Notes under the pieces: model-generated
Told to the model about the DNA's origin: nothing
What the model saw: the letters and a program-made list of their open reading frames with translations, nothing else
Databases searched by the model: none
Translations under genes and position numbers: made by a program
Source: Paracoccus sp. TOH
GTDB lineage: Bacteria; Pseudomonadota; Alphaproteobacteria; Rhodobacterales; Rhodobacteraceae
Direction: 5' to 3'
DNA length: 64,000 nt
NCBI RefSeq assembly: GCF_030388245.1
Contig: NZ_CP098362.1
Coordinates: 1 to 64,000 of the forward strand
In this document: positions 1-64,000 of the stretch, piece after piece
How the letters are laid out: every line of letters starts with the position of its first letter
Numbering within the stretch: the stretch's first letter is position 1

Positions 1-1
1 G

Positions 2-1768
2 GCGACGGCCGCCCTTGCGGCAGAGGCGGCGGGCCATGGCGGCGGCCCCGACCTCCTTAGCGTGGTGGTGCTGCTGGCGGCCGCGGTGATCGCGGTGCCG
101 ATCTTTCGCAAGCTGGGGCTGGGCGCGGTGCTGGGCTATCTGGCTGCCGGGCTGGCCATCGGCCCCTACGGGCTGGGGTTCTTTCACGATCCGCAGTCGA
201 TCATCCATGTCGCCGAGCTTGGCGTGGTGCTGTTCCTGTTCGTGATCGGGCTGGAGATGCAGCCCTCGCGGCTGTGGGCGATGCGGGGCGAGATCTTCGT
301 GCTGGGCTTTGCCCAGGTGCTGCTGGCCATCGCCGTGCTGACCTGCGTCGGGCTGGCGCTGGGCTTTCCGGTCGCCGCCAGCTTCGTCTCGGGCACCGGC
401 TTCGTGCTGACCTCGACCGCCATCGTCATGCAGATGCTGGCCGAGCGCAATGAAATGGCGCTGCCCAGGGGCCGCCGCATCATCGCCATCCTGCTGTTCG
501 AGGACCTGGCCATCGTGCCGTTGCTGGCGCTGGTCGCCTTCCTCGCCCCGGGGGGCGAGGAGGTCACCCTGCCCGCCCGGCTGATCGCCATCGCCATCGG
601 GCTGGCCTGCATCGGCGCGCTGGTGCTGGCGGGCCGCTACCTGCTGAACCCGATGTTCGGCCTGCTGGCGCGGTTCGGCGGGCGCGAGGTGATGGCGGCG
701 GCGGCGCTGCTGGTGGTGCTGGGCGCGGCGCTGCTGATGCAATGGGGCGGGTTGTCGATGGCGATGGGCGCCTTCCTGGCCGGGGTTCTGCTGTCCGAGT
801 CCAGTTTCCGCCACCAGCTCGAGGCGGATGTCGAGCCGTTCCGCGGCCTGCTGCTGGGGCTGTTCTTCCTGGGCGTCGGCATGGCGCTGGACCTGCGGAT
901 CATCGCGCAGAACTGGGGGCTGATCGCCATCTGCGTGCCGGCCTATATGATCCTGAAGATGCTGGTGATCTATGGTACCGGCCGGGTGCTGGGTGCCGGC
1001 CGGTCCGAGGCGCTGGAACGCGCCGTGCTGATGGCGCAGGGCGGCGAATTCGCCTTCGTGCTCTATTCCAGCGCCCTGCAGGTCGGGATCATCAGCGGCC
1101 AGGACAACGCCGTGCTGACCGCCATCGTCATCGTCTCGATGGCGCTGACGCCGCTGCTCATCATCCTGCACGACCGGCTGGCGCCGCGACCCGCGCCTTC
1201 GCTGGAGGGCGTCGAGGCCGCGCAGGGGCTGGAGGCACGGGTGCTGATGATCGGCTTCGGCCGCATGGGCCAGATCATCAGCCAGCCGCTGATCGCGCGC
1301 GGCCATTCCATCTCGATCGTCGAAAGCGATCCGCAGACCATCCGCGACGCCGACACCATGGGCTTCAAGGTGTGGTATGGCGATGGCTCGCGGCTGGACG
1401 TGCTGCATGCCGCCGGCGCCGCCGAGGCCAAGCTGATCGTCGCCGTGGCCGGCGACAGGCAGGCGGTGACCCGGATCGTGGAACTGGCCAAGCACGAATT
1501 CCCGCTGGTGCCGGTGCTGGCCCGGGCCTTCGACCGCGAGCACGCGCTGGACCTGGTCGAGGCCGGCGCCGACTACCAGTTGCGCGAGACGCTGGAAAGC
1601 GCCTTCGCCATGGGCCGCGAGGCGCTGCTGCGGTTGGGCGACGATCCCGAGGCGGTCGAGGAGGTCATGGAGGACATCCGCGGCCGCGACATCGAGCGGT
1701 TCGAGATGGAATGCCTGGGCGGCATCTTCGCCGGCCGCGACCTGTTGCTCGGCAATCGCAAGAGCTAA
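2..1768 (+). CDS. Monovalent cation:proton antiporter, CPA2/Kef type (5' end outside window)
   Basis: The reading frame is already open at the left edge and reads into the first membrane helix without a clear start. A GTG at 62 could serve, but homologues begin with a few residues before this helix, so I treat the gene as 5'-truncated. About 370 residues of alternating hydrophobic helices form the Na+/H+ exchanger domain. A cytoplasmic TrkA-N/RCK domain follows, with a glycine-rich nucleotide motif (GFGRMGQ) near residue 400 counted from 62. The family expels K+ or Na+ in exchange for protons. The C-terminal tail is short and shows no obvious TrkA-C domain. It ends 4 nt inside the convergent hutD-like gene. 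The exact ion is not decidable from sequence; K+ is suggested by the neighbouring kdpDE-like and kup genes. Confidence 0.85.
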   Translation, partial: ATAALAAEAAGHGGGPDLLSVVVLLAAAVIAVPIFRKLGLGAVLGYLAAGLAIGPYGLGFFHDPQSIIHVAELGVVLFLFVIGLEMQPSRLWAMRGEIFVLGFAQVLLAIAVLTCVGLALGFPVAASFVSGTGFVLTSTAIVMQMLAERNEMALPRGRRIIAILLFEDLAIVPLLALVAFLAPGGEEVTLPARLIAIAIGLACIGALVLAGRYLLNPMFGLLARFGGREVMAAAALLVVLGAALLMQWGGLSMAMGAFLAGVLLSESSFRHQLEADVEPFRGLLLGLFFLGVGMALDLRIIAQNWGLIAICVPAYMILKMLVIYGTGRVLGAGRSEALERAVLMAQGGEFAFVLYSSALQVGIISGQDNAVLTAIVIVSMALTPLLIILHDRLAPRPAPSLEGVEAAQGLEARVLMIGFGRMGQIISQPLIARGHSISIVESDPQTIRDADTMGFKVWYGDGSRLDVLHAAGAAEAKLIVAVAGDRQAVTRIVELAKHEFPLVPVLARAFDREHALDLVEAGADYQLRETLESAFAMGREALLRLGDDPEAVEEVMEDIRGRDIERFEMECLGGIFAGRDLLLGNRKS

Positions 1769-2340
1769 AGCCGCGCGATCTCGACCAGCCACAGGCCTGC
1801 GGCCGGGGGCAAGGGCAGCGCGGCCTCGGGCCCCTCGCAGAGCAGCGCGTCGAGCGGCTGCAGCGTCACGGCCTCGCCGGCGCAGTCCAGCACGACCGGC
1901 GCGGTAGCCAGCAGCAGCCGCCATTCCGGCGCGGCATCCCACGGAACGGCGGCCGTCCCGGCCAGCCGCAGCAACCGGTGGGTGAAGGCGTCGCGCCGGG
2001 TCATGACGTTCAGGTCGCTGATCGGCGCCGCCAGCAACCGGGCCGAGGTCGGCACATCCGCCGGAAAAGCCAGCGGCGCGGCATCCGGCGTCAGCCTCCG
2101 GGCCGGCTGGCCCTGCACCTGCAGCTCGATCCCCTCGCCGGTCAACACCGCCAGCGTGCGGTCGATCTGCGGAAAATTCGAGAAATCGCCGTCCTCGGTC
2201 ACGCCGGCCATGCTGACGCGCCAGCCGAAATCGGCAAGGCCGGCGCCCTGGGGATAAACCGCGACCTCGACCGTCTCGCCACGGCCGTTCTTCCAGGGCA
2301 TGCGGCGGTGATCGGCGGCGCGCAGGATGCGGCGGGTCAT
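1765..2340 (-). CDS. HutD/Ves family protein
   Basis: A 191-residue cupin-like protein. It opens with the MPWKNGRGET motif near residues 14-23 that is typical of HutD/Ves proteins, followed by a conserved GWRVSMA segment. HutD is linked to histidine utilisation in other bacteria and Ves to cold adaptation, but the biochemical role of the family is not settled. No hut gene is present here. Its start codon overlaps the stop of kdpE by 4 nt (ATGA), so it is probably translated from the same mRNA as the kdpDE-like pair. That is an unusual partner. Confidence 0.8.
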   Translation of the reverse strand: MTRRILRAADHRRMPWKNGRGETVEVAVYPQGAGLADFGWRVSMAGVTEDGDFSNFPQIDRTLAVLTGEGIELQVQGQPARRLTPDAAPLAFPADVPTSARLLAAPISDLNVMTRRDAFTHRLLRLAGTAAVPWDAAPEWRLLLATAPVVLDCAGEAVTLQPLDALLCEGPEAALPLPPAAGLWLVEIARL

Positions 2341-3041
2341 GCGGTCTGTCCTCCTTCGGCGGCGGGGGCCCAGCGATAGCCGATGCCGGGCTCGGTCAGG
2401 ATCAATTCGGGTCTTGCGGGATCGCGTTCCAGTTTCTGGCGCAGCTGGCCGATGAAGACCCGCAGATAAGGCACGTCATCGACATGCGCCGGGCCCCAGA
2501 CCAGTTGCAGCAGCCGGTGATGCGTCATCACCCGGCCGGCATTGCCGGCCAGCGCCGCCAGCAGGTCGAATTCCTTGGGCGTCAGCCGCAGCTGCTCGCC
2601 GTCGCGGCTGACCTGATGCGCGGCAAGGTCGATGACCAGCCCGGCCTGCCGGATCTGCTCCGCCCGCGCGGCCCGGCGCGGGCGCAGGCTGGCGCGCAGC
2701 CGGGCCAGCAGTTCGCCGATGCCGAAGGGCTTGGCGACGAAATCATCGGCGCCGAGATCCAGCGCCATGATCTTCTCCATCTCCTGGTCATGGGCCGAGA
2801 GCACGATCACCGGCAGATCCGAGCGCAGCCGCAAGCGCTCGATCACCTCCTTGCCGTTCATGTCCGGCAGGCCGAGATCGAGGATGATCAGGTCCGGCTC
2901 CTGCGCCGCGACCTGGGCCAGCGCCTCGGTCCCGGTGGCGGCCAGGCAGGTGTCATAGCCGGCGGCGACCAGCGCATGACCCAGGAAACGCTGGATCTGC
3001 GGCTCGTCATCGGCGATCAGGATCAGGCGCCTTTCCCTCAT
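2337..3041 (-). CDS. kdpE: KdpE-like response regulator (OmpR/PhoB type)
   Basis: A 234-residue two-domain regulator. The receiver domain (about 1-120) has the acidic pair DDE at 11-13, the phospho-acceptor Asp55 (LIILDLGLPD) and the conserved Lys in the AKPFG motif. The C-terminal winged helix (about 140-230) carries the VDDVPYLRVFIGQLRQKLE recognition region typical of KdpE. The start overlaps the stop of the kinase gene by 4 nt. In E. coli KdpE activates the kdpFABC K+ pump. No kdpFABC is present in the window, so the likely local target is the divergent kup gene or another locus; this is inference. Confidence 0.88.
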   Translation of the reverse strand: MRERRLILIADDEPQIQRFLGHALVAAGYDTCLAATGTEALAQVAAQEPDLIILDLGLPDMNGKEVIERLRLRSDLPVIVLSAHDQEMEKIMALDLGADDFVAKPFGIGELLARLRASLRPRRAARAEQIRQAGLVIDLAAHQVSRDGEQLRLTPKEFDLLAALAGNAGRVMTHHRLLQLVWGPAHVDDVPYLRVFIGQLRQKLERDPARPELILTEPGIGYRWAPAAEGGQTA

Positions 3042-4618
3042 GCCGCGCCCTTGCCGCCTGGATCCGGCGGCAGCGGCAGGCGGATCGCCAGAACCGCGCC
3101 GCCCGAGACGCCGCGCGCCGCCGTCATGCGCCCGCCAAGCGCCCGGGCGATACCCTTGCAGATCGGCAGGCCCAGCCCGGCGCCGGGCGGCGCGCCCACC
3201 GCCTCCTCGGAAGCCAGCCATGCCGCGATGGCGGCCGGCAGCCCGCGACCGCTGTCCGAGACCGCCAGCACCAGCTCTGGCCCCTCGACCGCGCCGGTCA
3301 GCCGGATGGGCCCGGGCGCGTATTTCACCGCGTTCTCGACCAGGTTGAACAGCGCCTGCTCCAGCAGCCCCGCCTCGGCCCGGATCATCGGCAGCGGTGC
3401 CAGCTCGGCCGCGATCTGCGCCCGCGGCCAGGACCGCCGCGCCCGCGTCACCGCCGCCAGGGCCGCGTCGCCCGCATCGACCCAGGCCATCTGCGCCGCG
3501 ATCCCGGCCTGCAGCCGGGTCAGTTGCAGCAGCTTCTCGACATAGCGGGCCAGGCGCTCGGACTCCTCCTCGATCGCCGCCAGCAGGTCGGTCTGCGAGG
3601 CCGGCGGCAGCGTCGCGCCCAGCTCGCGCAGCGTCGTCACCGCGCCCAGAATGGTCGCCAGCGGCGTGCGCAGGTCATGCGACAGCGAGGCCAGCAGCGC
3701 CGCCCGCGTCTCCTCGGTGACGGCGCGGCGGCGCTCGGCCTCGGCCGCCTCGGCCAGGGCAAGGCGCTGCAGCGCCTGCCCGGACTGCCCCAGCACCACC
3801 TCGATGGTCTTTTCGCGCCAGTCCTTGTCGCTGCGGTCGGGGTCCAGCCGGGCATGGCCCAGCACGATGCCGCGCCTGTTCCCCGCGCCGTCCTGCACGC
3901 TCAGCGGATAGAAACTCAGCCGCGAGCCGCTCCAGCCTTTCGCCGCGGCCAGCTCGGCCCGGCCGCGGCGAAAGGCGATATCGGCGGCGTCCAGATCGCT
4001 GGCCTCGGGCAGATGGCCGTCGGGCTCGGCCGCCAGAAGCTGCAACCGCCCGCCTTCGGCGCGCAGCGCCACGGCCGGGCCCTGCGACAGGCCATGCAGG
4101 TGGCGCAGCGCAATGCGGGCCACGTCCTCGGTGCTTCTGGCCCCGGCCAGGTCGCCGCTGACCCGCGACACCACCTCGAGCGCCGCCGCCCGGCCCTTGG
4201 CCGCGTCCACCTGTTCGCGCAGGCGCCCGGCCAGGATCCCGGTCAGCGCGGCCGCCAGCAGGAAGACGGCAAGCGTGACCAGATCCCGCGGCCGGGCGAT
4301 GTGCAGGGTGAAATGCGGCTCGACGAACAGGTAGTTGAAGGCGGCGATGGCACCGACCGCACTGGCCAGTCCGACCCAGAAGCCGAAGGCGGCGGCGCTG
4401 ACCAGCACCGCGGTCAGGAACAGCAGGATCGAGACGTTCTCGGGCAACAGCTCGTGCAGCCGGTCCGCCGCCAGCGTCACCGCCGCCAGCAGCAGCGCCG
4501 CGCCCAGGAATCCGCCCGGCCGCGGCGCTGTCATCCAGCGGCGATCGTCGGGCGGCAGGCGTGGCGGGTCGAACTTGTCCATGAGCGGATCTGGCGCGAC
4601 GACAAGCCTCTTGTCCAT
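3038..4618 (-). CDS. kdpD: Short KdpD-like sensor histidine kinase lacking the N-terminal KdpD/Usp region
   Basis: A 526-residue kinase compared with roughly 890 for full KdpD. The first 35 residues lead straight into four closely spaced membrane helices (about 36-133, DUF4118). A GAF-like linker (about 140-290), the phospho-acceptor His314 (SLSHDLRTPL) and a HATPase domain with NLVENAVKYAPG and GAGLGL motifs follow. The N-terminal KdpD sensor domain with its Walker motif and the Usp domain, together about 370 residues, are absent. No in-frame remnant lies between here and kup, so this looks like a naturally short form. An alternative ATG at 4582 is possible. It forms an overlapping operon with kdpE. 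Confidence 0.85.
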   Translation of the reverse strand: MDKRLVVAPDPLMDKFDPPRLPPDDRRWMTAPRPGGFLGAALLLAAVTLAADRLHELLPENVSILLFLTAVLVSAAAFGFWVGLASAVGAIAAFNYLFVEPHFTLHIARPRDLVTLAVFLLAAALTGILAGRLREQVDAAKGRAAALEVVSRVSGDLAGARSTEDVARIALRHLHGLSQGPAVALRAEGGRLQLLAAEPDGHLPEASDLDAADIAFRRGRAELAAAKGWSGSRLSFYPLSVQDGAGNRRGIVLGHARLDPDRSDKDWREKTIEVVLGQSGQALQRLALAEAAEAERRRAVTEETRAALLASLSHDLRTPLATILGAVTTLRELGATLPPASQTDLLAAIEEESERLARYVEKLLQLTRLQAGIAAQMAWVDAGDAALAAVTRARRSWPRAQIAAELAPLPMIRAEAGLLEQALFNLVENAVKYAPGPIRLTGAVEGPELVLAVSDSGRGLPAAIAAWLASEEAVGAPPGAGLGLPICKGIARALGGRMTAARGVSGGAVLAIRLPLPPDPGGKGAA

Positions 4619-4622
4619 GGTC

Positions 4623-4639
4623 TTTACGAATTCCTTACA
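4623..4639. promoter_or_regulatory. Possible KdpE-type direct repeat between kdpD and kup
   Basis: The 113-bp gap between the divergent kdpD and kup genes contains TTTACG, five bases, then CTTACA. This resembles the E. coli KdpE arrangement of two T-rich hexamers about 5 bp apart. A further CTTACG lies at 4666-4671. The match is short and I infer it from position and spacing only. Confidence 0.3.
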
Positions 4640-4731
4640 CCCTTTCCGGGAATCCCTGTCGACCCCTTACGCGACGCCGAGGCATGCTGCGCCCTCTGCC
4701 GGAGGTGATTCCGGCGCTTGGGAATAAACGC

Positions 4732-6633
4732 ATGGCAAGTCTTGATACCCATATGCCCGATGACGCGCCGCGCCGCGGCGGGCTGCTGTCGCTGTCGCTG
4801 GCCGCGATCGGGGTGGTCTATGGCGATATCGGCACCTCGCCGCTTTACGCCTTCCGCGAGGCGATGCTGGCCACCGGCGCCAGCCATGGCGGCGTGGCGC
4901 GCGAGGACGTGCTGGGCGTGCTGTCGCTGATCGTCTGGGCGCTGGTGCTGGTGGTGACGGTGAAATACGTGCTGATCCTGCTGCGCGCCGACAACCAGGG
5001 CGAAGGCGGCACGCTGTCGCTGCTGGCCTTGGCGCAGCGGGCCATGGGGCGGCAGAACCGGGTGGTGCTGGTGCTGGGGCTGATCGGCGCGGCGCTGTTC
5101 TATGGCGATGCGGCGATCACCCCGGCGATCTCGGTGCTGTCGGCCATCGAGGGGCTGAAGCTGGTCACGTCCGGCGTGGACCCGTTCATCGAACCCATCG
5201 CCATCGCCATCATCATCGCGCTGTTTTTGGTGCAGAACCGCGGCACCGAGGCGGTGGCGCGGTTCTTCGGGCCTATCACCCTGATCTGGTTCATGGTCAT
5301 GGCCGCCGGCGGCATCCACTGGATGGTCCAGGACCCCGAGGTTCTGGCGGCGCTGAACCCGATCCACGCCCTGCGCTTCCTGCTGGACAACGGCAAGCTG
5401 GGCCTGGTGGTGCTGGGCGCGGTGTTCCTGGCGGTGACCGGGGCCGAGGCGCTTTATGCCGACATGGGCCATTTCGGCCGCAAGCCGATCCAGATGGCCT
5501 GGCTGTTCGTGGCTTTCCCGGCCCTGCTGCTGACCTATTTCGGCCAGGGCGCGCTGGTGCTGTCGCGGCCCGAGGCGATGGCCAATCCGTTCTTCCACAT
5601 GTTCCCGGCCTGGGCGCTGCTGCCGGTGGTGATCCTGGCGACGCTGGCCACCATCATCGCCAGCCAGGCGGTCATCACCGGCGCCTATTCGCTGACCCGG
5701 CAGGCCGTGCAATTGCGCATGTTGCCGCGCATGAAGATCCGCCACACCTCGGACGAGCACCAGGGCCAGATCTACATGCCCGGCGTGAACCGCTGGCTGA
5801 TGCTGGCGGTGCTGGCGCTGGTGATGATCTTCGGCTCGTCCTCGAGCCTCGCCTCGGCCTATGGCATCAGCGTCACCGGGACCATGGTCATCACCGCCAT
5901 GCTGGCGATGATCGTCGCCTGGAAGCACTGGAAGCTGCCGCTGTGGCTGGCAGTGGCGATGATGCTGCCCTTCCTGGTGCTGGATGCGACATTCCTGGGA
6001 GCGAACCTGATCAAGATCGGCGAGGGCGGCTATGTGCCGCTGGGCATCGCCGCCGCGGTGCTGGTCACGATGGCCAGCTGGATGCGCGGCACCGCCATCG
6101 TGCTGGCCAAGGATCGCGAGGCCGAACTGCCGCTGGGCGCGCTGCTGGCGCAGATCGAGAAATCCGATTCCATCGCCACCGTGCCGGGCACGGCGGTGTT
6201 CCTGACCTCGACGCCGGACCTGGCGCCCTCGGCCCTGCTGCACAGCCTCAAGCATTTCAAGTCGCTGCACGAGCAGAACGTGATCCTGACCATCACCACC
6301 GCCGAGGTGCCCCACGTTCCCGCCTCGGACCGGGTGCGGATCGAGGATCTCGACGAACGCTTCCGCCGCGTCGCGCTGGTCTATGGCTATGCCGAGGAGC
6401 CCGACGTGCCGCAGGCGCTGCTGCAATGCCGCCGGCAGGGCTGGAAATTCGACATCATGGCGACCTCGTTCATCCTGTCGCGGCGGCGGCTGCGGATCTC
6501 GACCCGCTCGCGCGTGCCAAGCTGGCAGGGCAAGCTGTTCATCGCCCTGTCGCGCAACGCCGCCGCCGCCTCGGACTATTTCCGCATCCCGGCCGGACGG
6601 GTGGTCGAGATCGGCGCGCAGATGAACATCTGA
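4732..6633 (+). CDS. kup: Kup low-affinity potassium:proton symporter
   Basis: A 633-residue membrane protein close in length to E. coli Kup (622). Near residue 20 it carries the family hallmark AAIGVVYGDIGTSPLY, then about 12 membrane helices, then a hydrophilic C-terminal domain from about residue 450. It imports K+ with protons across the inner membrane. I start at the ATG at 4732. An in-frame ATG at 4684 would add an untypical leader, and one at 4753 is also possible. No strong ribosome site decides between them. The divergent short kdpDE pair suggests K+- or turgor-linked control. Confidence 0.92.
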   Translation: MASLDTHMPDDAPRRGGLLSLSLAAIGVVYGDIGTSPLYAFREAMLATGASHGGVAREDVLGVLSLIVWALVLVVTVKYVLILLRADNQGEGGTLSLLALAQRAMGRQNRVVLVLGLIGAALFYGDAAITPAISVLSAIEGLKLVTSGVDPFIEPIAIAIIIALFLVQNRGTEAVARFFGPITLIWFMVMAAGGIHWMVQDPEVLAALNPIHALRFLLDNGKLGLVVLGAVFLAVTGAEALYADMGHFGRKPIQMAWLFVAFPALLLTYFGQGALVLSRPEAMANPFFHMFPAWALLPVVILATLATIIASQAVITGAYSLTRQAVQLRMLPRMKIRHTSDEHQGQIYMPGVNRWLMLAVLALVMIFGSSSSLASAYGISVTGTMVITAMLAMIVAWKHWKLPLWLAVAMMLPFLVLDATFLGANLIKIGEGGYVPLGIAAAVLVTMASWMRGTAIVLAKDREAELPLGALLAQIEKSDSIATVPGTAVFLTSTPDLAPSALLHSLKHFKSLHEQNVILTITTAEVPHVPASDRVRIEDLDERFRRVALVYGYAEEPDVPQALLQCRRQGWKFDIMATSFILSRRRLRISTRSRVPSWQGKLFIALSRNAAAASDYFRIPAGRVVEIGAQMNI

Positions 6634-6660
6634 CCGGGGCCGGACGCGGCGCGGCGCGGG

Positions 6661-8430
6661 TCAGTCGATCCGCGCCAGGGCCGCGCCGAAGCCCAGCACA
6701 TCGCCTTGCACGGCGATGCGGGCCAGCCTGCCCGGCCGGTGCGCCTCGATGCGGGTTTCCATCTTCATCGCCTCGATGACGGCGACGACCTGGCCCGCCT
6801 CGACCTCGGCGCCATCCTCGGCCTGCCACAATGTCAGCGTGCCGGGGACCGGGGCGGTCAGCAGCGCCTCGTCCGCCTCGGGCGCGGGTTGCGGGACGGC
6901 AGCGCCGCCGCCCGAGGGCAGCGCCGCAAGCAGGGTCGCGGGCAGGCCCAGCTCGTGCCGCTTGCCGTCGATCTCGATGGCAAGGCGCAAGAGCGGCGCC
7001 TGCGCGGCTGGCGCGACCCGGGCATGGGGCGCGACCGCCGCGGCCAGCGCCTCGGCGAAATCGGTCTCGATCCAGCGGGTATGGACGCGGAAATCCCCGT
7101 TCTCGGCGCGGAAATCCGGCTGGGCCAGCACCGCGCGGGCAAAGGGCAGGACCGAGGCCACGCCCGCGATGCGGAATTCGCGCAGTGCCCGCTCGGCGCG
7201 CTGCAAGGCTTCCTGCCGGGTGGCGCCGGTGACGATCAGCTTGGCCATCAGCGAATCGAAGCTGCCCGGCACCACCGAGCCTTGGGCCACGCCGCTATCC
7301 ATGCGGATGCCCGGCCCCGAGGGCGCATCGAAGACCTCGACCGGCCCGGGAGTGGGGAGGAACCCCCGGGCCGGGTCTTCCGCATTGATGCGGAACTCGA
7401 TGGCATGGCCGCGCGGTTCGGGCACCGTCTCGTCGGCCAGCCTTGCCCCTTGCGCCACGCGGATCATACCGCGCACCAAGTCGATGCCGGTGGTTTCCTC
7501 GGTCACCGGATGCTCGACCTGCAGCCGCGTGTTCACTTCCAGAAACGAGATCGTGCCATTGGCCGAGAGCAGGTATTCCACCGTCCCAGCCCCCGAATAG
7601 CCGGCATGGGCGCAGATGGCGCGGGCGGAATCGTGGATGCGGGCGCGCTGTTCGTCGGTCAGGAAAGGGGCGGGCGCCTCCTCGACCAGCTTCTGGTTGC
7701 GGCGTTGCAGGGAACAGTCGCGGGTGCCGATCACCTTGACGGTGCCGTGCTTGTCGGCCAGCACCTGCGCCTCGACATGGCGCGGGCGGTCGAGGAACTG
7801 CTCGATGAAGCATTCGCCGCGGCCGAAGGCGGTCAGCGCCTCGCGGGTGGCGGATTCGAACAGCTCCTCGACCTCCTCCAGCCGCCAGGCGACCTTCATG
7901 CCGCGCCCGCCGCCGCCGAAAGCGGCCTTGATGGCGATGGGCAGACCGTGGTCCTTCGCGAAAGCCAGCGCCTCGGCGGCGCTTTCGACCGGACCGGGGG
8001 TGCCGGCGACCAGCGGCGCGCCCACCGCCTCGGCGATGCGGCGGGCCTCGATCTTGTCGCCAAGCGCCTCGATGACCTTAGGATCGGGGCCGATCCAGAT
8101 CAGCCCGGCGTCCTGCACGGCCTGCGCGAAATCGGCGCGCTCGGACAGGAAGCCATAGCCCGGATGGACGGCATCGGCCCCGGCCGCCCGGGCGACGGCG
8201 ATGATCTTGCCGGCATCCAGATAGGTTTCCGAGGGCTTGTCGCCCCCCAGCGCATGCGCCTGATCGGCCATGCGCACGAAGATCGCGTCGCGGTCGGCAT
8301 CGGCATAGACGGCGACGCTTTCGATGCCCTCGTCGCGGCAGGCGCGGATCACGCGGACGGCGATCTCGCCCCGGTTGGCGATCAGCAGGCGGCGGATCGG
8401 GCGGCTGGGGCCGGTGGCGAAAAGGGTCAT
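6661..8430 (-). CDS. Biotin carboxylase fused to biotin carboxyl carrier domain
   Basis: A 589-residue protein. Residues about 10-455 form a biotin carboxylase with the ANRGEIAVR start, the ATP-grasp glycine loop [10 protein letters not shown] and the [11 protein letters not shown] motif. The last 75 residues form a biotinyl domain with EAMKM, so Lys556 is the expected biotin site. No carboxyltransferase domain or gene is nearby. The start overlaps pxpBC by 4 nt. Genes of this type often sit with PxpBC-like proteins, whose fold is shared with the C-terminal part of urea amidolyase. It is probably the carboxylating part of a 5-oxoproline-linked or urea-amidolyase-like system, but the acceptor is unknown. 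Confidence 0.85.
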
Positions 8431-9980
8431 GCGGACCTCTCTGGCGTGATGGGGGCGAAATCGGCGCTGGCGGTAAAGCGGATGCGGGCGCCGGGCGGGA
8501 TCTGCCCGGCCAGGTCCAGCGCCTCGGGGCGCAGGGTGGCGATGACCGGATAGCCACCGGTCAGCGGATGGTCGGCCAGGAACAGCACCGGCTGGCCGGA
8601 ATGCGGGATCTGGACGGCACCGGTCTCGGTCCCTTCCGAGGGCAGTTCCGCGCTGTCCTCGCGCGTCACCGCATCGCCCTGCAGGCGGATGCCGACGCGC
8701 GAGCTTTGCGGCGTCACCAGCCATTCCTGCGTCAGGAAATGCCGCACCATGTCCGGCGTGAACCAGTCGGTGCGGGGCCCCAGCGTCACGGGCAGGTCCA
8801 CCAGATCGCCGGGTTTCGGCAGCGCCGGTTCAGGCTCCGGCGCGGCCGCCGCGACAGCGGGACGGTGCGCGGCGGCCAGCACCGCGCCCGCCGCGACCGG
8901 ATCGGGGCCGACATGGGCCAGCGTATCGGTGGCGGCCGAGCCCAGAACCGGCGCGACCCGGAAGCCGCCGCGCAGGGCAAGATAGCTGCGCATGCCCGCG
9001 CCGGGCGGGTCGATGGCGATCTCGTCGCCCGCATCCACCGCGAAAGCCGCGCCGCGCGGGATGGCATGGCCGGCGACGCTGGCCTGCGCCGCGCCGGTCA
9101 GGGCGAGGGTCATCGGCTGGTCGGCCCGCAGCCGCACCGGGCCCAGGGTGATCTCCAGCACCGGCGCGTCCGAAGGGTTGCCGGCGGCGCGATTGGCCCG
9201 GCGCGCCGCGCCCAGGTCCAGCGCCCCCGAGACCGAGACGCCCTGCCCGCCCTGCCCCGGCCGCCCCTCGTCCTGAAAGACGACGGGAAAGGCGGTGGCC
9301 AGCACGCGCAACCCGCTTTCGGGCTGCGGCTGCGGGATGGCGGCCGAGGGGCGAATGTCGGCCTTGCGCGCGACGAAGCGGCAGCGCATGCCGGGGCGCA
9401 GCAGCGCCGGCGGGTCGCGGGACAGATCCCACATCGGCACCTCGGTGCGGCCGATCAGCTGCCAGCCGCCGGGGGTCTCTTGCGGATAGACGCCGCAGAA
9501 GCGCCCGGCCAGCGCCACCGACCCCGCCGGGATTCGGGTGCGCGGCGCCGGGCGGCGCGGCAGGTCGAAACGCACATCGTCGCAGGTCATATAGGCGAAA
9601 CCGGGCGCAAAGCCGCAAAAGGCCACCTGCCAGGTGGTTTCCTGATGGGCGGCGATTACCTCGGCCTCGGTCAGGCCCATATGGGCGGCGACATCGGCCA
9701 GATCCTCGCCGTCATAGGTCACCGGCAGTTCGACGGTTTCGCTGGCGCGCGCATTGGGCGGGGTGCCGGGGGCGGGTTGGCGGGCCAGAACCGCGCCGGC
9801 CAGCCAGCCGTCGGCGGCAGTGCCCGGCGCAGTGCGGATCATCAGCGTGCGCGCCGCCGGGACGATCTCGGAAACGCCCGGCACCGGATCGGCCAAGAGC
9901 GCGTCGAACAGCGCCAGCGTCTGGTCCAGATCGTCCAGTTCAGCCAGCAGGGTGCGGGGTCCGATAGGCAGAAACCGCAT
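8427..9980 (-). CDS. pxpBC: 5-oxoprolinase subunits B and C fused (KipI-KipA type)
   Basis: A 517-residue fusion. Residues 1 to about 215 are PxpB/KipI-like, with the conserved GFAPGFAYM and [11 protein letters not shown] regions. Residues from about 220 are PxpC/KipA-like, with a [10 protein letters not shown] segment followed by the RANRAAGN region. With PxpA these subunits form the ATP-dependent enzyme that opens 5-oxoproline to glutamate. I chose the ATG at 9980, two bases after the stop of the upstream DUF1445 gene, because it begins directly at the PxpB domain. Separate B and C genes are common elsewhere; here they are fused. Confidence 0.88.
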
Positions 9981-9982
9981 GG

Positions 9983-10774
9983 TCACACCTGCCAATGCGT
10001 GTCGGGCACGTCGGTGATAAACATGTAGCCCGGCGCATGGGTGATGGCGAAGGGCGGTTTCGAGGCCATCAGCGCCGCCTGCGGGGTCACGCCGCAGGCC
10101 CAGAACACCGGCACCTCGCCCGGCCGGATCTGCACCGGGTCGCCGAAATCGGGGCGCATGAGGTCGGCGATGCCCAGGGCCTCGGGCGCGCCGATATGCA
10201 CCGGGGCGCCGTGGACCGCAGGCGTGCGGCCCGAGATCATCGCCGCCTCGGCCACCCGCCCGGCCGGGATCGGGCGCATCGAGACCACCATCTTGCCATG
10301 CAGCCGCCCCGCCGGCCGGCAGTCGCGGTCGGTCAGGAACATCGGCACGTTGCAGCCTTCGGCGATGTGGCGCATCTCGATCCCCGCCTGCTGCAGGGGC
10401 GTCTCGAAGGTGAAGGAGCAGCCGATCAGGAAGATCACCAGATCGGGATGCTCGGCCCAGGCGGCGGTGGCGTCGGGGGTCTCCTCGGCCAGCACGCCAT
10501 CGCGCCAGATGCGATAAAGCGGGATGTCGGTGCGCAGGTCGGCCTCGGGCGCAAGCGCGGTGCGGTGGCTGCCGGGGTCGGTCACGTCCAGCACCGGGCA
10601 TGGTTTCGGGTTGCGTTGCGCGTAAAGCAGGAAATCCCAGGCCCAATCCTTGGGCAGCGAGATCATGTTGCACTGGGTGAAGCCCGGCGCCATGCCGGCG
10701 GTGGGGCGCGGAGCGCCTTCGCGGCAGGCCAGGCGGGCGGCGCGGGCCGATGCGGGATCGGGCAGCAGGGTCAT
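9983..10774 (-). CDS. DUF1445 / YcsI family protein, putative hydro-lyase
   Basis: A 263-residue protein of the DUF1445 family, annotated in databases as putative hydro-lyase (Bacillus YcsI). It contains the conserved [34 protein letters not shown] and [11 protein letters not shown] segments. A mammalian relative acts on D-glutamate/5-oxoproline, which fits the operon. It overlaps the end of pxpA by 4 nt and is 2 nt from pxpBC, so tight translational coupling is likely. The exact substrate is not known from sequence. Confidence 0.85.
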
Positions 10775-11544
10775 GCCGCGCCCCCCGTGGCCGGGGCGAT
10801 GGCGATGCCGCCCGCCAGCAGCGCCTCGCGGATGCGGGCGGCCATGGCGACGGCGCCGGGGCTGTCGCCATGCACGCAGATGCTGTCGGCCCGAAGCCGC
10901 AGGGTCGAGCCGTCGGCCGCCTCGATCTCGCCCTCGGTCGCCAGGCGCAGCATGCGGGCGGCGACGGCCTCGGGGTCGTGCAGCACCGCGCCGGCCTCGC
11001 GGCGCGAAACCAGCTGGCCGTCGGGACGATAGGCGCGGTCGGCGAAGGCCTCGGCGATGGTGGGCAGGCCGGCCTCGGCCGCTTGCCGCAGGATCTGCGT
11101 CCCGGCCAGGCCCATCATGGCCAGCGCGGGATCGACGGCCCTGATGCCCTCGATCACCGCCGCGCCCTGTTTCGGGTCCACGGCGATGGTGTTGTAAAGC
11201 GCGCCATGCGGCTTGACATAGCGGACGCGGGTGCCGGCGCTGGCGCAGATGCCTTGCAGCGCGCCGATCTGATAGATCACGTCCGCGACCAGCTCGGCAT
11301 GGGTCACGTCCATCGGCCGACGGCCGAAGCCCACCCGGTCGGGATAGGAGACATGCGCGCCGACCGCCACGCCCCGCGCCGCCGCCTCGCGCACGGTGGC
11401 CAGGATGGTCAGCGGGTCGCCGGCATGAAAGCCGCAGGCGACGTTGGCCGAGCTGACGATGCCCAGCATGGTGGCGTCGTCGCCCATCGTCCAGGCGCCA
11501 TAGCCCTCGCCCAGGTCGCTGTTCAGGTCGATGTTGCGGGTCAT
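10771..11544 (-). CDS. pxpA: 5-oxoprolinase subunit A (LamB/YcsF family)
   Basis: A 257-residue LamB/YcsF-type TIM-barrel-like hydrolase. It starts with the family signature NSDLGEGYG, followed by [23 protein letters not shown] and VKPHGALYN, which hold metal or substrate residues. It opens 5-oxoproline with PxpBC at the cost of ATP. The start at 11544 has a GGAGG ribosome site five bases upstream. It lies 68 bp downstream of the NRAMP-like gene and overlaps DUF1445. Confidence 0.93.
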
Positions 11545-11612
11545 GTGTTCCTCCGGGACGTTGGGGCGGGGATTGGGCGGCGGGCCCGCGGGGGGCCTGC
11601 CGCGATCATGGC

Positions 11613-12848
11613 TCAGGCGCCCAGGAAGGCAAAGATCGGGCCGATGGAATTGATGCCCATGTACCAGGTCAGCGCACAGATCACGGCGCTGGCGATCAGC
11701 AGCGGCCGGTTGTAGACATGGCCGCCCATCAGGTCGGCCCGCGCGAAGCCTACATAGGTGAAGATGGTCAGACCGATGGGCAGGATCAGCCCGTTGAAGC
11801 CGCCGACGAAGACCAGGATGGCGGCCGGCGCCGTCCCCAGCGACAGATAGACAGCCAGCGAGATGGCGATGAAGATCACCGTCGCGATGTTGCGGTCCCG
11901 GTCGCCCATGGACCGGAAGGCGACCAGAAAGCTGACCGAGGTATAGGCCGCGCCGATGACCGAGGTGATGGCGGCGGCCCAGAAGATCAGGCCGAAGATC
12001 CGCATGCCCCATTCGCCCAGCACCACGGCAAAGGCCTGCGCGGCAGGGTTCGCGGCCTGGCCCGACAGGTCCAGCGTCACGCCCGAGGCGACGACGCCCA
12101 GGATGGCCAGGAACAGGATGAAGCGCATGACTCCGGTGACCGCGATCCCGGTCAGCGAGGCGCGGGTGACGGCGGCAAGATTGTGCTCTCCCACCAGCCC
12201 CTTGTCGAGCAGCCGATGCGCGCCGGAATAGGTGATGTAGCCGCCGACGGTGCCGCCGACGATGGTGGTGATGGTGGCGAAATCGACGATCTCGGGCAGC
12301 ACCATCTGCCGCAGCGCATCCCCCACCGGCGGGTTCGAGACGAAGGCCACGACCAGCGTCATGGCGATCATCAGCAGCCCCAGCCCGATCAGCGCGCGGT
12401 CGAGCAGCAGCCCGGCCCGGCGCGACAGGAAGATGCCGATGGCCAGAGCGGCCGAAAACGCGCCGCCGATCTTGGGATCAAGCCCGAACATGGCGTTGAG
12501 GCCCAGCCCCGCGCCGGCGATGTTGCCGATGTTGAAGGCCAGCCCGCCGACCAGCACCAGCACCGCCAGCAGATAGCCGGCGCCGGGAATGGCGGCGTTG
12601 GCGGTGTCCGAGGCATTGCGCCGCGTCAGCGCGGTGATGCGCCAGATGTTGAGCTGCACCACGAAGTCGATGACGATCGAGGCCAGGATGGCAAAGGCGA
12701 ATGCCGCGCCCAGCTTGGCGGTGAAGGTCGCGGTCTGGGTGATGAAGCCGGGTCCGATGGCCGAGGTCGCCATCAGGAAGATCGCCGCCATGAAACCACC
12801 GCGCGCGGCGGCCGTGGCGGCAGAGGGGGAGGTGACGGGTTCGGCCAT
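11613..12848 (-). CDS. NRAMP-family membrane transporter lacking the metal-binding DPGN motif
   Basis: A 411-residue protein with about 11 membrane helices and the NRAMP fold. The first helix has GPGF (32-35), as in NRAMP. Where metal transporters have DPGN about seven residues later, this protein has TAKL (43-46). That removes the Asp and Asn metal ligands. It resembles Bacillus YcsG, which is encoded with ycsF/ycsI/kipIA. I infer uptake of an organic substrate such as 5-oxoproline rather than Mn2+. The start at 12848 has an AGGAG ribosome site; the upstream frame adds only a low-complexity leader. Confidence 0.85.
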
Positions 12849-12949
12849 CGATCTGCTCCTGCTGCAAGGGTGGGGTGCGTCTTGGGAATGGCTCGACTGT
12901 GAATACAACAAGACAATCCGTCAACGATAATTTGACAGAATTGCATGAA

Positions 12950-12960
12950 TTGTTGAACAA
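12950..12960. promoter_or_regulatory. Likely GntR operator, TTGTT-G-AACAA palindrome
   Basis: A perfect 11-bp palindrome in the 302-bp gap between the NRAMP gene and gntR. FCD-type GntR regulators commonly bind TTGT-ACAA-like palindromes. The region around 12895-12975 is AT-rich compared with the genes and probably also holds both promoters. The rest of the gap towards 13150 is GC-rich, with no clear gene. Confidence 0.5.
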
Positions 12961-13150
12961 CATACCAGCAAAGAAGGGATAATCTGCTCGGATCATGGGC
13001 AATGTCGCGGCGGCCTGCGGGCTTTGCCGGCAGGACGGGCCCGTGCCAGGGGTCGGGAAAGCCGGCGAATCGGTGACGGCGCCTTGCCTGCCCCCGGCCT
13101 CTCGGCCAAGATCGCCCGACCCGACGCCCGCCCAGGAAGGAACAGCCGCA

Positions 13151-13831
13151 ATGGCGGAAACCCGCGCCCGCGCCCCCAGCCCCGTCCCCAGCCCTGCCGC
13201 CGGCCTCGCCGAAGGCATTGCCGCCCGGCTGCGCGACCAGGTCACCGGCGGCGCGCTGGTGCCCGGCCAGCGCCTGTCCGAGGCGCGGCTGGCGGCCGAG
13301 CTGGACATTTCGCGCAACACCCTGCGCGAGGTGTTCCGCCTGCTCACGCGCGAGGGCATCCTGCGGCACGAGCCGAACCGCGGCGTTTTCGTCGCCGTGC
13401 CCTCGATGGCCTCGATCCTCGACATCTATCGGGTGCGGCGGCTGATCGAGGTGCCGGCGCTGGCGCAGGCCTGGCCCGGCCATGCCGCCACCGCGCGGAT
13501 GCGCGCCGCCGTCGCCCGCGCCTCGGAATTGCAGCGCATCCCCGACTGGCGCGGCGTCGGCAGCGCCAACATGGAATTCCACGCCGCCATCGTGGCGCTG
13601 ACCGACAGCCCGCGGCTGACGCAGTTCTTCACCCAGATCATCGCCGAACTGCGGCTGGCCTTCGGCCTGCTCGACAGCCCCGAGCTGCTGCACCGCCCCT
13701 ATATCCCCCGCAATGCCGAGATTCTGGGCAAGCTGGAGGCCGGCGACCCGGCCGGCGCGGCCCGCATGCTCGAGGATTATCTGAACCAGTCCGAACGGGC
13801 CGTGCTGGAAGCCTTCGCCCGGCTGGGCTGA
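13151..13831 (+). CDS. GntR family regulator, FadR/FCD subfamily
   Basis: A 226-residue regulator. The N-terminal winged helix (about 20-85) has the typical GQRLSEARLAAELDISRNTLREVFRLL helix-turn-helix region. The C-terminal helical FCD domain (about 95-215) contains the NMEFHAAIVAL metal/ligand segment. I chose the ATG at 13151 because of the AGGAAGGA ribosome site just before it; an upstream in-frame ATG at 12995 would add a proline-rich leader without support. It is divergent from the 5-oxoproline operon and is its probable regulator, perhaps sensing 5-oxoproline or a related acid. Confidence 0.88.
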   Translation: MAETRARAPSPVPSPAAGLAEGIAARLRDQVTGGALVPGQRLSEARLAAELDISRNTLREVFRLLTREGILRHEPNRGVFVAVPSMASILDIYRVRRLIEVPALAQAWPGHAATARMRAAVARASELQRIPDWRGVGSANMEFHAAIVALTDSPRLTQFFTQIIAELRLAFGLLDSPELLHRPYIPRNAEILGKLEAGDPAGAARMLEDYLNQSERAVLEAFARLG

Positions 13832-13935
13832 GCCCTTGGCCATCAGCCTTTCCGGGGACTTGCGACCTGTCCGTTCCTGCGACAATTAAGCGCATTGGAA
13901 GCCCGTTTTGCGGGCACGCGCGAAGGACAGACCAG

Positions 13936-15120
13936 ATGACCAGACCGGCCGGCGCCGTGCTGCGCCAGATCACGCAGGCGCTTGGTCCGGCGATCGCGCC
14001 CGGCTCGCCGCGCGAGGCGCTGCGGGCCGGGATCGGCGCGCTGGTGGGGCTGGGCGTTTCGGGCCTGTTCCTGCTGTCGCCCTCGGCCGACCTGCGGCTG
14101 GGGCTGTATCTGATCGCACCCTTCGGCGCGACCTCGGTGCTGGTCTTCGCGGTGCCGAACAGCCCGCTGGCGCAGCCCTGGTCGGCGGTGGTCGGCAATA
14201 CCATCGCCGCCACGGTCGGCGTGCTGGCTTGCCGGATGACCCCGAATTCGGCGCTTTGCGTGGCGCTGGCGGTCGCCATCACCATCGCGGCGATGATCCT
14301 GCTGCGCGCCGTGCATCCGCCGGCCGGCGCGGTCGCCATGACCGCGGCGCTGAACCCCGACGCGATCCGCGCGCTTAGCTTTCATTTCGTCCTGGCGCCG
14401 GTGCTGACCGGCACGCTGGCGCTGGTCGGCTTCGCGATGATCTATGCCCGGCTGACCGGACGCCGCTATCCCTTCCGCCAGTTCGACGAGCCTGGACCGC
14501 ACGGCACCGCCGACCATCCGGCGATGGAACGGCTGGGCCTGTCCAAGGACGAGCTGACCGAGATCCTGCAGCGCTATCGCCAGTCGCTGAACCTCGGGGT
14601 CGAGGATCTGGCCCGGCTGATCGGCGCCGCCGAATTGCAGGCCGCCACCCACCGCACCGGGCCGCTGACCGCGGCGGACGTGATGTCGCGCGATCTGGTC
14701 ACCGTCGGCCCGCAGTCCCGGCTGGCGCGGGTCGCCGACATCTTCCGCCGGCACGGTTTCACCTCGTTGCCGGTGGTCGAGAACGGCGACCAGTTTCTGG
14801 GCGTGATCTTCCAGCTGCACCTGATCCGCCGCGCCCGCGACGACGCCTTCCGCCATGACCGCCGCTTTTCCGTCGCCATGTCCGAGCTGCTGAATACCAA
14901 GCCCGGCGCACCGACGCGCGCGCGCGAGATCATGCAGACCGATCCGCCGCATGTCGCGCCCGACACGCCCATCGGGGCGCTGCTGCCGATGCTGGCCTCG
15001 GGCGAATGCGACGCGGTGCCGGTGCTGGACGGGCCGCGCATCGTCGGCATCGTCACGCAGACCGACCTGCTATCGGCCCTGGCTCGGCAAAGCCTGCGGC
15101 AGGACCTGCCCACAGCCTGA
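13936..15120 (+). CDS. HPP family membrane protein with CBS domain pair
   Basis: A 394-residue protein. Residues about 20-180 form an HPP domain of four membrane helices with the naming HPPAGA motif and an APFGATSVLVF segment. From about 245 a pair of CBS domains follows, beginning TAADVMSRDLVTV and ending VPVLDGPRIVGIVTQTDLL. HPP proteins are integral membrane proteins; some plant and cyanobacterial members take part in nitrite transport. CBS pairs usually sense adenine nucleotides. An AAGGA ribosome site precedes the ATG. It appears to be a single-gene unit. Confidence 0.85.
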   Translation: MTRPAGAVLRQITQALGPAIAPGSPREALRAGIGALVGLGVSGLFLLSPSADLRLGLYLIAPFGATSVLVFAVPNSPLAQPWSAVVGNTIAATVGVLACRMTPNSALCVALAVAITIAAMILLRAVHPPAGAVAMTAALNPDAIRALSFHFVLAPVLTGTLALVGFAMIYARLTGRRYPFRQFDEPGPHGTADHPAMERLGLSKDELTEILQRYRQSLNLGVEDLARLIGAAELQAATHRTGPLTAADVMSRDLVTVGPQSRLARVADIFRRHGFTSLPVVENGDQFLGVIFQLHLIRRARDDAFRHDRRFSVAMSELLNTKPGAPTRAREIMQTDPPHVAPDTPIGALLPMLASGECDAVPVLDGPRIVGIVTQTDLLSALARQSLRQDLPTA

Positions 15121-15217
15121 CCGCGCCCGGACATGCCGATAACGACAGGCTGCGCCGCATTGCAGAAAGTGCGGCCCCGGGGCTAGGCTCGCCCAACGGA
15201 ACAACCCTGGGGGAATC

Positions 15218-16180
15218 ATGACCCGTCCCACGCTCGGCGCCGTGGCGATCGGCCGCAACGAGGGCGAGCGGCTGAAAGCCTGCCTGCGCTCGCTGGTGCC
15301 GCTTTGCGCGCGGGTGGTCTATGTGGACAGCGGCTCGCGCGACGACAGCGTCGGTTTCGCCCGCAGTCTCGGCGTCACCGTGGTCGAGCTGGACACCTCG
15401 GTTCCCTTCACCGCCGCCCGCGCCCGCAATGCCGGATTCACCGCGCTGCTGGAGGGCGGCGCGCTGGATCTGGTGCAATTCGTCGACGGCGACTGCCGGG
15501 TCGAACCCGGCTGGCTGGAGGCCGGCACCGCCGCCATGCAGGCCGATCCCGGTCTGGGCCTCGTCACCGGCTGGCGGTCCGAGATCCATCCCACGGCCAC
15601 GGTCTATAACCAGATGTGCGAGGTGGACTGGCACCGCCCCGCAGGGCCGATCACCGCCTGCGGCGGCGACATGATGGTGCGCGTCGCCGCTTTCGGCCAG
15701 ATCGGCGGCTTCGACCCGGCGGTGATCGCCGCCGAGGATGACGAATTCTGCCTGCGCCTGGGCAAGGCCGGCTGGAAGCTGCTGCGCCTGCCGGTGCAGA
15801 TGACCTGGCACGATGCCGACATGACCCGCTTTTCCCAATGGTGGCAGCGCACCATCCGCAACGGCCACGGCTTCGCGCAGGTGGGTCGCCTGCACCCGCC
15901 GCATTTCCGGCGCGAGCAGATGCGGGTCTGGCTCTATGGGCTGGCGCTGCCGTTGCTGTTCCTGCTCGGCCTGTTCGCCAGCCCGTGGATTTCCCTTGCC
16001 GTCACGGCGCTTTACACGCTCTCTTTCATCAAGACCCTCAAGGGCCTGAAGGGCCGGCCGATGGCGGGAAAACAGGCCGCGCTGCTGACGCTGGCCAAGA
16101 TACCTAACCTTTTAGGAATGTTGACTTACAGCCGTCGCCGCCGCAATGGCGACGCCATGCGTATTATCGAGTATAAATAG
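15218..16180 (+). CDS. Glycosyltransferase family 2 with C-terminal membrane helices
   Basis: A 320-residue GT-A glycosyltransferase. It opens with AVAIGRNEGERL, has the nucleotide-binding VDSGSRDDS and the metal-binding VDGDCRV (DGD) motifs, and an acidic AAEDDEFCLRL segment that could carry the catalytic base. Two hydrophobic helices near residues 243-275 suggest inner-membrane attachment. The acceptor and sugar are unknown. It ends nine bases before the Gfo/Idh-epimerase fusion gene, with a GGAG ribosome site in between, so the two probably act together in making a surface or secreted glycan. Confidence 0.85.
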   Translation: MTRPTLGAVAIGRNEGERLKACLRSLVPLCARVVYVDSGSRDDSVGFARSLGVTVVELDTSVPFTAARARNAGFTALLEGGALDLVQFVDGDCRVEPGWLEAGTAAMQADPGLGLVTGWRSEIHPTATVYNQMCEVDWHRPAGPITACGGDMMVRVAAFGQIGGFDPAVIAAEDDEFCLRLGKAGWKLLRLPVQMTWHDADMTRFSQWWQRTIRNGHGFAQVGRLHPPHFRREQMRVWLYGLALPLLFLLGLFASPWISLAVTALYTLSFIKTLKGLKGRPMAGKQAALLTLAKIPNLLGMLTYSRRRRNGDAMRIIEYK

Positions 16181-16189
16181 GAGTATGCC

Positions 16190-18274
16190 ATGACCTCGGA
16201 CCTGCGCGTCGGCATTGTCGGCGCCGGCTACATCGCCTCGTGGCATGCCGATGCGATCAAGGCCGCACCGGGCGCGCGGCTGGTCGCGGTCTGCGACCCC
16301 GCCCTTGACGCGGCCGAGGCGCTGGCTTCCAGCCATGGCGTCGCGGCCTTTGCCGATCTGGAGCAGATGATCGCCGCCGGCATCTGCGATGTCGTGCATA
16401 TCCTGACGCCGCCGAACCTGCATCGCGACCTGACGGTGACATGCCTGGGCGCCGGGCTGCATGTGCTGGTCGAGAAACCCGTCGCCCTCTCCGTCGCCGA
16501 GATCGACGAGATGGAGGCCGCGGCCCGGGCCGCCGGCCGGCAGTTCGGCGCCTGCCACAATTTCCTGGGCCTGCCCGGCTATGGCCGGCTCAAGCAGGCG
16601 GTGCAGGCCGGCGATCTGGGCCTGGTCTCGGCCGCGCAGATCAACTGGGCGCTGCCGCTGGTGCCCTTGCGCTCGGGGCCTTACGGGCTGTGGATGCTGC
16701 GGCAGACGCAGAACCTGCTGCTGGAGCTGGGCGCGCATCCCTTCTCGTTCGCGGTGGACCTGTTCGGCCCGCTGGAGGTCGAACATGTCAGCCTGGGCCA
16801 ATGGATCACCCTGCCCGGCGGCGAGCAGCGGCCGCAAAGCTGGCGTATCCTCGCCCGCGCCGGCCAGGTGGACGTGACCATCGCCCTGTCGCTGGTCGAA
16901 ACCTTCGACGACCGCTCGGTCAGCTTGCGCGGCTCCTCGGGCATGGCGCGGCTGGACTATGCGGCCGATGCGCTGGTGGTCACGCGCGACAATACCGCCG
17001 ATCTGGTACTGAACCCGCTGATCAAGGAACTGGGCCGGGCGGGGGGGCATCTGCGCGAGGGAACGCGCAACGCCGTCCGCCAGGCCGCATCGCTGAACCA
17101 GAAAAGCCCCTATGGGCTGAGCTTTCGCGCCACCATCGCGGCCTTTTACGACGGCATCCGCGCCGGGCAACCCGACCCGCGCTTTGCGCCCGCCTCGGCC
17201 CGGGCGGTAATGCAGGGCATCGAGGATGCGCTGGCCCGCCTGCCCGCCCTGCCCGCGGTCCCCGCCCGCCCCGGCGGCACGCCGCAGCCGCGGGTCATGG
17301 TGATCGGCGGCACCGGCTTCATCGGCCGCAACCTGACCCGGCGGCTGGTCGAGCGCGGCCATGACGTGCGCGTGCTGTCGCGCGGCCGCAACGGCCCCTT
17401 TCCCGACATCGCCGACCATGTCGAGACGCTGGGCGTGTCGCTGCGCGACGAGGACGGGCTGGCCCAGGCCATGCAGGGCATGGATTGCGTCTTCAACCTG
17501 GCGAAATCCACCGACAAGAGCTGGCAGGCGGCGCTGGAAAACGACGTGGCCACGACCGAGCGCATCGGCCGCGCCGCGATCCGCGCCGGCATCGGCCGGC
17601 TGGTCCATACTGGCACCATCGCCTCATACGACATGTCCGACCCGGCCCGCACCATCACCGAGGCCAGCGATTTCGGCCAGATGGACAGCCGCAACATCTA
17701 TGCCCGGTCCAAGGCCGAGGGTGAGAAGCGGCTGCTCGCCCTGCAGGCGCAGGGGCTGCGGCTGGTCATCGCCCGGCCCGGCATCGTGCTGGGCGACGGC
17801 GGACCGTTGCAGCATTGGGGCATCGGCCGCTGGCACGGCGCCGGGGCGGTGAGGCTTTGGGGCAACGGCCGCAACATCCTGCCTTTCGTGCTGGCCGACG
17901 ACGTGTCGGACGGGCTGATCGCGATGATGGAGCGCGACGAGGCCATCGGCGAAGGTTTCAACCTGATCGGCGAGCCGATGTTTTCCGGCCGCGACTATTT
18001 CGAGGCCATCCACCGCCGCACCGGGGCACGGCTGAAGGTCAGCGGCTCGAACCTGACGGCGCTTTGGGCCGTCGATGCGGTCAAGCAGGGGCTGAAGCGC
18101 CACGCCCTGCGCCGCAAGGGGGCCGCGCCCGCCTCGCTGGCGGACTGGAAGTCGCGGGGGCATCTGTCGCCCTTCGACAACAGCAAACCCAAACGCCTGC
18201 TGGGCTGGCTGCCCGAGGCCGACCGCGACGCTTTCTGGCGCCGCGCCATCGACGAGGCGCATCTGTTCTGGTGA
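16190..18274 (+). CDS. Gfo/Idh/MocA oxidoreductase fused to NAD-dependent epimerase/dehydratase
   Basis: A 694-residue protein with two nucleotide-binding domains. Residues about 1-355 are Gfo/Idh/MocA-like: GIVGAGYIASWH fold motif, then VEKPVALS with the usual catalytic-region lysine. From about residue 365 an extended SDR (epimerase) begins with GGTGFIGRNLTRRL and has a YARSK motif as the Tyr-Lys pair. No stop or frameshift separates the halves, so it is a true fusion. It likely performs two redox or isomerisation steps on a nucleotide sugar or glycan precursor for the glycosyltransferase just upstream. The substrate cannot be told from sequence. Confidence 0.82.
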   Translation: MTSDLRVGIVGAGYIASWHADAIKAAPGARLVAVCDPALDAAEALASSHGVAAFADLEQMIAAGICDVVHILTPPNLHRDLTVTCLGAGLHVLVEKPVALSVAEIDEMEAAARAAGRQFGACHNFLGLPGYGRLKQAVQAGDLGLVSAAQINWALPLVPLRSGPYGLWMLRQTQNLLLELGAHPFSFAVDLFGPLEVEHVSLGQWITLPGGEQRPQSWRILARAGQVDVTIALSLVETFDDRSVSLRGSSGMARLDYAADALVVTRDNTADLVLNPLIKELGRAGGHLREGTRNAVRQAASLNQKSPYGLSFRATIAAFYDGIRAGQPDPRFAPASARAVMQGIEDALARLPALPAVPARPGGTPQPRVMVIGGTGFIGRNLTRRLVERGHDVRVLSRGRNGPFPDIADHVETLGVSLRDEDGLAQAMQGMDCVFNLAKSTDKSWQAALENDVATTERIGRAAIRAGIGRLVHTGTIASYDMSDPARTITEASDFGQMDSRNIYARSKAEGEKRLLALQAQGLRLVIARPGIVLGDGGPLQHWGIGRWHGAGAVRLWGNGRNILPFVLADDVSDGLIAMMERDEAIGEGFNLIGEPMFSGRDYFEAIHRRTGARLKVSGSNLTALWAVDAVKQGLKRHALRRKGAAPASLADWKSRGHLSPFDNSKPKRLLGWLPEADRDAFWRRAIDEAHLFW

Positions 18275-18787
18275 TCAGATCAGCCCGTCCAGCAGCAGGA
18301 AACCCGGCAGCCAGCCGGTGAAGATCCCGGCCAGCAGCGTGACCCAGGCGGTCTGCCGCTGGATCGGGCGACCAAGCGCCAGCAGCAGGAAATACAGGAA
18401 CCACAGCACGCCCCAGACGGCCCAGTTCGCCGCCAGCCAAAGCTCGGTCGCTGTTCCCGCTTCGGCCAGCGCGCGCAGGAACACCGGCACGGCCGTCACC
18501 GCGACGAACAGGCTGAACCAGCCCAGGCCGCGCCCATCCGCGCCGCTGAACCGGTTATAGGCGACCCAAAGATAGGTGGTGCAGAACAGCAGGCTCAGCG
18601 CGCCGTTACGGATGCTGGCGGGGCTGGCCCCGGCGCCGAAGGCATCGTGCAGCACCGCCGCGCCGGACACCAGCGCGGTGACGAGGTTGATGACGACGAT
18701 CTCGCGATCGGCGATGCGGCCCATCAGCCAAAGGCCGTTCAGAAACAGCACGGCGCCGACATAGAACAGCACGAACCCGGTAAGCAT
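18275..18787 (-). CDS. AmiS/UreI family channel protein
   Basis: A 170-residue protein with about six hydrophobic helices and the typical AmiS/UreI layout: an N-terminal LTGFVLFYVGAVLFLNGLW helix, a TYLWVAYN segment and a WVTLLAGIFTGWLPGF C-terminal helix. Family members carry urea or short-chain amides across the inner membrane. No urease or amidase gene is adjacent. It ends flush against the convergent fusion gene. The 136-bp gap to the next gene upstream holds its presumed promoter. Confidence 0.82.
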   Translation of the reverse strand: MLTGFVLFYVGAVLFLNGLWLMGRIADREIVVINLVTALVSGAAVLHDAFGAGASPASIRNGALSLLFCTTYLWVAYNRFSGADGRGLGWFSLFVAVTAVPVFLRALAEAGTATELWLAANWAVWGVLWFLYFLLLALGRPIQRQTAWVTLLAGIFTGWLPGFLLLDGLI

Positions 18788-18923
18788 TGGACCTCCTGCG
18801 CAAGCCTGGCCGCGCAGGGCGATTGCCCGGCGCGGTCACGCCTGCCAAAAGGCCAGAATCGCCGCCGGATCAACGACAATGTTTTCAATGATCCGTAAAA
18901 ACAGCGTTTGGGTTGCGGGCAGG

Positions 18924-19865
18924 TCAGAGCCCGGTCAACGGTTCGGCGCTGACCACCTCCCAAACCAGCTCCTGCATGCGCCGCGCCAGTTCGGCCGAGG
19001 GCGCCACGGCCGGCTTGCCGTCGGCGCGCAGCAGTTCATGCGGCAGACCCACCGGACTTTTGCCGTAAAGCACCGCGTAATGCGTCAGCGCCACCAGATA
19101 GACGCCGAGGTCGCTCGGATGGATGGTGTCCAGCGAGCCGTCGGGATTGCGGGCGAACAGATCCTCGCGCGATTTCAGTTCGGCGATGCCGCCCTTGGCC
19201 TCGGCCTCGGCCACCAGCCGCGCCATGACCTGGCCGACCGGGATCAGCCAGACCGGCTTGCCGGCGGCGCGGGCGGCCGGCCAGAGCAGGTCCGGCTTCC
19301 ACATCCTCTCCAGATCGTCGGGCAGGCGCGACAGCCAGTCCGGCTGATCGTCCAGCGCGTGCCAGCTTTCGTAAAGGAAGATCTGCGCCCCAGGATTGCC
19401 CGCCGCCGCCTCGGCCGCCCATTTCCCGGCATAGAGACGACTTTCCTTGTAAAGGATCGCGTCCTGCAACCGCACCATCTCGGTCATGACAAAGGCGTCG
19501 TAATCGCCGCTTGCCAGAGCCTCATGCGCCTCGCGGTGGCGGGGCGTGGCGTTTTCCTGGTCGAAGCCGTTGACTGCCTGGGGGCCCTGGAAATGCTCGC
19601 GCAGCGCGGTGCCCCAGCCCAGTTGCAGCGCATAGTCGTGCCCGGCCAGCTGCGCCAGCATCGCCGGCATGTCGCGCCCGACCAGGCTGTGGCCCAGGTG
19701 ATAGACCTGCAGCGGCTGCCGGGGCAGCATGCGTTCCGCCTGATAGAGCGCCTGCACATCGGCGCCGGCATCCTGCGCGGCGCCGGCCTTTTGCACATGG
19801 CGCCAGTAGACCAGCGCCGCGACCGCGGCGACCACCAACAGGGCAAGCAGGTAACGCATAACCAT
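18924..19865 (-). CDS. SGNH-hydrolase-like protein with N-terminal membrane anchor
   Basis: A 313-residue protein. Residues 3-20 form one hydrophobic helix, likely a membrane anchor or uncleaved signal. A YHLGHSLVG segment near residue 55 resembles the GDSx nucleophile block of SGNH hydrolases. DTIHPSDLG near residue 244 matches the Asp-x-x-His block at the C-terminal end. Together these suggest an exported SGNH-fold esterase or acetyl hydrolase, but the family is not one I can name precisely. There is no operon partner. The first ATG (19865) and a second two codons later are both possible starts. Confidence 0.6.
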   Translation of the reverse strand: MVMRYLLALLVVAAVAALVYWRHVQKAGAAQDAGADVQALYQAERMLPRQPLQVYHLGHSLVGRDMPAMLAQLAGHDYALQLGWGTALREHFQGPQAVNGFDQENATPRHREAHEALASGDYDAFVMTEMVRLQDAILYKESRLYAGKWAAEAAAGNPGAQIFLYESWHALDDQPDWLSRLPDDLERMWKPDLLWPAARAAGKPVWLIPVGQVMARLVAEAEAKGGIAELKSREDLFARNPDGSLDTIHPSDLGVYLVALTHYAVLYGKSPVGLPHELLRADGKPAVAPSAELARRMQELVWEVVSAEPLTGL

Positions 19866-19900
19866 CCTCGTTCAAACCACACGCCCAGAGATAGCAAAAA

Positions 19901-19926
19901 GGCCGCCGGCCCGAAAGGCGGCGGCC
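19901..19926 (-). terminator. Rho-independent terminator after the DUF475 gene
   Basis: A perfect 7-bp GC stem (GGCCGCC/GGCGGCC) around a 12-base loop, followed on the minus strand by a run of T residues (AAAAA at 19896-19900 on the plus strand). It sits 22 bp beyond the stop of the DUF475 gene. Confidence 0.8.
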
Positions 19927-19948
19927 GTCTTCTGTCATGGGATGAGGC

Positions 19949-21046
19949 TTACGCCTCGACCGCGTGATTCTTGCGGTTCCAGCGGATCGAGGACCAGAAC
20001 GAGATGCCGATCAGCGTCGCGCCACCCAGGCCGGTGATGACCTCGGGAATATGCATCAGCGGCTGCACGAACATGATCACCGACAGCGCGATGATGGCAT
20101 AGAAGGCGCCATGTTCCAGGAACCGGTATTCGGCCAGCGTGCCGCGCTCGACCAGCATGATGGTCATCGAACGCACATACATGGCGCCGATGCCCAGGCC
20201 GATGGCGATGACGAACAGGTTGTGGGTCAGCGCGAAGGCGCCGATCACGCCGTCGAAGCTGAACGAGGCGTCCAGCACTTCGAGATAGAGGAAGGCACCG
20301 ATGCCGCCCTTGGCCCCGGCCTGCAGCGTCTGCTGCGAGCTGTCGAGCAATCCGCCCAGCACCTCGACCAGCAGGAAGGTCAACAGGCCCCAGATCGCCG
20401 AGCTGAAGAAGACCTGCGATTCCGCCCCTTCCAGGAAGCGCGAGAAGATCAACACCGTGACCAGCACCACCGCCACCTCGATGCCGCGGATGGTGGCATA
20501 GCGCTGCATGCGGTCTTCCAGCCACTTGACCCAGTGCACGTCCTTTTCGTGGTCGAAGAAGAAGCTCAGCCCCACCATCATCAGGAAGGTGCCGCCGAAG
20601 GCCGCGATCGGCAGATGCGCCTCGTGCATGATGCGCGAATATTCGTCGGGCTGGGTCGCTGCCAGCACCATCGCCTGCCACGGGCCGATATTGGCGGCGA
20701 TGACCACGATCAGCAGCGGGAAGACGATCCGCATGCCGAAGACGGCGATGATGATGCCCCAGGTCAGGAAGCGCCGCTGCCACTTGGGCGTCATGTCCTT
20801 GAGCTTGTTGGCGTTCACGATGGCGTTGTCGAAGCTCAGCGAGATCTCCAGCACCGCCAGCACGGCGCAGATGAAGAAGACCGAGAGCGTGCCGCCCAGG
20901 GTGCCGGTCGTCTGCCAGCCCAGCAGGCCGCCCAGGGCAAGACCAAGCACGGTGACGATGAAGGCCCAGGTGAAATAGTGCAGGGTCGAACGCCGGGCGC
21001 CATCGCCGAGACCACCTCCGGAAAGGGGACTGTTTCCTTGCGTCAT
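19949..21046 (-). CDS. DUF475 / TerC-like integral membrane protein
   Basis: A 365-residue membrane protein with about nine helices. Both halves carry the acidic TerC-type motif: SLSFDNAIVNANKL near residue 70 and DASFSFDGVIGAF near 250. These are thought to bind or move metal ions. DUF475 members are often linked to tellurite-type stress or metal handling. I chose the ATG at 21046; an upstream in-frame ATG at 21094 adds only a poor leader. A terminator follows the gene. The upstream region is rich in inverted repeats. Confidence 0.85.
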   Translation of the reverse strand: MTQGNSPLSGGGLGDGARRSTLHYFTWAFIVTVLGLALGGLLGWQTTGTLGGTLSVFFICAVLAVLEISLSFDNAIVNANKLKDMTPKWQRRFLTWGIIIAVFGMRIVFPLLIVVIAANIGPWQAMVLAATQPDEYSRIMHEAHLPIAAFGGTFLMMVGLSFFFDHEKDVHWVKWLEDRMQRYATIRGIEVAVVLVTVLIFSRFLEGAESQVFFSSAIWGLLTFLLVEVLGGLLDSSQQTLQAGAKGGIGAFLYLEVLDASFSFDGVIGAFALTHNLFVIAIGLGIGAMYVRSMTIMLVERGTLAEYRFLEHGAFYAIIALSVIMFVQPLMHIPEVITGLGGATLIGISFWSSIRWNRKNHAVEA

Positions 21047-21093
21047 GTGAATAATTGTTCCAGGCGGCTGGCCAAGTATCGATGCCGACATCA

Positions 21094-21113
21094 CGAACGC
21101 GCCGCCACGTTCG
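21094..21113. repeat. Inverted repeat CGAACG-N8-CGTTCG
   Basis: A perfect 6-bp inverted repeat in the 266-bp gap between the divergent DUF475 gene and glycosyltransferase gene. It could be an operator; no regulator gene is adjacent. Confidence 0.4.
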
Positions 21114-21139
21114 CCAGAGGGGCCCGGCCATCAAACCGT

Positions 21140-21158
21140 GTTCACGATCCCCGTGAAC
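21140..21158. promoter_or_regulatory. Inverted repeat GTTCACG-N5-CGTGAAC, candidate operator
   Basis: A perfect 7-bp inverted repeat. A third copy of GTTCACG lies at 21226-21232 and a near copy (CGTGAAA) around 21210. The cluster of half-sites in one divergent gap suggests binding by a dimeric regulator encoded elsewhere. Confidence 0.45.
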
Positions 21159-21312
21159 GCCGGAAAGATGAAGAATGTCGCAGGAAATTGCAAGGGATTC
21201 GTGAAAGCCCGGCGTCTGGCCGCTTGTTCACGGGACCGCGATCCGCTAGTCAGGCGGCGCGCTGCCGTCCGGTCGGGGCCGCGGCCGGCGCATCCCTGAG
21301 CAGAGAACGGAC

Positions 21313-22329
21313 ATGCGCTCGAGCCAAGACCCGCAACAGTCGCTGCCCTTGCCCTGCCCCGCACCTGCCCGCCCGCGCATCGCCGCCCTGGTCGTGACCC
21401 ATAACCGGCTGGACAAGCTGCGGGTGACTGTCGGCCGGCTGCTGGCCGAGGATATCGACCATGTGGTGGTGTTCGACAATGCCTCGGGCGACGGTACCTG
21501 CGAATATCTGGACATGATCGACGATCCCCGGCTGCTGGCACTGCGCAGCCTGGAAAACCTGGGCGGAGCCGGCGGCTTCGCGCAGGGGATGCGGCACCTG
21601 GTGCAGGCGCTGGACCCGGACTGGCTCGTGGTCATGGACGATGACGGCCGGCCCTTTCCCGGCACCATCGCGCAGTTCCGCGCGCTGGACCTGACCGGCT
21701 GGGACGCGCTGGGGGCGGCGGTGCTGACCCCCTCGGGCGAGGTCTGCGAGATGAACCGGCCCTATCGCAACCCGTTCTGGCGCTTGCCGGAATTCCTGCG
21801 CACCCTGGCCGGCGCCGGCCGGCGCGGCTTTCACCTGGGCGATGCGACCTATGCCGGCCAGGCCGATCCCATCGAGATCGACATGACCTCCTTTGTCGGT
21901 CTGTTCCTGTCGCGCGCCAGCATCGCCCGCGCCGGCTATCCCGACGAACGGCTGTTCATCTATGGCGACGACCAGATCTACACCCTCGAGATGCGGCGCA
22001 AGGGGCTGCGCATCGGCTTCCTGCCCGAGATCCGGTTCGAGCACGACACCGTCTCGATCCAGCCCGGCGGGCATCTGGTGCTGCGGCCGATGTGGAAGGT
22101 CTATTACATGTATCGCAATGCGCTGCTGGCCTATCGCGTCGCGGCCGGGCCGTGGTTCTGGCCGCTGCTGCCGGTTCTGGCGCTGCGCTGGCGCGGCAAG
22201 GCACGGCATTACGGCCCGGATGCGGCGCGTTTCCGCAAGATCCTGCGCCGCGCCGCCCGCGACGGCCTGCGCCGCCGGCTCGACCGCCCGCATGCCGAGA
22301 TCGTCGCCATGTCGGAACAGCGCGACTAG
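21313..22329 (+). CDS. Glycosyltransferase family 2, galactofuranosyltransferase-like
   Basis: A 338-residue GT-A transferase. It has a VVTHNRLDKL start, a VFDNASGDGT nucleotide segment, the LENLGGAGGFAQGM segment of GlfT/rhamnosyltransferase-like proteins and a DDDG metal motif near residue 115. The FIYGDDQIYTLEMRRKG segment fits the catalytic-base region. No clear membrane helix is present except one possible hydrophobic patch near 270-280. It probably adds a sugar to a lipid-linked or polysaccharide chain; donor and acceptor are unknown. It has no co-directional neighbour. Confidence 0.82.
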   Translation: MRSSQDPQQSLPLPCPAPARPRIAALVVTHNRLDKLRVTVGRLLAEDIDHVVVFDNASGDGTCEYLDMIDDPRLLALRSLENLGGAGGFAQGMRHLVQALDPDWLVVMDDDGRPFPGTIAQFRALDLTGWDALGAAVLTPSGEVCEMNRPYRNPFWRLPEFLRTLAGAGRRGFHLGDATYAGQADPIEIDMTSFVGLFLSRASIARAGYPDERLFIYGDDQIYTLEMRRKGLRIGFLPEIRFEHDTVSIQPGGHLVLRPMWKVYYMYRNALLAYRVAAGPWFWPLLPVLALRWRGKARHYGPDAARFRKILRRAARDGLRRRLDRPHAEIVAMSEQRD

Positions 22330-22342
22330 GCCCGGTCCTTGA

Positions 22343-23230
22343 TTAGGCCCGGTCCGCGAAGTGCCGGATCGCGACCAGGATCGCCTGGAAGCTGCGCCGC
22401 GCCCGGTCGCTGTGGCGGCGGGCCCGCAGATAGCCATGCGGCAGTTCGGGCTCGTTGCGCCAATGCGCCGCGACGCCCTCGGCCCGCAGCCGCCGCGCAT
22501 AGTCGCGCCCGTCGTCGCGCAGCGGATCGACATCGGCGGTGACGACGAAGGCCGGCGCCAGCCCGGCCAGGCTTGCGGCCAGCAAGGGACGCGCCAGCGG
22601 ATCGGCCGGTCCCTCGCCCACTCCCTCGCCGTGCAGCGCGGCGTGATAGCCGGCCAGGTCCTCGGTCCGCAGCAAGGGCGCCTCGGCATTCTCGCGATAA
22701 GAGGGCGCGCTGCCGTCGCCGCCGAGGCCGGGATAGACCAGCACCTGACCCAAGGGCTGCCGCGCGCCGCGCCGCGACAGACAAAGCGCCGCCGCCAGAC
22801 GCCCGCCGGCGCTGTCGCCCGCGATCACCGCCGGGCGGGCCAGCGCGTCCCAGACCGCCTGCACATCCGCGATCTGCGCCGGCCAGCGATGCTCGGGCGC
22901 CAGCCGGTAATCGACCGCGACCACCTGCAGGTCGGTGGCATCGGCGATCTCGGCGCAGACATCGTCGTGGCTGTCCAGCCCGCCGACCACGAAACCGCCG
23001 CCATGCACATAGACCACCGCGACCGGGGTTTCCGCCCCGTAGACCCGGCAGGGCACGCCGCCGATGCGGCGATCCCGAACCGGCAGGCCGGGCGGGCGCG
23101 AGGCCCGGAAGACGGCGCACATCGCATCGTAGAAGCGCCGGTTGTCGGCAGCGCTGGCGCTATTCGCCTCGGGCGGATAAGCGGCCTCGGTCCGGGCGAT
23201 GAAATCCAGCACCTGCGGGTCGCGGATCAT
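22343..23230 (-). CDS. Alpha/beta hydrolase, hormone-sensitive-lipase type, last gene of the carnitine operon
   Basis: A 295-residue esterase. It has the HGGGF oxyanion motif near 76, the GDSAGG nucleophile elbow near 142, DVDPLRDDG (acid) and LPHGY (His) near the C-terminus, so the catalytic set is complete. Its start overlaps the ATPase gene by 4 nt (ATGA), which makes it part of the carnitine operon. I infer that it may release L-carnitine from O-acylcarnitines taken up by the transporter; short-chain acylcarnitine hydrolases are known in pseudomonads. Direct evidence for the substrate is absent. Confidence 0.82.
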   Translation of the reverse strand: MIRDPQVLDFIARTEAAYPPEANSASAADNRRFYDAMCAVFRASRPPGLPVRDRRIGGVPCRVYGAETPVAVVYVHGGGFVVGGLDSHDDVCAEIADATDLQVVAVDYRLAPEHRWPAQIADVQAVWDALARPAVIAGDSAGGRLAAALCLSRRGARQPLGQVLVYPGLGGDGSAPSYRENAEAPLLRTEDLAGYHAALHGEGVGEGPADPLARPLLAASLAGLAPAFVVTADVDPLRDDGRDYARRLRAEGVAAHWRNEPELPHGYLRARRHSDRARRSFQAILVAIRHFADRA

Positions 23231-24843
23231 GCCGCGCCCCCGGCGATGCGGCCCTCGGCGATGCGGCGCGTCAACCAGTCCGGGTCCATCTGCGGCACCG
23301 AGGCCAGCAATTCCCGGGTATAGGCATGGCGCGGCGGGTCCAGCACCTCGGACCTCAAGCCCTTGTCCATGACCCGGCCGCCTTTCATCACCACCACCTC
23401 GTCGGCGATGGCGCGGACGGTGGCGATGTCATGGGTGATGACCATGTAGCTGACGCCGGTTGCGTCCTGCACCTTGCTGAGCAGCCGCAGGATGCCCTCG
23501 GCCACCAATTGGTCCAGCGCGCTGGTCACCTCGTCGCAGATGATGAATTCGGGATCGGCGGCCAGCGCCCGGGCGATGCCGATGCGCTGCTTCTGCCCGC
23601 CCGACAGCTCGCCCGGCAGGCGGTCAAGGAAGCGCGCCGGCTCCAGCTCGATCTGCTCCAACAGCTCGTTGAGCCGCGTCTCGCGCGCGCGGCCGGTCAG
23701 GCCCAGGTAGAACTGCAAGGGCCGCGACAGGATCTGCCGGATGGTCTGGCGCGGATTCAGCGCCGTGTCGGCCATCTGGTAGATCATCTGCACAGCCCGC
23801 TTCTGGTCCGGCGTGCGCTGCGCCAGGCGCGGCGGCAGCGGCGTGCCGTTCAGCGCGATGCTGCCCGCGCGCGGCGGCAAAAGCCCGGTGATCGCCCGCG
23901 CCGTGGTGGACTTGCCCGAGCCGGATTCGCCCACCACCGCCACGGTGGCGCCGCGCGGGATGTCGAAGCTGACCGCGCCAAGCACGTCCAGCGACGAATA
24001 GCCCGCCGTTACTTCGCGGATGCTGATCGTCGGTGCGCTGGCCCGCGGCAGGGCGCGCGGCGGCCGGCGGAACTCGCGCACCGCCCAAAGCGAGCGGGTG
24101 TAATCCTGCGCCGGCGCCTCGATCATCCGGCGGGTCGGCGCATCCTCGACCTCGCGGCCATGGCGCATGACCTTGATGCGGTCGGCCATCTGCGCGACCA
24201 CGGCCAGGTCATGGGTGATGTAGATCGCCGCCGTGCCGGTGGTCTCGACCGCCTGCCGGATCGCCGCCAGCACGCCGATCTGCGTGGTCACGTCCAGCGC
24301 CGTCGTCGGCTCGTCGAAGACGATCAGGTCGGGCTTGCAGGCCATGGCCATGGCGACCATGGCCCGCTGCAACTGCCCGCCCGAGACCTGATGCGGAAAG
24401 CGCAGGCCGAAATTCTTCGGGTCGGGCAGGTGCATGGCGGCGTAAAGCTGGCGCGCGAAGACTTCGGATTCGACGCGGCCCGCGGTGTGGTGGATCGCCG
24501 GCCCCTCGCAGAACTGGTCCAGAAGCCGCCATGCCGGATTGAAGCTCGCCGCCGCCGATTGCGCGACATAGGCGACGCGGCGGCCGCGAAAGGCGCGGCG
24601 CCGGCGCTCGGGCAGTTGCAGCAGGTCGGTGCCGTCGAAGATCACCCGGCCGCCGGCGAAACGCAGACCGCCCTGGGCGAAACCCAGCGCCGCAAGGCCC
24701 AGCGTGGACTTCCCGGCCCCGGATTCGCCGATCAGCCCGACGACCTCGCCCCGGGCGACCTGCAAATCCACGCCATGCAGGATCGGGGTCCAGCCTTCTT
24801 CGCCCCGCGCCTCGACCTTCAGCTTCTCGATGTTCAGCAACAT
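23227..24843 (-). CDS. Fused double ATPase of a dipeptide/nickel-type ABC transporter (DppD-DppF)
   Basis: A 538-residue protein with two complete ABC domains. The first has GESGAGKST near 40, a VSGGQLQR signature and a VFDEPTTALD Walker B. The second, from about 265, has GESGSGKST, LSGGQKQR and ICDEVTSALD. Usually these domains are two proteins; here one chain can supply both ATP sites. The partners are the two permeases and binding protein upstream. It powers uptake of the operon substrate, inferred to be carnitine or a related betaine or acylcarnitine. Confidence 0.9.
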   Translation of the reverse strand: MLLNIEKLKVEARGEEGWTPILHGVDLQVARGEVVGLIGESGAGKSTLGLAALGFAQGGLRFAGGRVIFDGTDLLQLPERRRRAFRGRRVAYVAQSAAASFNPAWRLLDQFCEGPAIHHTAGRVESEVFARQLYAAMHLPDPKNFGLRFPHQVSGGQLQRAMVAMAMACKPDLIVFDEPTTALDVTTQIGVLAAIRQAVETTGTAAIYITHDLAVVAQMADRIKVMRHGREVEDAPTRRMIEAPAQDYTRSLWAVREFRRPPRALPRASAPTISIREVTAGYSSLDVLGAVSFDIPRGATVAVVGESGSGKSTTARAITGLLPPRAGSIALNGTPLPPRLAQRTPDQKRAVQMIYQMADTALNPRQTIRQILSRPLQFYLGLTGRARETRLNELLEQIELEPARFLDRLPGELSGGQKQRIGIARALAADPEFIICDEVTSALDQLVAEGILRLLSKVQDATGVSYMVITHDIATVRAIADEVVVMKGGRVMDKGLRSEVLDPPRHAYTRELLASVPQMDPDWLTRRIAEGRIAGGAA

Positions 24844-24846
24844 GGT

Positions 24847-25665
24847 TCAGTCCTTCAGACCCGAGGCGCGGTGCAGCATCCAGTCCACCACGAAATTGAC
24901 CGAGACCGTCAGCACCGCGATGCAGGCGGCGGGTAAAAGCGGGGTGGTGTCGCCAAAGGTGATCAGCGCCGCATTGTCGCGCACCATCGCCCCCCAGTCG
25001 GCCATCGGCGGCGGCAGGCCGAGCCCCAGGAAGCTGAGCGCCGAGATGGTCAGGAATACGAAGCAGAAGCGCAGCCCGAATTCCGCGATCAAGGGCGCCG
25101 AGATGTTCGGCAGCACCTCGCGGCTGATGATCCACCAAGTGCCCTCGCCGCGCAGCTGCGCTGCCTCGACATAATCCATCACCATGACGTTCATCGCCGT
25201 GGCGCGGGCCAGACGAAAGACGCGGGTGGAATCGAGGATCGCCACCACCACGATCAGGTTCGCCACCCCCGGCCCCAGCGCCGACAGCGCCAGCAGCGTC
25301 AGGATCAGCGCCGGCACCGCCATCAGCACATCGACCAGCCGCGACAGCGCCAGATCGACCCAGCCGCCAAGCGCCGCCGCCAGCAGCCCGGCAATGGCGC
25401 CGATGCCGAAGGCCAGCGCCGTGGTGGCCAGCGCCACGCCCACGGTATTGCGCGCGCCCCAGATCAGCCGCGACAGCATGTCCCGGCCCAGCGTGTCGGT
25501 GCCAAGGGGATAGGCGGCGCTCCACGGCTCGAACTGGGCGCCGACGATCTGCGCCTCGCCATGCGGGGCCAGCAGCGGCGCGAACAGCGCGATCACCGCA
25601 TAGGCGGCGATGACCAGAACCCCCAGCATCGCGGTCGGCGGCATGGTTTTCAGCATCCGGATCAT
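24847..25665 (-). CDS. ABC transporter permease, DppC type
   Basis: A 272-residue inner-membrane permease with about six helices, an N-terminal extracytoplasmic segment and the EAAQLRGEG coupling loop near residue 165 that contacts the ATPase. It contains the LGTDTLGRDMLSRLIWGAR segment typical of DppC/OppC. It is four bases downstream of the DppB-type gene and three bases upstream of the ATPase gene, so the three are co-translated. Confidence 0.92.
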   Translation of the reverse strand: MIRMLKTMPPTAMLGVLVIAAYAVIALFAPLLAPHGEAQIVGAQFEPWSAAYPLGTDTLGRDMLSRLIWGARNTVGVALATTALAFGIGAIAGLLAAALGGWVDLALSRLVDVLMAVPALILTLLALSALGPGVANLIVVVAILDSTRVFRLARATAMNVMVMDYVEAAQLRGEGTWWIISREVLPNISAPLIAEFGLRFCFVFLTISALSFLGLGLPPPMADWGAMVRDNAALITFGDTTPLLPAACIAVLTVSVNFVVDWMLHRASGLKD

Positions 25666-25669
25666 GGGC

Positions 25670-26647
25670 CTACCTCGGATGCAGCAGGCGCGGGTTCGTG
25701 GCGATCGCCAGAACGTCGGCCAGCAGGTTCAGCAGGATATAGACCGCGGCGAAGATCAGCGCGCAGGCCTGCACCACCGGAATGTCGCGGTTGGTGACGC
25801 TGTCCACCATCAACTGGCCAAGGCCGGGATAGACGAAGACCACCTCGACGATGACGACGCCGGTGATCAGCCAGGCCACGTTCAGCGCCACCACGTTGAC
25901 GATGGGCGCCAGCGCGTTCGGCAGGGCGTGGCGGGTGACCACCCGCCAGCGCGACACGCCTTTCAGCCGCGCCATGGTGACATAGGACGCGCCCAGCACG
26001 TTGACCACCGCCGCCCGCGTCATCCGCATCATATGGGCGGTCACCACCAGCACCAGGGTGATCGCCGGCAGGAAGGCGCGGCCCAGCATCTCGGCCAGCC
26101 GCGGCGAGGCGCCGGGATCGGCGATCGAGGGGAACCAGCCCATCCTGACCGACAGCCAGAACATCAGGATATAGGCGATGAAGAACTCGGGGAAGGAAAT
26201 CGCCGACAGCGTCGCCACATTGGCGATGCGGTCGAACCAGCTGCCGCGCCAGAGCGCGGCGAGCAGCCCCAGCCCCACCGCCAGCGGCACCGCGATCACC
26301 GCCGCATAGGCCGCCAGAAACAGGGTATTGCCCAGCCGCGAGGCCAACAGCTCCGCCACCGGCCGGCCATTGGCCAGCGAGCGGCCGAAATCGCCCGACA
26401 GAACCCCGCCGACCCAGTCGAGATAGCGCCAGGCCAGCGGCTGATCGAGCCCAAGCTCGCGCCGGAAGGCGGCGACGGTCTCGGGCGTGGCGGACTGGCC
26501 CAGCACCTGCTGGGCGATATCGCCGGGCAGCAGGCTGACGGCCAGAAAGATCAGCACCGAGATGACGAACAGCGTAAAGACCCCGATGCCCAGCCGGCCC
26601 GCGATCATCCGCAGGATGGGCCGCCGCCGGACATCCGGGGCGTTCAT
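25670..26647 (-). CDS. ABC transporter permease, DppB type
   Basis: A 325-residue permease with about six helices. It opens with the ILRMIAGRLGIGVFTLFVIS helix and has the DppB hallmark LGLDQPLAWRYLDW, followed by GDFGRSL. The coupling loop ASYVTMARLKGVSRWRV lies near residue 225. It forms the heterodimeric channel with the following DppC-type protein. Its start overlaps the carnitine dehydrogenase gene by 4 nt. Confidence 0.92.
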   Translation of the reverse strand: MNAPDVRRRPILRMIAGRLGIGVFTLFVISVLIFLAVSLLPGDIAQQVLGQSATPETVAAFRRELGLDQPLAWRYLDWVGGVLSGDFGRSLANGRPVAELLASRLGNTLFLAAYAAVIAVPLAVGLGLLAALWRGSWFDRIANVATLSAISFPEFFIAYILMFWLSVRMGWFPSIADPGASPRLAEMLGRAFLPAITLVLVVTAHMMRMTRAAVVNVLGASYVTMARLKGVSRWRVVTRHALPNALAPIVNVVALNVAWLITGVVIVEVVFVYPGLGQLMVDSVTNRDIPVVQACALIFAAVYILLNLLADVLAIATNPRLLHPR

Positions 26648-28098
26648 GCGGTGGCCTCCCTTTGGCGGATCGGGCGGATGCCGGCGCCGGCATGGTCGGG
26701 ATGCGGCGCGCGGTCCTGCGCCGCCACCCGCTCCAGCGCCTGCAGCAGCGCCGGCGGCATCGGCATGGCGCGCCCCGCGCCGGTATCGACATGCAGCAGC
26801 ATATGCTCGCCGGTCGCGGCCTCGCTGCCATCCGCGCGCAGGATGGCGTGATGCAGGCGAAAGCGCTTGGCGTCATGGCCCAGCAGCCGGGTCTCGACGG
26901 TCAGAGGCTCGCCCGCCTTCACCTCGGCCAGATGGCGGATATGGGTCTCGACCGTATAGGCCGAGCGGCCCTGCGCCCGGTAATCGGCATCCAGCCCGAT
27001 ATGGATCAGGAAGGCGTCGGTCGCGTCGCCCAGCACCTGCAGATAGCGGAACTCGGTCATGTGGCCGTTGTAATCGACCCAGCCGCCGCTGACGCGGGCC
27101 TGATGGAGGCGCAGCGGATAGCCTTCGGCCCGCGCGGGCTCGCGGGCATAGAAGCCGTCCTCCTGCGCGCGCACGGTCTGGCCGACGCCCCAGTCGTTGG
27201 CCTTGAGTGCCTGGAAGATGCCGACCAGGTTGTCGTCGCGGATCCGCTCCAGCGCGCGGATCGAATGCCGGCCCGACTGCGCGTCGGACTGGGCGGCGAT
27301 GCGGTCGATCAGTGCCTCGTCCAGGTCGGGCACATCCATCAGCTTGGTCCAGGGCCATTTCAGCGCCGGGCCGAACTGGCCCAGGAAATGCCGCATCCCG
27401 GCCTCGCCGCCGGCGATGCGATAGGTCTCGAACAGACCCATCTGCGCCCAACGCAGGCCGAAGCCGAAGCGGATGATGTCGTCGATCTCCTCGGTGGTGG
27501 CGATGCCGTCATGCACCAGCCACAGCGCCTCGCGCCAGACGGCCTCCAGCAGGCGGTCGCCGATATGGGCGTCGATCTCGCGCGCGATCCGGACCGGTTT
27601 CATGCCAATTCCGGTCAGGATCTCGCAGGCGCGCTCGGCCGCCGCGCCGCCGCCCACCACCTCGACCACCGGCAGAAGGTAGACCGGGTTGAACGGATGG
27701 GCGACGAGGATGCGGCCGGGATGCCGCGCGCGCCGCCGCAACTCGGAGGGCTTGAAGCCCGAGGTCGAGGAGCCGATCAGCGCCGTCCCGGGCGCGGCGG
27801 CCTCGATCTCGGCGATGATGCGGTGCTTCAGCTCCAGCCGCTCGGGCACGCTTTCCTGGATGTAGTCGGCGTCCCGGACCGCCTCGGCGACCGAGCCGGC
27901 CCAGAGGATGCGGCCCGGCCGGGGCAGCGGCGCCTGGAACAGCCTTTCCCAGGCGCGGGTCGCGTTCGCCAGCACCTCGCCGACGATGCGCTGCGCCTCG
28001 GGATGCGGGTCGAAAACCGCCACGTCATGCCCCGAGAGGATGAAGCGGGCGATCCAGCCGCCGCCGATGACCCCGCCGCCGATTGCCGCGATCCTCAT
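26644..28098 (-). CDS. L-carnitine dehydrogenase fused to a hot-dog thioesterase
   Basis: A 484-residue fusion. Residues 1 to about 310 are a 3-hydroxyacyl-CoA-dehydrogenase-type enzyme: AIGGGVIGGGW nucleotide loop, HPFNPVYLLPVVEVV and a C-terminal helical half. Residues from about 330 are a 4HBT hot-dog thioesterase, starting at the GWVDYNGHMTEFRYL motif. The known pathway oxidises L-carnitine to 3-dehydrocarnitine, cleaves it with acetyl-CoA (BKACE) and hydrolyses betainyl-CoA to glycine betaine. This chain supplies the first and last steps; such fusions are described in rhizobia. The start at 28098 is set by the GGG motif and the 4-nt overlap with the binding protein gene. Confidence 0.88.
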   Translation of the reverse strand: MRIAAIGGGVIGGGWIARFILSGHDVAVFDPHPEAQRIVGEVLANATRAWERLFQAPLPRPGRILWAGSVAEAVRDADYIQESVPERLELKHRIIAEIEAAAPGTALIGSSTSGFKPSELRRRARHPGRILVAHPFNPVYLLPVVEVVGGGAAAERACEILTGIGMKPVRIAREIDAHIGDRLLEAVWREALWLVHDGIATTEEIDDIIRFGFGLRWAQMGLFETYRIAGGEAGMRHFLGQFGPALKWPWTKLMDVPDLDEALIDRIAAQSDAQSGRHSIRALERIRDDNLVGIFQALKANDWGVGQTVRAQEDGFYAREPARAEGYPLRLHQARVSGGWVDYNGHMTEFRYLQVLGDATDAFLIHIGLDADYRAQGRSAYTVETHIRHLAEVKAGEPLTVETRLLGHDAKRFRLHHAILRADGSEAATGEHMLLHVDTGAGRAMPMPPALLQALERVAAQDRAPHPDHAGAGIRPIRQREATA

Positions 28099-29654
28099 GC
28101 CCGCCACCACCGTTCCACGATCTTCCAGCCGTCGAGGAAGCGGTTCGACGCCACCTCGCCATGCGCCACCTTGTCATTGGCCACGTCGATATAGTTCACG
28201 AAGATCGGGATGATGGTGCCGCCATCCTCGGAGACCAGCCCCTGCATCTCGCGATACATCTCGGCGCGCAGGCTGTCGTCCAGCTCGGCCCGCGCCTTCA
28301 GCAGCAAGTCGTTGAAGCGTTCGTTGTCCCAGTGGCTCTCGTTCCACTCGGCACCCCGGGCATAGACCAGGCTGAACATATCGTCCTCGGTCGGGCGGCC
28401 GTTCCAGTAGCTGACGCAGAAGGGTTTCTTCAGCCAGACGTTGGACCAGTAGCCGTCATCCGGCTCGCGCTTGACGGTCAGGTCGATGCCGGCCGCCTTG
28501 GCCGATTGCTGGAACAGCTGCACCATGTCGAGCGCCCCGACCGAGGCCGCGTCCGAGGCGGAAATCTCGACCTTCAGCCCCTCCATGCCGGCCTGCTTCA
28601 GGTAGTGCCTCGCCTTGTCCGGGTCATAGGCGCGCTGCGGCAGGTCGGCGGCATAGAAGCGGTTCGCCGGCGCGATCGGGCTGTCATTGGCGATCTGGCC
28701 ATGGCCGCGCAGCACCTTGTCCAGCACCTCCTGCCGGTCGATGGCGTATTTCAGCGCCAGCCGCAGGTTCGGATCGGTGAAGGGCGCCTGGTCGCAGAAC
28801 ATCGGCATGGTGTAATGCGCGGTTCCCGTCACCTCGACCAGCTGCAGGCCCGGACGGCGCTGCAACAGGTGCAGCGTGGCCAGGTCGGGCGAGTTGATGA
28901 CATCGACCTCGCCGGTCATCAGCGCATTCTGCCGGGCGGTGGCGTCGTTGATGGTCAGCAGCACCGCCTCGTCGAACCAGGCGCGGTCGGGTTTCCAGTA
29001 ATCGTCGCGGCGCTTCAGGGTGATGCGCACGCCCGGCTCGAAATTCTCCAGCACATAGCCGCCGGTGCCCAGGCCCGATTGCCAGTCCAGCGTGCCGTCC
29101 TCGTTCGCCGGCATGATGACGAAGTGATAATCCGAGGTCAGATAGGCGAAATCGGCATTGCCCGAGCTCAGTTCGAAGACCACGACATTGTCGCCGTCGG
29201 CGCGGATCTCCCTGACCTGCTCCAGCGAGCCCTTGGCGCCGGACTTGGTATCGGCGCCGCGATGGTGGTCGAAGGAGGCGATCACGTCCCTGGCCATGAC
29301 CTTTCGCCCGTCCGAGAAGGTGACGCCGTCCTTCAGCCGGAAGGTCCAGACCCGGGCGTCGGCATCGGGCTCGAACTCGGCCAGCTCGGGCACGGCCCGA
29401 CCCTTGGCGTCGATCTCGACCAGGTTGTTGCAGACCGCCAGCATCGCCGTCACCACCGGCCCGGCGGCATAGGTCGCCGGGTCCAGCGTGTCCGAGGTCG
29501 CGCCGCCCAGATGGCCGATGCGCAGCCGGCCGCCGCGCGTCGCCTCCTGCGCCCGCGCGCCGCGCGGCAGGATCAGCCCCGCCGCCGTCATGCCCGCCGC
29601 GCCGGCCAGCAAGCCCCGCCTTGTCAGCCCCCGCCTCGTCAGATTGATACTCAT
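28095..29654 (-). CDS. Periplasmic substrate-binding protein of the dipeptide-type ABC transporter (SBP family 5)
   Basis: A 519-residue binding protein. A twin-arginine-like start (RRGLTRRGLLAGAAG) and a hydrophobic stretch ending near AQEA form the export signal, probably Tat-type. The mature part has the family 5 pattern, with GRLRIGHLGGATSDTLDP at the start and FRLKDGVTFSDG near residue 105. It binds the transport substrate, inferred from context to be carnitine, a betaine or an acylcarnitine. It lies between the BKACE gene and the dehydrogenase gene. Confidence 0.9.
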   Translation of the reverse strand: MSINLTRRGLTRRGLLAGAAGMTAAGLILPRGARAQEATRGGRLRIGHLGGATSDTLDPATYAAGPVVTAMLAVCNNLVEIDAKGRAVPELAEFEPDADARVWTFRLKDGVTFSDGRKVMARDVIASFDHHRGADTKSGAKGSLEQVREIRADGDNVVVFELSSGNADFAYLTSDYHFVIMPANEDGTLDWQSGLGTGGYVLENFEPGVRITLKRRDDYWKPDRAWFDEAVLLTINDATARQNALMTGEVDVINSPDLATLHLLQRRPGLQLVEVTGTAHYTMPMFCDQAPFTDPNLRLALKYAIDRQEVLDKVLRGHGQIANDSPIAPANRFYAADLPQRAYDPDKARHYLKQAGMEGLKVEISASDAASVGALDMVQLFQQSAKAAGIDLTVKREPDDGYWSNVWLKKPFCVSYWNGRPTEDDMFSLVYARGAEWNESHWDNERFNDLLLKARAELDDSLRAEMYREMQGLVSEDGGTIIPIFVNYIDVANDKVAHGEVASNRFLDGWKIVERWWRA

Positions 29655-29697
29655 GATGGACCCCTGTCTTGCGTTATGGATTGGTTCGGTCTGCGGC

Positions 29698-30585
29698 TCA
29701 GCGCCGGGTCAGCTTCAGCCTGTCGCGCACCGCCTGCGGGCCGAGGATCCGGCAACCCATCGCGTTCAGGATCGTCGCCGCCCGCTCGACCAGGTCGCCG
29801 TTGCGGGCCAGCACGCCCTTGTCGAGCCAGATGTTGTCTTCCAGCCCGACGCGGACATTGCCGCCCGCCAGCGCCGCCTGCGCGACATAGGGAAGCTGCA
29901 TCCGCCCGATCGAGAACATGGAATAGACCCAGCCCGGCGGGATGTTGTTCACCATCGCCATCAGGCTGTTCGGATCGGCCGGCGCGCCATAGGGGATGCC
30001 CATGCACAGCTGGATCATCACCGGATCGTCGATCAACCCCTCCTCGACCAGCGTCTTGGCCAGCCACAGATGGCCGGTGTCGAAAACCTCGATCTCGGGC
30101 CGCACCCCCGCCGCCTGGATGCGTGCCGCCATGGCGCGCAGCGTGCCGGGGGTGTTGGTCATGACGTAATCGGCCTCGGCGAAGTTCATGGTGCCGCAAT
30201 CGAGGGTGCAGATCTCGGGCAGCAGTTCCTCGACATGCACCAGCCGCTCGCTGGCGCCGATCAGGTCGGATTGCGGCGACAGCGGCAGCGGCGCCTCGGC
30301 CGAGCCCAGCACGATGTCGCCGCCCATGCCCGCCGTCAGGTTCAGCACCACGTCGGTGCCGGATGACCGCACCCGCTCGACCACCTCGCGATACAGCGCC
30401 GGATCGCGCGAGGGGGCGCCGGTCTGGGGGTCGCGCACATGCACATGGGCGATGGCCGCGCCCGCCTTCGCCGCCTCGATGCAGGCTTCGGCGATCTGGC
30501 GGGGCGTGATCGGCACCAGCCCGGATTTCTTGTGGCTCTGCCCCGATCCGGTCACCGCGCAGGTGATGAAGACGTCACGGTTCAT
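29698..30585 (-). CDS. BKACE family enzyme, probable 3-dehydrocarnitine:acetyl-CoA trimethylamine transferase
   Basis: A 295-residue DUF849/BKACE enzyme. The HVHVRD motif places the zinc ligands at His47 and His49. The LNLTAGMGG and [13 protein letters not shown] segments form the beta-keto acid pocket, and [14 protein letters not shown] near residue 250 is typical. These enzymes cleave a beta-keto acid with acetyl-CoA to acetoacetate plus a new acyl-CoA. Here the product is likely betainyl-CoA. The assignment rests on the neighbouring carnitine dehydrogenase-thioesterase and GlxA-type regulator. It is the first gene of the operon. Confidence 0.88.
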
Positions 30586-30621
30586 TCATGGCTCCGGCAA
30601 TGGCTGCTTTCCACCGCAACC

Positions 30622-30641
30622 TGCCAGCAATTCCACTGGCA
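30622..30641. promoter_or_regulatory. Candidate CdhR-type operator TGCCAG-N8-CTGGCA
   Basis: A perfect 6-bp inverted repeat with an 8-bp spacer. It is centred in the 87-bp gap between the BKACE operon and the divergent AraC-type regulator. An AT-rich stretch (30658-30670) beside it probably holds the promoter region of the regulator gene. Confidence 0.55.
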
Positions 30642-30672
30642 TGATGTGCATTCTCCGCCATATATTTTTCCG

Positions 30673-31626
30673 ATGTTGCCAAAATCGCCGCTGCACCTGA
30701 CCTTCCTGCTGTTCGACGGTTTCTCGAACATGGTGCTGGCCAGCGCCATCGAGCCCCTGCGGGCGGCGCGGGACCTGTCGGGGCAGCGGCTGTTTTCCTG
30801 GCAGGTCTGCTCGCTGGAGGGCGGGGCGGTCATCAGCTCATCACGGCTGGCGATCTCGGTCGATCTGCCGCTGGCGCGGGTGGGGGCGACGGATGCGCTG
30901 ATCCTGGTCTCGGGCTACGGCATGCGCGACCATCTGCAGCGCGACTCGGCCCGGGCGGTGCTGCGCAAGGCGCGCGGCCTGCCGGTGGTGGGCGGGCTCG
31001 ATACCGGGGCCTGGCTGCTGGCCCGCATGGGCCTGCTGGCCGGACGCCGCGCCGCCATCCACTGGATGGAGCGCGAGGCGCTGGCCGAAGCCTTTCCGGA
31101 AATCACCGTGGTGCCGGACCCCTATGTCGCGGATGGCAATATCGTCACCTGCGGCGGCGCGCAAAGCGTGCTGAGCTGGTCGCTGGACCTGATCGGCGCG
31201 CAGGCGGGCGAGGCGCTGCGCTTCGACGTGGCGAACATGTTCGGCCGGGTGATGGGGCGCAGCACCGATCCGGTGGAATGGCAATTGCCCAGCCGCATGA
31301 CCGACAGCGCGCTGCCGCCGTCGCTGCAGCGCGCCATCGTCGCCATGCGCGAGACCGCCGAACAGCCCTTGCCCCTGCCCCGCATCGCCGAGCGCGCGGC
31401 ATTGTCGCCGCGCAGCATGGACCGGCTGTTCCATGCCCATCTGGGCCTGTCGGCCGGCGGCTACTACCGGCAGATCCGGCTGTCCCATGCCCGGGCGCTG
31501 GCGCTGGAAACCCGGCTGACGCTGGGCGAGATCGCCTCGCGGACCGGGTTCTCGTCGCCCGCCACGCTGGCGCGCGCCTATCGCCGCGCCTTCGGGGAAA
31601 CCGTGCGCAAAAGTGTGGCGGGCTGA
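30673..31626 (+). CDS. GlxA family AraC-type regulator, probable carnitine regulator (CdhR-like)
   Basis: A 317-residue regulator. The N-terminal half (about 8-190) is a DJ-1/PfpI-like amidotransferase fold, with FLLFDGFSNMVLASAIEPLRAA near the start and a GLDTGAWLLA elbow. The usual Cys position is changed to Thr, as in regulatory members. The C-terminal half has two AraC helix-turn-helix motifs (AERAALSPRSMDRLF and IASRTGFSSPATLARAYRR). Regulators of this type control carnitine and betaine genes in pseudomonads (CdhR, GbdR). I chose the ATG at 30673. An inverted repeat lies between it and the divergent operon. Confidence 0.87.
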   Translation: MLPKSPLHLTFLLFDGFSNMVLASAIEPLRAARDLSGQRLFSWQVCSLEGGAVISSSRLAISVDLPLARVGATDALILVSGYGMRDHLQRDSARAVLRKARGLPVVGGLDTGAWLLARMGLLAGRRAAIHWMEREALAEAFPEITVVPDPYVADGNIVTCGGAQSVLSWSLDLIGAQAGEALRFDVANMFGRVMGRSTDPVEWQLPSRMTDSALPPSLQRAIVAMRETAEQPLPLPRIAERAALSPRSMDRLFHAHLGLSAGGYYRQIRLSHARALALETRLTLGEIASRTGFSSPATLARAYRRAFGETVRKSVAG

Positions 31627-31630
31627 CGCG

Positions 31631-31891
31631 CTACCACAGATGCCGGCGCAGCGCGTCGCCTTCCTGCAGCGGGGCGACCGCGTCGCTGCGCGTGTCGGCG
31701 ACACCGATGTCACGCAGCAGATGCGCGGGCAGACCGGCCAACGCCTTGCGCGTCGCCGGATGGTCCAGCGCCGCCATGCGGTCTGGGCATGGCGATAGGC
31801 TGGGCTTATCGCGGCGCAGCACACCGAAAAGCAGCCGGGTCAGGCCCGGCAGGAAGGGGCGTTGGCGATCACATGCGGAATTGTCGGACAT
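31631..31891 (-). CDS. DUF1127 family small protein
   Basis: An 86-residue protein ending with a DUF1127-like segment: LAGLPAHLLRDIGVADTRSD followed by RRHL. Small Arg-rich DUF1127 proteins in alphaproteobacteria affect phosphate and carbon metabolism and RNA turnover, but this one is longer at the N-terminus than the classic 47-residue form. A strong AAAGGAGGG ribosome site precedes the ATG at 31891. It is divergent from the following LysR gene and convergent with the regulator before it. Confidence 0.78.
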   Translation of the reverse strand: MSDNSACDRQRPFLPGLTRLLFGVLRRDKPSLSPCPDRMAALDHPATRKALAGLPAHLLRDIGVADTRSDAVAPLQEGDALRRHLW

Positions 31892-31994
31892 TTTGCCCTC
31901 CTTTCGGTGGTCATGGTTGATCCACCCTCCGATCATGCTAGGTTTCCCCGGCGATGACCAACAAAGCCTCGGCAAGCATCCATAAGGCACGCTT

Positions 31995-32879
31995 ATGTCG
32001 ATACCCCCTCTCGCCGCCCTGCGTGCCTTCGAGGCGGTGGCGCGGCATCTGAGCTTCACCCGCGCCGCCGAGGAGCTGGGCATGACCCAGGCCGCGGTCA
32101 GCTATCAGATCCGCCTGCTGGAGGAGCGGCTGGGCACGCCGCTGTTCCTGCGCAAGCCGCGCGAGATCGTACTGACCGAGACCGGGGCGCTGTTCGCCCG
32201 CCCGACCATCGACGCCTTCGACATGCTGCGCGAAGCCTATGCCGACCCGTCGGCGGATTCGGTCTCGACCCTGTCGATCTCGACCGTGCCGACCTTTGCG
32301 GGGGCCTGGCTGTCGCCGCGGCTGGGCAAGTTCCAGATGAACCATCCGAACCTGGCGGTGCGGCTGGAGACCAGCGACAACCTGGTCGATTTCGGGCGCG
32401 AGGACATCACCGTCGCCATCCGCGCCGGAGAGGGCGGCTGGCCGGGGGTCGAGGAGCATTGTCTGATGCCCATCGAATACACCCCCATGCTGTCGCCGGC
32501 GCTGGCCAGGAAACACGCGGTGCACGAGCCGGCCGACCTGCTGAAATTGCCGCTGCTGGACCGGGTGGACCCGAACTGGGCGGTCTGGATGCGCGAGGCC
32601 GGGGTGGATTTCTGGGAAACCCCGCCCCGGCCCGGCCTGACGCTGTCGACCGACCTGCACGAGGCGCGGGCGGCGCTGGAGGGTTACGGCGTGGCGCTGC
32701 TGACGCCGCGCTTCTTCCGGTTCGAACTGGCGACCGGCAGCCTGATCCAGCCCTTTCCGCTGGTGGCGCGGAACGGCCGCAGCTTCTGGCTGGTCTATCC
32801 CAAGGGCCGGCGCAACCGTCCCGCGATCCGCAAGTTCCGCGCCTTCCTGCTGGACGAGATCGCCTGCGATCCGGGCTAG
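31995..32879 (+). CDS. LysR family regulator, GcvA type
   Basis: A 294-residue regulator. It starts with the GcvA-like IPPLAALRAFEAVARHLSFT and has the helix-turn-helix segment AAEELGMTQAAVSYQIRLLEE. A periplasmic-binding-like effector domain follows from about residue 90. It is divergent from the DUF1127 gene across 103 bp, which is a likely target, though such regulators often act elsewhere. It ends 4 nt inside the convergent PACE gene. Confidence 0.88.
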   Translation: MSIPPLAALRAFEAVARHLSFTRAAEELGMTQAAVSYQIRLLEERLGTPLFLRKPREIVLTETGALFARPTIDAFDMLREAYADPSADSVSTLSISTVPTFAGAWLSPRLGKFQMNHPNLAVRLETSDNLVDFGREDITVAIRAGEGGWPGVEEHCLMPIEYTPMLSPALARKHAVHEPADLLKLPLLDRVDPNWAVWMREAGVDFWETPPRPGLTLSTDLHEARAALEGYGVALLTPRFFRFELATGSLIQPFPLVARNGRSFWLVYPKGRRNRPAIRKFRAFLLDEIACDPG

Positions 32880-33340
32880 GCCGGCTGCCCGCGCCCCTGC
32901 TCCCGACCGCGGCCTTGCGGCGCGGCGGGCAGCGGGAAGATCCGGTCATAGGCGATGTTGAAGACGAAATTATAGACCAGATAGAAGGCGACGATGAACA
33001 GGTCGAGCAGCAGCGTCTGCCACAGCGTCATGCCCAGATACCAGGCCATCGGCGGCAGCAGCATGACCAGCAGGCCCAGCTCGAACAGCGCGGTATGCAG
33101 CAGCCGGTGGCGCAGCGACTTCCGGACATCGCCGACCCAGCGCCGCATGGCGTGGTCGAACCCGAGGTTGAAGACGAAGTTCCAGACCGTGGCCAGCGTC
33201 GCCGCGCCGACGCCGACGACGCCCATGTCGAATAACGGCTTGTCATAGATCCAGGCGGCCAGCGGGGTGACGATCGCCAAGCCGATCAACTCGAAGCTCA
33301 CCGCGTGGCGGACCCGGTCCGGAAAGCTGCGCATGGTCAT
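32876..33340 (-). CDS. PACE family efflux protein (two BTP domains)
   Basis: A 154-residue protein with four membrane helices in two repeats of the bacterial transmembrane pair. The repeats show the typical RVRHAVSFELIGLAIVTPLAAW and NFVFNLGFD/NFVFNIAYDRIFP pairing. PACE members such as AceI expel chlorhexidine or small polyamines with protons. Start choice: ATG at 33340 with AGGAA upstream, or a second ATG two codons later. The divergent LysR gene is its probable regulator. Confidence 0.9.
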   Translation of the reverse strand: MTMRSFPDRVRHAVSFELIGLAIVTPLAAWIYDKPLFDMGVVGVGAATLATVWNFVFNLGFDHAMRRWVGDVRKSLRHRLLHTALFELGLLVMLLPPMAWYLGMTLWQTLLLDLFIVAFYLVYNFVFNIAYDRIFPLPAAPQGRGREQGRGQPA

Positions 33341-33376
33341 TGTGATTCCTCATTCTTGCGTGACGCGCTTTCTATC

Positions 33377-33394
33377 TGTATTTCCCAGAATACA
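33377..33394. promoter_or_regulatory. LysR-type operator TGTATT-N6-AATACA upstream of PACE gene
   Basis: A perfect 6-bp palindrome in the 83-bp gap between the PACE gene and its divergent LysR gene. It is nested inside a wider perfect 8-bp inverted repeat, CTATCTGT (33372-33379) and ACAGATAG (33416-33423). The latter abuts the regulator start codon. This arrangement suggests control of the exporter and autoregulation. Confidence 0.55.
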
Positions 33395-33423
33395 AAGTTG
33401 GATACCATCTGATTGACAGATAG

Positions 33424-34329
33424 ATGACCGTCACGCTGGAGCAGTTGGAAGCCTTTGCCGCCGCCGCGCAGCACGGCTCGTTCTCGGCCGCCGGTCGGGC
33501 GCTGCGCAAGGCGCAGTCGGCGATCAGCACCCAGGTCTCGAATCTCGAGGACGATCTGGGCGTCGCGCTGTTCAGCCGCGAGGGGCGCAACCCGGTGCTG
33601 ACGCCGGCGGGCGAGCGGCTGCTGGCCGAGGCCCGGGTGGTGCTGGACCGCCGCGAGCATCTGATCGGCGTCGCCGCCAGCCTGACCGCGCATGTCGAGC
33701 ACCGGTTGGTCGTCGCCATCGACGAGCTTTATCCCGAGGAGCCGCTGGCGACGCTTTTCGCCGAATTCGCCGCCCGCTTCCCGCATGTCGAGCTGGAGCT
33801 GCTGTTCCCGATGATGGAGGATGTCAGCCGCCTGGTGCTGGACGGCAAGGCCGATATCGGCGTGATGTGGCGGCAAGAGGTGCTGCCGACCGAGATCGCC
33901 TTTCACACGCTGGGCTGGGTGCCGCTGAAACTGGTCTGCGGCAAGAACCATCCGCTGGCCGATACGATGGTGGACTGGGAGGATCTGAAGCGCCACCGCC
34001 AGCTGATGGTCGCCGTGCGCAGCGAGGGGCCGGAAAAGCAGCGCCTGCGCAGCGCGGCCGAGGTCTGGTGGGTGGAAAGCCACTGGGTCATCCTGCAGAT
34101 GGTCCGGCGCGGCATCGGCTGGGCGCTGGTGCCCGACCACATCATCGAGGAATCGCCGGTTCGCGACGATCTGGTCACGCCGGTCCTGCAGTTCGACGGT
34201 GCCGATTGGCCGGTGGCGCTGGAAATGGTCTGGCACAAACAGCGTCCCAGCGGCCCGGCCGCCCGCTGGCTGCGCGAGCGGTTCGCAGCCATGCGGATCA
34301 ACGATTGGCCCGGCCCCGTCGGGGGGTGA
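33424..34329 (+). CDS. LysR family regulator, probable PACE regulator
   Basis: A 301-residue LysR protein. The N-terminal helix-turn-helix (about 4-60) reads LEQLEAFAAAAQHGSFSAAGRALRKAQSAIS, and the effector domain (about 90-295) is of usual length. LysR genes next to PACE genes (such as aceR with aceI) activate the exporter when the drug or polyamine is present. The start codon directly follows an inverted-repeat half, so binding there would also block its own expression. It is convergent with tkt, separated by a strong hairpin. Confidence 0.87.
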   Translation: MTVTLEQLEAFAAAAQHGSFSAAGRALRKAQSAISTQVSNLEDDLGVALFSREGRNPVLTPAGERLLAEARVVLDRREHLIGVAASLTAHVEHRLVVAIDELYPEEPLATLFAEFAARFPHVELELLFPMMEDVSRLVLDGKADIGVMWRQEVLPTEIAFHTLGWVPLKLVCGKNHPLADTMVDWEDLKRHRQLMVAVRSEGPEKQRLRSAAEVWWVESHWVILQMVRRGIGWALVPDHIIEESPVRDDLVTPVLQFDGADWPVALEMVWHKQRPSGPAARWLRERFAAMRINDWPGPVGG

Positions 34330-34356
34330 CCGCGCCCGGATCGGTTCCGGGCGCGG
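34330..34356. terminator. Bidirectional hairpin between LysR gene and transketolase gene
   Basis: A perfect 10-bp stem CCGCGCCCGG/CCGGGCGCGG with a 7-base loop, lying exactly in the gap between two convergent genes. There is no long T-run, so termination strength is uncertain. Confidence 0.6.
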
Positions 34357-34362
34357 CAGCTG

Positions 34363-36405
34363 TCACTTGCCGGCAAGCACCTTGGCCCGCGCGACGATGG
34401 CTTCTTTGGTGATGCCGAACTCCTGATAGAGCCGGTCGATCGGGGCCGAGGCGCCGAAGCCGGTCATGCCGATCACGTCGTCCTCGCTGGCGACATAGCG
34501 GGTCCAGCCGAACTTGCCCGCCGCCTCGACGGCGATGCGGGGCGCGTCGCCCAGCGTTTCCTTGCGATAGGATTCCGGCTGGGCGTCGAACAGCTCCCAC
34601 GAGGGCATCGAGACCACGGCGACCGACAGCCCGTCCGCGTGCAGCGCCTGCGCCGCCTCGACGGCGATGGCGACCTCGGTGCCGGTGGCGATCAGCGTCA
34701 CGTCGCGGCCCCCGTCATCCTTGGCACCGAACCGGCGCAGCACATAGGCGCCCTTGGCAGTCAGGTTCTCGGCGCCCGCGTCCAGACGCAGTTGCGGCAC
34801 GTCCTGCCGCGACAGCGCCAGCAGCGAGGGCACATGCCGGTTGCGGATGGCGATGTCCCAGGCCTCCAGCGTCTCGACCGTATCGGCCGGGCGCAGCACG
34901 GTCAGGCCGGGAATGGCGCGCAGGCTGGCCAGATGCTCGATCGGCTGGTGGGTCGGGCCGTCCTCGCCCAGGCCGATGCTGTCATGGGTCATGACATAGA
35001 CCGTGCCCACCCCCATCAGCGCCGACAGCCGGATGGCGTTGCGGGCATAGTCCGAGAACACCAGGAAAGTGCCGCCATAGGCGATGAAGCCGCCATGCAG
35101 GTTGATGCCGTTCATCGCCGCGGCCATGCCGAATTCGCGCACGCCGTAGCCGATATAGCGGCCGGGCGCCTCGCGGGTATATTGGCTGTCCACCGCCGGC
35201 ACCCGGGTCAGGTTCGAGCCGGTCAGGTCGGCCGAACCGCCGATCATCTCGGGCAGCGCCGGGGTCAGGGCCTCCAGCGCCATCTGGCTGGCCTTGCGGG
35301 TCGCAGCCTTTTTCGGCGCGGCGAAAAGCTGGGCGCGGGCGTCCTGCAAGGTCGGCTCGTAATCGCCGGGCAAGGCGCCGGCCTGGCGGCGGTCGAACTC
35401 GGCGCGGGTCTCGGCCGGTGTCGCGGCCAGGCGGGCTTGCCAGTCGGCGCGGGCCTGGGCGCCGCGTTGGCCGATCTCGCGCCATTCTGCCGCCAGATCC
35501 CCGGGGATGACAAAGGGCTCGGCCGACCAGCCGATGGCTTCCTTGGTCAGCGCCGCCTCGTCCTTGCCCAACGGCGAGCCGTGCACGGCATAGCTGCCGG
35601 CCTTGTTGGGCGAGCCGAAGCCAATGACGGTTTTCATCGCGATCAGCGAGGGCTTGCCGGTTTCGGCCTTGGCGGCGGTGATGGCGGCGTCGAGCGCCTT
35701 GCCGTCATGGCCGTCGCAGGACTGGACGTGCCAGCCCATGGCCTCGAACCGGGCCGGGACGTTTTCCGAGAAGCTGACCGAGGTCGGCCCGTCGATGGTG
35801 ATCGAGTTATCGTCGTAAAGCACGATCAGCTTGCCCAGGCCCAGATGGCCGGCCAGGCTGGCGGCCTCTTGCCCGATGCCCTCTTGCAGGCAGCCGTCGC
35901 CCAGCATGACCCAGGTGTGATGATCGACCAGGTCGGTGCCGAATTCGGCGGCCAGCCGGCGCTCGGCCAGGGCCATGCCGACGGCGGTGGCAAGCCCCTG
36001 CCCCAGCGGGCCGGTGGTGGTCTCGATCCCCTTGGCATGGCCGTATTCCGGGTGGCCCGCCGTGATCGCGCCCCATTGCCGGAAGTTGCGGATCTGCTCG
36101 ATGGTCATGTCCTCGTAGCCGGTCAGGTGCAGCACGCTGTAGAGCAGCATCGAGGCATGGCCGTTCGACAGCACGAAGCGGTCGCGATCCGGCCAGTCGG
36201 GGTGTTTCGCATCGAATTTCAAGTGCTTGGAGAACAGCACCGCCGCGGCATCGGCCATGCCCATCGGCGCGCCGGGATGGCCGGAATTGGCGGCGTTCAC
36301 CGCGTCGATGGACAGCGCGCGGATGCAATTCGCCAGCGCGAAATTCGCGGGGTCGAGCGCCGCCTTGGCGGCAATCGCGGGGTCTTTGGGGATGTCAAAA
36401 GGCAT
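34363..36405 (-). CDS. tkt: Transketolase
   Basis: A 680-residue enzyme of standard length. It has the SGHPGAPMGMA start, the thiamine diphosphate motif GDGCLQEGIGQEAASLAGHLGLG (from about residue 155) and HDSIGLGEDGPTHQPIEHL in the second domain. It moves two-carbon units between sugar phosphates. It is divergent from the deoR-tpi-rpiB-fbp-fba genes, so it likely belongs to the tetritol island. There it can use D-erythrose-4-phosphate with xylulose-5-phosphate, or split sedoheptulose-7-phosphate. Confidence 0.93.
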   Translation of the reverse strand: MPFDIPKDPAIAAKAALDPANFALANCIRALSIDAVNAANSGHPGAPMGMADAAAVLFSKHLKFDAKHPDWPDRDRFVLSNGHASMLLYSVLHLTGYEDMTIEQIRNFRQWGAITAGHPEYGHAKGIETTTGPLGQGLATAVGMALAERRLAAEFGTDLVDHHTWVMLGDGCLQEGIGQEAASLAGHLGLGKLIVLYDDNSITIDGPTSVSFSENVPARFEAMGWHVQSCDGHDGKALDAAITAAKAETGKPSLIAMKTVIGFGSPNKAGSYAVHGSPLGKDEAALTKEAIGWSAEPFVIPGDLAAEWREIGQRGAQARADWQARLAATPAETRAEFDRRQAGALPGDYEPTLQDARAQLFAAPKKAATRKASQMALEALTPALPEMIGGSADLTGSNLTRVPAVDSQYTREAPGRYIGYGVREFGMAAAMNGINLHGGFIAYGGTFLVFSDYARNAIRLSALMGVGTVYVMTHDSIGLGEDGPTHQPIEHLASLRAIPGLTVLRPADTVETLEAWDIAIRNRHVPSLLALSRQDVPQLRLDAGAENLTAKGAYVLRRFGAKDDGGRDVTLIATGTEVAIAVEAAQALHADGLSVAVVSMPSWELFDAQPESYRKETLGDAPRIAVEAAGKFGWTRYVASEDDVIGMTGFGASAPIDRLYQEFGITKEAIVARAKVLAGK

Positions 36406-36555
36406 GTTCGGTCCTCCGTTTGCCCCTCAGATACTGCGCGGCGGCAAAAATAACAATCAAAAATCACAAAGTCACATAATTGATGTTGTGTTTGCGTGAA
36501 GTATTGTTAGAAAAGTATCGGGCCGCGGCGAATCCGGGCGCAGGGAGGGATGTTC
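36406..36555. promoter_or_regulatory. AT-rich divergent promoter region of tkt and the deoR operon
   Basis: This 150-bp gap is far richer in A+T than the genes around it, especially 36445-36510. It contains AACAAT at 36452-36457 and ATTGTT at 36503-36508 as an outer inverted pair, and CACA-N10-TGTG in between. These are plausible DeoR-type binding elements, but no single site is decisive. Confidence 0.5.
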
Positions 36556-37329
36556 GTGAAACGCGAAGAACGCAGGCAAGCCATCATGGATCTGCTGGTC
36601 GCGACGCGCGCCGTCGATCTGGACGATCTGGCCGAGCGTTTCGCGGTCTCGAAGATGACCATCCACCGCGACCTGGACGACCTGGAACAGGCCGGGCTGC
36701 TGCGCAAGGTGCGCGGCGGCGCGACCATCGAGGCCGGGACGCAGTTCGAAAGCGATTTCCGCATCCGGGCCCTGCAGGATTCCGACGCCAAGGCCCGCAT
36801 GGCCCGCGCCGCGCTGGACCTGGTCGAGCCGGGCATGACCGTGATGGTCAATGACGGCTCGATGGCGGCGCTGCTGGGCGCCAGCCTGGCCGAGAAGGCG
36901 CCGCTGACGGTGATCACCAACAACGCGGCGGTGATCGAGCCGCTGAAGGACATGGCGCGGATCACGCTGATCGCGCTCGGCGGCATCTTCAGCGCCAAGT
37001 TCAACGGCTTCTTCGGGCTGGTGACGGAAAATGCCCTAAGCCGGCTGCGGGCGGACCTGGCCTTCATCTCGGCCCCCGCCGTGTCCGGCCTGCAGGCCTT
37101 TCACATGGACGATGCGGTGATCCGGGCCAAGCGCGCCATGATGCTTGCCGCCGGGCGCAGCGTGCTGCTGGTCAACCACCGCCGCTTCGGCCGTTCGGCG
37201 CTGCATGCGCTGGCCGATCTGTCCGAGTACCAGGCGATCATCACCGATGCCGCCCCCGACCCCGAGGACCGCGCCGCGCTGGACCGCGCGGGCATTCCCC
37301 TGACCATTGCCAAGCATTCTGACCGTTAG
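36556..37329 (+). CDS. DeoR family regulator of the tetritol island
   Basis: A 257-residue DeoR repressor. The N-terminal helix-turn-helix reads [26 protein letters not shown], and the sugar-phosphate sensor domain begins near residue 75. I start at the GTG at 36556 because the GGGAGGG ribosome site ends six bases before it; the in-frame ATG at 36550 touches that site and would be too close. In rhizobial and Brucella erythritol loci a deoR gene heads the tpi-rpiB genes, as here. It lies nine bases before eryH. Likely effector: a tetrose or tetrulose phosphate (inference). Confidence 0.85.
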
Positions 37330-37338
37330 GACGACGAC

Positions 37339-38112
37339 ATGACCGAATTCTGGATCGGCACCAGCTGGAAGATGAACAAGACCCTGGCCGAGGCGCGCGC
37401 CTTTGCCAAGGGACTGGCCGCCGCCGATGCCGCGCGCGCGCCGCGCATCCAGCGCTTCGTGATCCCGCCCTTTACCGCCGTGCGCGAGGTCAAGGCGATG
37501 CTGGCCGAAACCTCGGTCAAGGTCGGCGCGCAGAACATGCATTGGGCCGACGAAGGCGCCTGGACGGGCGAGATCAGCCCGCTGATGCTGCGCGACTGCA
37601 ACCTCGACATCGTCGAACTGGGACACAGCGAGCGCCGCGAGCATTTCGGCGAAACGGACGAGACCGTGGGCCTCAAGACCGAGGCCGCCGTGCGCCACGG
37701 CCTGATCCCGCTGATCTGCATCGGCGAGACGCTGGCCGAACGCGAATCCGGCCGCGCCCGCGCGGTGCTGGAGACCCAGGTGCGCGGCGCGCTGGCCAGG
37801 CTCTCGGCCGAGCAGAAATCGGCGCCGATCCTGCTGGCTTACGAGCCGGTCTGGGCCATCGGCGTGAACGGCATCCCCGCGACGTCGGACTATGCCGATG
37901 CGCGGCAGGCCGAGATCATCGCGGTGGCGCAGGACGTGCTGTCGCGCCGCATCCCCTGCCTCTATGGCGGCTCGGTCAACCCCGGCAATTGCGCGGAACT
38001 GATCGCCTGCCCGCATATCGACGGGCTTTTCATCGGTCGCTCGGCCTGGAACGTCGAGGGCTATCTGGACATCCTGGCGCGCTGCGCCGCAACCATCGGA
38101 GACACGAAATGA
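37339..38112 (+). CDS. eryH: Triosephosphate isomerase-like L-erythrulose-4-phosphate isomerase (EryH type)
   Basis: A 257-residue TIM-barrel isomerase with all catalytic groups: Lys in GTSWKMNK near residue 13, His in ELGHSERR near 98, Glu in AYEPVWAIG near 172, and the phosphate loop GGSVNPGN. In Brucella the second TIM homologue EryH (TpiA2; LerI in other work) converts L-erythrulose-4-phosphate to D-erythrulose-4-phosphate. I assign that role from the neighbouring rpiB and eryABCD; ordinary triosephosphate isomerase activity is the alternative. It overlaps eryI by 4 nt. Confidence 0.87.
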
Positions 38113-38573
38113 AACTGGCAATCGCAGGCGACAGCGCGGGCGAAGGGCTGGCCAAGCTGCTGGCCGACCACCTCAAGGACAAGCACGAGGTTTCCGAGAT
38201 CAGCCGCACCGAGGCCGGCGCGGATGCCTTCTATGCCGATCTCTCGGACCGCGTGGCGAACGGGGTGCTGGATGGCACCTATGACCGCGCCATCCTGGTC
38301 TGCGGCACCGGCATCGGCGTCTGCATCGCCGCGAACAAGGTGCCGGGCATCCGCGCCGCCCTGACCCATGACACCTATTCGGCGACGCGCGCGGCGCTGT
38401 CGAACAACGCCCAGATCATCACCATGGGCGCGCGGGTGATCGGCACCGAACTGGCCAAGGCCATCGCCGACGCCTGGCTGGCCGAGACGATGAACTTCGA
38501 CCCGAACGGCCGCTCGGCCGGCAATGTCTGCGCCATTGACGAAGTGGACGCGAAATACAACAAGGCCGGCTGA
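38109..38573 (+). CDS. eryI: RpiB-type isomerase, D-erythrulose-4-phosphate to D-erythrose-4-phosphate (EryI type)
   Basis: A 154-residue RpiB/LacAB-family isomerase. It has [13 protein letters not shown] with the catalytic Cys, [13 protein letters not shown], and the [14 protein letters not shown] segment. In Brucella EryI (DerI elsewhere) makes D-erythrose-4-phosphate, the end product of the erythritol pathway. It could also act on ribose-5-phosphate. The ATG overlaps the stop of eryH by 4 nt, so the two isomerases are coupled. Confidence 0.87.
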
Positions 38574-38594
38574 GCCCGCACGCAAAGGCCCGCC

Positions 38595-39572
38595 ATGCTG
38601 AAACTGCCGAACGACGGCCCCGCCACCGGCCGCCCGCTTTCCGACGTGCTGGCGGGCGACGGCCCCGCCGCCATCACCCTTGCGATTGCCCGGGCCCAGC
38701 CGGCGCTGGCCGCACGGCTGGCCGCCGGCCGGCTGCATGGCGACCCCGAGGCCGTGATCGGCACCAATGACAGCGGCGACAAGCAGAAGGCGCTGGATGT
38801 CGCCGCCCATCACCACATGCTGGAGGCGCTGGCCGCCGCCGGCGTCGGCCGGGTGCTCTCCGAAGAGGCCGAGGAAGTCGTCACCCTGAACCCGGGCGGC
38901 GCCTGGGACGTGGCGATGGACCCGATCGACGGCTCGGGCAGCATCGGCATCGGCGCGCCGCTGGGCATGCTCTACTCCATCCTGCCCGCCGCGCCCGAAG
39001 GCTTCCTGCGCAAGGGCCGGGCCGTGGTCGGCGCCGGCTACGCGAGCTTCGGCCATTCGCTGGATTTCGGCTGGTCGCTGGGCGACGGCACCCATGTCGC
39101 CGGCTATGATGCCGAGGCGGGCCAGTTCCGCCTGACCCGCGAGCGCGTGCAGCTGAAACCCACCGCCTCGACCATCGCCTATAACGCCTCGAACGAACGC
39201 CACTGGTCGCCGGGCCTGCAGGCCTGGGTGCAGGAACTGCGCCAGGGCAAGGACGGCCCGCGCGGGCGCGACTTCAACATGCGCTGGCTCGCCGCCGCCG
39301 TCGGCGAATTGCACCGCATCCTGCTGAAGGGCGGCGCCTTCCTCTATCCCGCCGACCGCCGCCCGGGCTACGAGAACGGCCGGCTGCGACTGATCTACGA
39401 ATGCTGCCCGATCGCCTTCCTGGTCGAGCAGGCCGGCGGCATCGCCTCGGACGGGTGCCAGCCGATCCTCGACCGCCAACCGCAGGGGCTGCACGAGATG
39501 GTGCCGCTGTTCTTCGGCGCCCGCGAGGAAGTCGAAACCATCCTGTCCCATCTCGCCATCAGCAAAGGATAA
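38595..39572 (+). CDS. fbp: Class I fructose-1,6-bisphosphatase
   Basis: A 325-residue class I bisphosphatase. It has the metal-binding SEEAEEV and MDPIDGSGSIGIGAPLGMLYS motifs and the C-terminal YECCPIAFLVEQAGG. It removes the C1 phosphate from fructose-1,6-bisphosphate. Bacterial Calvin-cycle relatives also use sedoheptulose-1,7-bisphosphate, which would suit tetrose metabolism. It lies 21 bases after eryI and 6 before fba, with an upstream ribosome site. Confidence 0.9.
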   Translation: MLKLPNDGPATGRPLSDVLAGDGPAAITLAIARAQPALAARLAAGRLHGDPEAVIGTNDSGDKQKALDVAAHHHMLEALAAAGVGRVLSEEAEEVVTLNPGGAWDVAMDPIDGSGSIGIGAPLGMLYSILPAAPEGFLRKGRAVVGAGYASFGHSLDFGWSLGDGTHVAGYDAEAGQFRLTRERVQLKPTASTIAYNASNERHWSPGLQAWVQELRQGKDGPRGRDFNMRWLAAAVGELHRILLKGGAFLYPADRRPGYENGRLRLIYECCPIAFLVEQAGGIASDGCQPILDRQPQGLHEMVPLFFGAREEVETILSHLAISKG

Positions 39573-39578
39573 CAGCCC

Positions 39579-40619
39579 ATGGCCATGATCACGCTGCGCC
39601 AGCTTCTCGACCATGCGGCCGAGAACGGCTATGCCGTTCCCGCCTTCAACATCAACAACATGGAGCAGGGGCTGGCGGTGATGAACGCCGCCGCGGCGAC
39701 CGACAGCCCGGTGATCCTGCAGGCCAGCCGCGGCGCGCGCGCCTATGCCAACGACGCCGTGCTGGCCGGGCTGATCCAGGGCCTGTCGCGCGCCTTCCCG
39801 GACATCCCGCTGTGCATGCACCTGGACCACGGCAACGGGCTTGCGACCTGCGCCACGGCGATCCAGAACGGCTTCACCAGCGTGATGATGGACGGCTCGC
39901 TGCAGGCCGACGGCAAGACGCCCGCTGATTACGCCTATAACCGCGACATCACCGCCCGCGTGGTCGAGATGGCCCATGCCTGCGGCGTCTCGGTCGAGGG
40001 CGAGCTGGGCGTGCTGGGCAGCCTGGAAACCGGCATGGGCGACCAGGAGGACGGCCACGGCGCCGAGGGCCGGCTCTCCGAGGACCAGTTGCTGACCGAC
40101 CCGGCCGAGGCCGAACAATTCGTGAAGGACACCGGCGTCGATGCGCTGGCCGTCGCCATGGGCACCAGCCACGGCGCCTACAAGTTCACCCGCAAACCCG
40201 ACGGCGCCATCCTCGCCATGCATGTGATCGAGGAGATCCACCGCCGCCTGCCGAACACGCATCTGGTCATGCATGGCTCCAGCTCGGTGCCCGAGGATCT
40301 GCAGCAGATCATCAACGCCTATGGCGGCGACATCCGGCCAACCTGGGGCGTGCCGGTCGAGGAAATCCAGCGCGGCATCAAATCGGGCGTGCGCAAGGTC
40401 AATATCGACACCGACAACCGGCTGGCGATGACCGCCGCGATCCGCAGGAAGCTCAGCGAGGAACCGGCCGAGTTCGACCCGCGCGGCTATCTGAAACCCG
40501 CCATGGCGATGATGTCCGAGGTCTGCAAGGCGCGTTTCGAGGCCTTCGGCACCGCCGGCCATGCCGCGAAGATCCGCCCGCTGCCGCTGGCGGCGATGGC
40601 GAAACGCTACGCCGCCTGA
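39579..40619 (+). CDS. fba: Class II fructose-bisphosphate aldolase (CbbA/Fba type)
   Basis: A 346-residue zinc aldolase. It has the FNINNMEQ start, HLDHGNG with a zinc-binding His, the [19 protein letters not shown] loop, and HGSSSVP with a further metal-binding His. The Calvin-type aldolases of this branch join dihydroxyacetone phosphate with glyceraldehyde-3-phosphate or with erythrose-4-phosphate. It is the last gene of the deoR-eryH-eryI-fbp-fba unit and is followed by two hairpins. Confidence 0.92.
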
Positions 40620-40625
40620 ACGGTT

Positions 40626-40645
40626 GCCGGGCGCGGGCGCCCGGC
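40626..40645. terminator. Hairpin 1 between fba and eryD
   Basis: A perfect 9-bp stem GCCGGGCGC/GCGCCCGGC with a 2-base loop, a few bases after the fba stop. The loop is too tight to form fully, so the effective stem is shorter. Confidence 0.5.
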
Positions 40646-40659
40646 CCAGCGGCAGCGTT

Positions 40660-40682
40660 CGGGACGAGCCCCGCTCGTCCCG
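40660..40682. terminator. Hairpin 2 between fba and eryD
   Basis: A perfect 9-bp stem CGGGACGAG/CTCGTCCCG with a 5-base loop, in the gap between two convergent operons. It probably ends transcripts from both sides. Confidence 0.65.
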
Positions 40683-40694
40683 TTCCCCCCGCCG

Positions 40695-41645
40695 TCAGTC
40701 CGCCAACAGCCGCGCCGTGGCCTCGTCGGTGATCAGTCCCGACAGACGCCGGCTTTCCAGCACCGCCCGGATCGCCCGCACCTTGTCGGTGCCGCCGGCA
40801 ATGGCGACGATCCGGCTGCCCTCGGGCCCGTCCAGGCTGACCGACAGCGTGCGCGCGCTCAGGGTGGTTTCCAGCACCCGGCCCCGGGCGTCGAAGAAAT
40901 GGCCCAGCATCTCGCCCTGCGCGCCGGCGGCGTTGATCTCGGCGATCTCATGCGGCTCGATCATGCCCGAGGCGACCAGTTGCGCCCCGGCATCCGCCGT
41001 GCCGATGCCGACCACCTTCAGGCTGGCGCCGTTCGAAAGGTCGAACAGTTCGCGCACCCCCGGCTGGGCCAGCAACACCGCCAGATCCTGTTCGGAATTG
41101 GCGAAGAACGGCACCGGCAGCACATAGGATTGCGCGCCGGTCTTCTGCGCCAGCGCATACATCACGTCATGCGGGTTGGTGGCATAGCTGCGGGTGAAGC
41201 CGCCCAGCAGCGACACGAAGCGCACCCCGTTCGCGTCGAAACGCGGCAACTGGTGCACCGCCGCCGCCAGCGTGCGGCCATGGCCAAGACCGATCACCGG
41301 ATCTTCGCCGCGCTCGATCTCGCGCCGCAGGAAGCCCGCCCCGGCCAGACCCAGCGCGCGCAGCGGCATCCCCTCCTCGCCCAGTTCGGGCGCCACCTCG
41401 CAATAGTCCAGCCCGTAGCGGGCGCAAAGCCGATCCTCGAGCGCGGCGCATTCCACGATCTCGCCGTCGATCGAGACCTTGACCACGCCCTCGGCCACCG
41501 CGCGGGCGATCAGCCGATGCGCCTTGACCGAGGGCACGCCCAACCGTTTCGCCACCGCCGCCTGCGTCAGCCCGCCGGCGTAATGCAACCAGGCCGCGCG
41601 GATGGCGAGGCTTTGTTCCGGGTCCAAGGCTCCGCGCCGCGCCAT
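40695..41645 (-). CDS. eryD: EryD-like regulator, SorC/DeoR sugar-binding family
   Basis: A 316-residue regulator. It has an N-terminal helix-turn-helix (YAGGLTQAAVAKRLGVPSVKAHRLI) and a SorC-type sugar-binding domain with VRFVSLLGGF, LPVPFFANSEQD and VVGIGTADAG. It is the last gene of a minus-strand eryA-eryB-eryC-eryD series, the same order as the Brucella eryABCD operon, whose EryD represses until erythritol is present. The start is uncertain: the ATG at 41645 has no clear ribosome site, and an in-frame TTG at 41663 is the other option. Confidence 0.88.
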   Translation of the reverse strand: MARRGALDPEQSLAIRAAWLHYAGGLTQAAVAKRLGVPSVKAHRLIARAVAEGVVKVSIDGEIVECAALEDRLCARYGLDYCEVAPELGEEGMPLRALGLAGAGFLRREIERGEDPVIGLGHGRTLAAAVHQLPRFDANGVRFVSLLGGFTRSYATNPHDVMYALAQKTGAQSYVLPVPFFANSEQDLAVLLAQPGVRELFDLSNGASLKVVGIGTADAGAQLVASGMIEPHEIAEINAAGAQGEMLGHFFDARGRVLETTLSARTLSVSLDGPEGSRIVAIAGGTDKVRAIRAVLESRRLSGLITDEATARLLAD

Positions 41646-41715
41646 CAGGCGGGCCGGCGGCAAGGGGGGCGGGGCTGGCGGGTCATGCGGGCGTCCTTTT
41701 CGGGGTGTTCCGGGG

Positions 41716-42648
41716 TCAGATATTCAGCGTATCCGCGCCGGTGTCGATATGCGGCGCCCAGAAGGCGACGCTTTCGGCGATCTGCGGGATCACCTGGCGG
41801 TCATTCGGCTCGCGCTCCTTGAAGCTCAGCTCCAGGCAGATCTCGTTATCGGCGGCGCCGCCTTCGGCGAAGGCCGCGAGCAGCGGTGCGGGCTGGATGC
41901 GGCCCTTGGCATTGTATTCGGCGGTAAAGGGCCGGTGGCCCGACTTGTCCATCATCGACTGCTTGATGTGGATGATGGGGCTGACCTTCGGCACCGCCCG
42001 CGCCCAGGCATAGGGGTCGGTGTCGTCGGGATTGGCGCTGGTCACGTCGCCGTGGTCGATATCGGCCATCATCCACATCGGCACCGCCATCTTGGCCGCC
42101 GTCAGCCGGTCCTGCAATGCCATACAGGCGTCGATGGTCTCGCCGAACTCGCGCCCGACGCTCATCGGTTCCCAGAAAAGGTATCGCAGCCCGGCCGCCT
42201 TGGCGTGCTCGGCCACCTCGGCCCAGGCGTCGATGGCAATGCGGATCAGCTCCTCGCGCCGGGCGGGTTCGTCATAGTCGCGATAGGTGAAGATGGCGAA
42301 TTGCGTGCCGACCGACTGCCCGCCCAGGTCGCCGATGATGTCGGCGAAGGTCTTGAACCAGTCGACGTAATAGCGCCGCACGTCGCGGTCGGGATGGCCG
42401 AAGTGGTTCAGCCGCCCATAGGGCCCGGTCATGCCGCTGGTGACGCGCACGCCGGTGCGGGCCAGCGCCGCGCCCATGGTGCGGGTCAGGCGGCGGATCA
42501 CCGGGGCGGGCCAGCTCGGGTTGATGAACTCATGCGTCAGTTGCAGGTCGCGGATCCGCAGGTCGCGCGCCACGGTGTCGATCAGGTCGTCGGCTTCGGC
42601 GAAGCGGTTGACCAGCGGGTTGGTGTTCAGCGACAGCGTCAGGGCCAT
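41716..42648 (-). CDS. eryC: EryC-like tetrulose-phosphate isomerase/epimerase
   Basis: A 310-residue TIM-barrel protein of the xylose-isomerase-like/AP-endonuclease 2 superfamily. It begins LSLNTNPLVNRFAEADDLID and has WEPMSVGREFGETID, MADIDHGD and HIKQSM, which contain acidic and His metal ligands. In Brucella EryC converts L-3-tetrulose-4-phosphate to L-erythrulose-4-phosphate. The position between eryB and eryD supports this. The start at 42648 follows the eryB stop by 7 bases. Confidence 0.88.
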   Translation of the reverse strand: MALTLSLNTNPLVNRFAEADDLIDTVARDLRIRDLQLTHEFINPSWPAPVIRRLTRTMGAALARTGVRVTSGMTGPYGRLNHFGHPDRDVRRYYVDWFKTFADIIGDLGGQSVGTQFAIFTYRDYDEPARREELIRIAIDAWAEVAEHAKAAGLRYLFWEPMSVGREFGETIDACMALQDRLTAAKMAVPMWMMADIDHGDVTSANPDDTDPYAWARAVPKVSPIIHIKQSMMDKSGHRPFTAEYNAKGRIQPAPLLAAFAEGGAADNEICLELSFKEREPNDRQVIPQIAESVAFWAPHIDTGADTLNI

Positions 42649-42655
42649 GGTGTCC

Positions 42656-44173
42656 TCAGGCGGCTTGGGCCAGGTCCGAGCCCGCGAACCAGTCGGCAAA
42701 GGCGCGGCGCTGGTCCTCGGTCAGGTGCAGGTAATGCTTGGTGCGGCGATAAAGGATGTCCTCGGGCGTTTGCGCCCATTCCCGGGCGACCAGGTAGCGC
42801 ACCTCGGCCTCGTAGAGCGTGCCGCCGAAATGCCGGCCCAGGTCGGAAAGCGACAGCGCCCCCGCGACCACGTCGCGGGTCCGGGTGCCGTAAAGCCGGC
42901 CATAGTGATGCAGCAGCCCGCGCGGCATCCAGGGGTTCAGCTCGCGCAGGAGTTCCGCATAGCTTTCGTAATCCGCGTTGGCCATGTCGCCGCCGGGCAA
43001 GGGCGCGCTTTCGGTCCAGTCCGGGCCCATGGCCGGAAACACCTCGCGCAAGCGATGCATGCCGCGCTCGGCCAGTTCGCGGAAGGTGGTGATCTTGCCG
43101 CCGAACACGTTCAGCAGCGGCGCGCCGCCGGTCTGGTCCAGATCGAAGACATAATCCCGCGTCACCGCCGAGGGGTTGCCCTTGCCGTCGTCGAACAGCG
43201 GCCTGACGCCCGAGAAGCTGTGCAGCACATCGTCGCGCCGCAGCTTCTGCTTGAAATAGCGGTTCACGGCGGCGAGCAGGTATTCGATCTCGGATTCGTC
43301 CGCCGTGACGTCCTCGGCCCGGCCCTCATAGGCGATGTCGGTGGTGCCGATGAGCGCCTTGTCGCCCTCGTAGGGGTTGATGAAGATCACCCGCTTGTCG
43401 TGGTTCTGCACCAGATAGGCATTGGCGCCCGCCCACCATTTCGGCACGATGATATGGCTGCCCTTGACCAGCCGAACGTTGCGGCTGGACTGCGAGCCCG
43501 CCACCCGGCCGATCACGTCCGACACCCACGGCCCGGCGCAGTTCACCACGCAGCGGGCGCGGAAGCGCCGCAGCGCGCCGGTGATCTCGCTGCGGGTCTC
43601 GACGGTCCAGGCGCCGTCCTCGCGCCGGGCCGAAATGCAGGGGCTGCGGGTCAGCACCTCGGCGCCGCGCTCGGCGGCATCGACGGCGTTCAGCACCACG
43701 AGGCGGGCGTCATCGACCCAGCAATCGGAATATTCGAAGCCCTTGACGTATTGGTCCAGCAGCGGCGCGCCTTCGGGGTCGCGGCGCAGGTCCAGCGTGC
43801 GGGTGCCGGGCAGCTTCTGCCGCCCGCCCAGGTGGTCGTAAAGGAACAGCCCCAGCCGCACCAGCCAGGCGGGCCGGTCCTGCGGCGAATGCGGCAGCAC
43901 GAAGCGCATCGGCCAGATGATATGCGGGGCGGCGTTCATCAGCACCTCGCGCTCGATCAGCGCCTCGCGCACCAGGCGGAACTCGTAATATTCCAGATAG
44001 CGCAGCCCGCCATGCACCAGCTTGCCCGAGCGCGACGAGGTGCCCTGCGCCAGATCGTCCTTTTCGCAAAGCACCACCTTCAGGCCCCGGCCGGCGGCGT
44101 CGCGGGCGACGCCGGCGCCGTTGATGCCGCCGCCGATGACGAAAAGGTCGATCATGACTTGGTCTTGGCTCAT
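42656..44173 (-). CDS. eryB: Erythritol-4-phosphate dehydrogenase, GlpD family (EryB)
   Basis: A 505-residue FAD-dependent dehydrogenase. It opens with the FAD loop FVIGGGINGAGVARDAAGRG and has the GlpD signature GTSSRSGKLVHGGLRYLE and the PNW/KGSHI region in mid-protein. In Brucella EryB oxidises L-erythritol-4-phosphate to L-3-tetrulose-4-phosphate, passing electrons to the respiratory chain. The ATG at 44173 has an AAAGGAG site lying inside the last codons of eryA; the stop and start are one base apart. A role as ordinary glycerol-3-phosphate dehydrogenase is less likely because of the operon. Confidence 0.9.
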   Translation of the reverse strand: MSQDQVMIDLFVIGGGINGAGVARDAAGRGLKVVLCEKDDLAQGTSSRSGKLVHGGLRYLEYYEFRLVREALIEREVLMNAAPHIIWPMRFVLPHSPQDRPAWLVRLGLFLYDHLGGRQKLPGTRTLDLRRDPEGAPLLDQYVKGFEYSDCWVDDARLVVLNAVDAAERGAEVLTRSPCISARREDGAWTVETRSEITGALRRFRARCVVNCAGPWVSDVIGRVAGSQSSRNVRLVKGSHIIVPKWWAGANAYLVQNHDKRVIFINPYEGDKALIGTTDIAYEGRAEDVTADESEIEYLLAAVNRYFKQKLRRDDVLHSFSGVRPLFDDGKGNPSAVTRDYVFDLDQTGGAPLLNVFGGKITTFRELAERGMHRLREVFPAMGPDWTESAPLPGGDMANADYESYAELLRELNPWMPRGLLHHYGRLYGTRTRDVVAGALSLSDLGRHFGGTLYEAEVRYLVAREWAQTPEDILYRRTKHYLHLTEDQRRAFADWFAGSDLAQAA

Positions 44174-44174
44174 T

Positions 44175-45737
44175 TCAATCTCCTTTCGGGGCGCGGGCCA
44201 GGGCCAGGGCGTCCCATGCGGGCGGCAGGGCCTGCCGCGCGGCGGAAAATGCCGGGAAGAGCCGCGCATAGGCGGCCACGAGATCGGGGTCGGGCGCCTC
44301 GGCCGCGCCCAGAAGCGGCGTGACCCATTCGGCGATGCAGGATTCCATGTCGGGATAGGCGCCGATGGCGACGGCGGCCATCATCGCGGCGCCGGCGGCG
44401 CCGGCCTCGTCGCGCTCGGACACCCGCACCGGCGCGTCCAGCGCCGCCGACAGGATGCCGCGCAAGCCGCGCGAGCGCGCGGCGCCGCCGGTCAGCCGCA
44501 GCTCGGCCGGCAGCGGGCCCATGGCGGCGTAGCAGTCGCGCATCGCCATGCCCAACCCCTCGGCCACGGCCCGGATCAGGTCGGGATAGCGGTGCCCGGC
44601 CGACAGGCCGACGAAGCCGGCGCGGGCATCGGCGTTGACGAAGGGACCACGCTCGCCCGCCTCGGAGATATAGGGGTGATAGACGATCTGGCCCGGCTTC
44701 GACTGCGCCAGCCAGCCCTCGATATGCGCCACCAGGTCGCGATGCGTGACCGGCTGGCCGACATCCGAGAGGATGCCCGCCGCGACGCCCAGGATCCAGT
44801 CCAGGTTCAGCGTCGCCGCCATATTGGTCTGCACCTGGGTCACGATGCCGGGGATCGGCAGGCAGATGACATAGCCGGTGCCCTGCGCGTTCAGATGCAC
44901 GTCCTGCGCCCGCACCGCCCGCAGATGCACCCCGGTCGAGCCCACGGTCGAGCAGGCGACATCGCCCGCCCCGCCATAGACCCCGGCACCCAGCGCGGTC
45001 ATCACCATATCGACATAGCCAAGGCTGACCGGCGTGCCGGCGCGCAGCCCCGTTGCCCGCGCCGCCTCGGCGGTCAGCGGATGGGTCTGCTCGGCGCCAT
45101 CGACGATCTCGGGCAGCAGGGCGCGGCGATGCTCCAGCCCCAGCGCGGCGATCACCGTGTCGTCATAGCGCCGGTCGCGGAAATTGCCGAAGGTGAAGCT
45201 GGCCTCGGACGGGTCGGTCGCCCGCACCCCGGTCAGGTTCAGGTAAAGCCAGTCCTTGCAATGCAGCGCCACCTCGGCCCGGTCCAGCAGGTCCGGGCAA
45301 TGCGCATCCATATGCGCCATCTGGCTGCCCTGCTGGCAGGTGTTGAGCCCGGTGCCGGTCGCCTCGAACCGGACGCGGTTCGCCGGGCCAGCGGCCAGCC
45401 GCGCCACCGTCGGGGCGGCGCGGGCATCAAGCCACAGCCAGGCGTCGCCCACCGGCCCGTCGCGCCCGACCAGCCAGGTGCCGTCGCCCTGCGCCGTCAC
45501 CGAGACGGCAGCGGTGCGGCCGGCCAGATCCGGCACCTTGTCGCCCAAACCTCGCAGCGCGGCGGCGCAGTCGTCCCAGGTCTGGGCCAGGGATTGCGTG
45601 GCCGAACCGTCGCCGCCGGCCTGATAGCGATTCGGCACCGAGGCCGCGGCCAGTTGTGCGCCGCGCAGGTCGAAGGCCACCGCCTTGATGACCGAGGTGC
45701 CGGCGTCGATGCCGATCAGGATGTCAGCCCCGGCCAT
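44175..45737 (-). CDS. eryA: Erythritol kinase, FGGY family (EryA)
   Basis: A 520-residue FGGY kinase. The N-terminal ATPase motif GIDAGTSVIKAVAFD and the SVTAQGDGTWLV segment contain the usual acidic catalytic region. The second domain has STVGSTG and the LTGGAARSRGLRGILSAAL motif. The opening residues closely follow what I know of Brucella EryA. It makes L-erythritol-4-phosphate from erythritol and ATP. It is the first gene of eryABCD and is divergent from the transporter operon. The ATG at 45737 has an AGGA site about ten bases upstream. Confidence 0.9.
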   Translation of the reverse strand: MAGADILIGIDAGTSVIKAVAFDLRGAQLAAASVPNRYQAGGDGSATQSLAQTWDDCAAALRGLGDKVPDLAGRTAAVSVTAQGDGTWLVGRDGPVGDAWLWLDARAAPTVARLAAGPANRVRFEATGTGLNTCQQGSQMAHMDAHCPDLLDRAEVALHCKDWLYLNLTGVRATDPSEASFTFGNFRDRRYDDTVIAALGLEHRRALLPEIVDGAEQTHPLTAEAARATGLRAGTPVSLGYVDMVMTALGAGVYGGAGDVACSTVGSTGVHLRAVRAQDVHLNAQGTGYVICLPIPGIVTQVQTNMAATLNLDWILGVAAGILSDVGQPVTHRDLVAHIEGWLAQSKPGQIVYHPYISEAGERGPFVNADARAGFVGLSAGHRYPDLIRAVAEGLGMAMRDCYAAMGPLPAELRLTGGAARSRGLRGILSAALDAPVRVSERDEAGAAGAAMMAAVAIGAYPDMESCIAEWVTPLLGAAEAPDPDLVAAYARLFPAFSAARQALPPAWDALALARAPKGD

Positions 45738-46173
45738 GGCATGCCGTCCTGCGGGGGTCGGTGGGATGGTGATGCATGGTTGCCCTCCTCCGCCCAAGCC
45801 ACGGCCCGGGCGGCAAGCCAGCCCGGACGGGCGTGGCGAACTCCTCGGTCATTTTCATACCGCAGATTTTCGAGTTCGGGAATGCATTTTTTTACGGACA
45901 TAGAAAAATATTTCAGTTACTGTTCTGGAGACGGCGGGATTCGGGCGATGCGACCCCAAGCCCCCGAGACGGAGGAAAGCCCCGGCGCTCCAGATGCCCG
46001 GGCGGCATGACCAGCCAAAGGAGGGGCCGGAAAATGCAGGGAATTCTTCACGACAGGCTATGTGCCCAGCCCCATCCGACAGGCTGTCCCGGCCGCGATT
46101 CGACCGGCTGACCCGCGACCAGCCGCCCGGCGCAGGCGCCGGACCCGCAACATTCCATCATCGAGGCTTGAAC
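45738..46173. promoter_or_regulatory. 436-bp divergent control region between eryA and the transporter operon
   Basis: The part from about 45845 to 45930 is clearly AT-rich and probably holds both promoters. It contains ATTTTT at 45886-45891 and AAAAAT at 45904-45909 as an inverted pair with 12 bases between, a candidate EryD operator. The stretch 45738-45840 leading to eryA is GC-rich with no gene I can support. The stretch towards 46173 holds a short leader reading frame, described separately. Confidence 0.5.
46034..46111 (+). CDS. Possible 25-residue leader peptide ahead of the transporter operon
   Basis: A short frame starting at an ATG nine bases after an excellent AAAGGAGG ribosome site (46017-46024). 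It reads MQGILHDRL and continues to a TGA at 46109-46111, 62 bases before the DUF2291 gene. The peptide matches no family I know. Its Cys, His and Pro content is not obviously that of an amino-acid attenuator. It could be a translated leader, or the ribosome site could be fortuitous. Confidence 0.4.
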   Translation: MQGILHDRLCAQPHPTGCPGRDSTG

Positions 46174-46839
46174 ATGGTCCAGAGCACTGCCCCGACCGGC
46201 TCCGCCCCCAAGGCCCCCGCGGCATCGCGGCGCGGGCTCATCCTCAGCATCGCCGCGGCGGCCGTCGTGCTGGCCGGCATCGCGCTTGACACCAAGGTCG
46301 TGCATATCGGCTCGGACGCCGACGTGCGCCAGCAGGCCTTCTCGCCCGACGGCTACGGCCAGACCGAGTTCCCGCGCATCCGCGACGCCGTGACGGCCAA
46401 GGCCGGCGACGCCGCCGAAGTCGCCGCCGCCATCGCCGCCGACAAGGACGCGGCCATCGCGAAATACGGCACCCCGGCCTCGACCGGCGCCATCATGGCG
46501 GTGCGCGTGACCGGCACGGCGGGCGAGCCCAAGGCCGGGATCTATCCGCTGGCGGTCGAGGGTCTGCCCGAAGGCGTCGCCGTCCGCGTCCAGACCGGCC
46601 CGGCGATCAACGGCACCGACCTGCGCGACGCGCCCGGCGACATCGCCTTCGGCAAGTTCAAGAACCAGATCGAGTACCAGAACGCCGGCGCCGGCATCAA
46701 CCGCGCCATGAAGGCCGAGGTGCTGGACAAGATCGACGCCGCGAACCTGACCGGCAAGACCGTCGAGGTCGTGGGCGCCTTCCGCCTGATCAATCCCAAG
46801 AACTGGCTGATCACCCCGGTCGAGGTCAGCGTCAAATGA
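46174..46839 (+). CDS. DUF2291 family membrane-anchored protein of the transporter operon
   Basis: A 221-residue protein. One hydrophobic helix (about residues 27-45) is followed by a periplasmic domain with HIGSDADVRQQAFSPDGYGQTEFPRI and GAIMAVRVTG segments. The family is described as predicted lipoproteins and accompanies sugar ABC transporters of polyol loci in rhizobia. I see no lipobox Cys, so this copy is probably held by the helix. The ATG at 46174 has a GAGG site. The ATPase gene overlaps it by 4 nt. Its role is unknown; a periplasmic accessory of uptake is plausible. Confidence 0.8.
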   Translation: MVQSTAPTGSAPKAPAASRRGLILSIAAAAVVLAGIALDTKVVHIGSDADVRQQAFSPDGYGQTEFPRIRDAVTAKAGDAAEVAAAIAADKDAAIAKYGTPASTGAIMAVRVTGTAGEPKAGIYPLAVEGLPEGVAVRVQTGPAINGTDLRDAPGDIAFGKFKNQIEYQNAGAGINRAMKAEVLDKIDAANLTGKTVEVVGAFRLINPKNWLITPVEVSVK

Positions 46840-48368
46840 GCAAGATCCTCTCCGGCAAGCCCGATACGGCCGAGGTGGTGCTGGCCGCCCGCAACGTCGC
46901 CAAGTCCTATGGCAGCGTCCATGCGCTGAAGGGCGTGAATTTCGACATCCATCGCGGTCAGGTGACGACCTTGTTCGGCGAGAACGGCGCCGGCAAGTCC
47001 ACGCTGATGAAGATCCTGTCGGGCGTCATCCAGCCCACCACCGGCGAGATCATCCTGGACGGCCAGCCCGTGACCTTTGCCAGCGCCAACGAGGCGCGCG
47101 ACCGCGGCATCTCGATCATCCACCAGGAGCTGAGCCTGGCCCCGAACCTGTCGGTGCGCGACAATATCTTCATGGGCCGCGAGATCATGGGCCCGACCGG
47201 CGTCGATTTCGCCGAGGAGGAACGCCAGGTCCGCCGCCTGATGGAAGAGCTGGAGGAGGACATCGACCCGCTGACCCCGGTTGAGGAGCTGCGCCTGGGC
47301 CAGCAGCAGATCGTCGAGATCGCCCGCGCGCTGTCGGTGGACAGCCGCATCCTGATCATGGACGAGCCGACCAGCGCGCTTTCGGCCAGCGAGGTCGAGG
47401 TGCTGTTCAAGGTGATCCGCGACCTGACCGCCAAGGGCGTCAGCATCGTCTATATCTCGCACCACCTGGAGGAGGCGCTGACCATCACCGACCATGCGGT
47501 GGTGCTGCGCGACGGCACCATGACCGCCTATGCGCCGCGCGCCGAGATCGACCTGGAATGGATCGTGCGCAACATGGTCGGCGACAATTACGACCTGGGC
47601 GCGCCGCCCGCGACCCGCATGGGCGAGGTGGCGCTGTCGATCCGCAATCTTTCGGTGCCCGACCCGGCCGGCTTCAACCTGGTGGACAAGCTGTCCCTGG
47701 ACGTCCGCGCGGGCGAGATCGTCTGCATCTACGGCCTCATGGGCGCCGGCCGCACCGAGCTTCTGGAAACCTGCGCCGGCCGGCTGACCGCCTCGGGCGG
47801 CGAGATCGTGCTGGAGGGCCGCGAGATCTCGCACCTGTCGATCGCCGAACGCATCGCGCGCGGCCTCGCGCTGGTGCCCGAGGACCGGCAGCGCGACGGC
47901 CTCGTGCAGACCATGACCGTGGGCGAGAACCTGTCCCTGGCCTCGATCGGCCGCTTCACGCGGGGGCTGTTCACCAGCCGCAGCGCCGAGAAGAAGCTGA
48001 TCCAGGACAGCATCCGCGAAGTCACCGTCAAGACCTCGGGCGGCCATGCCGCCATCGGCTCGCTCTCGGGCGGCAACCAGCAAAAGGTCGTCATCGGCAA
48101 GATGCTGGCGACCCGGCCCAGGGTCATCATGCTGGACGAGCCCTCGCGCGGCATCGACATCGGCGCCAAGGCCGAGGTGTTCCGACTGCTGGCCGAGGGC
48201 GCGAAACAGGGCCTCGCCGTGATCTATTCCACGTCCGAGGTCAGCGAATGCCTGTCCATCGCGCACCGGATCATCGTCATGCACAAGGGCCGCATCTCGG
48301 CCGAGTTCGATTCCACCGTCACCAAGGAAAAGATCATGGCCGCCTCGGGCGAGTCCGTGGCTGCCTGA
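46836..48368 (+). CDS. Sugar ABC transporter ATPase with two ABC domains (RbsA/MglA type; EryE/F/G-like system)
   Basis: A 510-residue protein. The first domain has Walker A GENGAGKST near 49, signature LRLGQQQIVEIARAL and Walker B LIMDEPTSAL. The second domain has a degenerate Walker A (GLMGAGRTE), signature LSGGNQQKV and MLDEPSRGIDIGAK, as is usual for this family. It drives uptake through the permease encoded next. The divergent eryABCD operon points to erythritol or a related polyol as substrate. Confidence 0.92.
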   Translation: MSKILSGKPDTAEVVLAARNVAKSYGSVHALKGVNFDIHRGQVTTLFGENGAGKSTLMKILSGVIQPTTGEIILDGQPVTFASANEARDRGISIIHQELSLAPNLSVRDNIFMGREIMGPTGVDFAEEERQVRRLMEELEEDIDPLTPVEELRLGQQQIVEIARALSVDSRILIMDEPTSALSASEVEVLFKVIRDLTAKGVSIVYISHHLEEALTITDHAVVLRDGTMTAYAPRAEIDLEWIVRNMVGDNYDLGAPPATRMGEVALSIRNLSVPDPAGFNLVDKLSLDVRAGEIVCIYGLMGAGRTELLETCAGRLTASGGEIVLEGREISHLSIAERIARGLALVPEDRQRDGLVQTMTVGENLSLASIGRFTRGLFTSRSAEKKLIQDSIREVTVKTSGGHAAIGSLSGGNQQKVVIGKMLATRPRVIMLDEPSRGIDIGAKAEVFRLLAEGAKQGLAVIYSTSEVSECLSIAHRIIVMHKGRISAEFDSTVTKEKIMAASGESVAA

Positions 48369-48393
48369 CGGATCATGTGAGGGAGGAAAACCC

Positions 48394-49434
48394 ATGTCTG
48401 CCACGACCGCAACCCCGGCTCCGGCCAAGAAGGGCGACTTCAGCCTGGGCCGCATCCTGCTTCAGGGCCGGGCCTTCTTCGCGCTGATCCTCATCATCGC
48501 GGTGTTCTCGTTCCTGTCGCCCAATTATTTCACCCTGTCGAACTTCCTGATCATGTCCAGCCAGGTCGCCATCTACGGCATCCTGTCGGTCGGCATGCTG
48601 CTGGTGATCCTGAACGGCGGCATCGACCTGTCGGTCGGCTCGATCCTGGCGCTGTGCGGCGTGGTCGCCGGCGCGATGATGCAGGGGGTCGAGCTGGACT
48701 GGGCCGGGGTGATCCTTTACCCGCCGGTCTGGGCGGTGGTGGTGCTGACCGTCACCGTGGGCGCGGCGGTGGGGGCGCTGAACGGGGTGCTGATCTCGAT
48801 CTTCAAGGTGCCGCCCTTCGTCGCCACGCTGGGGGTGATGTATGTCGCGCGCGGCGTCGCCCTGCTGATGACCAACGGGCTGACCTACAACAACCTGCGC
48901 GGCAATCCGGACCTCGGCAATACCGGCTTCAGCTGGCTGGGCTTCAACCGCATCGCCGGCATCCCGATCTCGGTCATCGTGCTGGCGACCGTCGCCGTGC
49001 TGGCGGGGCTGATGCTGTCGCGCTCGGCCTTCGGGCGCTGGCTCTATGCCTCGGGCGGCAACGAGCGCGCGGCCGAACTGTCGGGCGTGCCGACCCGGCG
49101 CGTCAAGATCGCCGTCTACACCATCTCGGGCGCCCTGGCGGCGATTGCCGGGCTGGTGCTCAGCTCGCAGCTGACCTCGGCCGGGCCGACCGCCGGCACC
49201 ACCTATGAGCTGACCGCCATCGCGGCGGTGGTGATCGGCGGCGCTGCCCTGACCGGCGGGCGCGGCACGGTGCGCGGCACCATGCTGGGCGCCTTCGTCA
49301 TCGGCTTCCTGTCGGCGGGCCTCGTCATCATCGGCGTCAGCTCCTACTGGCAGACCGTGTTCACCGGCGCGGTGATCGTGCTCGCCGTGCTGATGAACTC
49401 GATCCAATACGGGCGCGGCACCCGCAAGGGCTGA
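48394..49434 (+). CDS. Sugar ABC transporter permease (RbsC type)
   Basis: A 346-residue permease with about ten helices. It has the RbsC-type motifs LNGGIDLSVGSILALCGVV and VAAVVIGGAALTGGRGTVRG near the C-terminus, which forms the ATPase contact region. It starts 25 bases after the ATPase gene with a GAGGGAGGA ribosome site. It forms the inner-membrane channel for the polyol. Confidence 0.92.
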   Translation: MSATTATPAPAKKGDFSLGRILLQGRAFFALILIIAVFSFLSPNYFTLSNFLIMSSQVAIYGILSVGMLLVILNGGIDLSVGSILALCGVVAGAMMQGVELDWAGVILYPPVWAVVVLTVTVGAAVGALNGVLISIFKVPPFVATLGVMYVARGVALLMTNGLTYNNLRGNPDLGNTGFSWLGFNRIAGIPISVIVLATVAVLAGLMLSRSAFGRWLYASGGNERAAELSGVPTRRVKIAVYTISGALAAIAGLVLSSQLTSAGPTAGTTYELTAIAAVVIGGAALTGGRGTVRGTMLGAFVIGFLSAGLVIIGVSSYWQTVFTGAVIVLAVLMNSIQYGRGTRKG

Positions 49435-49521
49435 CCCCGCCGGACCTTCCCGCCGGGCGGAACACCCGCCCGGCGAAAGCCTGCCGCAGGGCAGTGAACC
49501 AACCCCAAGGGAGTGAGACCC

Positions 49522-50469
49522 ATGTTCAAAATGACCCGCCGCGCGCTGCTTGCCGCCGCTGCCTCGATTCCGCTGATGGCGGCTGCGGCATCGGCCGAGG
49601 GGCTGATCACCATCATCGTCAACGACCCCGCGAACCCCTATTGGTTCACCGAGGGCGAGGTCGCCAAGAAAACCGCCGAGGAGCTGGGCTATACCGCCAA
49701 CGTGGCCGCGCATCGCGGCGACACCAACACCGAAAGCACGCTGATCGACACCGCGATCACCAACAAGTCGGTGGCGATCATCCTGGACCCGGCCAATGCC
49801 GACGGCTCGGTCGGTGCGGTGCAGAAGGCCGTGGCCGCGAACATCCCGGTGATCCTGGTCAATGCCGAGATCAACCAGGAAGGGCTGGCCAAGGCGCAGC
49901 TCGTCTCGAACAACGCGCAGGGCGCGGCTCTGGGCGCCCAGGCCTGGGTCGAGACCGTGGGCGACAAGGGCAAATATGTGGAACTGTTCGGCGCGCCCTC
50001 GGACAACAACGCCCAGACCCGCTCGAACGGCTTCGAGACCGTACTGAGCCAGTATCCCGACCTGCAGAAGGTGGGCCAGGAGGTCGCGAACTGGGACCGC
50101 ACCCAAGGCTATCAGAAAATGCAGTCGCTGTTGCAGGCGAATCCGGACATCAACGGCGTGATCTCGGGCAATGACGAGATGGCGCTGGGGGCCATCGCCG
50201 CGCTGAAGGAAGCCGGCAAGCTGGACGCGGTGAAGGTCGGCGGTTTCGACGGCTCGCCCGACGCGGTCGAGGCGGTCAAGGCCGGCGAGCTGCAATACAC
50301 CGTGCTGCAGCCGGTGGCGATCTTCTCGGCCGAGGCGGTCAAGCAGGCCGATGCCGTCATCAAGACCGGCAAGACCGGGGTGGATACCGAAAAGCAGCTC
50401 TTCGACTGCTTCCTGATCACCAAGGACAACGCGGACAAATACACCGCCCCCTTCGTACTGGAACAATAA
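49522..50469 (+). CDS. Periplasmic sugar-binding protein (RbsB/peripla_BP_4 type)
   Basis: A 315-residue binding protein. A Sec signal peptide (MTRRALLAAAASIPLMAAAASA) ends near residue 26. The mature domain begins LITIIVNDPANPYWFTEGEV and has GDTNTESTLID, ILDPANADGSVGAV and ISGNDEMALGA in the ribose-binding pattern. I start at the ATG at 49522, eight bases after AAGGGAG; a GTG at 49513 overlaps that ribosome site. It captures the polyol for the permease. A GC-rich hairpin follows the gene. Confidence 0.92.
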   Translation: MFKMTRRALLAAAASIPLMAAAASAEGLITIIVNDPANPYWFTEGEVAKKTAEELGYTANVAAHRGDTNTESTLIDTAITNKSVAIILDPANADGSVGAVQKAVAANIPVILVNAEINQEGLAKAQLVSNNAQGAALGAQAWVETVGDKGKYVELFGAPSDNNAQTRSNGFETVLSQYPDLQKVGQEVANWDRTQGYQKMQSLLQANPDINGVISGNDEMALGAIAALKEAGKLDAVKVGGFDGSPDAVEAVKAGELQYTVLQPVAIFSAEAVKQADAVIKTGKTGVDTEKQLFDCFLITKDNADKYTAPFVLEQ

Positions 50470-50477
50470 GAACAGCG

Positions 50478-50503
50478 GGCGCGCGGCCCTGCCGCCGCGC
50501 GCC
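50478..50503 (+). terminator. Hairpin after the binding-protein gene
   Basis: A perfect 9-bp stem GGCGCGCGG/CCGCGCGCC with an 8-base loop, eight bases after the stop. There is no T-run. Such hairpins after binding-protein genes often stabilise the upstream mRNA and reduce expression of the next genes, here the second kinase and dehydrogenase. Confidence 0.6.
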
Positions 50504-50575
50504 TCCGTCCGCCTTCTGCCCCTGCCGGCCCGGCCGCGACAGCGCCGGGCGCGATCACATCATCCGGGACCGCCC

Positions 50576-52099
50576 ATGCCCCTGCTGCTTGGCATCGACA
50601 ACGGACTGACCGTCACCAAGGCGGTGATCTTCGACGAAACCGGGCGGGTGCTGGCCGTGGCGCGGCGGCGCGTGCCGCAACTGATGCCGCGCCCGCGCCA
50701 TGTCGAACGCGACATGGACCTGCTCTGGACCCAGACCGCCGCCGCCATCGCCGAGGCGGTCGCCGCCTGCGGCCGGCCGGCCGGCGCCATCGCCGCCGTG
50801 GCGGCGACGGCGCATGGCGACGGCGTCTATGTGCTGGACGGCGACGCCCACCCGCTGGGCCATGGCATCCTGTCGCTGGACAGCCGCGCCGGCGCGGTTG
50901 TCGCCGGTTGGCAGGCCGATGGCACCGCCGAACGCGCGCTGCTGCGGACCGGGCAGACGCCGCATGCCTCGGCCCCCTCGGCGCTGCTGGCCTGGATGCG
51001 CGACCACGAGCCCGAACGGTTTGCCCGCATCGCGCATGTGCTGGCCTGCAAGGACTGGCTGCGCTTTTGCCTGACCGGCCGCATCGCCACCGACCTGACC
51101 GAGGCCAGCACCTCCTTCACCGATGTCGCGACCCAGCGCTACGCGCCCGACATCCTGCCGCTGTTCGGGCTTCAGCCGCTGGCCGGGACGCTGCCGTCGA
51201 TCCTGCCGCCCGGCGCCGTCGCCGGCCATGTCACCCCCGAGGCCGCCGCGGCGACCGGCCTTGTCGCCGGCACGCCCGTCGCTGCCGGTCTGCACGACGT
51301 CACCGCCTCGGCGCTTGGCGCCGGCGGCCACACGCCCGGCACCGTCGCCATCGTCGCCGGCACCTATTCGATCAACGAGACCATCTCGGCCGTGCCCAGG
51401 GTCGATCCGCGCTGGTTCTGCCGCAACGGGCTGGAGCCCGGCGAGTGGAACGCCATGTCGATCTCGCCCGCATCGGCAGCGAATTACGACTGGTTCCTCG
51501 ACACGCTCTGCGGGGCCGAGCGCCGCGCGGCCGAGGCCGAGAGCCGCGCCTTCCACGCCGAAATCATCCCCGAGATCGAGGCCGCCATGGCCCGTCCCTC
51601 GACCGCGCTTTTCCATCCGTTCCTGTTCGGCTCACCGCTGGGCCCCACGGCCAGCGCCGGCTTCTTCGGGCTGCGCGGCTGGCAGGATCGCGGCGACCTG
51701 CTGCGCGCGGTGATCGAGGGCATCGCCTTCAACCACCGCATCCATGTCGATGCCCTGCGCGAGGGGTTTCAGCCGACCGAGGCTCGACTGACCGGAGGAA
51801 TATCCCGCAGTCCCTTGTTCGCACAGCTTTTTGCCGATGCTTTGGGAATGCCGGTCAGCACCTCGGACACCGACGAGGCCGCCGCCTGGGGCGCGGCGCT
51901 TTGCGCCGGCGCGGCGGTCGGGCTTTACCAGAGCCCGCGCCACGATCCGCGCGACATGGCGGCGCTGATCCGCTGCCATCGTCCCGAACCCGGGCGCAGC
52001 GCCGCGCTGGCCCAGCGTTATGCGCTGTTCACCGACCTGACCCTGGCCCTCGCCCCGCTCTGGCCGCGGATCGAGGCGCTGGCCCCGAACGAAGGCTAG
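50576..52099 (+). CDS. Second FGGY-family polyol/sugar kinase of the island
   Basis: A 507-residue kinase, distinct from EryA. Its N-terminus reads LGIDNGLTVTKAVIFDETG and a VAATAHGDGVYVLD segment follows. The second domain has VAGTYSINE and LTGGISRSPLFAQLFADALGMPV. The GDGVYVLD and CKDWLRF positions match those of EryA, so it is related but diverged. It is placed with the transporter genes and three bases before a second GlpD-like gene. The substrate is unknown: another tetritol (threitol) or a pentitol is plausible, as is erythritol itself. Confidence 0.85.
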   Translation: MPLLLGIDNGLTVTKAVIFDETGRVLAVARRRVPQLMPRPRHVERDMDLLWTQTAAAIAEAVAACGRPAGAIAAVAATAHGDGVYVLDGDAHPLGHGILSLDSRAGAVVAGWQADGTAERALLRTGQTPHASAPSALLAWMRDHEPERFARIAHVLACKDWLRFCLTGRIATDLTEASTSFTDVATQRYAPDILPLFGLQPLAGTLPSILPPGAVAGHVTPEAAAATGLVAGTPVAAGLHDVTASALGAGGHTPGTVAIVAGTYSINETISAVPRVDPRWFCRNGLEPGEWNAMSISPASAANYDWFLDTLCGAERRAAEAESRAFHAEIIPEIEAAMARPSTALFHPFLFGSPLGPTASAGFFGLRGWQDRGDLLRAVIEGIAFNHRIHVDALREGFQPTEARLTGGISRSPLFAQLFADALGMPVSTSDTDEAAAWGAALCAGAAVGLYQSPRHDPRDMAALIRCHRPEPGRSAALAQRYALFTDLTLALAPLWPRIEALAPNEG

Positions 52100-52102
52100 G
52101 AC

Positions 52103-53812
52103 ATGACCCAAGACATCGACGTGCTGATCCTGGGCGCCGGGGTGAACGGCGCCGGGCTGTTTCGCGATCTGTGCGAACAGGGCGTGACCTGCGTGATCGC
52201 GGACAAGGGCGATTTCGGCGGCGGCACCTCGGCAGCGCCGTCGCGGCTGATCCATGGCGGCATCAAATACCTGGAAACCGGCGAATTGCGGCTGGTCGCG
52301 CAATCGACGCTGGAGCGCAACCTGCTCTTGAAGAACGCTCCGCATCTGGTGCGGCCGCTGCCGACGGTGATCCCGATCTTTTCCTGGCTCCGGGGCATTC
52401 CCGCCGCCTTGCGCACGCTTTTCGGCTCGACCACCGCGCCCCGCAGCCGCGGCGCGGTGCTGATGAAGATCGGCCTGGCCATGTATGATTTCTACGGCCG
52501 CCGCCACCGGGTCATGCCGCGCCATCAACTGTGGTCGCGGGCGCGGGCGCTGCGCGAGATCCCGCCGCTGACCCCGCGCATCGTCGCCGCCGGGCAATAT
52601 TACGACGCCACGGTGACCCAGCCCGAGCGGCTGGTCTGGGAACTGATCGCCGACGGGCTGCGCGCCAACCCGGCCAGCCGTGCGCTGAACCACACGGCCA
52701 TTGTCGGCACGGACGGCGACGCCGTGACGCTCGGCACGTCCCAGGGCCCGCTGGCCCTGCGCCCGCGCATCGTCGTCAATGCCGGCGGCCCCTGGATCGA
52801 CCGGATCAACGCCCGGCTCGGCGCGCCCTCGACGCTGATCGGCGGCACCAAGGGCTCGCATATCCTGCTGGACCACCCCGGGCTGCTGGCGGCGCTGAAG
52901 GGCCGGATGATCTATTTCGAGGCCGATGACGGCCGCATCTGCCTGGTCTTCGACTATCTGGGCCGGGCGCTGGTCGGCTCGACCGACATCCGCGCCGACG
53001 ACCCGGACGAGGTCGCCTGCGAGGATGCCGAGATCGACTATTTCATCGCCGCGTTGCAGGGCCTGCTGCCGGGCCTGCAGTTCGATCGCGGCCAGATCGT
53101 CTATGCCTATTCCGGCATCCGTCCCCTGCCCGCCTCGGACGGCACCGCGCCGGGGCTGATCAGCCGCGACCATTCCGCCCCGGTGGCCGAGCCCGGGGGC
53201 GCGCGGCGCTGGCCGATCATCTCGCTGGTGGGCGGCAAATGGACCACCTTTCGCGGCTTTGCCGAAGAGGTCGCCGATACGGTGCTGGCCCGGCTTGGCC
53301 GGGCGCGGCGGATCGGCACGCAGGCGCTGCCCATCGGCGGCGGCCGCGACCTGCCGCGGGTTCCGGCGGCGCGACAGGGCTGGATCGCCCGCGTCGCCGC
53401 CGCCACCGGCGCCCGTCCCGGGCGCGCCGCGCTGCTGCTGGATCGCTACGGCAGCACCGCCGGACCGATCCTGACCGCCGAAGGGCCGGCGCCGGAATTG
53501 CTGCAGGACGCGCCGGAATACAGCCTGGCCGAGTTCGACTGGCTGATCCGGCACGAAAGCGTGGTTCACCTGGCCGATCTGGTCATGCGCCGCAGCGCCA
53601 TCGCCGTCACCGGGCGGCTGTCCGGGCGCGACCTGGACGCCATCGCCGGTCGATGCGCCGCCGCGCTTGGCTGGGACAGCATCCGGCAGGCGGCGGAACT
53701 GGCGCAAACCGAAGCGCTGCTGACCCGGCGGCACCGTCTCCGACTGCTGGCCGAGGCCGGGCCTTCCCCGCCGCCGCGTGCCGGGCTAGCTTGCGCGGAT
53801 GGGCCAGAATGA
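52103..53812 (+). CDS. Second FAD-dependent polyol-phosphate dehydrogenase, GlpD family
   Basis: A 569-residue enzyme. It has the LILGAGVNGAGLFRDLCEQG FAD loop, a GGGTSAAPSRLIHGGIKYLE signature where GlpD and EryB have SSRSxKLxHGGLRYLE, and a C-terminal domain of about 170 residues that is longer than that of EryB. It begins three bases after the second kinase stop, so the pair is co-translated. By analogy with EryA-EryB it should oxidise the phosphorylated product of that kinase. Glycerol-3-phosphate is the alternative substrate, but no glycerol gene is nearby. Confidence 0.85.
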   Translation: MTQDIDVLILGAGVNGAGLFRDLCEQGVTCVIADKGDFGGGTSAAPSRLIHGGIKYLETGELRLVAQSTLERNLLLKNAPHLVRPLPTVIPIFSWLRGIPAALRTLFGSTTAPRSRGAVLMKIGLAMYDFYGRRHRVMPRHQLWSRARALREIPPLTPRIVAAGQYYDATVTQPERLVWELIADGLRANPASRALNHTAIVGTDGDAVTLGTSQGPLALRPRIVVNAGGPWIDRINARLGAPSTLIGGTKGSHILLDHPGLLAALKGRMIYFEADDGRICLVFDYLGRALVGSTDIRADDPDEVACEDAEIDYFIAALQGLLPGLQFDRGQIVYAYSGIRPLPASDGTAPGLISRDHSAPVAEPGGARRWPIISLVGGKWTTFRGFAEEVADTVLARLGRARRIGTQALPIGGGRDLPRVPAARQGWIARVAAATGARPGRAALLLDRYGSTAGPILTAEGPAPELLQDAPEYSLAEFDWLIRHESVVHLADLVMRRSAIAVTGRLSGRDLDAIAGRCAAALGWDSIRQAAELAQTEALLTRRHRLRLLAEAGPSPPPRAGLACADGPE

Positions 53813-54191
53813 AGATATCTTCGCGCGGCTCGAGCGGTCGCGGTTTCGCAGCCACTTCCATCTGGGCGCCAAGGAGCGCGCCTATGCCGATGCCAAGGGG
53901 CGCGCGACCATCGCCCGCCATGCCCGCGAGCTGATCGCGGCCCGACTGGCGCCCGAACAGCCGCGCAACGACGGCAAGCAGACGCCGATGCGCGGCCATC
54001 CGGTCTTTGTCGCCCAGCACGCCACGGCCTGCTGCTGCCGGGCTTGCCTGGCGAAATGGCACGGCATCCCGGCCGGTCGGGCGCTGAGCGCCGAGGAACA
54101 ATCCCGCATCGCCGCGCTGCTGATGCGCTGGATCGACCGCGAGATGGGCTACCGGCCGCCGGACCGGAGCCCGGCCGGACCGGCGGGATAG
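53799..54191 (+). CDS. DUF4186 family protein
   Basis: A 130-residue soluble protein of the DUF4186 family. It begins with DIFARLERSRFRSHFHLGAKERAY and has the Cys-rich CCCRACLAKWHGIPAGRAL segment with four Cys and one His, possibly a metal site. Its start lies 14 nt inside the end of the second dehydrogenase gene, so it is translated from the same mRNA. No function is established. It ends seven bases from the convergent bestrophin-like gene. Confidence 0.82.
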   Translation: MGQNEDIFARLERSRFRSHFHLGAKERAYADAKGRATIARHARELIAARLAPEQPRNDGKQTPMRGHPVFVAQHATACCCRACLAKWHGIPAGRALSAEEQSRIAALLMRWIDREMGYRPPDRSPAGPAG

Positions 54192-54198
54192 CGCCGCC

Positions 54199-55095
54199 TC
54201 AGCTCAGCACATGGCCGCGGACCGGGACGGGCTCGGGAAGATCCTGCGCCTCGAGCGCGGCCAGCATCTCGCGCTCGACCGTGCGCGTGAGCGCGTCGAG
54301 CGGCAGGGCGTTCGGCGCGGTGCCGAACGGATCCTCGAGCTGGTGGCCAAGCGCGTCGAGCCCGAAGAAGGTATAGGCCACCAGCAACACCGGCAGCAGC
54401 GTCCACCACCCCAGCGACCCGGCCAGCGCAAAGGGCAGCGTCACGCAAAAGACCAGCGCCGTGCGGTGCAAGAGCAGCGAATAGGCAAAGGGCACCGGCG
54501 TGGTGACGATACGCTCGCAGGCCGCCTGCGCCGCCGAAAGCTGCGCCAGATAGCCCTCGAGCACCGAATAGCGGATCTCGCCGATCCGGCCGGCGGCGGC
54601 CAGCGCCAGCAGGTGCCGGCCCAGCTGCTGCAGCACCGCATCGGTCGGGTTGGGATGGCGGGCGGTTTCGGCCCCGGGACACCAGGCGGCGATGGCCGCG
54701 CCCTCGTCCTGGCGCCGCAACCGCGCCGCCAGTCCGGCGGCAAAACCGCAGGCCGGGACCAGCAGGTCGCGCCGCTCGGCCGCATCCAGATCGGCGCTGG
54801 CGCGCGCCAGCCCGCGGCAGGCGACGATCACCTGGCCCCAGAGTTGCCGCCCCTCCCACCAGCGGGCATAGCAGGTGCCGTTGCGAAAGCTCATGAACAC
54901 CGACAGCGCGATGCCGATCAGCGTGAAGGGGATGGCGCTGATGCGGGCGAAGATGCCGGGATGCACATTGGCCGCCAGCACCGCGATGACGCTGACCGCG
55001 CCGATCACCGCCAGCCGCCCGATGATGGCCGGCACGATCGAGCCCTGCACGGTGAACAGGATGTCGCGAAGATTGGGCTGGGAATGCAGGATCAT
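54199..55095 (-). CDS. Bestrophin-like (RFP-TM/UPF0187) membrane protein
   Basis: A 298-residue protein with N-terminal helices (about 20-85) around the SFRNGTCYARWWEGRQLWGQ motif typical of bacterial bestrophin homologues, and two helices around 215-260 ahead of a GLDALGHQLEDPFG motif. Bacterial members form cation- or anion-conducting channels. It is a lone gene on the minus strand. The 76-bp gap to davA has a small CCGGCC-taa-GGCCGG hairpin at 55124-55138. Confidence 0.87.
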   Translation of the reverse strand: MILHSQPNLRDILFTVQGSIVPAIIGRLAVIGAVSVIAVLAANVHPGIFARISAIPFTLIGIALSVFMSFRNGTCYARWWEGRQLWGQVIVACRGLARASADLDAAERRDLLVPACGFAAGLAARLRRQDEGAAIAAWCPGAETARHPNPTDAVLQQLGRHLLALAAAGRIGEIRYSVLEGYLAQLSAAQAACERIVTTPVPFAYSLLLHRTALVFCVTLPFALAGSLGWWTLLPVLLVAYTFFGLDALGHQLEDPFGTAPNALPLDALTRTVEREMLAALEAQDLPEPVPVRGHVLS

Positions 55096-55171
55096 GGTTG
55101 GTCAGGAGCTGAGAGGCATACAGCCGGCCTAAGGCCGGGGCCGCAGGAATCGGCTTGCCGCGGGCCGGGCG

Positions 55172-55975
55172 TCACGGTTTCGACCCAACCGGGGGGCCGG
55201 CAATCCGGGCCGGGCGGTATTCCCCCCGCACCGGCCGGCCCTCGGCAGGGACGGCATCGGCGGCGGCCAGATCGACGACCAGCAGCGCCTCGCCCTGCGC
55301 GCCGGCCGTGGCCAGCGGCTGCCCGTCGGGCCCGGCGATGACCGAAAGGCCGCCGAAGCGCAGGCCGCCCTCGGTCCCGGCGTAATTCGCATAGGCCACC
55401 ACCGCGTCGCTTTCATGGGCGCGGGCCGGCACCAGCGCCCGCGGCACATGCTCGAATCCCAGGGGATTGGCGGTCGGCACCAGCAGCAGCCGGGCACCCG
55501 CTTCCGCCAGCGCCGCGGCATGGCCGGCGAATTCGATATCGTAGCAGATCAGCAGCGCCGCCGGCCGGCCGTCCAGGGCAAAGACCGGCGCCAGCGCGGC
55601 GCCGCGCGCAAAGCCCGCCCGCTCCATCGCGCCGTAAAGCTGGACCTTGCGGTAATGCGCCAGGATCGCGCCATCCGCGCCGATGGCAGTGGCGGCGTTG
55701 TAGACCGCGCCCCCCTCGCGTTCGGCCCAGCCGAGGCACAGGCCGCAGCCCGCCGCGCGCGCCATCGCCCGCAGCCGGCCGATCCATTCCCCGTCCAGCG
55801 TCTGGGCCAGCGCGGCGTGCAGGTCGGGACGGTTGTAGCCGGGCAGGATCAGCTCGGGCAGGACCAGAATCGCCGCGCCCGCCGCCGAGGCGGCCTGCAA
55901 CTGCCGACAGATCGCCGAAAAAACCTCGTCGATCCGGCCATTTGTCGGCGCCGCTTGCCAGAGTGCAAGCTTCAC
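55172..55975 (-). CDS. davA: Nitrilase-superfamily amidase, probable 5-aminovaleramidase (DavA)
   Basis: A 267-residue carbon-nitrogen hydrolase with the full catalytic set: Glu41 (LPELILPGYN), Lys110 (HYRKVQLYG) and Cys144 (LICYDIEF). The length equals that of Pseudomonas 5-aminopentanamidase (about 264). It is divergent from davB, whose product, 5-aminovaleramide, it would turn into 5-aminovalerate. The assignment as DavA rests on this pairing. A broader aliphatic amidase role remains possible. Confidence 0.83.
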   Translation of the reverse strand: MKLALWQAAPTNGRIDEVFSAICRQLQAASAAGAAILVLPELILPGYNRPDLHAALAQTLDGEWIGRLRAMARAAGCGLCLGWAEREGGAVYNAATAIGADGAILAHYRKVQLYGAMERAGFARGAALAPVFALDGRPAALLICYDIEFAGHAAALAEAGARLLLVPTANPLGFEHVPRALVPARAHESDAVVAYANYAGTEGGLRFGGLSVIAGPDGQPLATAGAQGEALLVVDLAAADAVPAEGRPVRGEYRPARIAGPPVGSKP

Positions 55976-56064
55976 TTCGGACCCCTCTCATGCCCATAAT
56001 CCGCCCGCAGTCTAGACGATCCGCGGATTTTGACCATCCGGTCCCGCCTCTTACGGAGCAGCGC

Positions 56065-57717
56065 ATGAGCGATAGCAGGCCGGTCACCGCCTTCGGCCCC
56101 GTCTTCCCCTTTGCCTATGACGACTGGCTGCGCCACCCGGCCGGGCTGGGCACCATCCCGCCCGAGCGCCTGGGCACCGAGGTCGCGGTCATCGGCGCCG
56201 GCGCCGCCGGCATCATCGCCGGGCATGAACTGATGAAGCTGGGCCTGCGACCGATCCTTTATGAATCGGCCCGCTTCGGCGGCCGGCTGCGTTCCGAGAT
56301 CTTCGAGGGCACCGAGGACATCGTCGCGGAACTGGGCGGCATGCGCTTCCCGGTCTCCTCGACCGGTTTTTACCATTACGTCGATCTGGTCGGGCTCGAC
56401 AGCGCCCCGTTTCCCAATCCGCTGACCCCGGCCGCCGGCTCGACCGTCATCGACCTGGAGGGCGAGACGCATTTCGCCCGCACCCTGGACGACCTGCCCC
56501 GGCTTTACCACGAGGTCGCGGCCGCCTATCGCGCCGCGCTCAATGAACATGCCGATTTCGCCGCGCTCCAGCAGGCGGTGCGCGAGCGCGACGTGCCGGG
56601 CCTCAAGCGGCTTTGGGATCCGCTGGTCGCGCAATGGGACGAACGGACCTTCTACGATTTCGTCGCCTCGTCGCGGGCCTTCCAGGCGCTGAGCTTCCGC
56701 CACCGCGAGGTCTTCGGCCAGGTCGGTTTCGGCACCGGCGGCTGGGACAGCGACTTCCCGAACTCGATGCTGGAGATCCTGCGCGTCAACCTGCTGGAAC
56801 TCGACGACAACCAGCACTTCATCCTAGGCGGGGTCGAGACCGTGCTGCATCGGCTGTGGCGCCAGCCGGCGGTCTGCGCGCATTGGCCGGCGGGTACCAC
56901 CCTGGCGGGCCTGAACGGCGGCGCGACGCTGGGGCGGGCCTGCCGCATCGCACGCCGGGGCGGCGGCTTCACCGTGACCGACCAATGGGGCAATGCCCGC
57001 GACTATGCCGCGGTGCTGGCGACCTGCCAGAGCCATCTGCTGACCACCTCGGTCGCGGTCGAGGAGGCGCTTTTCGACCAGAAGCTGTGGATGGCGCTGG
57101 ACCGCACCCGCTATATGCAGGCGGCGAAAAGTTTCGTAATGGTGGACCGGCCGTTCTGGAAGGACATCGACCCGGCGACCGGCCGGCCGATCCTGTCGAT
57201 GACCCTGACCGACCGGCTGACCCGAGGCAGCTATTTCTTCGACAACGGCCCCGACCGGCCGGCGGTGATCTGCCTGAGCTATTCCTGGATGACCGACGCG
57301 CTGAAGGTGCTGCCGCTGGCCCCGGAAAAGCGCATCGCGCTGGCGCTGGACGCGCTCGAGAAGGTCTATCCGGGCGTGGACATCCGCAGCCATATCCGCG
57401 GCAACCCGATCTGCGTCAGCTGGGAAAGCGACGAGAATTTCCTGGGCGCCTTCAAGGGGGCGCTGCCCGGCCATTATCGCTATAACCATCGCATGTACGG
57501 GCATTTCATGCAGGCCGACATGCCGCCCGAGCAGCGGGGCATCTTCCTGGCCGGCGACGGCATCAGCTGGACCCCGGCCTGGGTCGAGGGCGCGGTGCAG
57601 ACCGCGCTCAATGCCGTCTGGGGGGTGATGGCGCATCTGGGCGGCGCCTGCCATGCCGAGAATCCGGGGCCGGGCGACCTGTGGCCGGCCATCGGCCCGG
57701 TCGCCCTGCCGGACTAG
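56065..57717 (+). CDS. davB: L-lysine 2-monooxygenase (DavB), flavin amine oxidase family
   Basis: A 550-residue FAD enzyme. It begins with the FGPVFPFAYDDWLRHPAGLG lead-in, then the FAD loop VAVIGAGAAGIIAGHELMKLG. The AELGGMRFPVSSTGFYHYVD, FGQVGFGTGGWDSDFPNSML and AGDGISWTPAWVEGAVQTALN segments closely follow what I recall of Pseudomonas DavB. It decarboxylates and oxidises L-lysine to 5-aminovaleramide with O2. The first option I considered, tryptophan 2-monooxygenase, is a more distant relative. The ATG at 56065 has a GGAG site. davT and davD are not in the window. Confidence 0.88.
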   Translation: MSDSRPVTAFGPVFPFAYDDWLRHPAGLGTIPPERLGTEVAVIGAGAAGIIAGHELMKLGLRPILYESARFGGRLRSEIFEGTEDIVAELGGMRFPVSSTGFYHYVDLVGLDSAPFPNPLTPAAGSTVIDLEGETHFARTLDDLPRLYHEVAAAYRAALNEHADFAALQQAVRERDVPGLKRLWDPLVAQWDERTFYDFVASSRAFQALSFRHREVFGQVGFGTGGWDSDFPNSMLEILRVNLLELDDNQHFILGGVETVLHRLWRQPAVCAHWPAGTTLAGLNGGATLGRACRIARRGGGFTVTDQWGNARDYAAVLATCQSHLLTTSVAVEEALFDQKLWMALDRTRYMQAAKSFVMVDRPFWKDIDPATGRPILSMTLTDRLTRGSYFFDNGPDRPAVICLSYSWMTDALKVLPLAPEKRIALALDALEKVYPGVDIRSHIRGNPICVSWESDENFLGAFKGALPGHYRYNHRMYGHFMQADMPPEQRGIFLAGDGISWTPAWVEGAVQTALNAVWGVMAHLGGACHAENPGPGDLWPAIGPVALPD

Positions 57718-57942
57718 GGCCGCCGGCCGGCCAGATCGGCCTCCCGGCGGCTCCGTTCCCGTGCCGGAATAAGAACCGCGGCCTTGCCGGCCGGCTTGCT
57801 GTCGCGCGCCATGCGACCGCCCCATGCCGTGGGGCCAAGCAACCGGCACGGCAACACTGTCGGAATATTCAGGTCGGCAAGGCTCGCCAAGCCGCGCGCT
57901 TCGATTAAGATATGTATAGTCGAAAGAGCATGGAGAGCCCTG

Positions 57943-58194
57943 ATGGCCAACAGCGAAAGCAGCCCGGTGGTCGATCCCGAACTCGACGCGGCGCTCTGCG
58001 AGCTGCTGGCGCAGACGGCAAGGGAACCGATCTCGCCGCGGCTGCACGCCTTGGCACAGCGCCTCGAGGCGGCACTCGAGGCGGCCCGGCTGGGCCAGAC
58101 CGGCCAGCGCGCCCACAGGAAAGCCGGCGGCGAAGGCGACCCGGCCGACCGCGGCGCGGATCGCCGGCGCGACGGCGGGAACGGCACCGCCTGA
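57943..58194 (+). CDS. nepR: NepR-like anti-sigma factor
   Basis: An 83-residue acidic-then-basic protein. A helical core (about 8-45: LDAALCELLAQTAREPISPRL then ALAQRLEAAL) matches the two-helix NepR pattern, with a Pro between the helices. NepR binds and silences EcfG until PhyR, when phosphorylated, takes it away. It lies 188 bases before ecfG, the usual gene order. A GGAG ribosome site precedes the ATG at 57943. The C-terminal tail is Arg/Gly-rich and probably disordered. PhyR is not in the window. The 225-bp gap upstream holds no gene I can support. Confidence 0.78.
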   Translation: MANSESSPVVDPELDAALCELLAQTAREPISPRLHALAQRLEAALEAARLGQTGQRAHRKAGGEGDPADRGADRRRDGGNGTA

Positions 58195-58382
58195 GGCGGT
58201 CCGCCCCCGGGGCCTCCCGGCTTCGGCCGCTTCCAGCCGCCCGGCGGCATGCGCGCGGAACCATCCCGGCGCGGCGGCATTGACTCGGCACCGGAACCGG
58301 CACCGCAGGCCCCGCCCGGGACGGCCGGCCCGCCACCGAACGAACCGCCGAACCGAACCTTCGAGGAGCGTGAAGCACTGCC

Positions 58383-58856
58383 ATGTCGGATGACATCATC
58401 GGCCACATCCCCGCGCTTCGGGCCTATGCGCGCGCACTCTGCCGCTCGGTCCCCGATGCCGAGGACCTGGTCCAGGAAACCTTGCTGCGCGCCATCGAGA
58501 ACGCCCATCGCTACCGGCCCGGCACCAACATGCGCGCCTGGCTTTTCACCATCATGCGCAACCGCTTCTTCACCAATTGCCAGAAGGCGGCGCGCGAGCG
58601 CACCGGCGCGGCCGACTGCGCCTCGGCGTTGCCGCAGGTCCGGCCCGACCAGGAATGGCACATCCGGGCCAGCGAGATGCGCTCGGCGCTGATCGAGATG
58701 CCGCGCCACTACCGCGAGGCGATCATCCTGGTCGGCGCGCTTGGCGAAACCTATCTCGACGCCGCCCGCATCCTCGACTGCGACATCGGCACCATCAAGA
58801 GCCGCGTCAACCGCGCCCGCGCCATGCTCAGAAAAACCCTGGAACCCGCGTTGTAA
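58383..58856 (+). CDS. ecfG: EcfG-type sigma factor of the general stress response
   Basis: A 157-residue ECF sigma factor. Region 2 spans PALRAYARALCRSVPDAEDLVQETLLRAIENAHRY, ending with MRAWLFTIMRNRF. Region 4 (about 95-150) has MPRHYREAIILVGALGETYLDAARILDCDIGTIKSR. It lacks extra C-terminal domains, as expected of EcfG/ECF15. It lies after nepR. Three EcfG-pattern promoters are found in the following 3.3 kb. A weak near-match (GGAAC-N16-CATT, 58257-58281) precedes this gene itself. Confidence 0.88.
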   Translation: MSDDIIGHIPALRAYARALCRSVPDAEDLVQETLLRAIENAHRYRPGTNMRAWLFTIMRNRFFTNCQKAARERTGAADCASALPQVRPDQEWHIRASEMRSALIEMPRHYREAIILVGALGETYLDAARILDCDIGTIKSRVNRARAMLRKTLEPAL

Positions 58857-59071
58857 GGACGGGACGGGGCTGCCGGCGCGGCCGGGGGCAAAGCCGGCCG
58901 GAACCTCGTTCGCCCCGGTCCCGGCGTCATGGCCGGATGACGGCCGCAAAGGGCGCGGTGCCGCCTTTGGCAATCACGCGCGGCGGGCGACGGCTATCGC
59001 CCATCCGCCTGCCCTCAGGCCGCTTCGCGGTTCGCCTCGCTCTCGGCGATTTCGGTCAGTAGCTGGACGGT

Positions 59072-59206
59072 TCAGGTTTCCTCCTCCGGACCCTGCTCGA
59101 ACAGCGCCGCCGCCTTCTTGATGAGACCGGCGATGGCCGGGCCGGTCTTGCCGCGCAGCGCCTTCGGGATCTGCCGCTCGGCACGGAATAGCGGCCCTTC
59201 AGCGCG
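59072..59206 (-). pseudogene. Possible remnant of a DUF892/YciF ferritin-like gene
   Basis: On the minus strand a 44-codon open stretch without a start codon reads LFRAERQIPKAL, then IAGLIKKAAALFEQG, before a stop. The first piece resembles the AEKQxxKAL start and the second the EGLIxEAxExxE segment of DUF892 stress proteins, with the expected region between them missing. I read it as a decayed, internally deleted copy; chance resemblance is possible. The rest of the 470-bp gap 58857-59326 shows only a promoter near its right end. Confidence 0.3.
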
Positions 59207-59273
59207 TCATGGCACGGATCGCCAAGAAGCTGGTCAAGGTGCCCCAAACCGGCAAAGGCCAGGTTTGTTCCCG

Positions 59274-59298
59274 GGAACAAAGCGCCGAGGAAACGGTT
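59274..59298 (+). promoter_or_regulatory. EcfG-type promoter, GGAAC-N16-GGTT (site 1)
   Basis: The -35 GGAAC is at 59274-59278 and the -10 GGTT at 59295-59298. Transcription would begin about 20-25 bases before the ATG of the membrane protein gene at 59327. The pattern matches the consensus for alphaproteobacterial general-stress promoters (GGAAC, 16-17 bases, CGTT-like). Confidence 0.65.
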
Positions 59299-59326
59299 CG
59301 GAAGGAAACAGGAACGGAGAAAGCCC

Positions 59327-60079
59327 ATGTCCCGTCCCACGCCCCCTTCCGTATTCCATCCGACCCCGCGGCGGATCGCCATGGCCGGCTTCGACCGGGC
59401 CTGGCCGCTGGCCGCGCTCTGCGCCGCGCTGCTGTCCGCCTTGGTGCTGGGCGCGCTGGCCGCCGGTCGCGGCCTGCCGGTCTGGATGCCGCTGAACGCC
59501 ACCAGCCACGGTCTGCACGGTCCCGAGGCCGCCGGCGTGACCGCGCTGGATCTTGCGCATACCGGCCTTGGCGCCGCCATCCATATCGCCTCGTGCTTCT
59601 TCTGGGCGGCGGTGGCGGTGCTGCTGATCCGCCGGGCGGCGCAGGGCGGCGCCTGGCTGGGCTGGACGGCCGGACTGGCCACGGCGGCAATGGCCGGGCT
59701 GGTCGATTACGGGCTGATGCCCGCCCGTCTGCGCCCGGGATGGGAGCTGGTGCTGCCGCCCTGGGGCGTCCTCGCCGGGTTGGCCGCCGTGGGCGTCGGC
59801 CTGTCCCTGGGGCTGATCGCAGCGCGGAGACTTGACCGCGGCGCTGCGGGAACATCGACGACCCGCGAGGGTTATGCGCCCCTCTCCGGCATGGCCGGGA
59901 CGCCGCGCGAACCGCCGCTTACGGCGGTCGAGCGGCTGCGCCATCCGGCGCCGCATGTGCTCGACCAGCGCCAGCAGCGCATGGACCCGGCCAGTGCCGT
60001 CACCGAAGACCCGAACCGCCTTGGCAACGGCAACAAGCAGCCCGGCGATCCGCATCCTGACGAAAGGCCCGACCGATGA
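59327..60079 (+). CDS. Unrecognised membrane protein with hydrophilic C-terminal tail, stress-locus member
   Basis: A 250-residue protein. Residues about 20-165 contain four hydrophobic helices, with an ATSHGLHG segment after the first. The last 80 residues are polar and Pro/Arg/Asp-rich (ending PGDPHPDERPDR), probably cytoplasmic and disordered. I know no characterised family for it. The start ATG at 59327 follows an EcfG-type promoter. Its stop overlaps the start of the SDR gene by 4 nt (ATGA), so the two are translated together. Confidence 0.65.
   Translation: MSRPTPPSVFHPTPRRIAMAGFDRAWPLAALCAALLSALVLGALAAGRGLPVWMPLNATSHGLHGPEAAGVTALDLAHTGLGAAIHIASCFFWAAVAVLLIRRAAQGGAWLGWTAGLATAAMAGLVDYGLMPARLRPGWELVLPPWGVLAGLAAVGVGLSLGLIAARRLDRGAAGTSTTREGYAPLSGMAGTPREPPLTAVERLRHPAPHVLDQRQQRMDPASAVTEDPNRLGNGNKQPGDPHPDERPDR
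59849..59873 (+). promoter_or_regulatory. EcfG-type promoter pattern inside the membrane protein gene (site 2)
   Basis: GGAAC at 59849-59853, 16 bases, GGTT at 59870-59873. It is within the coding region about 200 bases before the SDR gene. It could be an internal promoter for the SDR and the small gene after it; being inside a gene it is less certain than sites 1 and 3. Confidence 0.45.
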
Positions 60080-60933
60080 GCGATTATCCCAAGCCACCCT
60101 TTCCGGAACAGCAGCAATCGCTGCCCGGCAGCTTCCGGAAGATGAACCCGCGTCCCGACCATGGCGAGGAAAGCTGGAAGGGCACCGGCCGGCTGGAGGG
60201 CAAGGTGGCGCTGATCACCGGCGGCGACAGCGGCATCGGCCGCGCCGTCGCCATCGCCTATGCCCGCGAGGGCGCCGATCTGGCGCTGTCCTGGCTGGAC
60301 GAGGCCGAGGATGCCGCCAGCACGGCGGAACTGGTGCGCGAGGCCGGGCGCGACTGCCTGTCCATCCCCGGAGACATCGCCGATCCCGGGCATTGCCGCA
60401 CGCTCGTGGCCCAGGTGGTCGAGCGCTTCGGCCGCATCGACATCCTGGTCAACAACGCCGCGCATCAGAGGCTGTTCGACAAGATCGAGGAAATCCCCGA
60501 CGAGGAATGGCGCCGCACCTTCGCCGTGAATATCGACGCGATCTTCTACCTGACCAAGGCGGCGGTGCCGCACATGCCGGAAGGGGCGGCGATCATCAAC
60601 ACCGCCTCGATCAATGCCGACAAGCCCAATCCCAAGCTGCTGGCCTATGCCACCACCAAGGGCGCGATCCAGAACTTCACCACCGGGCTGGCGCAGATGC
60701 TGGCCGAACGCCGCATCAGGGTGAATGCGGTGGCGCCGGGGCCGGTCTGGACGCCGCTGATCCCCGCCAGCATGTCGCCCGAGGACGTGTCCCGCTTCGG
60801 CGCCGACTATCCGATGCAGCGCCCGGCGCAGCCGGTCGAGCTGGCCACGGCCTATGTCATGCTGGCCGAGCCGATGTCGAGCTATGTCTCGGGCGCCACC
60901 ATTGCCGTGACCGGCGGCAAACCGATGATCTGA
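60076..60933 (+). CDS. Short-chain dehydrogenase/reductase of the general-stress type (YhxC/YdaD-like)
   Basis: A 285-residue SDR. About 50 N-terminal residues (PKPPFPEQQQSLPGS then MNPRPDHGEESWKGTGRLEG) precede the Rossmann fold, as in the stress-related glucose/ribitol-dehydrogenase-like branch. Motifs are TGGDSGIGRA for NAD(P), the NNAA motif, and YATTK as the catalytic Tyr-Lys pair. The substrate is unknown. It overlaps the membrane protein gene by 4 nt and is followed by a small gene 17 bases later. Confidence 0.87.
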   Translation: MSDYPKPPFPEQQQSLPGSFRKMNPRPDHGEESWKGTGRLEGKVALITGGDSGIGRAVAIAYAREGADLALSWLDEAEDAASTAELVREAGRDCLSIPGDIADPGHCRTLVAQVVERFGRIDILVNNAAHQRLFDKIEEIPDEEWRRTFAVNIDAIFYLTKAAVPHMPEGAAIINTASINADKPNPKLLAYATTKGAIQNFTTGLAQMLAERRIRVNAVAPGPVWTPLIPASMSPEDVSRFGADYPMQRPAQPVELATAYVMLAEPMSSYVSGATIAVTGGKPMI

Positions 60934-60950
60934 AAGGAAAGGAGCCGATC

Positions 60951-61172
60951 ATGAACAACCGGCAACTGGCCTTCTTCTGCGGCCTTGCGGCGGGCTTCGT
61001 GCTCAAGGGGTTTTGCGACCTGGCGATGACGCCCCGTCGCGAGCCGGCCGGCCCGCCACGGGTGCGCACCGCCGGCCGGCGCGAGATGGAGGACCCGCCC
61101 CGAGACTGGGACATGGTGGACGAACAGGGCGACGAATCCTTCCCCGCCAGCGACCCGCCGGGGAATTACTAG
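60951..61172 (+). CDS. Small protein with C-terminal ESFPASDPP motif
   Basis: A 73-residue protein. A short hydrophobic helix (about 5-25, LAFFCGLAAGFVLKGFCDLA) is followed by a polar stretch and ends with DESFPASDPPGNY. The ESFPASDPP motif recurs at the C-termini of small alphaproteobacterial proteins without a known role. An AAGGAAAGGAG ribosome site precedes the ATG. It is co-directional with the SDR gene and probably on the same transcript. Confidence 0.72.
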   Translation: MNNRQLAFFCGLAAGFVLKGFCDLAMTPRREPAGPPRVRTAGRREMEDPPRDWDMVDEQGDESFPASDPPGNY

Positions 61173-61178
61173 CAGAAA

Positions 61179-61202
61179 GGGCGGGGGTTGGTGCCCCCGC
61201 CC
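61179..61202. terminator. Bidirectional hairpin between the stress operon and the DUF3008 gene
   Basis: A perfect 9-bp stem GGGCGGGGG/CCCCCGCCC with a 6-base loop, between convergent genes ending at 61172 and 61226. Confidence 0.65.
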
Positions 61203-61225
61203 GCATCCGTTCCGGTTGGTTCGTG

Positions 61226-61408
61226 TCAGTGTTTGTGCTCGGGCTTGCCCTTGCGCTTGGTGCTGGCAAGCTCCTCGAGCTCCTTCTCGGTCATCGATTC
61301 ATACATCTGCTTCGATGATTCGTGCAGCTCGCTCTTGCTGGTCTCGCCGCGCTTGGCGGACAGCGCCGCGCCGGCGGCCTTTTGCTGCGCCTTGGACTTG
61401 GCAGGCAT
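61226..61408 (-). CDS. DUF3008 family small protein
   Basis: A 60-residue, highly charged protein starting MPAKSKAQQKAAGAALSAKR and ending ELEELASTKRKGKPEHKH. This is the near-invariant pattern of DUF3008. The function is unknown; the family is common in rhizobia and relatives and often near stress genes. It is monocistronic or the last of three minus-strand small genes. Confidence 0.88.
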   Translation of the reverse strand: MPAKSKAQQKAAGAALSAKRGETSKSELHESSKQMYESMTEKELEELASTKRKGKPEHKH

Positions 61409-61456
61409 GTCATCATCCTCCGAAGACCGGCGGAAGCGGCCGTTCCTTGCGGAAGG

Positions 61457-61663
61457 TCACTCGCCGCCATTGGTTGCACGGTCGTTCTGCCGGGCCTTGC
61501 GGTCGCCCGCCTCGCGGTTCTGGCCGCCGGCATTCGGCTCGTTCGAGCGCTGCATCTGCTTGGGGTTCAGCACCGGATCGGCATTGCCCATCTTTTCCTG
61601 CTGCGCCCTTTGCTGGACATTGAACCTTTCGTTTTCCGCTTTCGGGTCGAATTTCGCGCCCAT
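61457..61663 (-). CDS. Small hydrophilic protein, unrecognised
   Basis: A 68-residue polar protein rich in Asn, Gln, Lys and Arg (MGAKFDPKAENERFNVQQRA at the start), without hydrophobic stretches. It is probably disordered. No known family. An AGGAGG ribosome site lies nine bases upstream of the ATG at 61663. Its place between DUF3008 and the PRC-barrel gene suggests a stress role. Confidence 0.6.
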   Translation of the reverse strand: MGAKFDPKAENERFNVQQRAQQEKMGNADPVLNPKQMQRSNEPNAGGQNREAGDRKARQNDRATNGGE

Positions 61664-61721
61664 GGCGAATCCTCCTGTTTTGCCGGGGCGGCCGGTCCGA
61701 CTGGCGGCCAGCCGCGCCGGA

Positions 61722-62018
61722 TCAGTGGCGATGTTCCGGCATTTCCTTCAGCTCGTCCTTGGTCCAGCGCGAGACGGCGTGGACGCTGTTGCTGGCGTCG
61801 CGCATGAAGTCCAGCTCGGTTGCCGGGACGGAAACCGGCTTCGAGCCGATGCCGAGGAAACCGCCGACGTCGATCACCACCGTCGCTGTGTTTCCGGCGC
61901 CGTGGACATGCGAGACATGGCCGATCCTTTCGTCCTCCGGGCCATAGATGGTGGCCCCGGTCAGCGTGGCCTCGGTCAACTCGGTTTCGTTCAGACGGGT
62001 ATGCGTGGCATGGTCCAT
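61722..62018 (-). CDS. PRC-barrel domain protein
   Basis: A 98-residue protein. A PRC-barrel-like beta fold spans about residues 12-75: LTGATIYGPEDERIGHVSHV, then VVIDVGGFLGIGSKPVSVP. PRC barrels occur in photosynthetic reaction centres, RimM and many small stress proteins. The ATG at 62018 has a GAGGAGG ribosome site. An EcfG-type promoter lies 38 bases upstream, so it is probably part of the general stress regulon. Confidence 0.82.
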   Translation of the reverse strand: MDHATHTRLNETELTEATLTGATIYGPEDERIGHVSHVHGAGNTATVVIDVGGFLGIGSKPVSVPATELDFMRDASNSVHAVSRWTKDELKEMPEHRH

Positions 62019-62055
62019 TGGGAACCTCCTCTGCTTGTCCGGTTGAGGTTCTTCC

Positions 62056-62080
62056 AACCACCGCAGGGCCCAGATGTTCC
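62056..62080 (-). promoter_or_regulatory. EcfG-type promoter, GGAAC-N16-GGTT (site 3, minus strand)
   Basis: On the minus strand GGAAC (plus-strand 62076-62080) is followed after 16 bases by GGTT (62056-62059). The expected start of transcription is about 30 bases before the PRC-barrel gene. The pattern and spacing are identical to sites 1 and 2. Confidence 0.65.
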
Positions 62081-62124
62081 ATAACGCGGATGTGAGGCGC
62101 GGCGCAGAGCCCCGGGAACGGCGG

Positions 62125-63753
62125 TCATTCGCCCAAGGGCAGGCCGCCGGCAAGCACGCTTTCGGCAAGCTCGGCGGGGATCGCGCCGGACAGCCGGCCG
62201 CGCTCAGCCGTCAGCCGGGTGGCCACGAAAGCCTCGGCAACCGGGCCGGGGCCGGATTGCAGCAGGGCGGCGGCTGCCAGCAGCAGGGCGCTGCGCTCGG
62301 CGAACCAGCGCGCCTCGGCCTCGGCCACGCCCCGGCTCCAGCGCGCCCGGTGCGCCGCCAGCGCGGCGTCATAGGCCCGGTCCAGGCCGGCCGCGGCATC
62401 CAGCCGCGCGTTCAGCACCTCGGCAGCCAGCGGCTCGCGCGCCAGCGTCCGCAGCGCGTCGAGGCAGATCACGTTCCCCGCCCCCTCCCAGATGCCGTTC
62501 AGCGGCGCCTCGCGATAGAGCATCGGCAGGGACGTGTCTTCGATATAGCCCGTGCCGCCCAGCACCTCCATCGCCTCGACCACCACCAGCGGGCAAAGCT
62601 TGTTGGCCAGGTATTTCGCCAGCGCCACGCCGATGCGGGCAAAGGCGCGGTCCGCCTCGTCCGCGCCGTCGAAGGCCCGCGCCACCGACAGGCCAAGCGC
62701 CAGGCTGCCCTGCCAGTCCAGCGCCAGGTCGGCCAGCACGGCGCGCATCAGCGGCTGGTCGATCAGCCGGCGCTGGAAGGCGCTGCGCTGCGCGGTCCAG
62801 TGCCCGGCCTCGCGCAGCGCCGCCCGCATCAGCCCGACCGGCGCCATGGCGGTGTCGAGCCGGGTGTGATGCACCATCTCGACGATGGTGCGGATGCCGC
62901 AGCCCTCCTCGCCCACCTGCCAGGCCAGTGCGCGGTGATATTCGATCTCGGCCGAGGCGTTCGAGCGGTTGCCGAGCTTGTCCTTGAGGCGCTGGATACG
63001 GATGCCGTTGCGGCCGCCCTCCAGCCAGCGCGGCATCAGGAAGCAGGTCAGCCCGCCCCCGGTCTGCGCCAGCGTCAGGAAACCGTCCGACATCGGCGCC
63101 GAGCAGAACCACTTGTGCCCGGTCAGCCGCCAGGCCTCGCCGTCGCGCTCGGCCCGCGTGGTGTTGGCGCGCACGTCCGAGCCGCCCTGCTTTTCCGTCA
63201 TCGCCATGCCCAGCGTCAGCCCGGCCTTCTGCGCCATCGGCCGGACCGAGGGATCGTATTGGCGCGACAGCAGTCCAGCGCGCCACTCGCCCGGCAGCGC
63301 GGCGCCCGAGATCACCGGGACGGCCGCATGGGTCATGGTCAGCGGGCAGCAATGCCCCGGCTCGACCTGGCTGGCCAGATAGACCATGGCCGCATGGGCC
63401 AGATGGCCGGCGGGGCCGCCCTCCCAGGCAACAGCGTGATAGCCGGCGGCGGTCGAAAGCCGCAAGAAGCGGTGATAGGCGGGATGAAAGCGCAACTCGT
63501 CCAGCCGCCGGCCGCCGCTGTCGAACAGCCGCAGTTCCGGCGGATTGCGGTTCGCGTCGCGCGCTGCCTCGCGCAGCTCGGCCCGGCCTAGGGCGGCACC
63601 GTAGCCGGCCAGCCCGGCCTGCGCCGCGCCGCTGCCGGCCAGGGCGGCGCGCAACGCCGGATCGTCCTGCCACAGGTCGCGGTCGCCGGGCGGCGCGGGC
63701 TGGTTCAGCACCTCATGCGTTTCCAGCTCCGCCGTCGCTTCAAGCGCTGTCAT
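62125..63753 (-). CDS. AidB-like acyl-CoA dehydrogenase
   Basis: A 542-residue flavoprotein, the same length as E. coli AidB (541) and longer than ordinary acyl-CoA dehydrogenases (about 380). It has the MTEKQGGSDVRANTT and GHKWFCSAPMSDGFL motifs, the NRSNASAEI loop and the GGTGYIEDTSLPMLYREAPLNGIWEG segment, all typical of the AidB branch. AidB is tied to protection against DNA alkylation; other members are acyl-CoA or nitroalkane-type oxidases. The ATG at 63753 gives the expected N-terminus. It is not joined to an ada or alkB gene here. Confidence 0.85.
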   Translation of the reverse strand: MTALEATAELETHEVLNQPAPPGDRDLWQDDPALRAALAGSGAAQAGLAGYGAALGRAELREAARDANRNPPELRLFDSGGRRLDELRFHPAYHRFLRLSTAAGYHAVAWEGGPAGHLAHAAMVYLASQVEPGHCCPLTMTHAAVPVISGAALPGEWRAGLLSRQYDPSVRPMAQKAGLTLGMAMTEKQGGSDVRANTTRAERDGEAWRLTGHKWFCSAPMSDGFLTLAQTGGGLTCFLMPRWLEGGRNGIRIQRLKDKLGNRSNASAEIEYHRALAWQVGEEGCGIRTIVEMVHHTRLDTAMAPVGLMRAALREAGHWTAQRSAFQRRLIDQPLMRAVLADLALDWQGSLALGLSVARAFDGADEADRAFARIGVALAKYLANKLCPLVVVEAMEVLGGTGYIEDTSLPMLYREAPLNGIWEGAGNVICLDALRTLAREPLAAEVLNARLDAAAGLDRAYDAALAAHRARWSRGVAEAEARWFAERSALLLAAAALLQSGPGPVAEAFVATRLTAERGRLSGAIPAELAESVLAGGLPLGE

Positions 63754-63917
63754 GGCGTCCTCCCTTCGACTGCTGCGCGACCAGTCTAACCCATCCCACG
63801 CCCGTCGGACGAGTCCCGCGGCCGGCGGCCCGGCTTCACCCATTCGTCTGATACCAAGAAGAATTGCTTGGAAAACGCCACCGGCCTCGGGTGAAACTTC
63901 CCGCAGGGAGAAGAAAA

Positions 63918-64000
63918 ATGTCTCAGCTAGACCCCGTCGGGGCGGGCCCGGTCACCCGCCTTGCCGCAGATGTCGCCAGCGGCCTGGTCGGACACGAGCG
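63918..64000 (+). CDS. Start of a gene cut by the right edge
   Basis: An ATG at 63918 with an AGGGAGAAG ribosome site 8 bases upstream begins MSQLDPVGAGPVTRLAADVA and stays open to the end of the window (27 codons). The piece is too short to name. The gap 63754-63917 towards the AidB-like gene contains an AT-richer stretch near 63850-63885 that could be a promoter. Confidence 0.45.
   Translation, partial: MSQLDPVGAGPVTRLAADVASGLVGHE

Follow-up and report, generated by a model that had tools for sequence, protein, structure and literature searches.

Gene content of the island

The window analyzed here, a 64-kb stretch of DNA from Paracoccus sp. TOH to whose full length all coordinates refer, has open frames across positions 34363 to 53812, where the initial annotation had placed an erythritol catabolic island. 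The five enzyme steps, uptake system, and two regulators that it listed are all present as orthologues of erythritol-linked genes of R. leguminosarum or Brucella, with the core enzymes and regulators 68 to 86% identical to those of the R. leguminosarum erythritol locus (here that of strain WSM1325 on pR132501, whose counterpart in strain 3841 is pRL12).

Four ery genes lie on the minus strand: eryA (44175 to 45737; open frame to 45797), an erythritol kinase of the FGGY family, 72% identical to R. leguminosarum EryA; eryB (42656 to 44173; open frame to 44269), a GlpD-like erythritol-phosphate dehydrogenase (83%); eryC (41716 to about 42648; open frame to 42699), a xylose-isomerase-like TIM barrel (PF01261; 86%) assigned as an erythrulose-1-phosphate epimerase/racemase; and eryD (40695 to 41663), a SorC/DeoR-type sugar-binding repressor (PF04198; 68%). 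On the plus strand are eryR (36550 to 37329), a DeoR-family regulator with DeoRC and HTH_DeoR matches and 68% identity to R. leguminosarum deoR1; eryH (37339 to 38112), a tpiB/tpiA2-like member of the TIM family (83% to the R. leguminosarum copy) and putative L-erythrulose-1-phosphate isomerase; and the rpiB-like eryI (38109 to 38573), a D-erythrulose-4-phosphate isomerase (83%). All island frames except rpiB (eryI) pass a coding-frame GC filter, and rpiB was accepted despite the filter because its family match supports it. The likely true starts of EryA, EryB, EryC, and the transporter lipoprotein were judged from frames and alignments.

Whether EryA might instead group with xylulokinases or glycerol kinases had been put forward as a test. 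Our kinase tree places it with R. leguminosarum EryA (100/100 support) and apart from the four FGGY kinases that the genome encodes besides EryA and Kin2, noting that these four are long branches and that the tree includes no named reference xylulokinase or glycerol kinase; one of the four is presumably GlpK-like, going by its first residues. EryA also scores well below the NCBIfam cut-offs for XylB (188.5 bits versus 380) and GlpK (86.9 versus 590). EryB, in turn, passes the cut-off for GlpD (862.9 bits versus 352), a model that does not tell it from glycerol-3-phosphate dehydrogenase, and EryH passes that for triosephosphate isomerase (439.3 versus 293). The NCBI models alone would therefore name these two proteins GlpD and triosephosphate isomerase; the names used here derive from orthology together with gene order. 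A housekeeping TpiA origin for EryH, raised in the same annotation, is countered by its 83% identity to the R. leguminosarum copy, against 37% to the other TIM of the genome. EryI exceeds the NF051858 cut-off for D-erythrulose-4-phosphate isomerase (249.4 bits versus 240) and is the single match to the RpiB family in the genome.

Divergent from eryA is an EryEFG-type transporter operon on the plus strand, classified as CUT2-type by family scan (46836 to 50469). Its first gene encodes a DUF2291 lipoprotein (about 46174 to 46839, open frame from 45994; PF10054; 55% to R. leguminosarum) and is followed by those for a sugar ABC transporter ATPase (46836 to 48368; 80%), a permease (48394 to 49434; PF02653; 77%), and a periplasmic substrate-binding protein (49513 to 50469; PF13407; 83%), whose closest PDB relatives are ribose-type by their depositors' names. 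Between eryA and this operon we detected a candidate regulatory box (45888 to 45909) that occurs once in the window; 4 of 21 relatives have its core in the corresponding position. That EryD acts at this box is a guess. The published eryO site has no match in the window at up to 3 mismatches, and equating the box with eryO was dropped, as the best weak eryO alignment (18/29) overlaps it by only 4 bases.

Predicted erythritol route and related loci

In the proposed route, which follows the erythritol pathway reported by Barbier 2014 as given in citing papers, the polyol would be imported by the EryEFG-type transporter and, as erythritol, phosphorylated by EryA. EryB would oxidize the carbon beside the phosphate, giving D-erythrulose-1-phosphate, which EryC would convert to L-erythrulose-1-phosphate; EryH would then shift the carbonyl to yield D-erythrulose-4-phosphate, and EryI would form D-erythrose-4-phosphate, with EryD and EryR as the putative regulators of the island. 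These assignments, like that of the bypass described below, follow characterized orthologues, and we would expect Paracoccus sp. TOH to grow on erythritol.

The central sugar-phosphate enzymes noted in the initial annotation are recognized by NCBIfam scores above cut-off: transketolase (tkt, 34363 to 36405, minus strand; TIGR00232, 832 bits versus 682), class 1 fructose-bisphosphatase (fbp, 38595 to 39572, plus strand; NF006780, 358.6 versus 358), and class II fructose-bisphosphate aldolase (fba, 39579 to 40619, plus strand; TIGR01521, 601 versus 496; 72% to R. leguminosarum Fba). Fba, Fbp, and Tkt could channel erythrose-4-phosphate by way of sedoheptulose-1,7-bisphosphate to the pentose phosphate pathway, parallel to transaldolase. 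Such an Fba/Fbp bypass has been published for Brucella (PMC11005471 and PMC11508834, excerpts), whose Fbp acts on sedoheptulose bisphosphate (PMC11005471, excerpt), and the island Fbp probably has the same sedoheptulose-bisphosphatase role. Alternatively, the three could be Calvin-cycle or gluconeogenesis genes that merely adjoin the ery genes, since the genome encodes a transaldolase and, near the end of the island's own contig, another transketolase; a transketolase of the same genome is 58% identical to Tkt. We give this alternative little credence: tkt (in ery loci L112 to L114), fba, and fbp recur beside the ery genes of three further Paracoccus loci, some or all of them do so in Mameliella-type and other ery loci, and the erythritol-induced cluster of B. 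abortus contains fbp-fba (PMC3522698, excerpt).

The R. leguminosarum locus shares eryABCD, EryR-EryH-EryI, the DUF2291-ABC transporter, kin2-fad2 (see below), and fba with the island, at 61 to 86% identity (lipoprotein, 55%). It differs in that an extra DeoR gene precedes kin2 and a second ABC transporter lies past fba, in the absence of tkt and fbp from the stretches examined, and in the placement of deoR-tpi-rpiB on the eryABCD strand, whereas in the TOH island eryR-eryH-eryI and eryABCD lie on opposite strands. The erythritol-induced B. abortus cluster BAB2_0364-0378 shares fbp, fba, rpiB, tpiA2, deoR, eryDCBA, and the transporter, but fbp-fba form a separate unit and tkt is not listed in the excerpted source, where the cluster listing ends at the DeoR gene and does not include kin2 or fad2 (PMC3522698). 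The S. meliloti polyol locus (mptABCDE, lalA, rbtABC) shares eryABC, eryD, eryR, and tpiB (PMC3599248, excerpt) but has a different transporter and pentitol genes; by family name, no MptABCDE-, LalA-, or Rbt-like gene is present among the 20 genes scanned at 31995 to 54191.

The island is one more case of a published locus type. Loci beyond the rhizobia are already known from Roseobacter and Acidiphilium (PMC3599248, excerpt), as is the fba/fbp bypass from Brucella, and the same locus is present in Paracoccus siganidrum and P. limosus. Of greater interest is an unnamed pair of genes that recurs in such loci, kin2 and fad2.

Sequence and genomic context of kin2-fad2

On the plus strand beyond the transporter, kin2 (50576 to 52099) and fad2 (52103 to 53812) are identified by family scan as a second FGGY kinase, conserved in 80 loci and 65% identical to R. 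leguminosarum kin2, and a second GlpD-like FAD dehydrogenase (61% to R. leguminosarum fad2), putatively a tetritol kinase and a tetritol-phosphate dehydrogenase. The initial annotation spanned both genes (50576 to 53812), yet its text omits them. The best kin2 match bearing an organism name is from Paracoccus aminovorans (91%). A recent origin of kin2 as a copy of eryA is ruled out by their separate clades (100/100 and 99/99) and an identity of about 31%. The literature searched contains no description of the function of the pair, and no paper was found under the presumed locus tags pRL120197, pRL120198, or pRL120199.

In each of 80 related loci, kin2 is followed on its own strand by fad2; a DeoR gene separates the two in 18 of them. 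The nearest tested gene upstream of kin2 is a transporter binding protein in 62 loci, of which 52 have a further DeoR gene preceding kin2, and eryI in 13. A DeoR gene in either position points to another inducer; the island in the window has none before kin2 and none between kin2 and fad2. In a family sample of 248 genomes, kin2 orthologues occur in 9, every one among the 14 EryC-positive genomes (Fisher p of 4e-12 with the own genome left out, only indicative as the genomes are related). The other five EryC-positive genomes have no kin2 orthologue, from which the pair appears dispensable for the erythritol route, and two of these (G045 and G048) retain eryABCD with the transporter. A class sample of 337 genomes contains no second EryC-positive genome (1/337), so the evidence for co-occurrence comes from the family sample together with the named loci, the latter having been identified with kin2 in the first place.

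The pair might simply travel with a mobile erythritol locus and have no functional link to it. The locus is plasmid-borne in many hosts, EryC being present in 136 plasmid records and kin2 in 108 (the sole RepC match of the TOH genome is on a contig other than the island-bearing one, 653,516 bases), its gene trees do not track species (PMC3599248, excerpt), and an in-frame TGA interrupts one of the nine kin2 genes of the family sample. Against this, the two genes stay together in 80/80 loci despite varied upstream neighbors, and are retained in three genomes where they and the ery genes are on different contigs, the ery locus there being without kin2. In the genus Brucella, kin2 is present in 32/35 genomes (one match partial), including genomes of 3.1 to 3.5 Mb, and the frames of both genes are open in the three read. 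Passive carriage is thus very improbable. The same Brucella counts were set against the idea that classical Brucella lacks kin2-fad2, which was prompted by a B. ovis flavoproteome list whose excerpted form has just two members of this subclass, GlpD and EryB (PMC9045290); that idea was set aside on these genus-wide counts, taken without regard to named species.

Candidate substrates of kin2-fad2

We consider it probable that the region is a complete erythritol/tetritol locus of the R. leguminosarum/Brucella type in which kin2-fad2 provides a second tetritol entry. Homology, gene order, co-occurrence, and stereochemistry suggest L-threitol as its most likely substrate. Kin2, followed by a GlpD-type oxidation by Fad2, would convert this other tetritol to erythrulose-1-phosphate, to be processed by EryH and EryI. 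A sister pair (41 to 43%), accompanied by a transporter of its own and a class I aldolase in genomes with no detected EryC, fits the logic of a kinase and a GlpD-like enzyme producing a 2-ketose-1-phosphate. The EryC/LerI/DerI steps have been described, and L-threitol enters at L-erythrulose-1-phosphate in another pathway (PMC10733421, excerpt): the tetritol pathway of M. smegmatis (EltD, LerK, LerI, DerI) likewise leads from L-threitol and erythritol through erythrulose phosphates to erythrose-4-phosphate, but there oxidation precedes the kinase, whereas in the Paracoccus island the kinase would act first and the GlpD-like enzyme second. The broader proposal is that kin2-fad2 is an unrecognized kinase-first entry for L-threitol, or another tetritol, feeding EryH-EryI, and that supposedly erythritol-only loci, among them the ones in R. 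leguminosarum and in much of Brucella, are general tetritol loci; we hold this tentatively, at slightly less than an even chance. A 2013 survey, as excerpted, did not expect further polyol degradation from R. leguminosarum-type loci (PMC3599248), which nonetheless contain an additional kinase-dehydrogenase pair that co-occurs with the erythritol pathway. Should a threitol prove to be its substrate, the pair would constitute a kinase-first route to erythrose-4-phosphate and supply two enzymes for tetrose chemistry, as well as a ready way to learn which compounds other than erythritol these plant- and animal-associated bacteria consume.

Kin2 and Fad2 could instead act on D-threitol, or on erythritol from its other end, with the reverse of GlpD stereochemistry and entry through EryC or EryH; by our own derivation, either would also yield erythrulose-1-phosphate. 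At the position of GlpD Arg54, 23/23 Fad2 proteins have Lys, which accords with opposite stereochemistry and leaves the stereochemical argument for L-threitol weak, but the other positions checked (H50, Y55, K230, H233, R317, R332, and K354, which we take to be likely active-site residues of GlpD) are unchanged in all 23. Moreover, kin2-fad2 directly follows eryH-eryI in 13/80 loci and directly follows eryC in none, and we regard this substrate assignment as somewhat unlikely.

L-threitol, or another tetritol, must also be weighed against polyols of different size, such as pentitols, glycerol, or branched ones, with the pair sharing just the transporter with the ery genes. The FGGY and GlpD families are broad, and relatives occur in clusters with a class I aldolase gene or, as seen in Rubrobacter, alongside genes for dihydroxyacetone kinase and a phosphatase. 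This reading is nevertheless unlikely, as the genome already holds the four other FGGY kinases, one of them presumably GlpK-like, and Kin2 and Fad2 score under the NCBI cut-offs for XylB (221.3 bits versus 380), GlpK (127.2 versus 590), and GlpD (at best 231 versus 360). Although S. meliloti EryA also accepts adonitol and L-arabitol, an R. leguminosarum erythritol cosmid, not known to carry kin2-fad2, did not restore growth of S. meliloti on these two substrates (PMC3599248, excerpt). Finally, the 248-genome family sample contains no kin2 orthologue without EryC, which argues against a free-standing glycerol or xylulose system.

Identity and layout of the erythritol locus

Contig C3, of which the window forms the first 64 kb, is 653,516 bases long in a genome of 4.5 Mb, and its gene list here is based on open frames, coding-frame statistics, and family scans (rpiB did not pass the coding-frame filter, and its call rests on the family match). 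Within the island (34363 to 53812), tkt reads leftward, deoR-tpi-rpiB-fbp-fba rightward, and eryD, eryC, eryB, and eryA leftward; divergent from eryA follow, in order, the genes for a DUF2291 lipoprotein, an ABC ATPase, a permease, and a binding protein, then kin2, a second FGGY kinase (50576 to 52099, plus strand), and fad2, a second GlpD-like FAD dehydrogenase (52103 to 53812, plus strand). A DUF4186 gene (53799 to 54191) overlaps the end of fad2. Beside the island lie a PACE-family efflux transporter gene and a divergent LysR regulator gene (32876 to 33340 and 33424 to 34329), the regulator having AceR as its best family match, below the AceR cut-off.

The ery, transport, and kin2-fad2 genes are common to the window and pR132501 of Rhizobium leguminosarum bv. 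trifolii WSM1325, and likewise to pRL12 of R. leguminosarum 3841, whose Kin2 and Fad2 are WP_011648983 and WP_011648982. The initial annotation had claimed a complete erythritol locus, which is borne out by gene content, by the 61 to 86% identity between window and WSM1325 proteins (the lipoprotein, at 55%, is the exception), and by the RpiB-like protein scoring above the NCBIfam cut-off for D-erythrulose-4-phosphate isomerase. NCBI models alone call EryB a glycerol-3-phosphate dehydrogenase and EryH (the tpi product) a triosephosphate isomerase (TIM), both over their cut-offs, so these two names rest on orthology and gene order. In a tree, EryA joins R. leguminosarum EryA in a fully supported clade of 23 members, distinct from kin2 and from the long branches of the four further FGGY kinases that the genome encodes. 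Judged by identity only, the TIM copy is closer to its R. leguminosarum counterpart (83%) than to the second TIM of the genome, encoded on contig C1 (37%). Neither result refutes the initial annotation. This is a complete, real erythritol locus of a known kind in a Paracoccus-like genome.

The published survey, cited here for the accessible parts of its text, includes WSM1325, reports erythritol loci from Roseobacter and Acidiphilium in addition to rhizobia, remarks that the eryEFG transcript begins with a hypothetical gene, and expects no breakdown of other polyols from R. leguminosarum-type loci (PMC3599248). The kind of locus is known; the point that we did not find in print is the second kinase-dehydrogenase pair. 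Those same parts of the survey mention no second kinase or dehydrogenase (PMC3599248), the Ochrobactrum cluster moved into Escherichia coli is described, in the portion available, as ten genes without kin2-fad2 (PMC10190533), and no description of the pair was found in the literature searched, which was mostly that outside subscription journals.

The region between eryA and the lipoprotein gene contains a candidate regulatory box, TTTTTTACGGACATAGAAAAAT, which has no second copy in the window and did not turn up in any of 100 shuffles. In 4 of the 21 relatives examined (L008, L010, L014, and L034) the core of the box sits at this position; a search with the same pattern did not find it in the remaining 17. 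The eryO site published for Ochrobactrum (PMC10190533, seen in part) has no match in the window allowing up to three mismatches, so the regulator of the candidate box is not assignable through eryO.

Conservation and co-occurrence of kin2 and fad2

A kin2 scan of one genome per species gave 111 stretches with a relative, of which the best 80 were kept. In all 80 of these best loci, fad2 follows kin2 in the same orientation, with a gap of at most 200 bases in 62; a DeoR-family gene stands between the two in 18 (L014, L016, L021, L063, and 14 others), giving some loci what look like three DeoR-type genes. Leaving out DeoR matches below 60% identity, the nearest tested gene before kin2 among the best 80 of 111 is that of the transporter binding protein in 62, eryI in 13, eryD in 1, and none in 4. 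In 52 of the 62 transporter-linked loci an additional DeoR gene separates the binding protein gene from kin2, and in the other 10 the gap is short; the window, where kin2 closely follows the binding protein gene, is of the short-gap type. In some Brucella-genus loci (L040, L041, L043, and L050) the region beyond fad2 encodes another CUT2-type transporter together with a DUF2291 lipoprotein-like protein of its own, 29 to 50% identical to the EryEFG set.

An eryA, eryB, or eryC sequence is present within 75 of the best 80 stretches. Of the remaining five, one (L055) is a short contig in which transporter genes precede kin2, and the genomes of L013, L020, L025, and L074 have eryC elsewhere. In L013, L020, and L025 the ery locus is on a different contig from kin2-fad2; the 19 kb read there contains the transporter, eryABCD, tkt, deoR-tpi-rpiB, fbp, and fba, and neither kin2 nor fad2 was found in it. 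In L074 the contig start cuts kin2, and eryC is on an 8.7-kb contig, read in part, so the two may still be linked.

Among 248 same-family genomes, 9 have a kin2 orthologue (at least 60% identity) and 14 have EryC, and every genome of the first group is also in the second (Fisher p of 2e-13 with our own genome and 4e-12 without it, indicative only, as the genomes are related); the kin2 gene of G253, one of these nine, contains an in-frame TGA. In 28 more family genomes the kin2-like kinases are weaker matches (32 to 40% identity) and in some cases are EryA itself. In the class sample (337 genomes), kin2 and EryC reach orthologue level in our own genome only, and three genomes have a 42% kin2 relative without EryC; the kin2 searches in the two samples scored no more than the 6 or 4 best candidates of each genome. 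Of 35 genomes from the genus to which a Brucella locus belongs, 32 have kin2, one of them as a partial match, and three stretches read from that genus have lipoprotein-ABC-deoR2-kin2-fad2 beside eryABC, with stop-free matched frames.

Five EryC-positive family genomes have no kin2 orthologue. G045 and G048 have eryABCD and the transporter, and G139 has a short contig with eryA, eryB, and eryC. G009 and G215 have eryC-tpi-rpiB, and eryA and eryB were not found in the 20 kb read. The G009 genes eryC-eryH-eryI follow those for a GntR regulator, a metallo-lactamase-fold protein, a class II aldolase, and an FGGY kinase (L133, 5751 to 12001), which may represent a different entry to the same isomerases; G215 has a single run of the genes tkt, gap, pgk, tpi (eryH-like), rpiB, and eryC (L136, 2924 to 11077).

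Predicted reactions of Kin2 and Fad2

GlpD acts by oxidation on the carbon beside the phosphate. Two of the three genomes with the 42% kin2 relative were read, and both have an operon of a CUT2-type transporter, a SorC-type regulator, a fad2-like gene (43%), and a kin2-like gene (41 to 42%) (L128, 1270 to 10654, and L129); in L128, a family scan identifies the gene between the last two as a DeoC/LacD-type aldolase. This order is as expected for a path from polyol to polyol phosphate, 2-ketose-1-phosphate, and aldol cleavage. In the ery loci, erythrulose-phosphate isomerase genes adjoin kin2-fad2 in place of the aldolase. On Rubrobacter radiotolerans plasmid 2 (L140), a 43% kin2 relative is accompanied by further FGGY kinases, a gene of the dihydroxyacetone-kinase type, two HAD hydrolases, rpiB, tkt, and a gene for a glycerol-3-phosphate dehydrogenase/oxidase.

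EryC converts D- to L-erythrulose-1-phosphate, from which LerI/DerI-type isomerases yield erythrose-4-phosphate, and L-threitol enters as L-erythrulose-1-phosphate through EltD and LerK (PMC10733421, seen in part). By our own stereochemical derivation, GlpD-type oxidation of L-threitol 4-phosphate would give L-erythrulose-1-phosphate, the EryH substrate, so that the route would need Kin2, Fad2, EryH, and EryI but not EryC, in agreement with the 13 loci (among the best 80 of 111) that have kin2-fad2 directly behind eryH-eryI. Too firm an L-threitol reading is countered by the position of GlpD Arg54, which is Lys in 23 of 23 aligned Fad2 proteins and Arg in the sister protein and in each of the 20 EryB rows (of 22) that are ungapped at this site. 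H50, Y55, K230, H233, R317, R332, and K354 are kept in 23/23 Fad2; these residues and Arg54, numbered from alignments, presumably have functional roles in GlpD. On homology, gene order, co-occurrence, and stereochemistry, the conserved pair probably feeds the same isomerases as the erythritol route.

A RibH (lumazine synthase) gene recurs in ery loci (22 distinct records; e.g., L126, 11302 to 11739; L017, 13185 to 13604; L063, 13949 to 14377), at sites including between eryC and eryD and just beyond fad2, and was not found in the window. EryB and Fad2 both belong to flavoenzyme families.

Disposal of erythrose-4-phosphate

Disposal of erythrose-4-phosphate requires a transaldolase or an aldolase-bisphosphatase route. 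In the window, tkt, fba, and fbp adjoin the ery genes, and the genome also encodes one transaldolase-family protein. According to the accessible parts of the sources, Brucella growing on erythritol needs Tal, or Fba with Fbp/Bbp, and its Fbp takes sedoheptulose-1,7-bisphosphate as substrate (PMC11005471); fbp-fba lies inside an erythritol-induced cluster in B. abortus (PMC3522698), and an aldolase gene beside rpiB is remarked on in Brucella (PMC3599248). By analogy, we infer that the island copies of tkt, fba, and fbp may serve as a bypass for erythrose-4-phosphate. Six records have at the ery locus a TalC/fructose-6-phosphate-aldolase-type gene (L126, 9486 to 10139; L073, L076, L080, L081, and L082), a solution to this disposal other than fba-fbp; the relative of this gene in the window genome, at 65%, is on contig C1.
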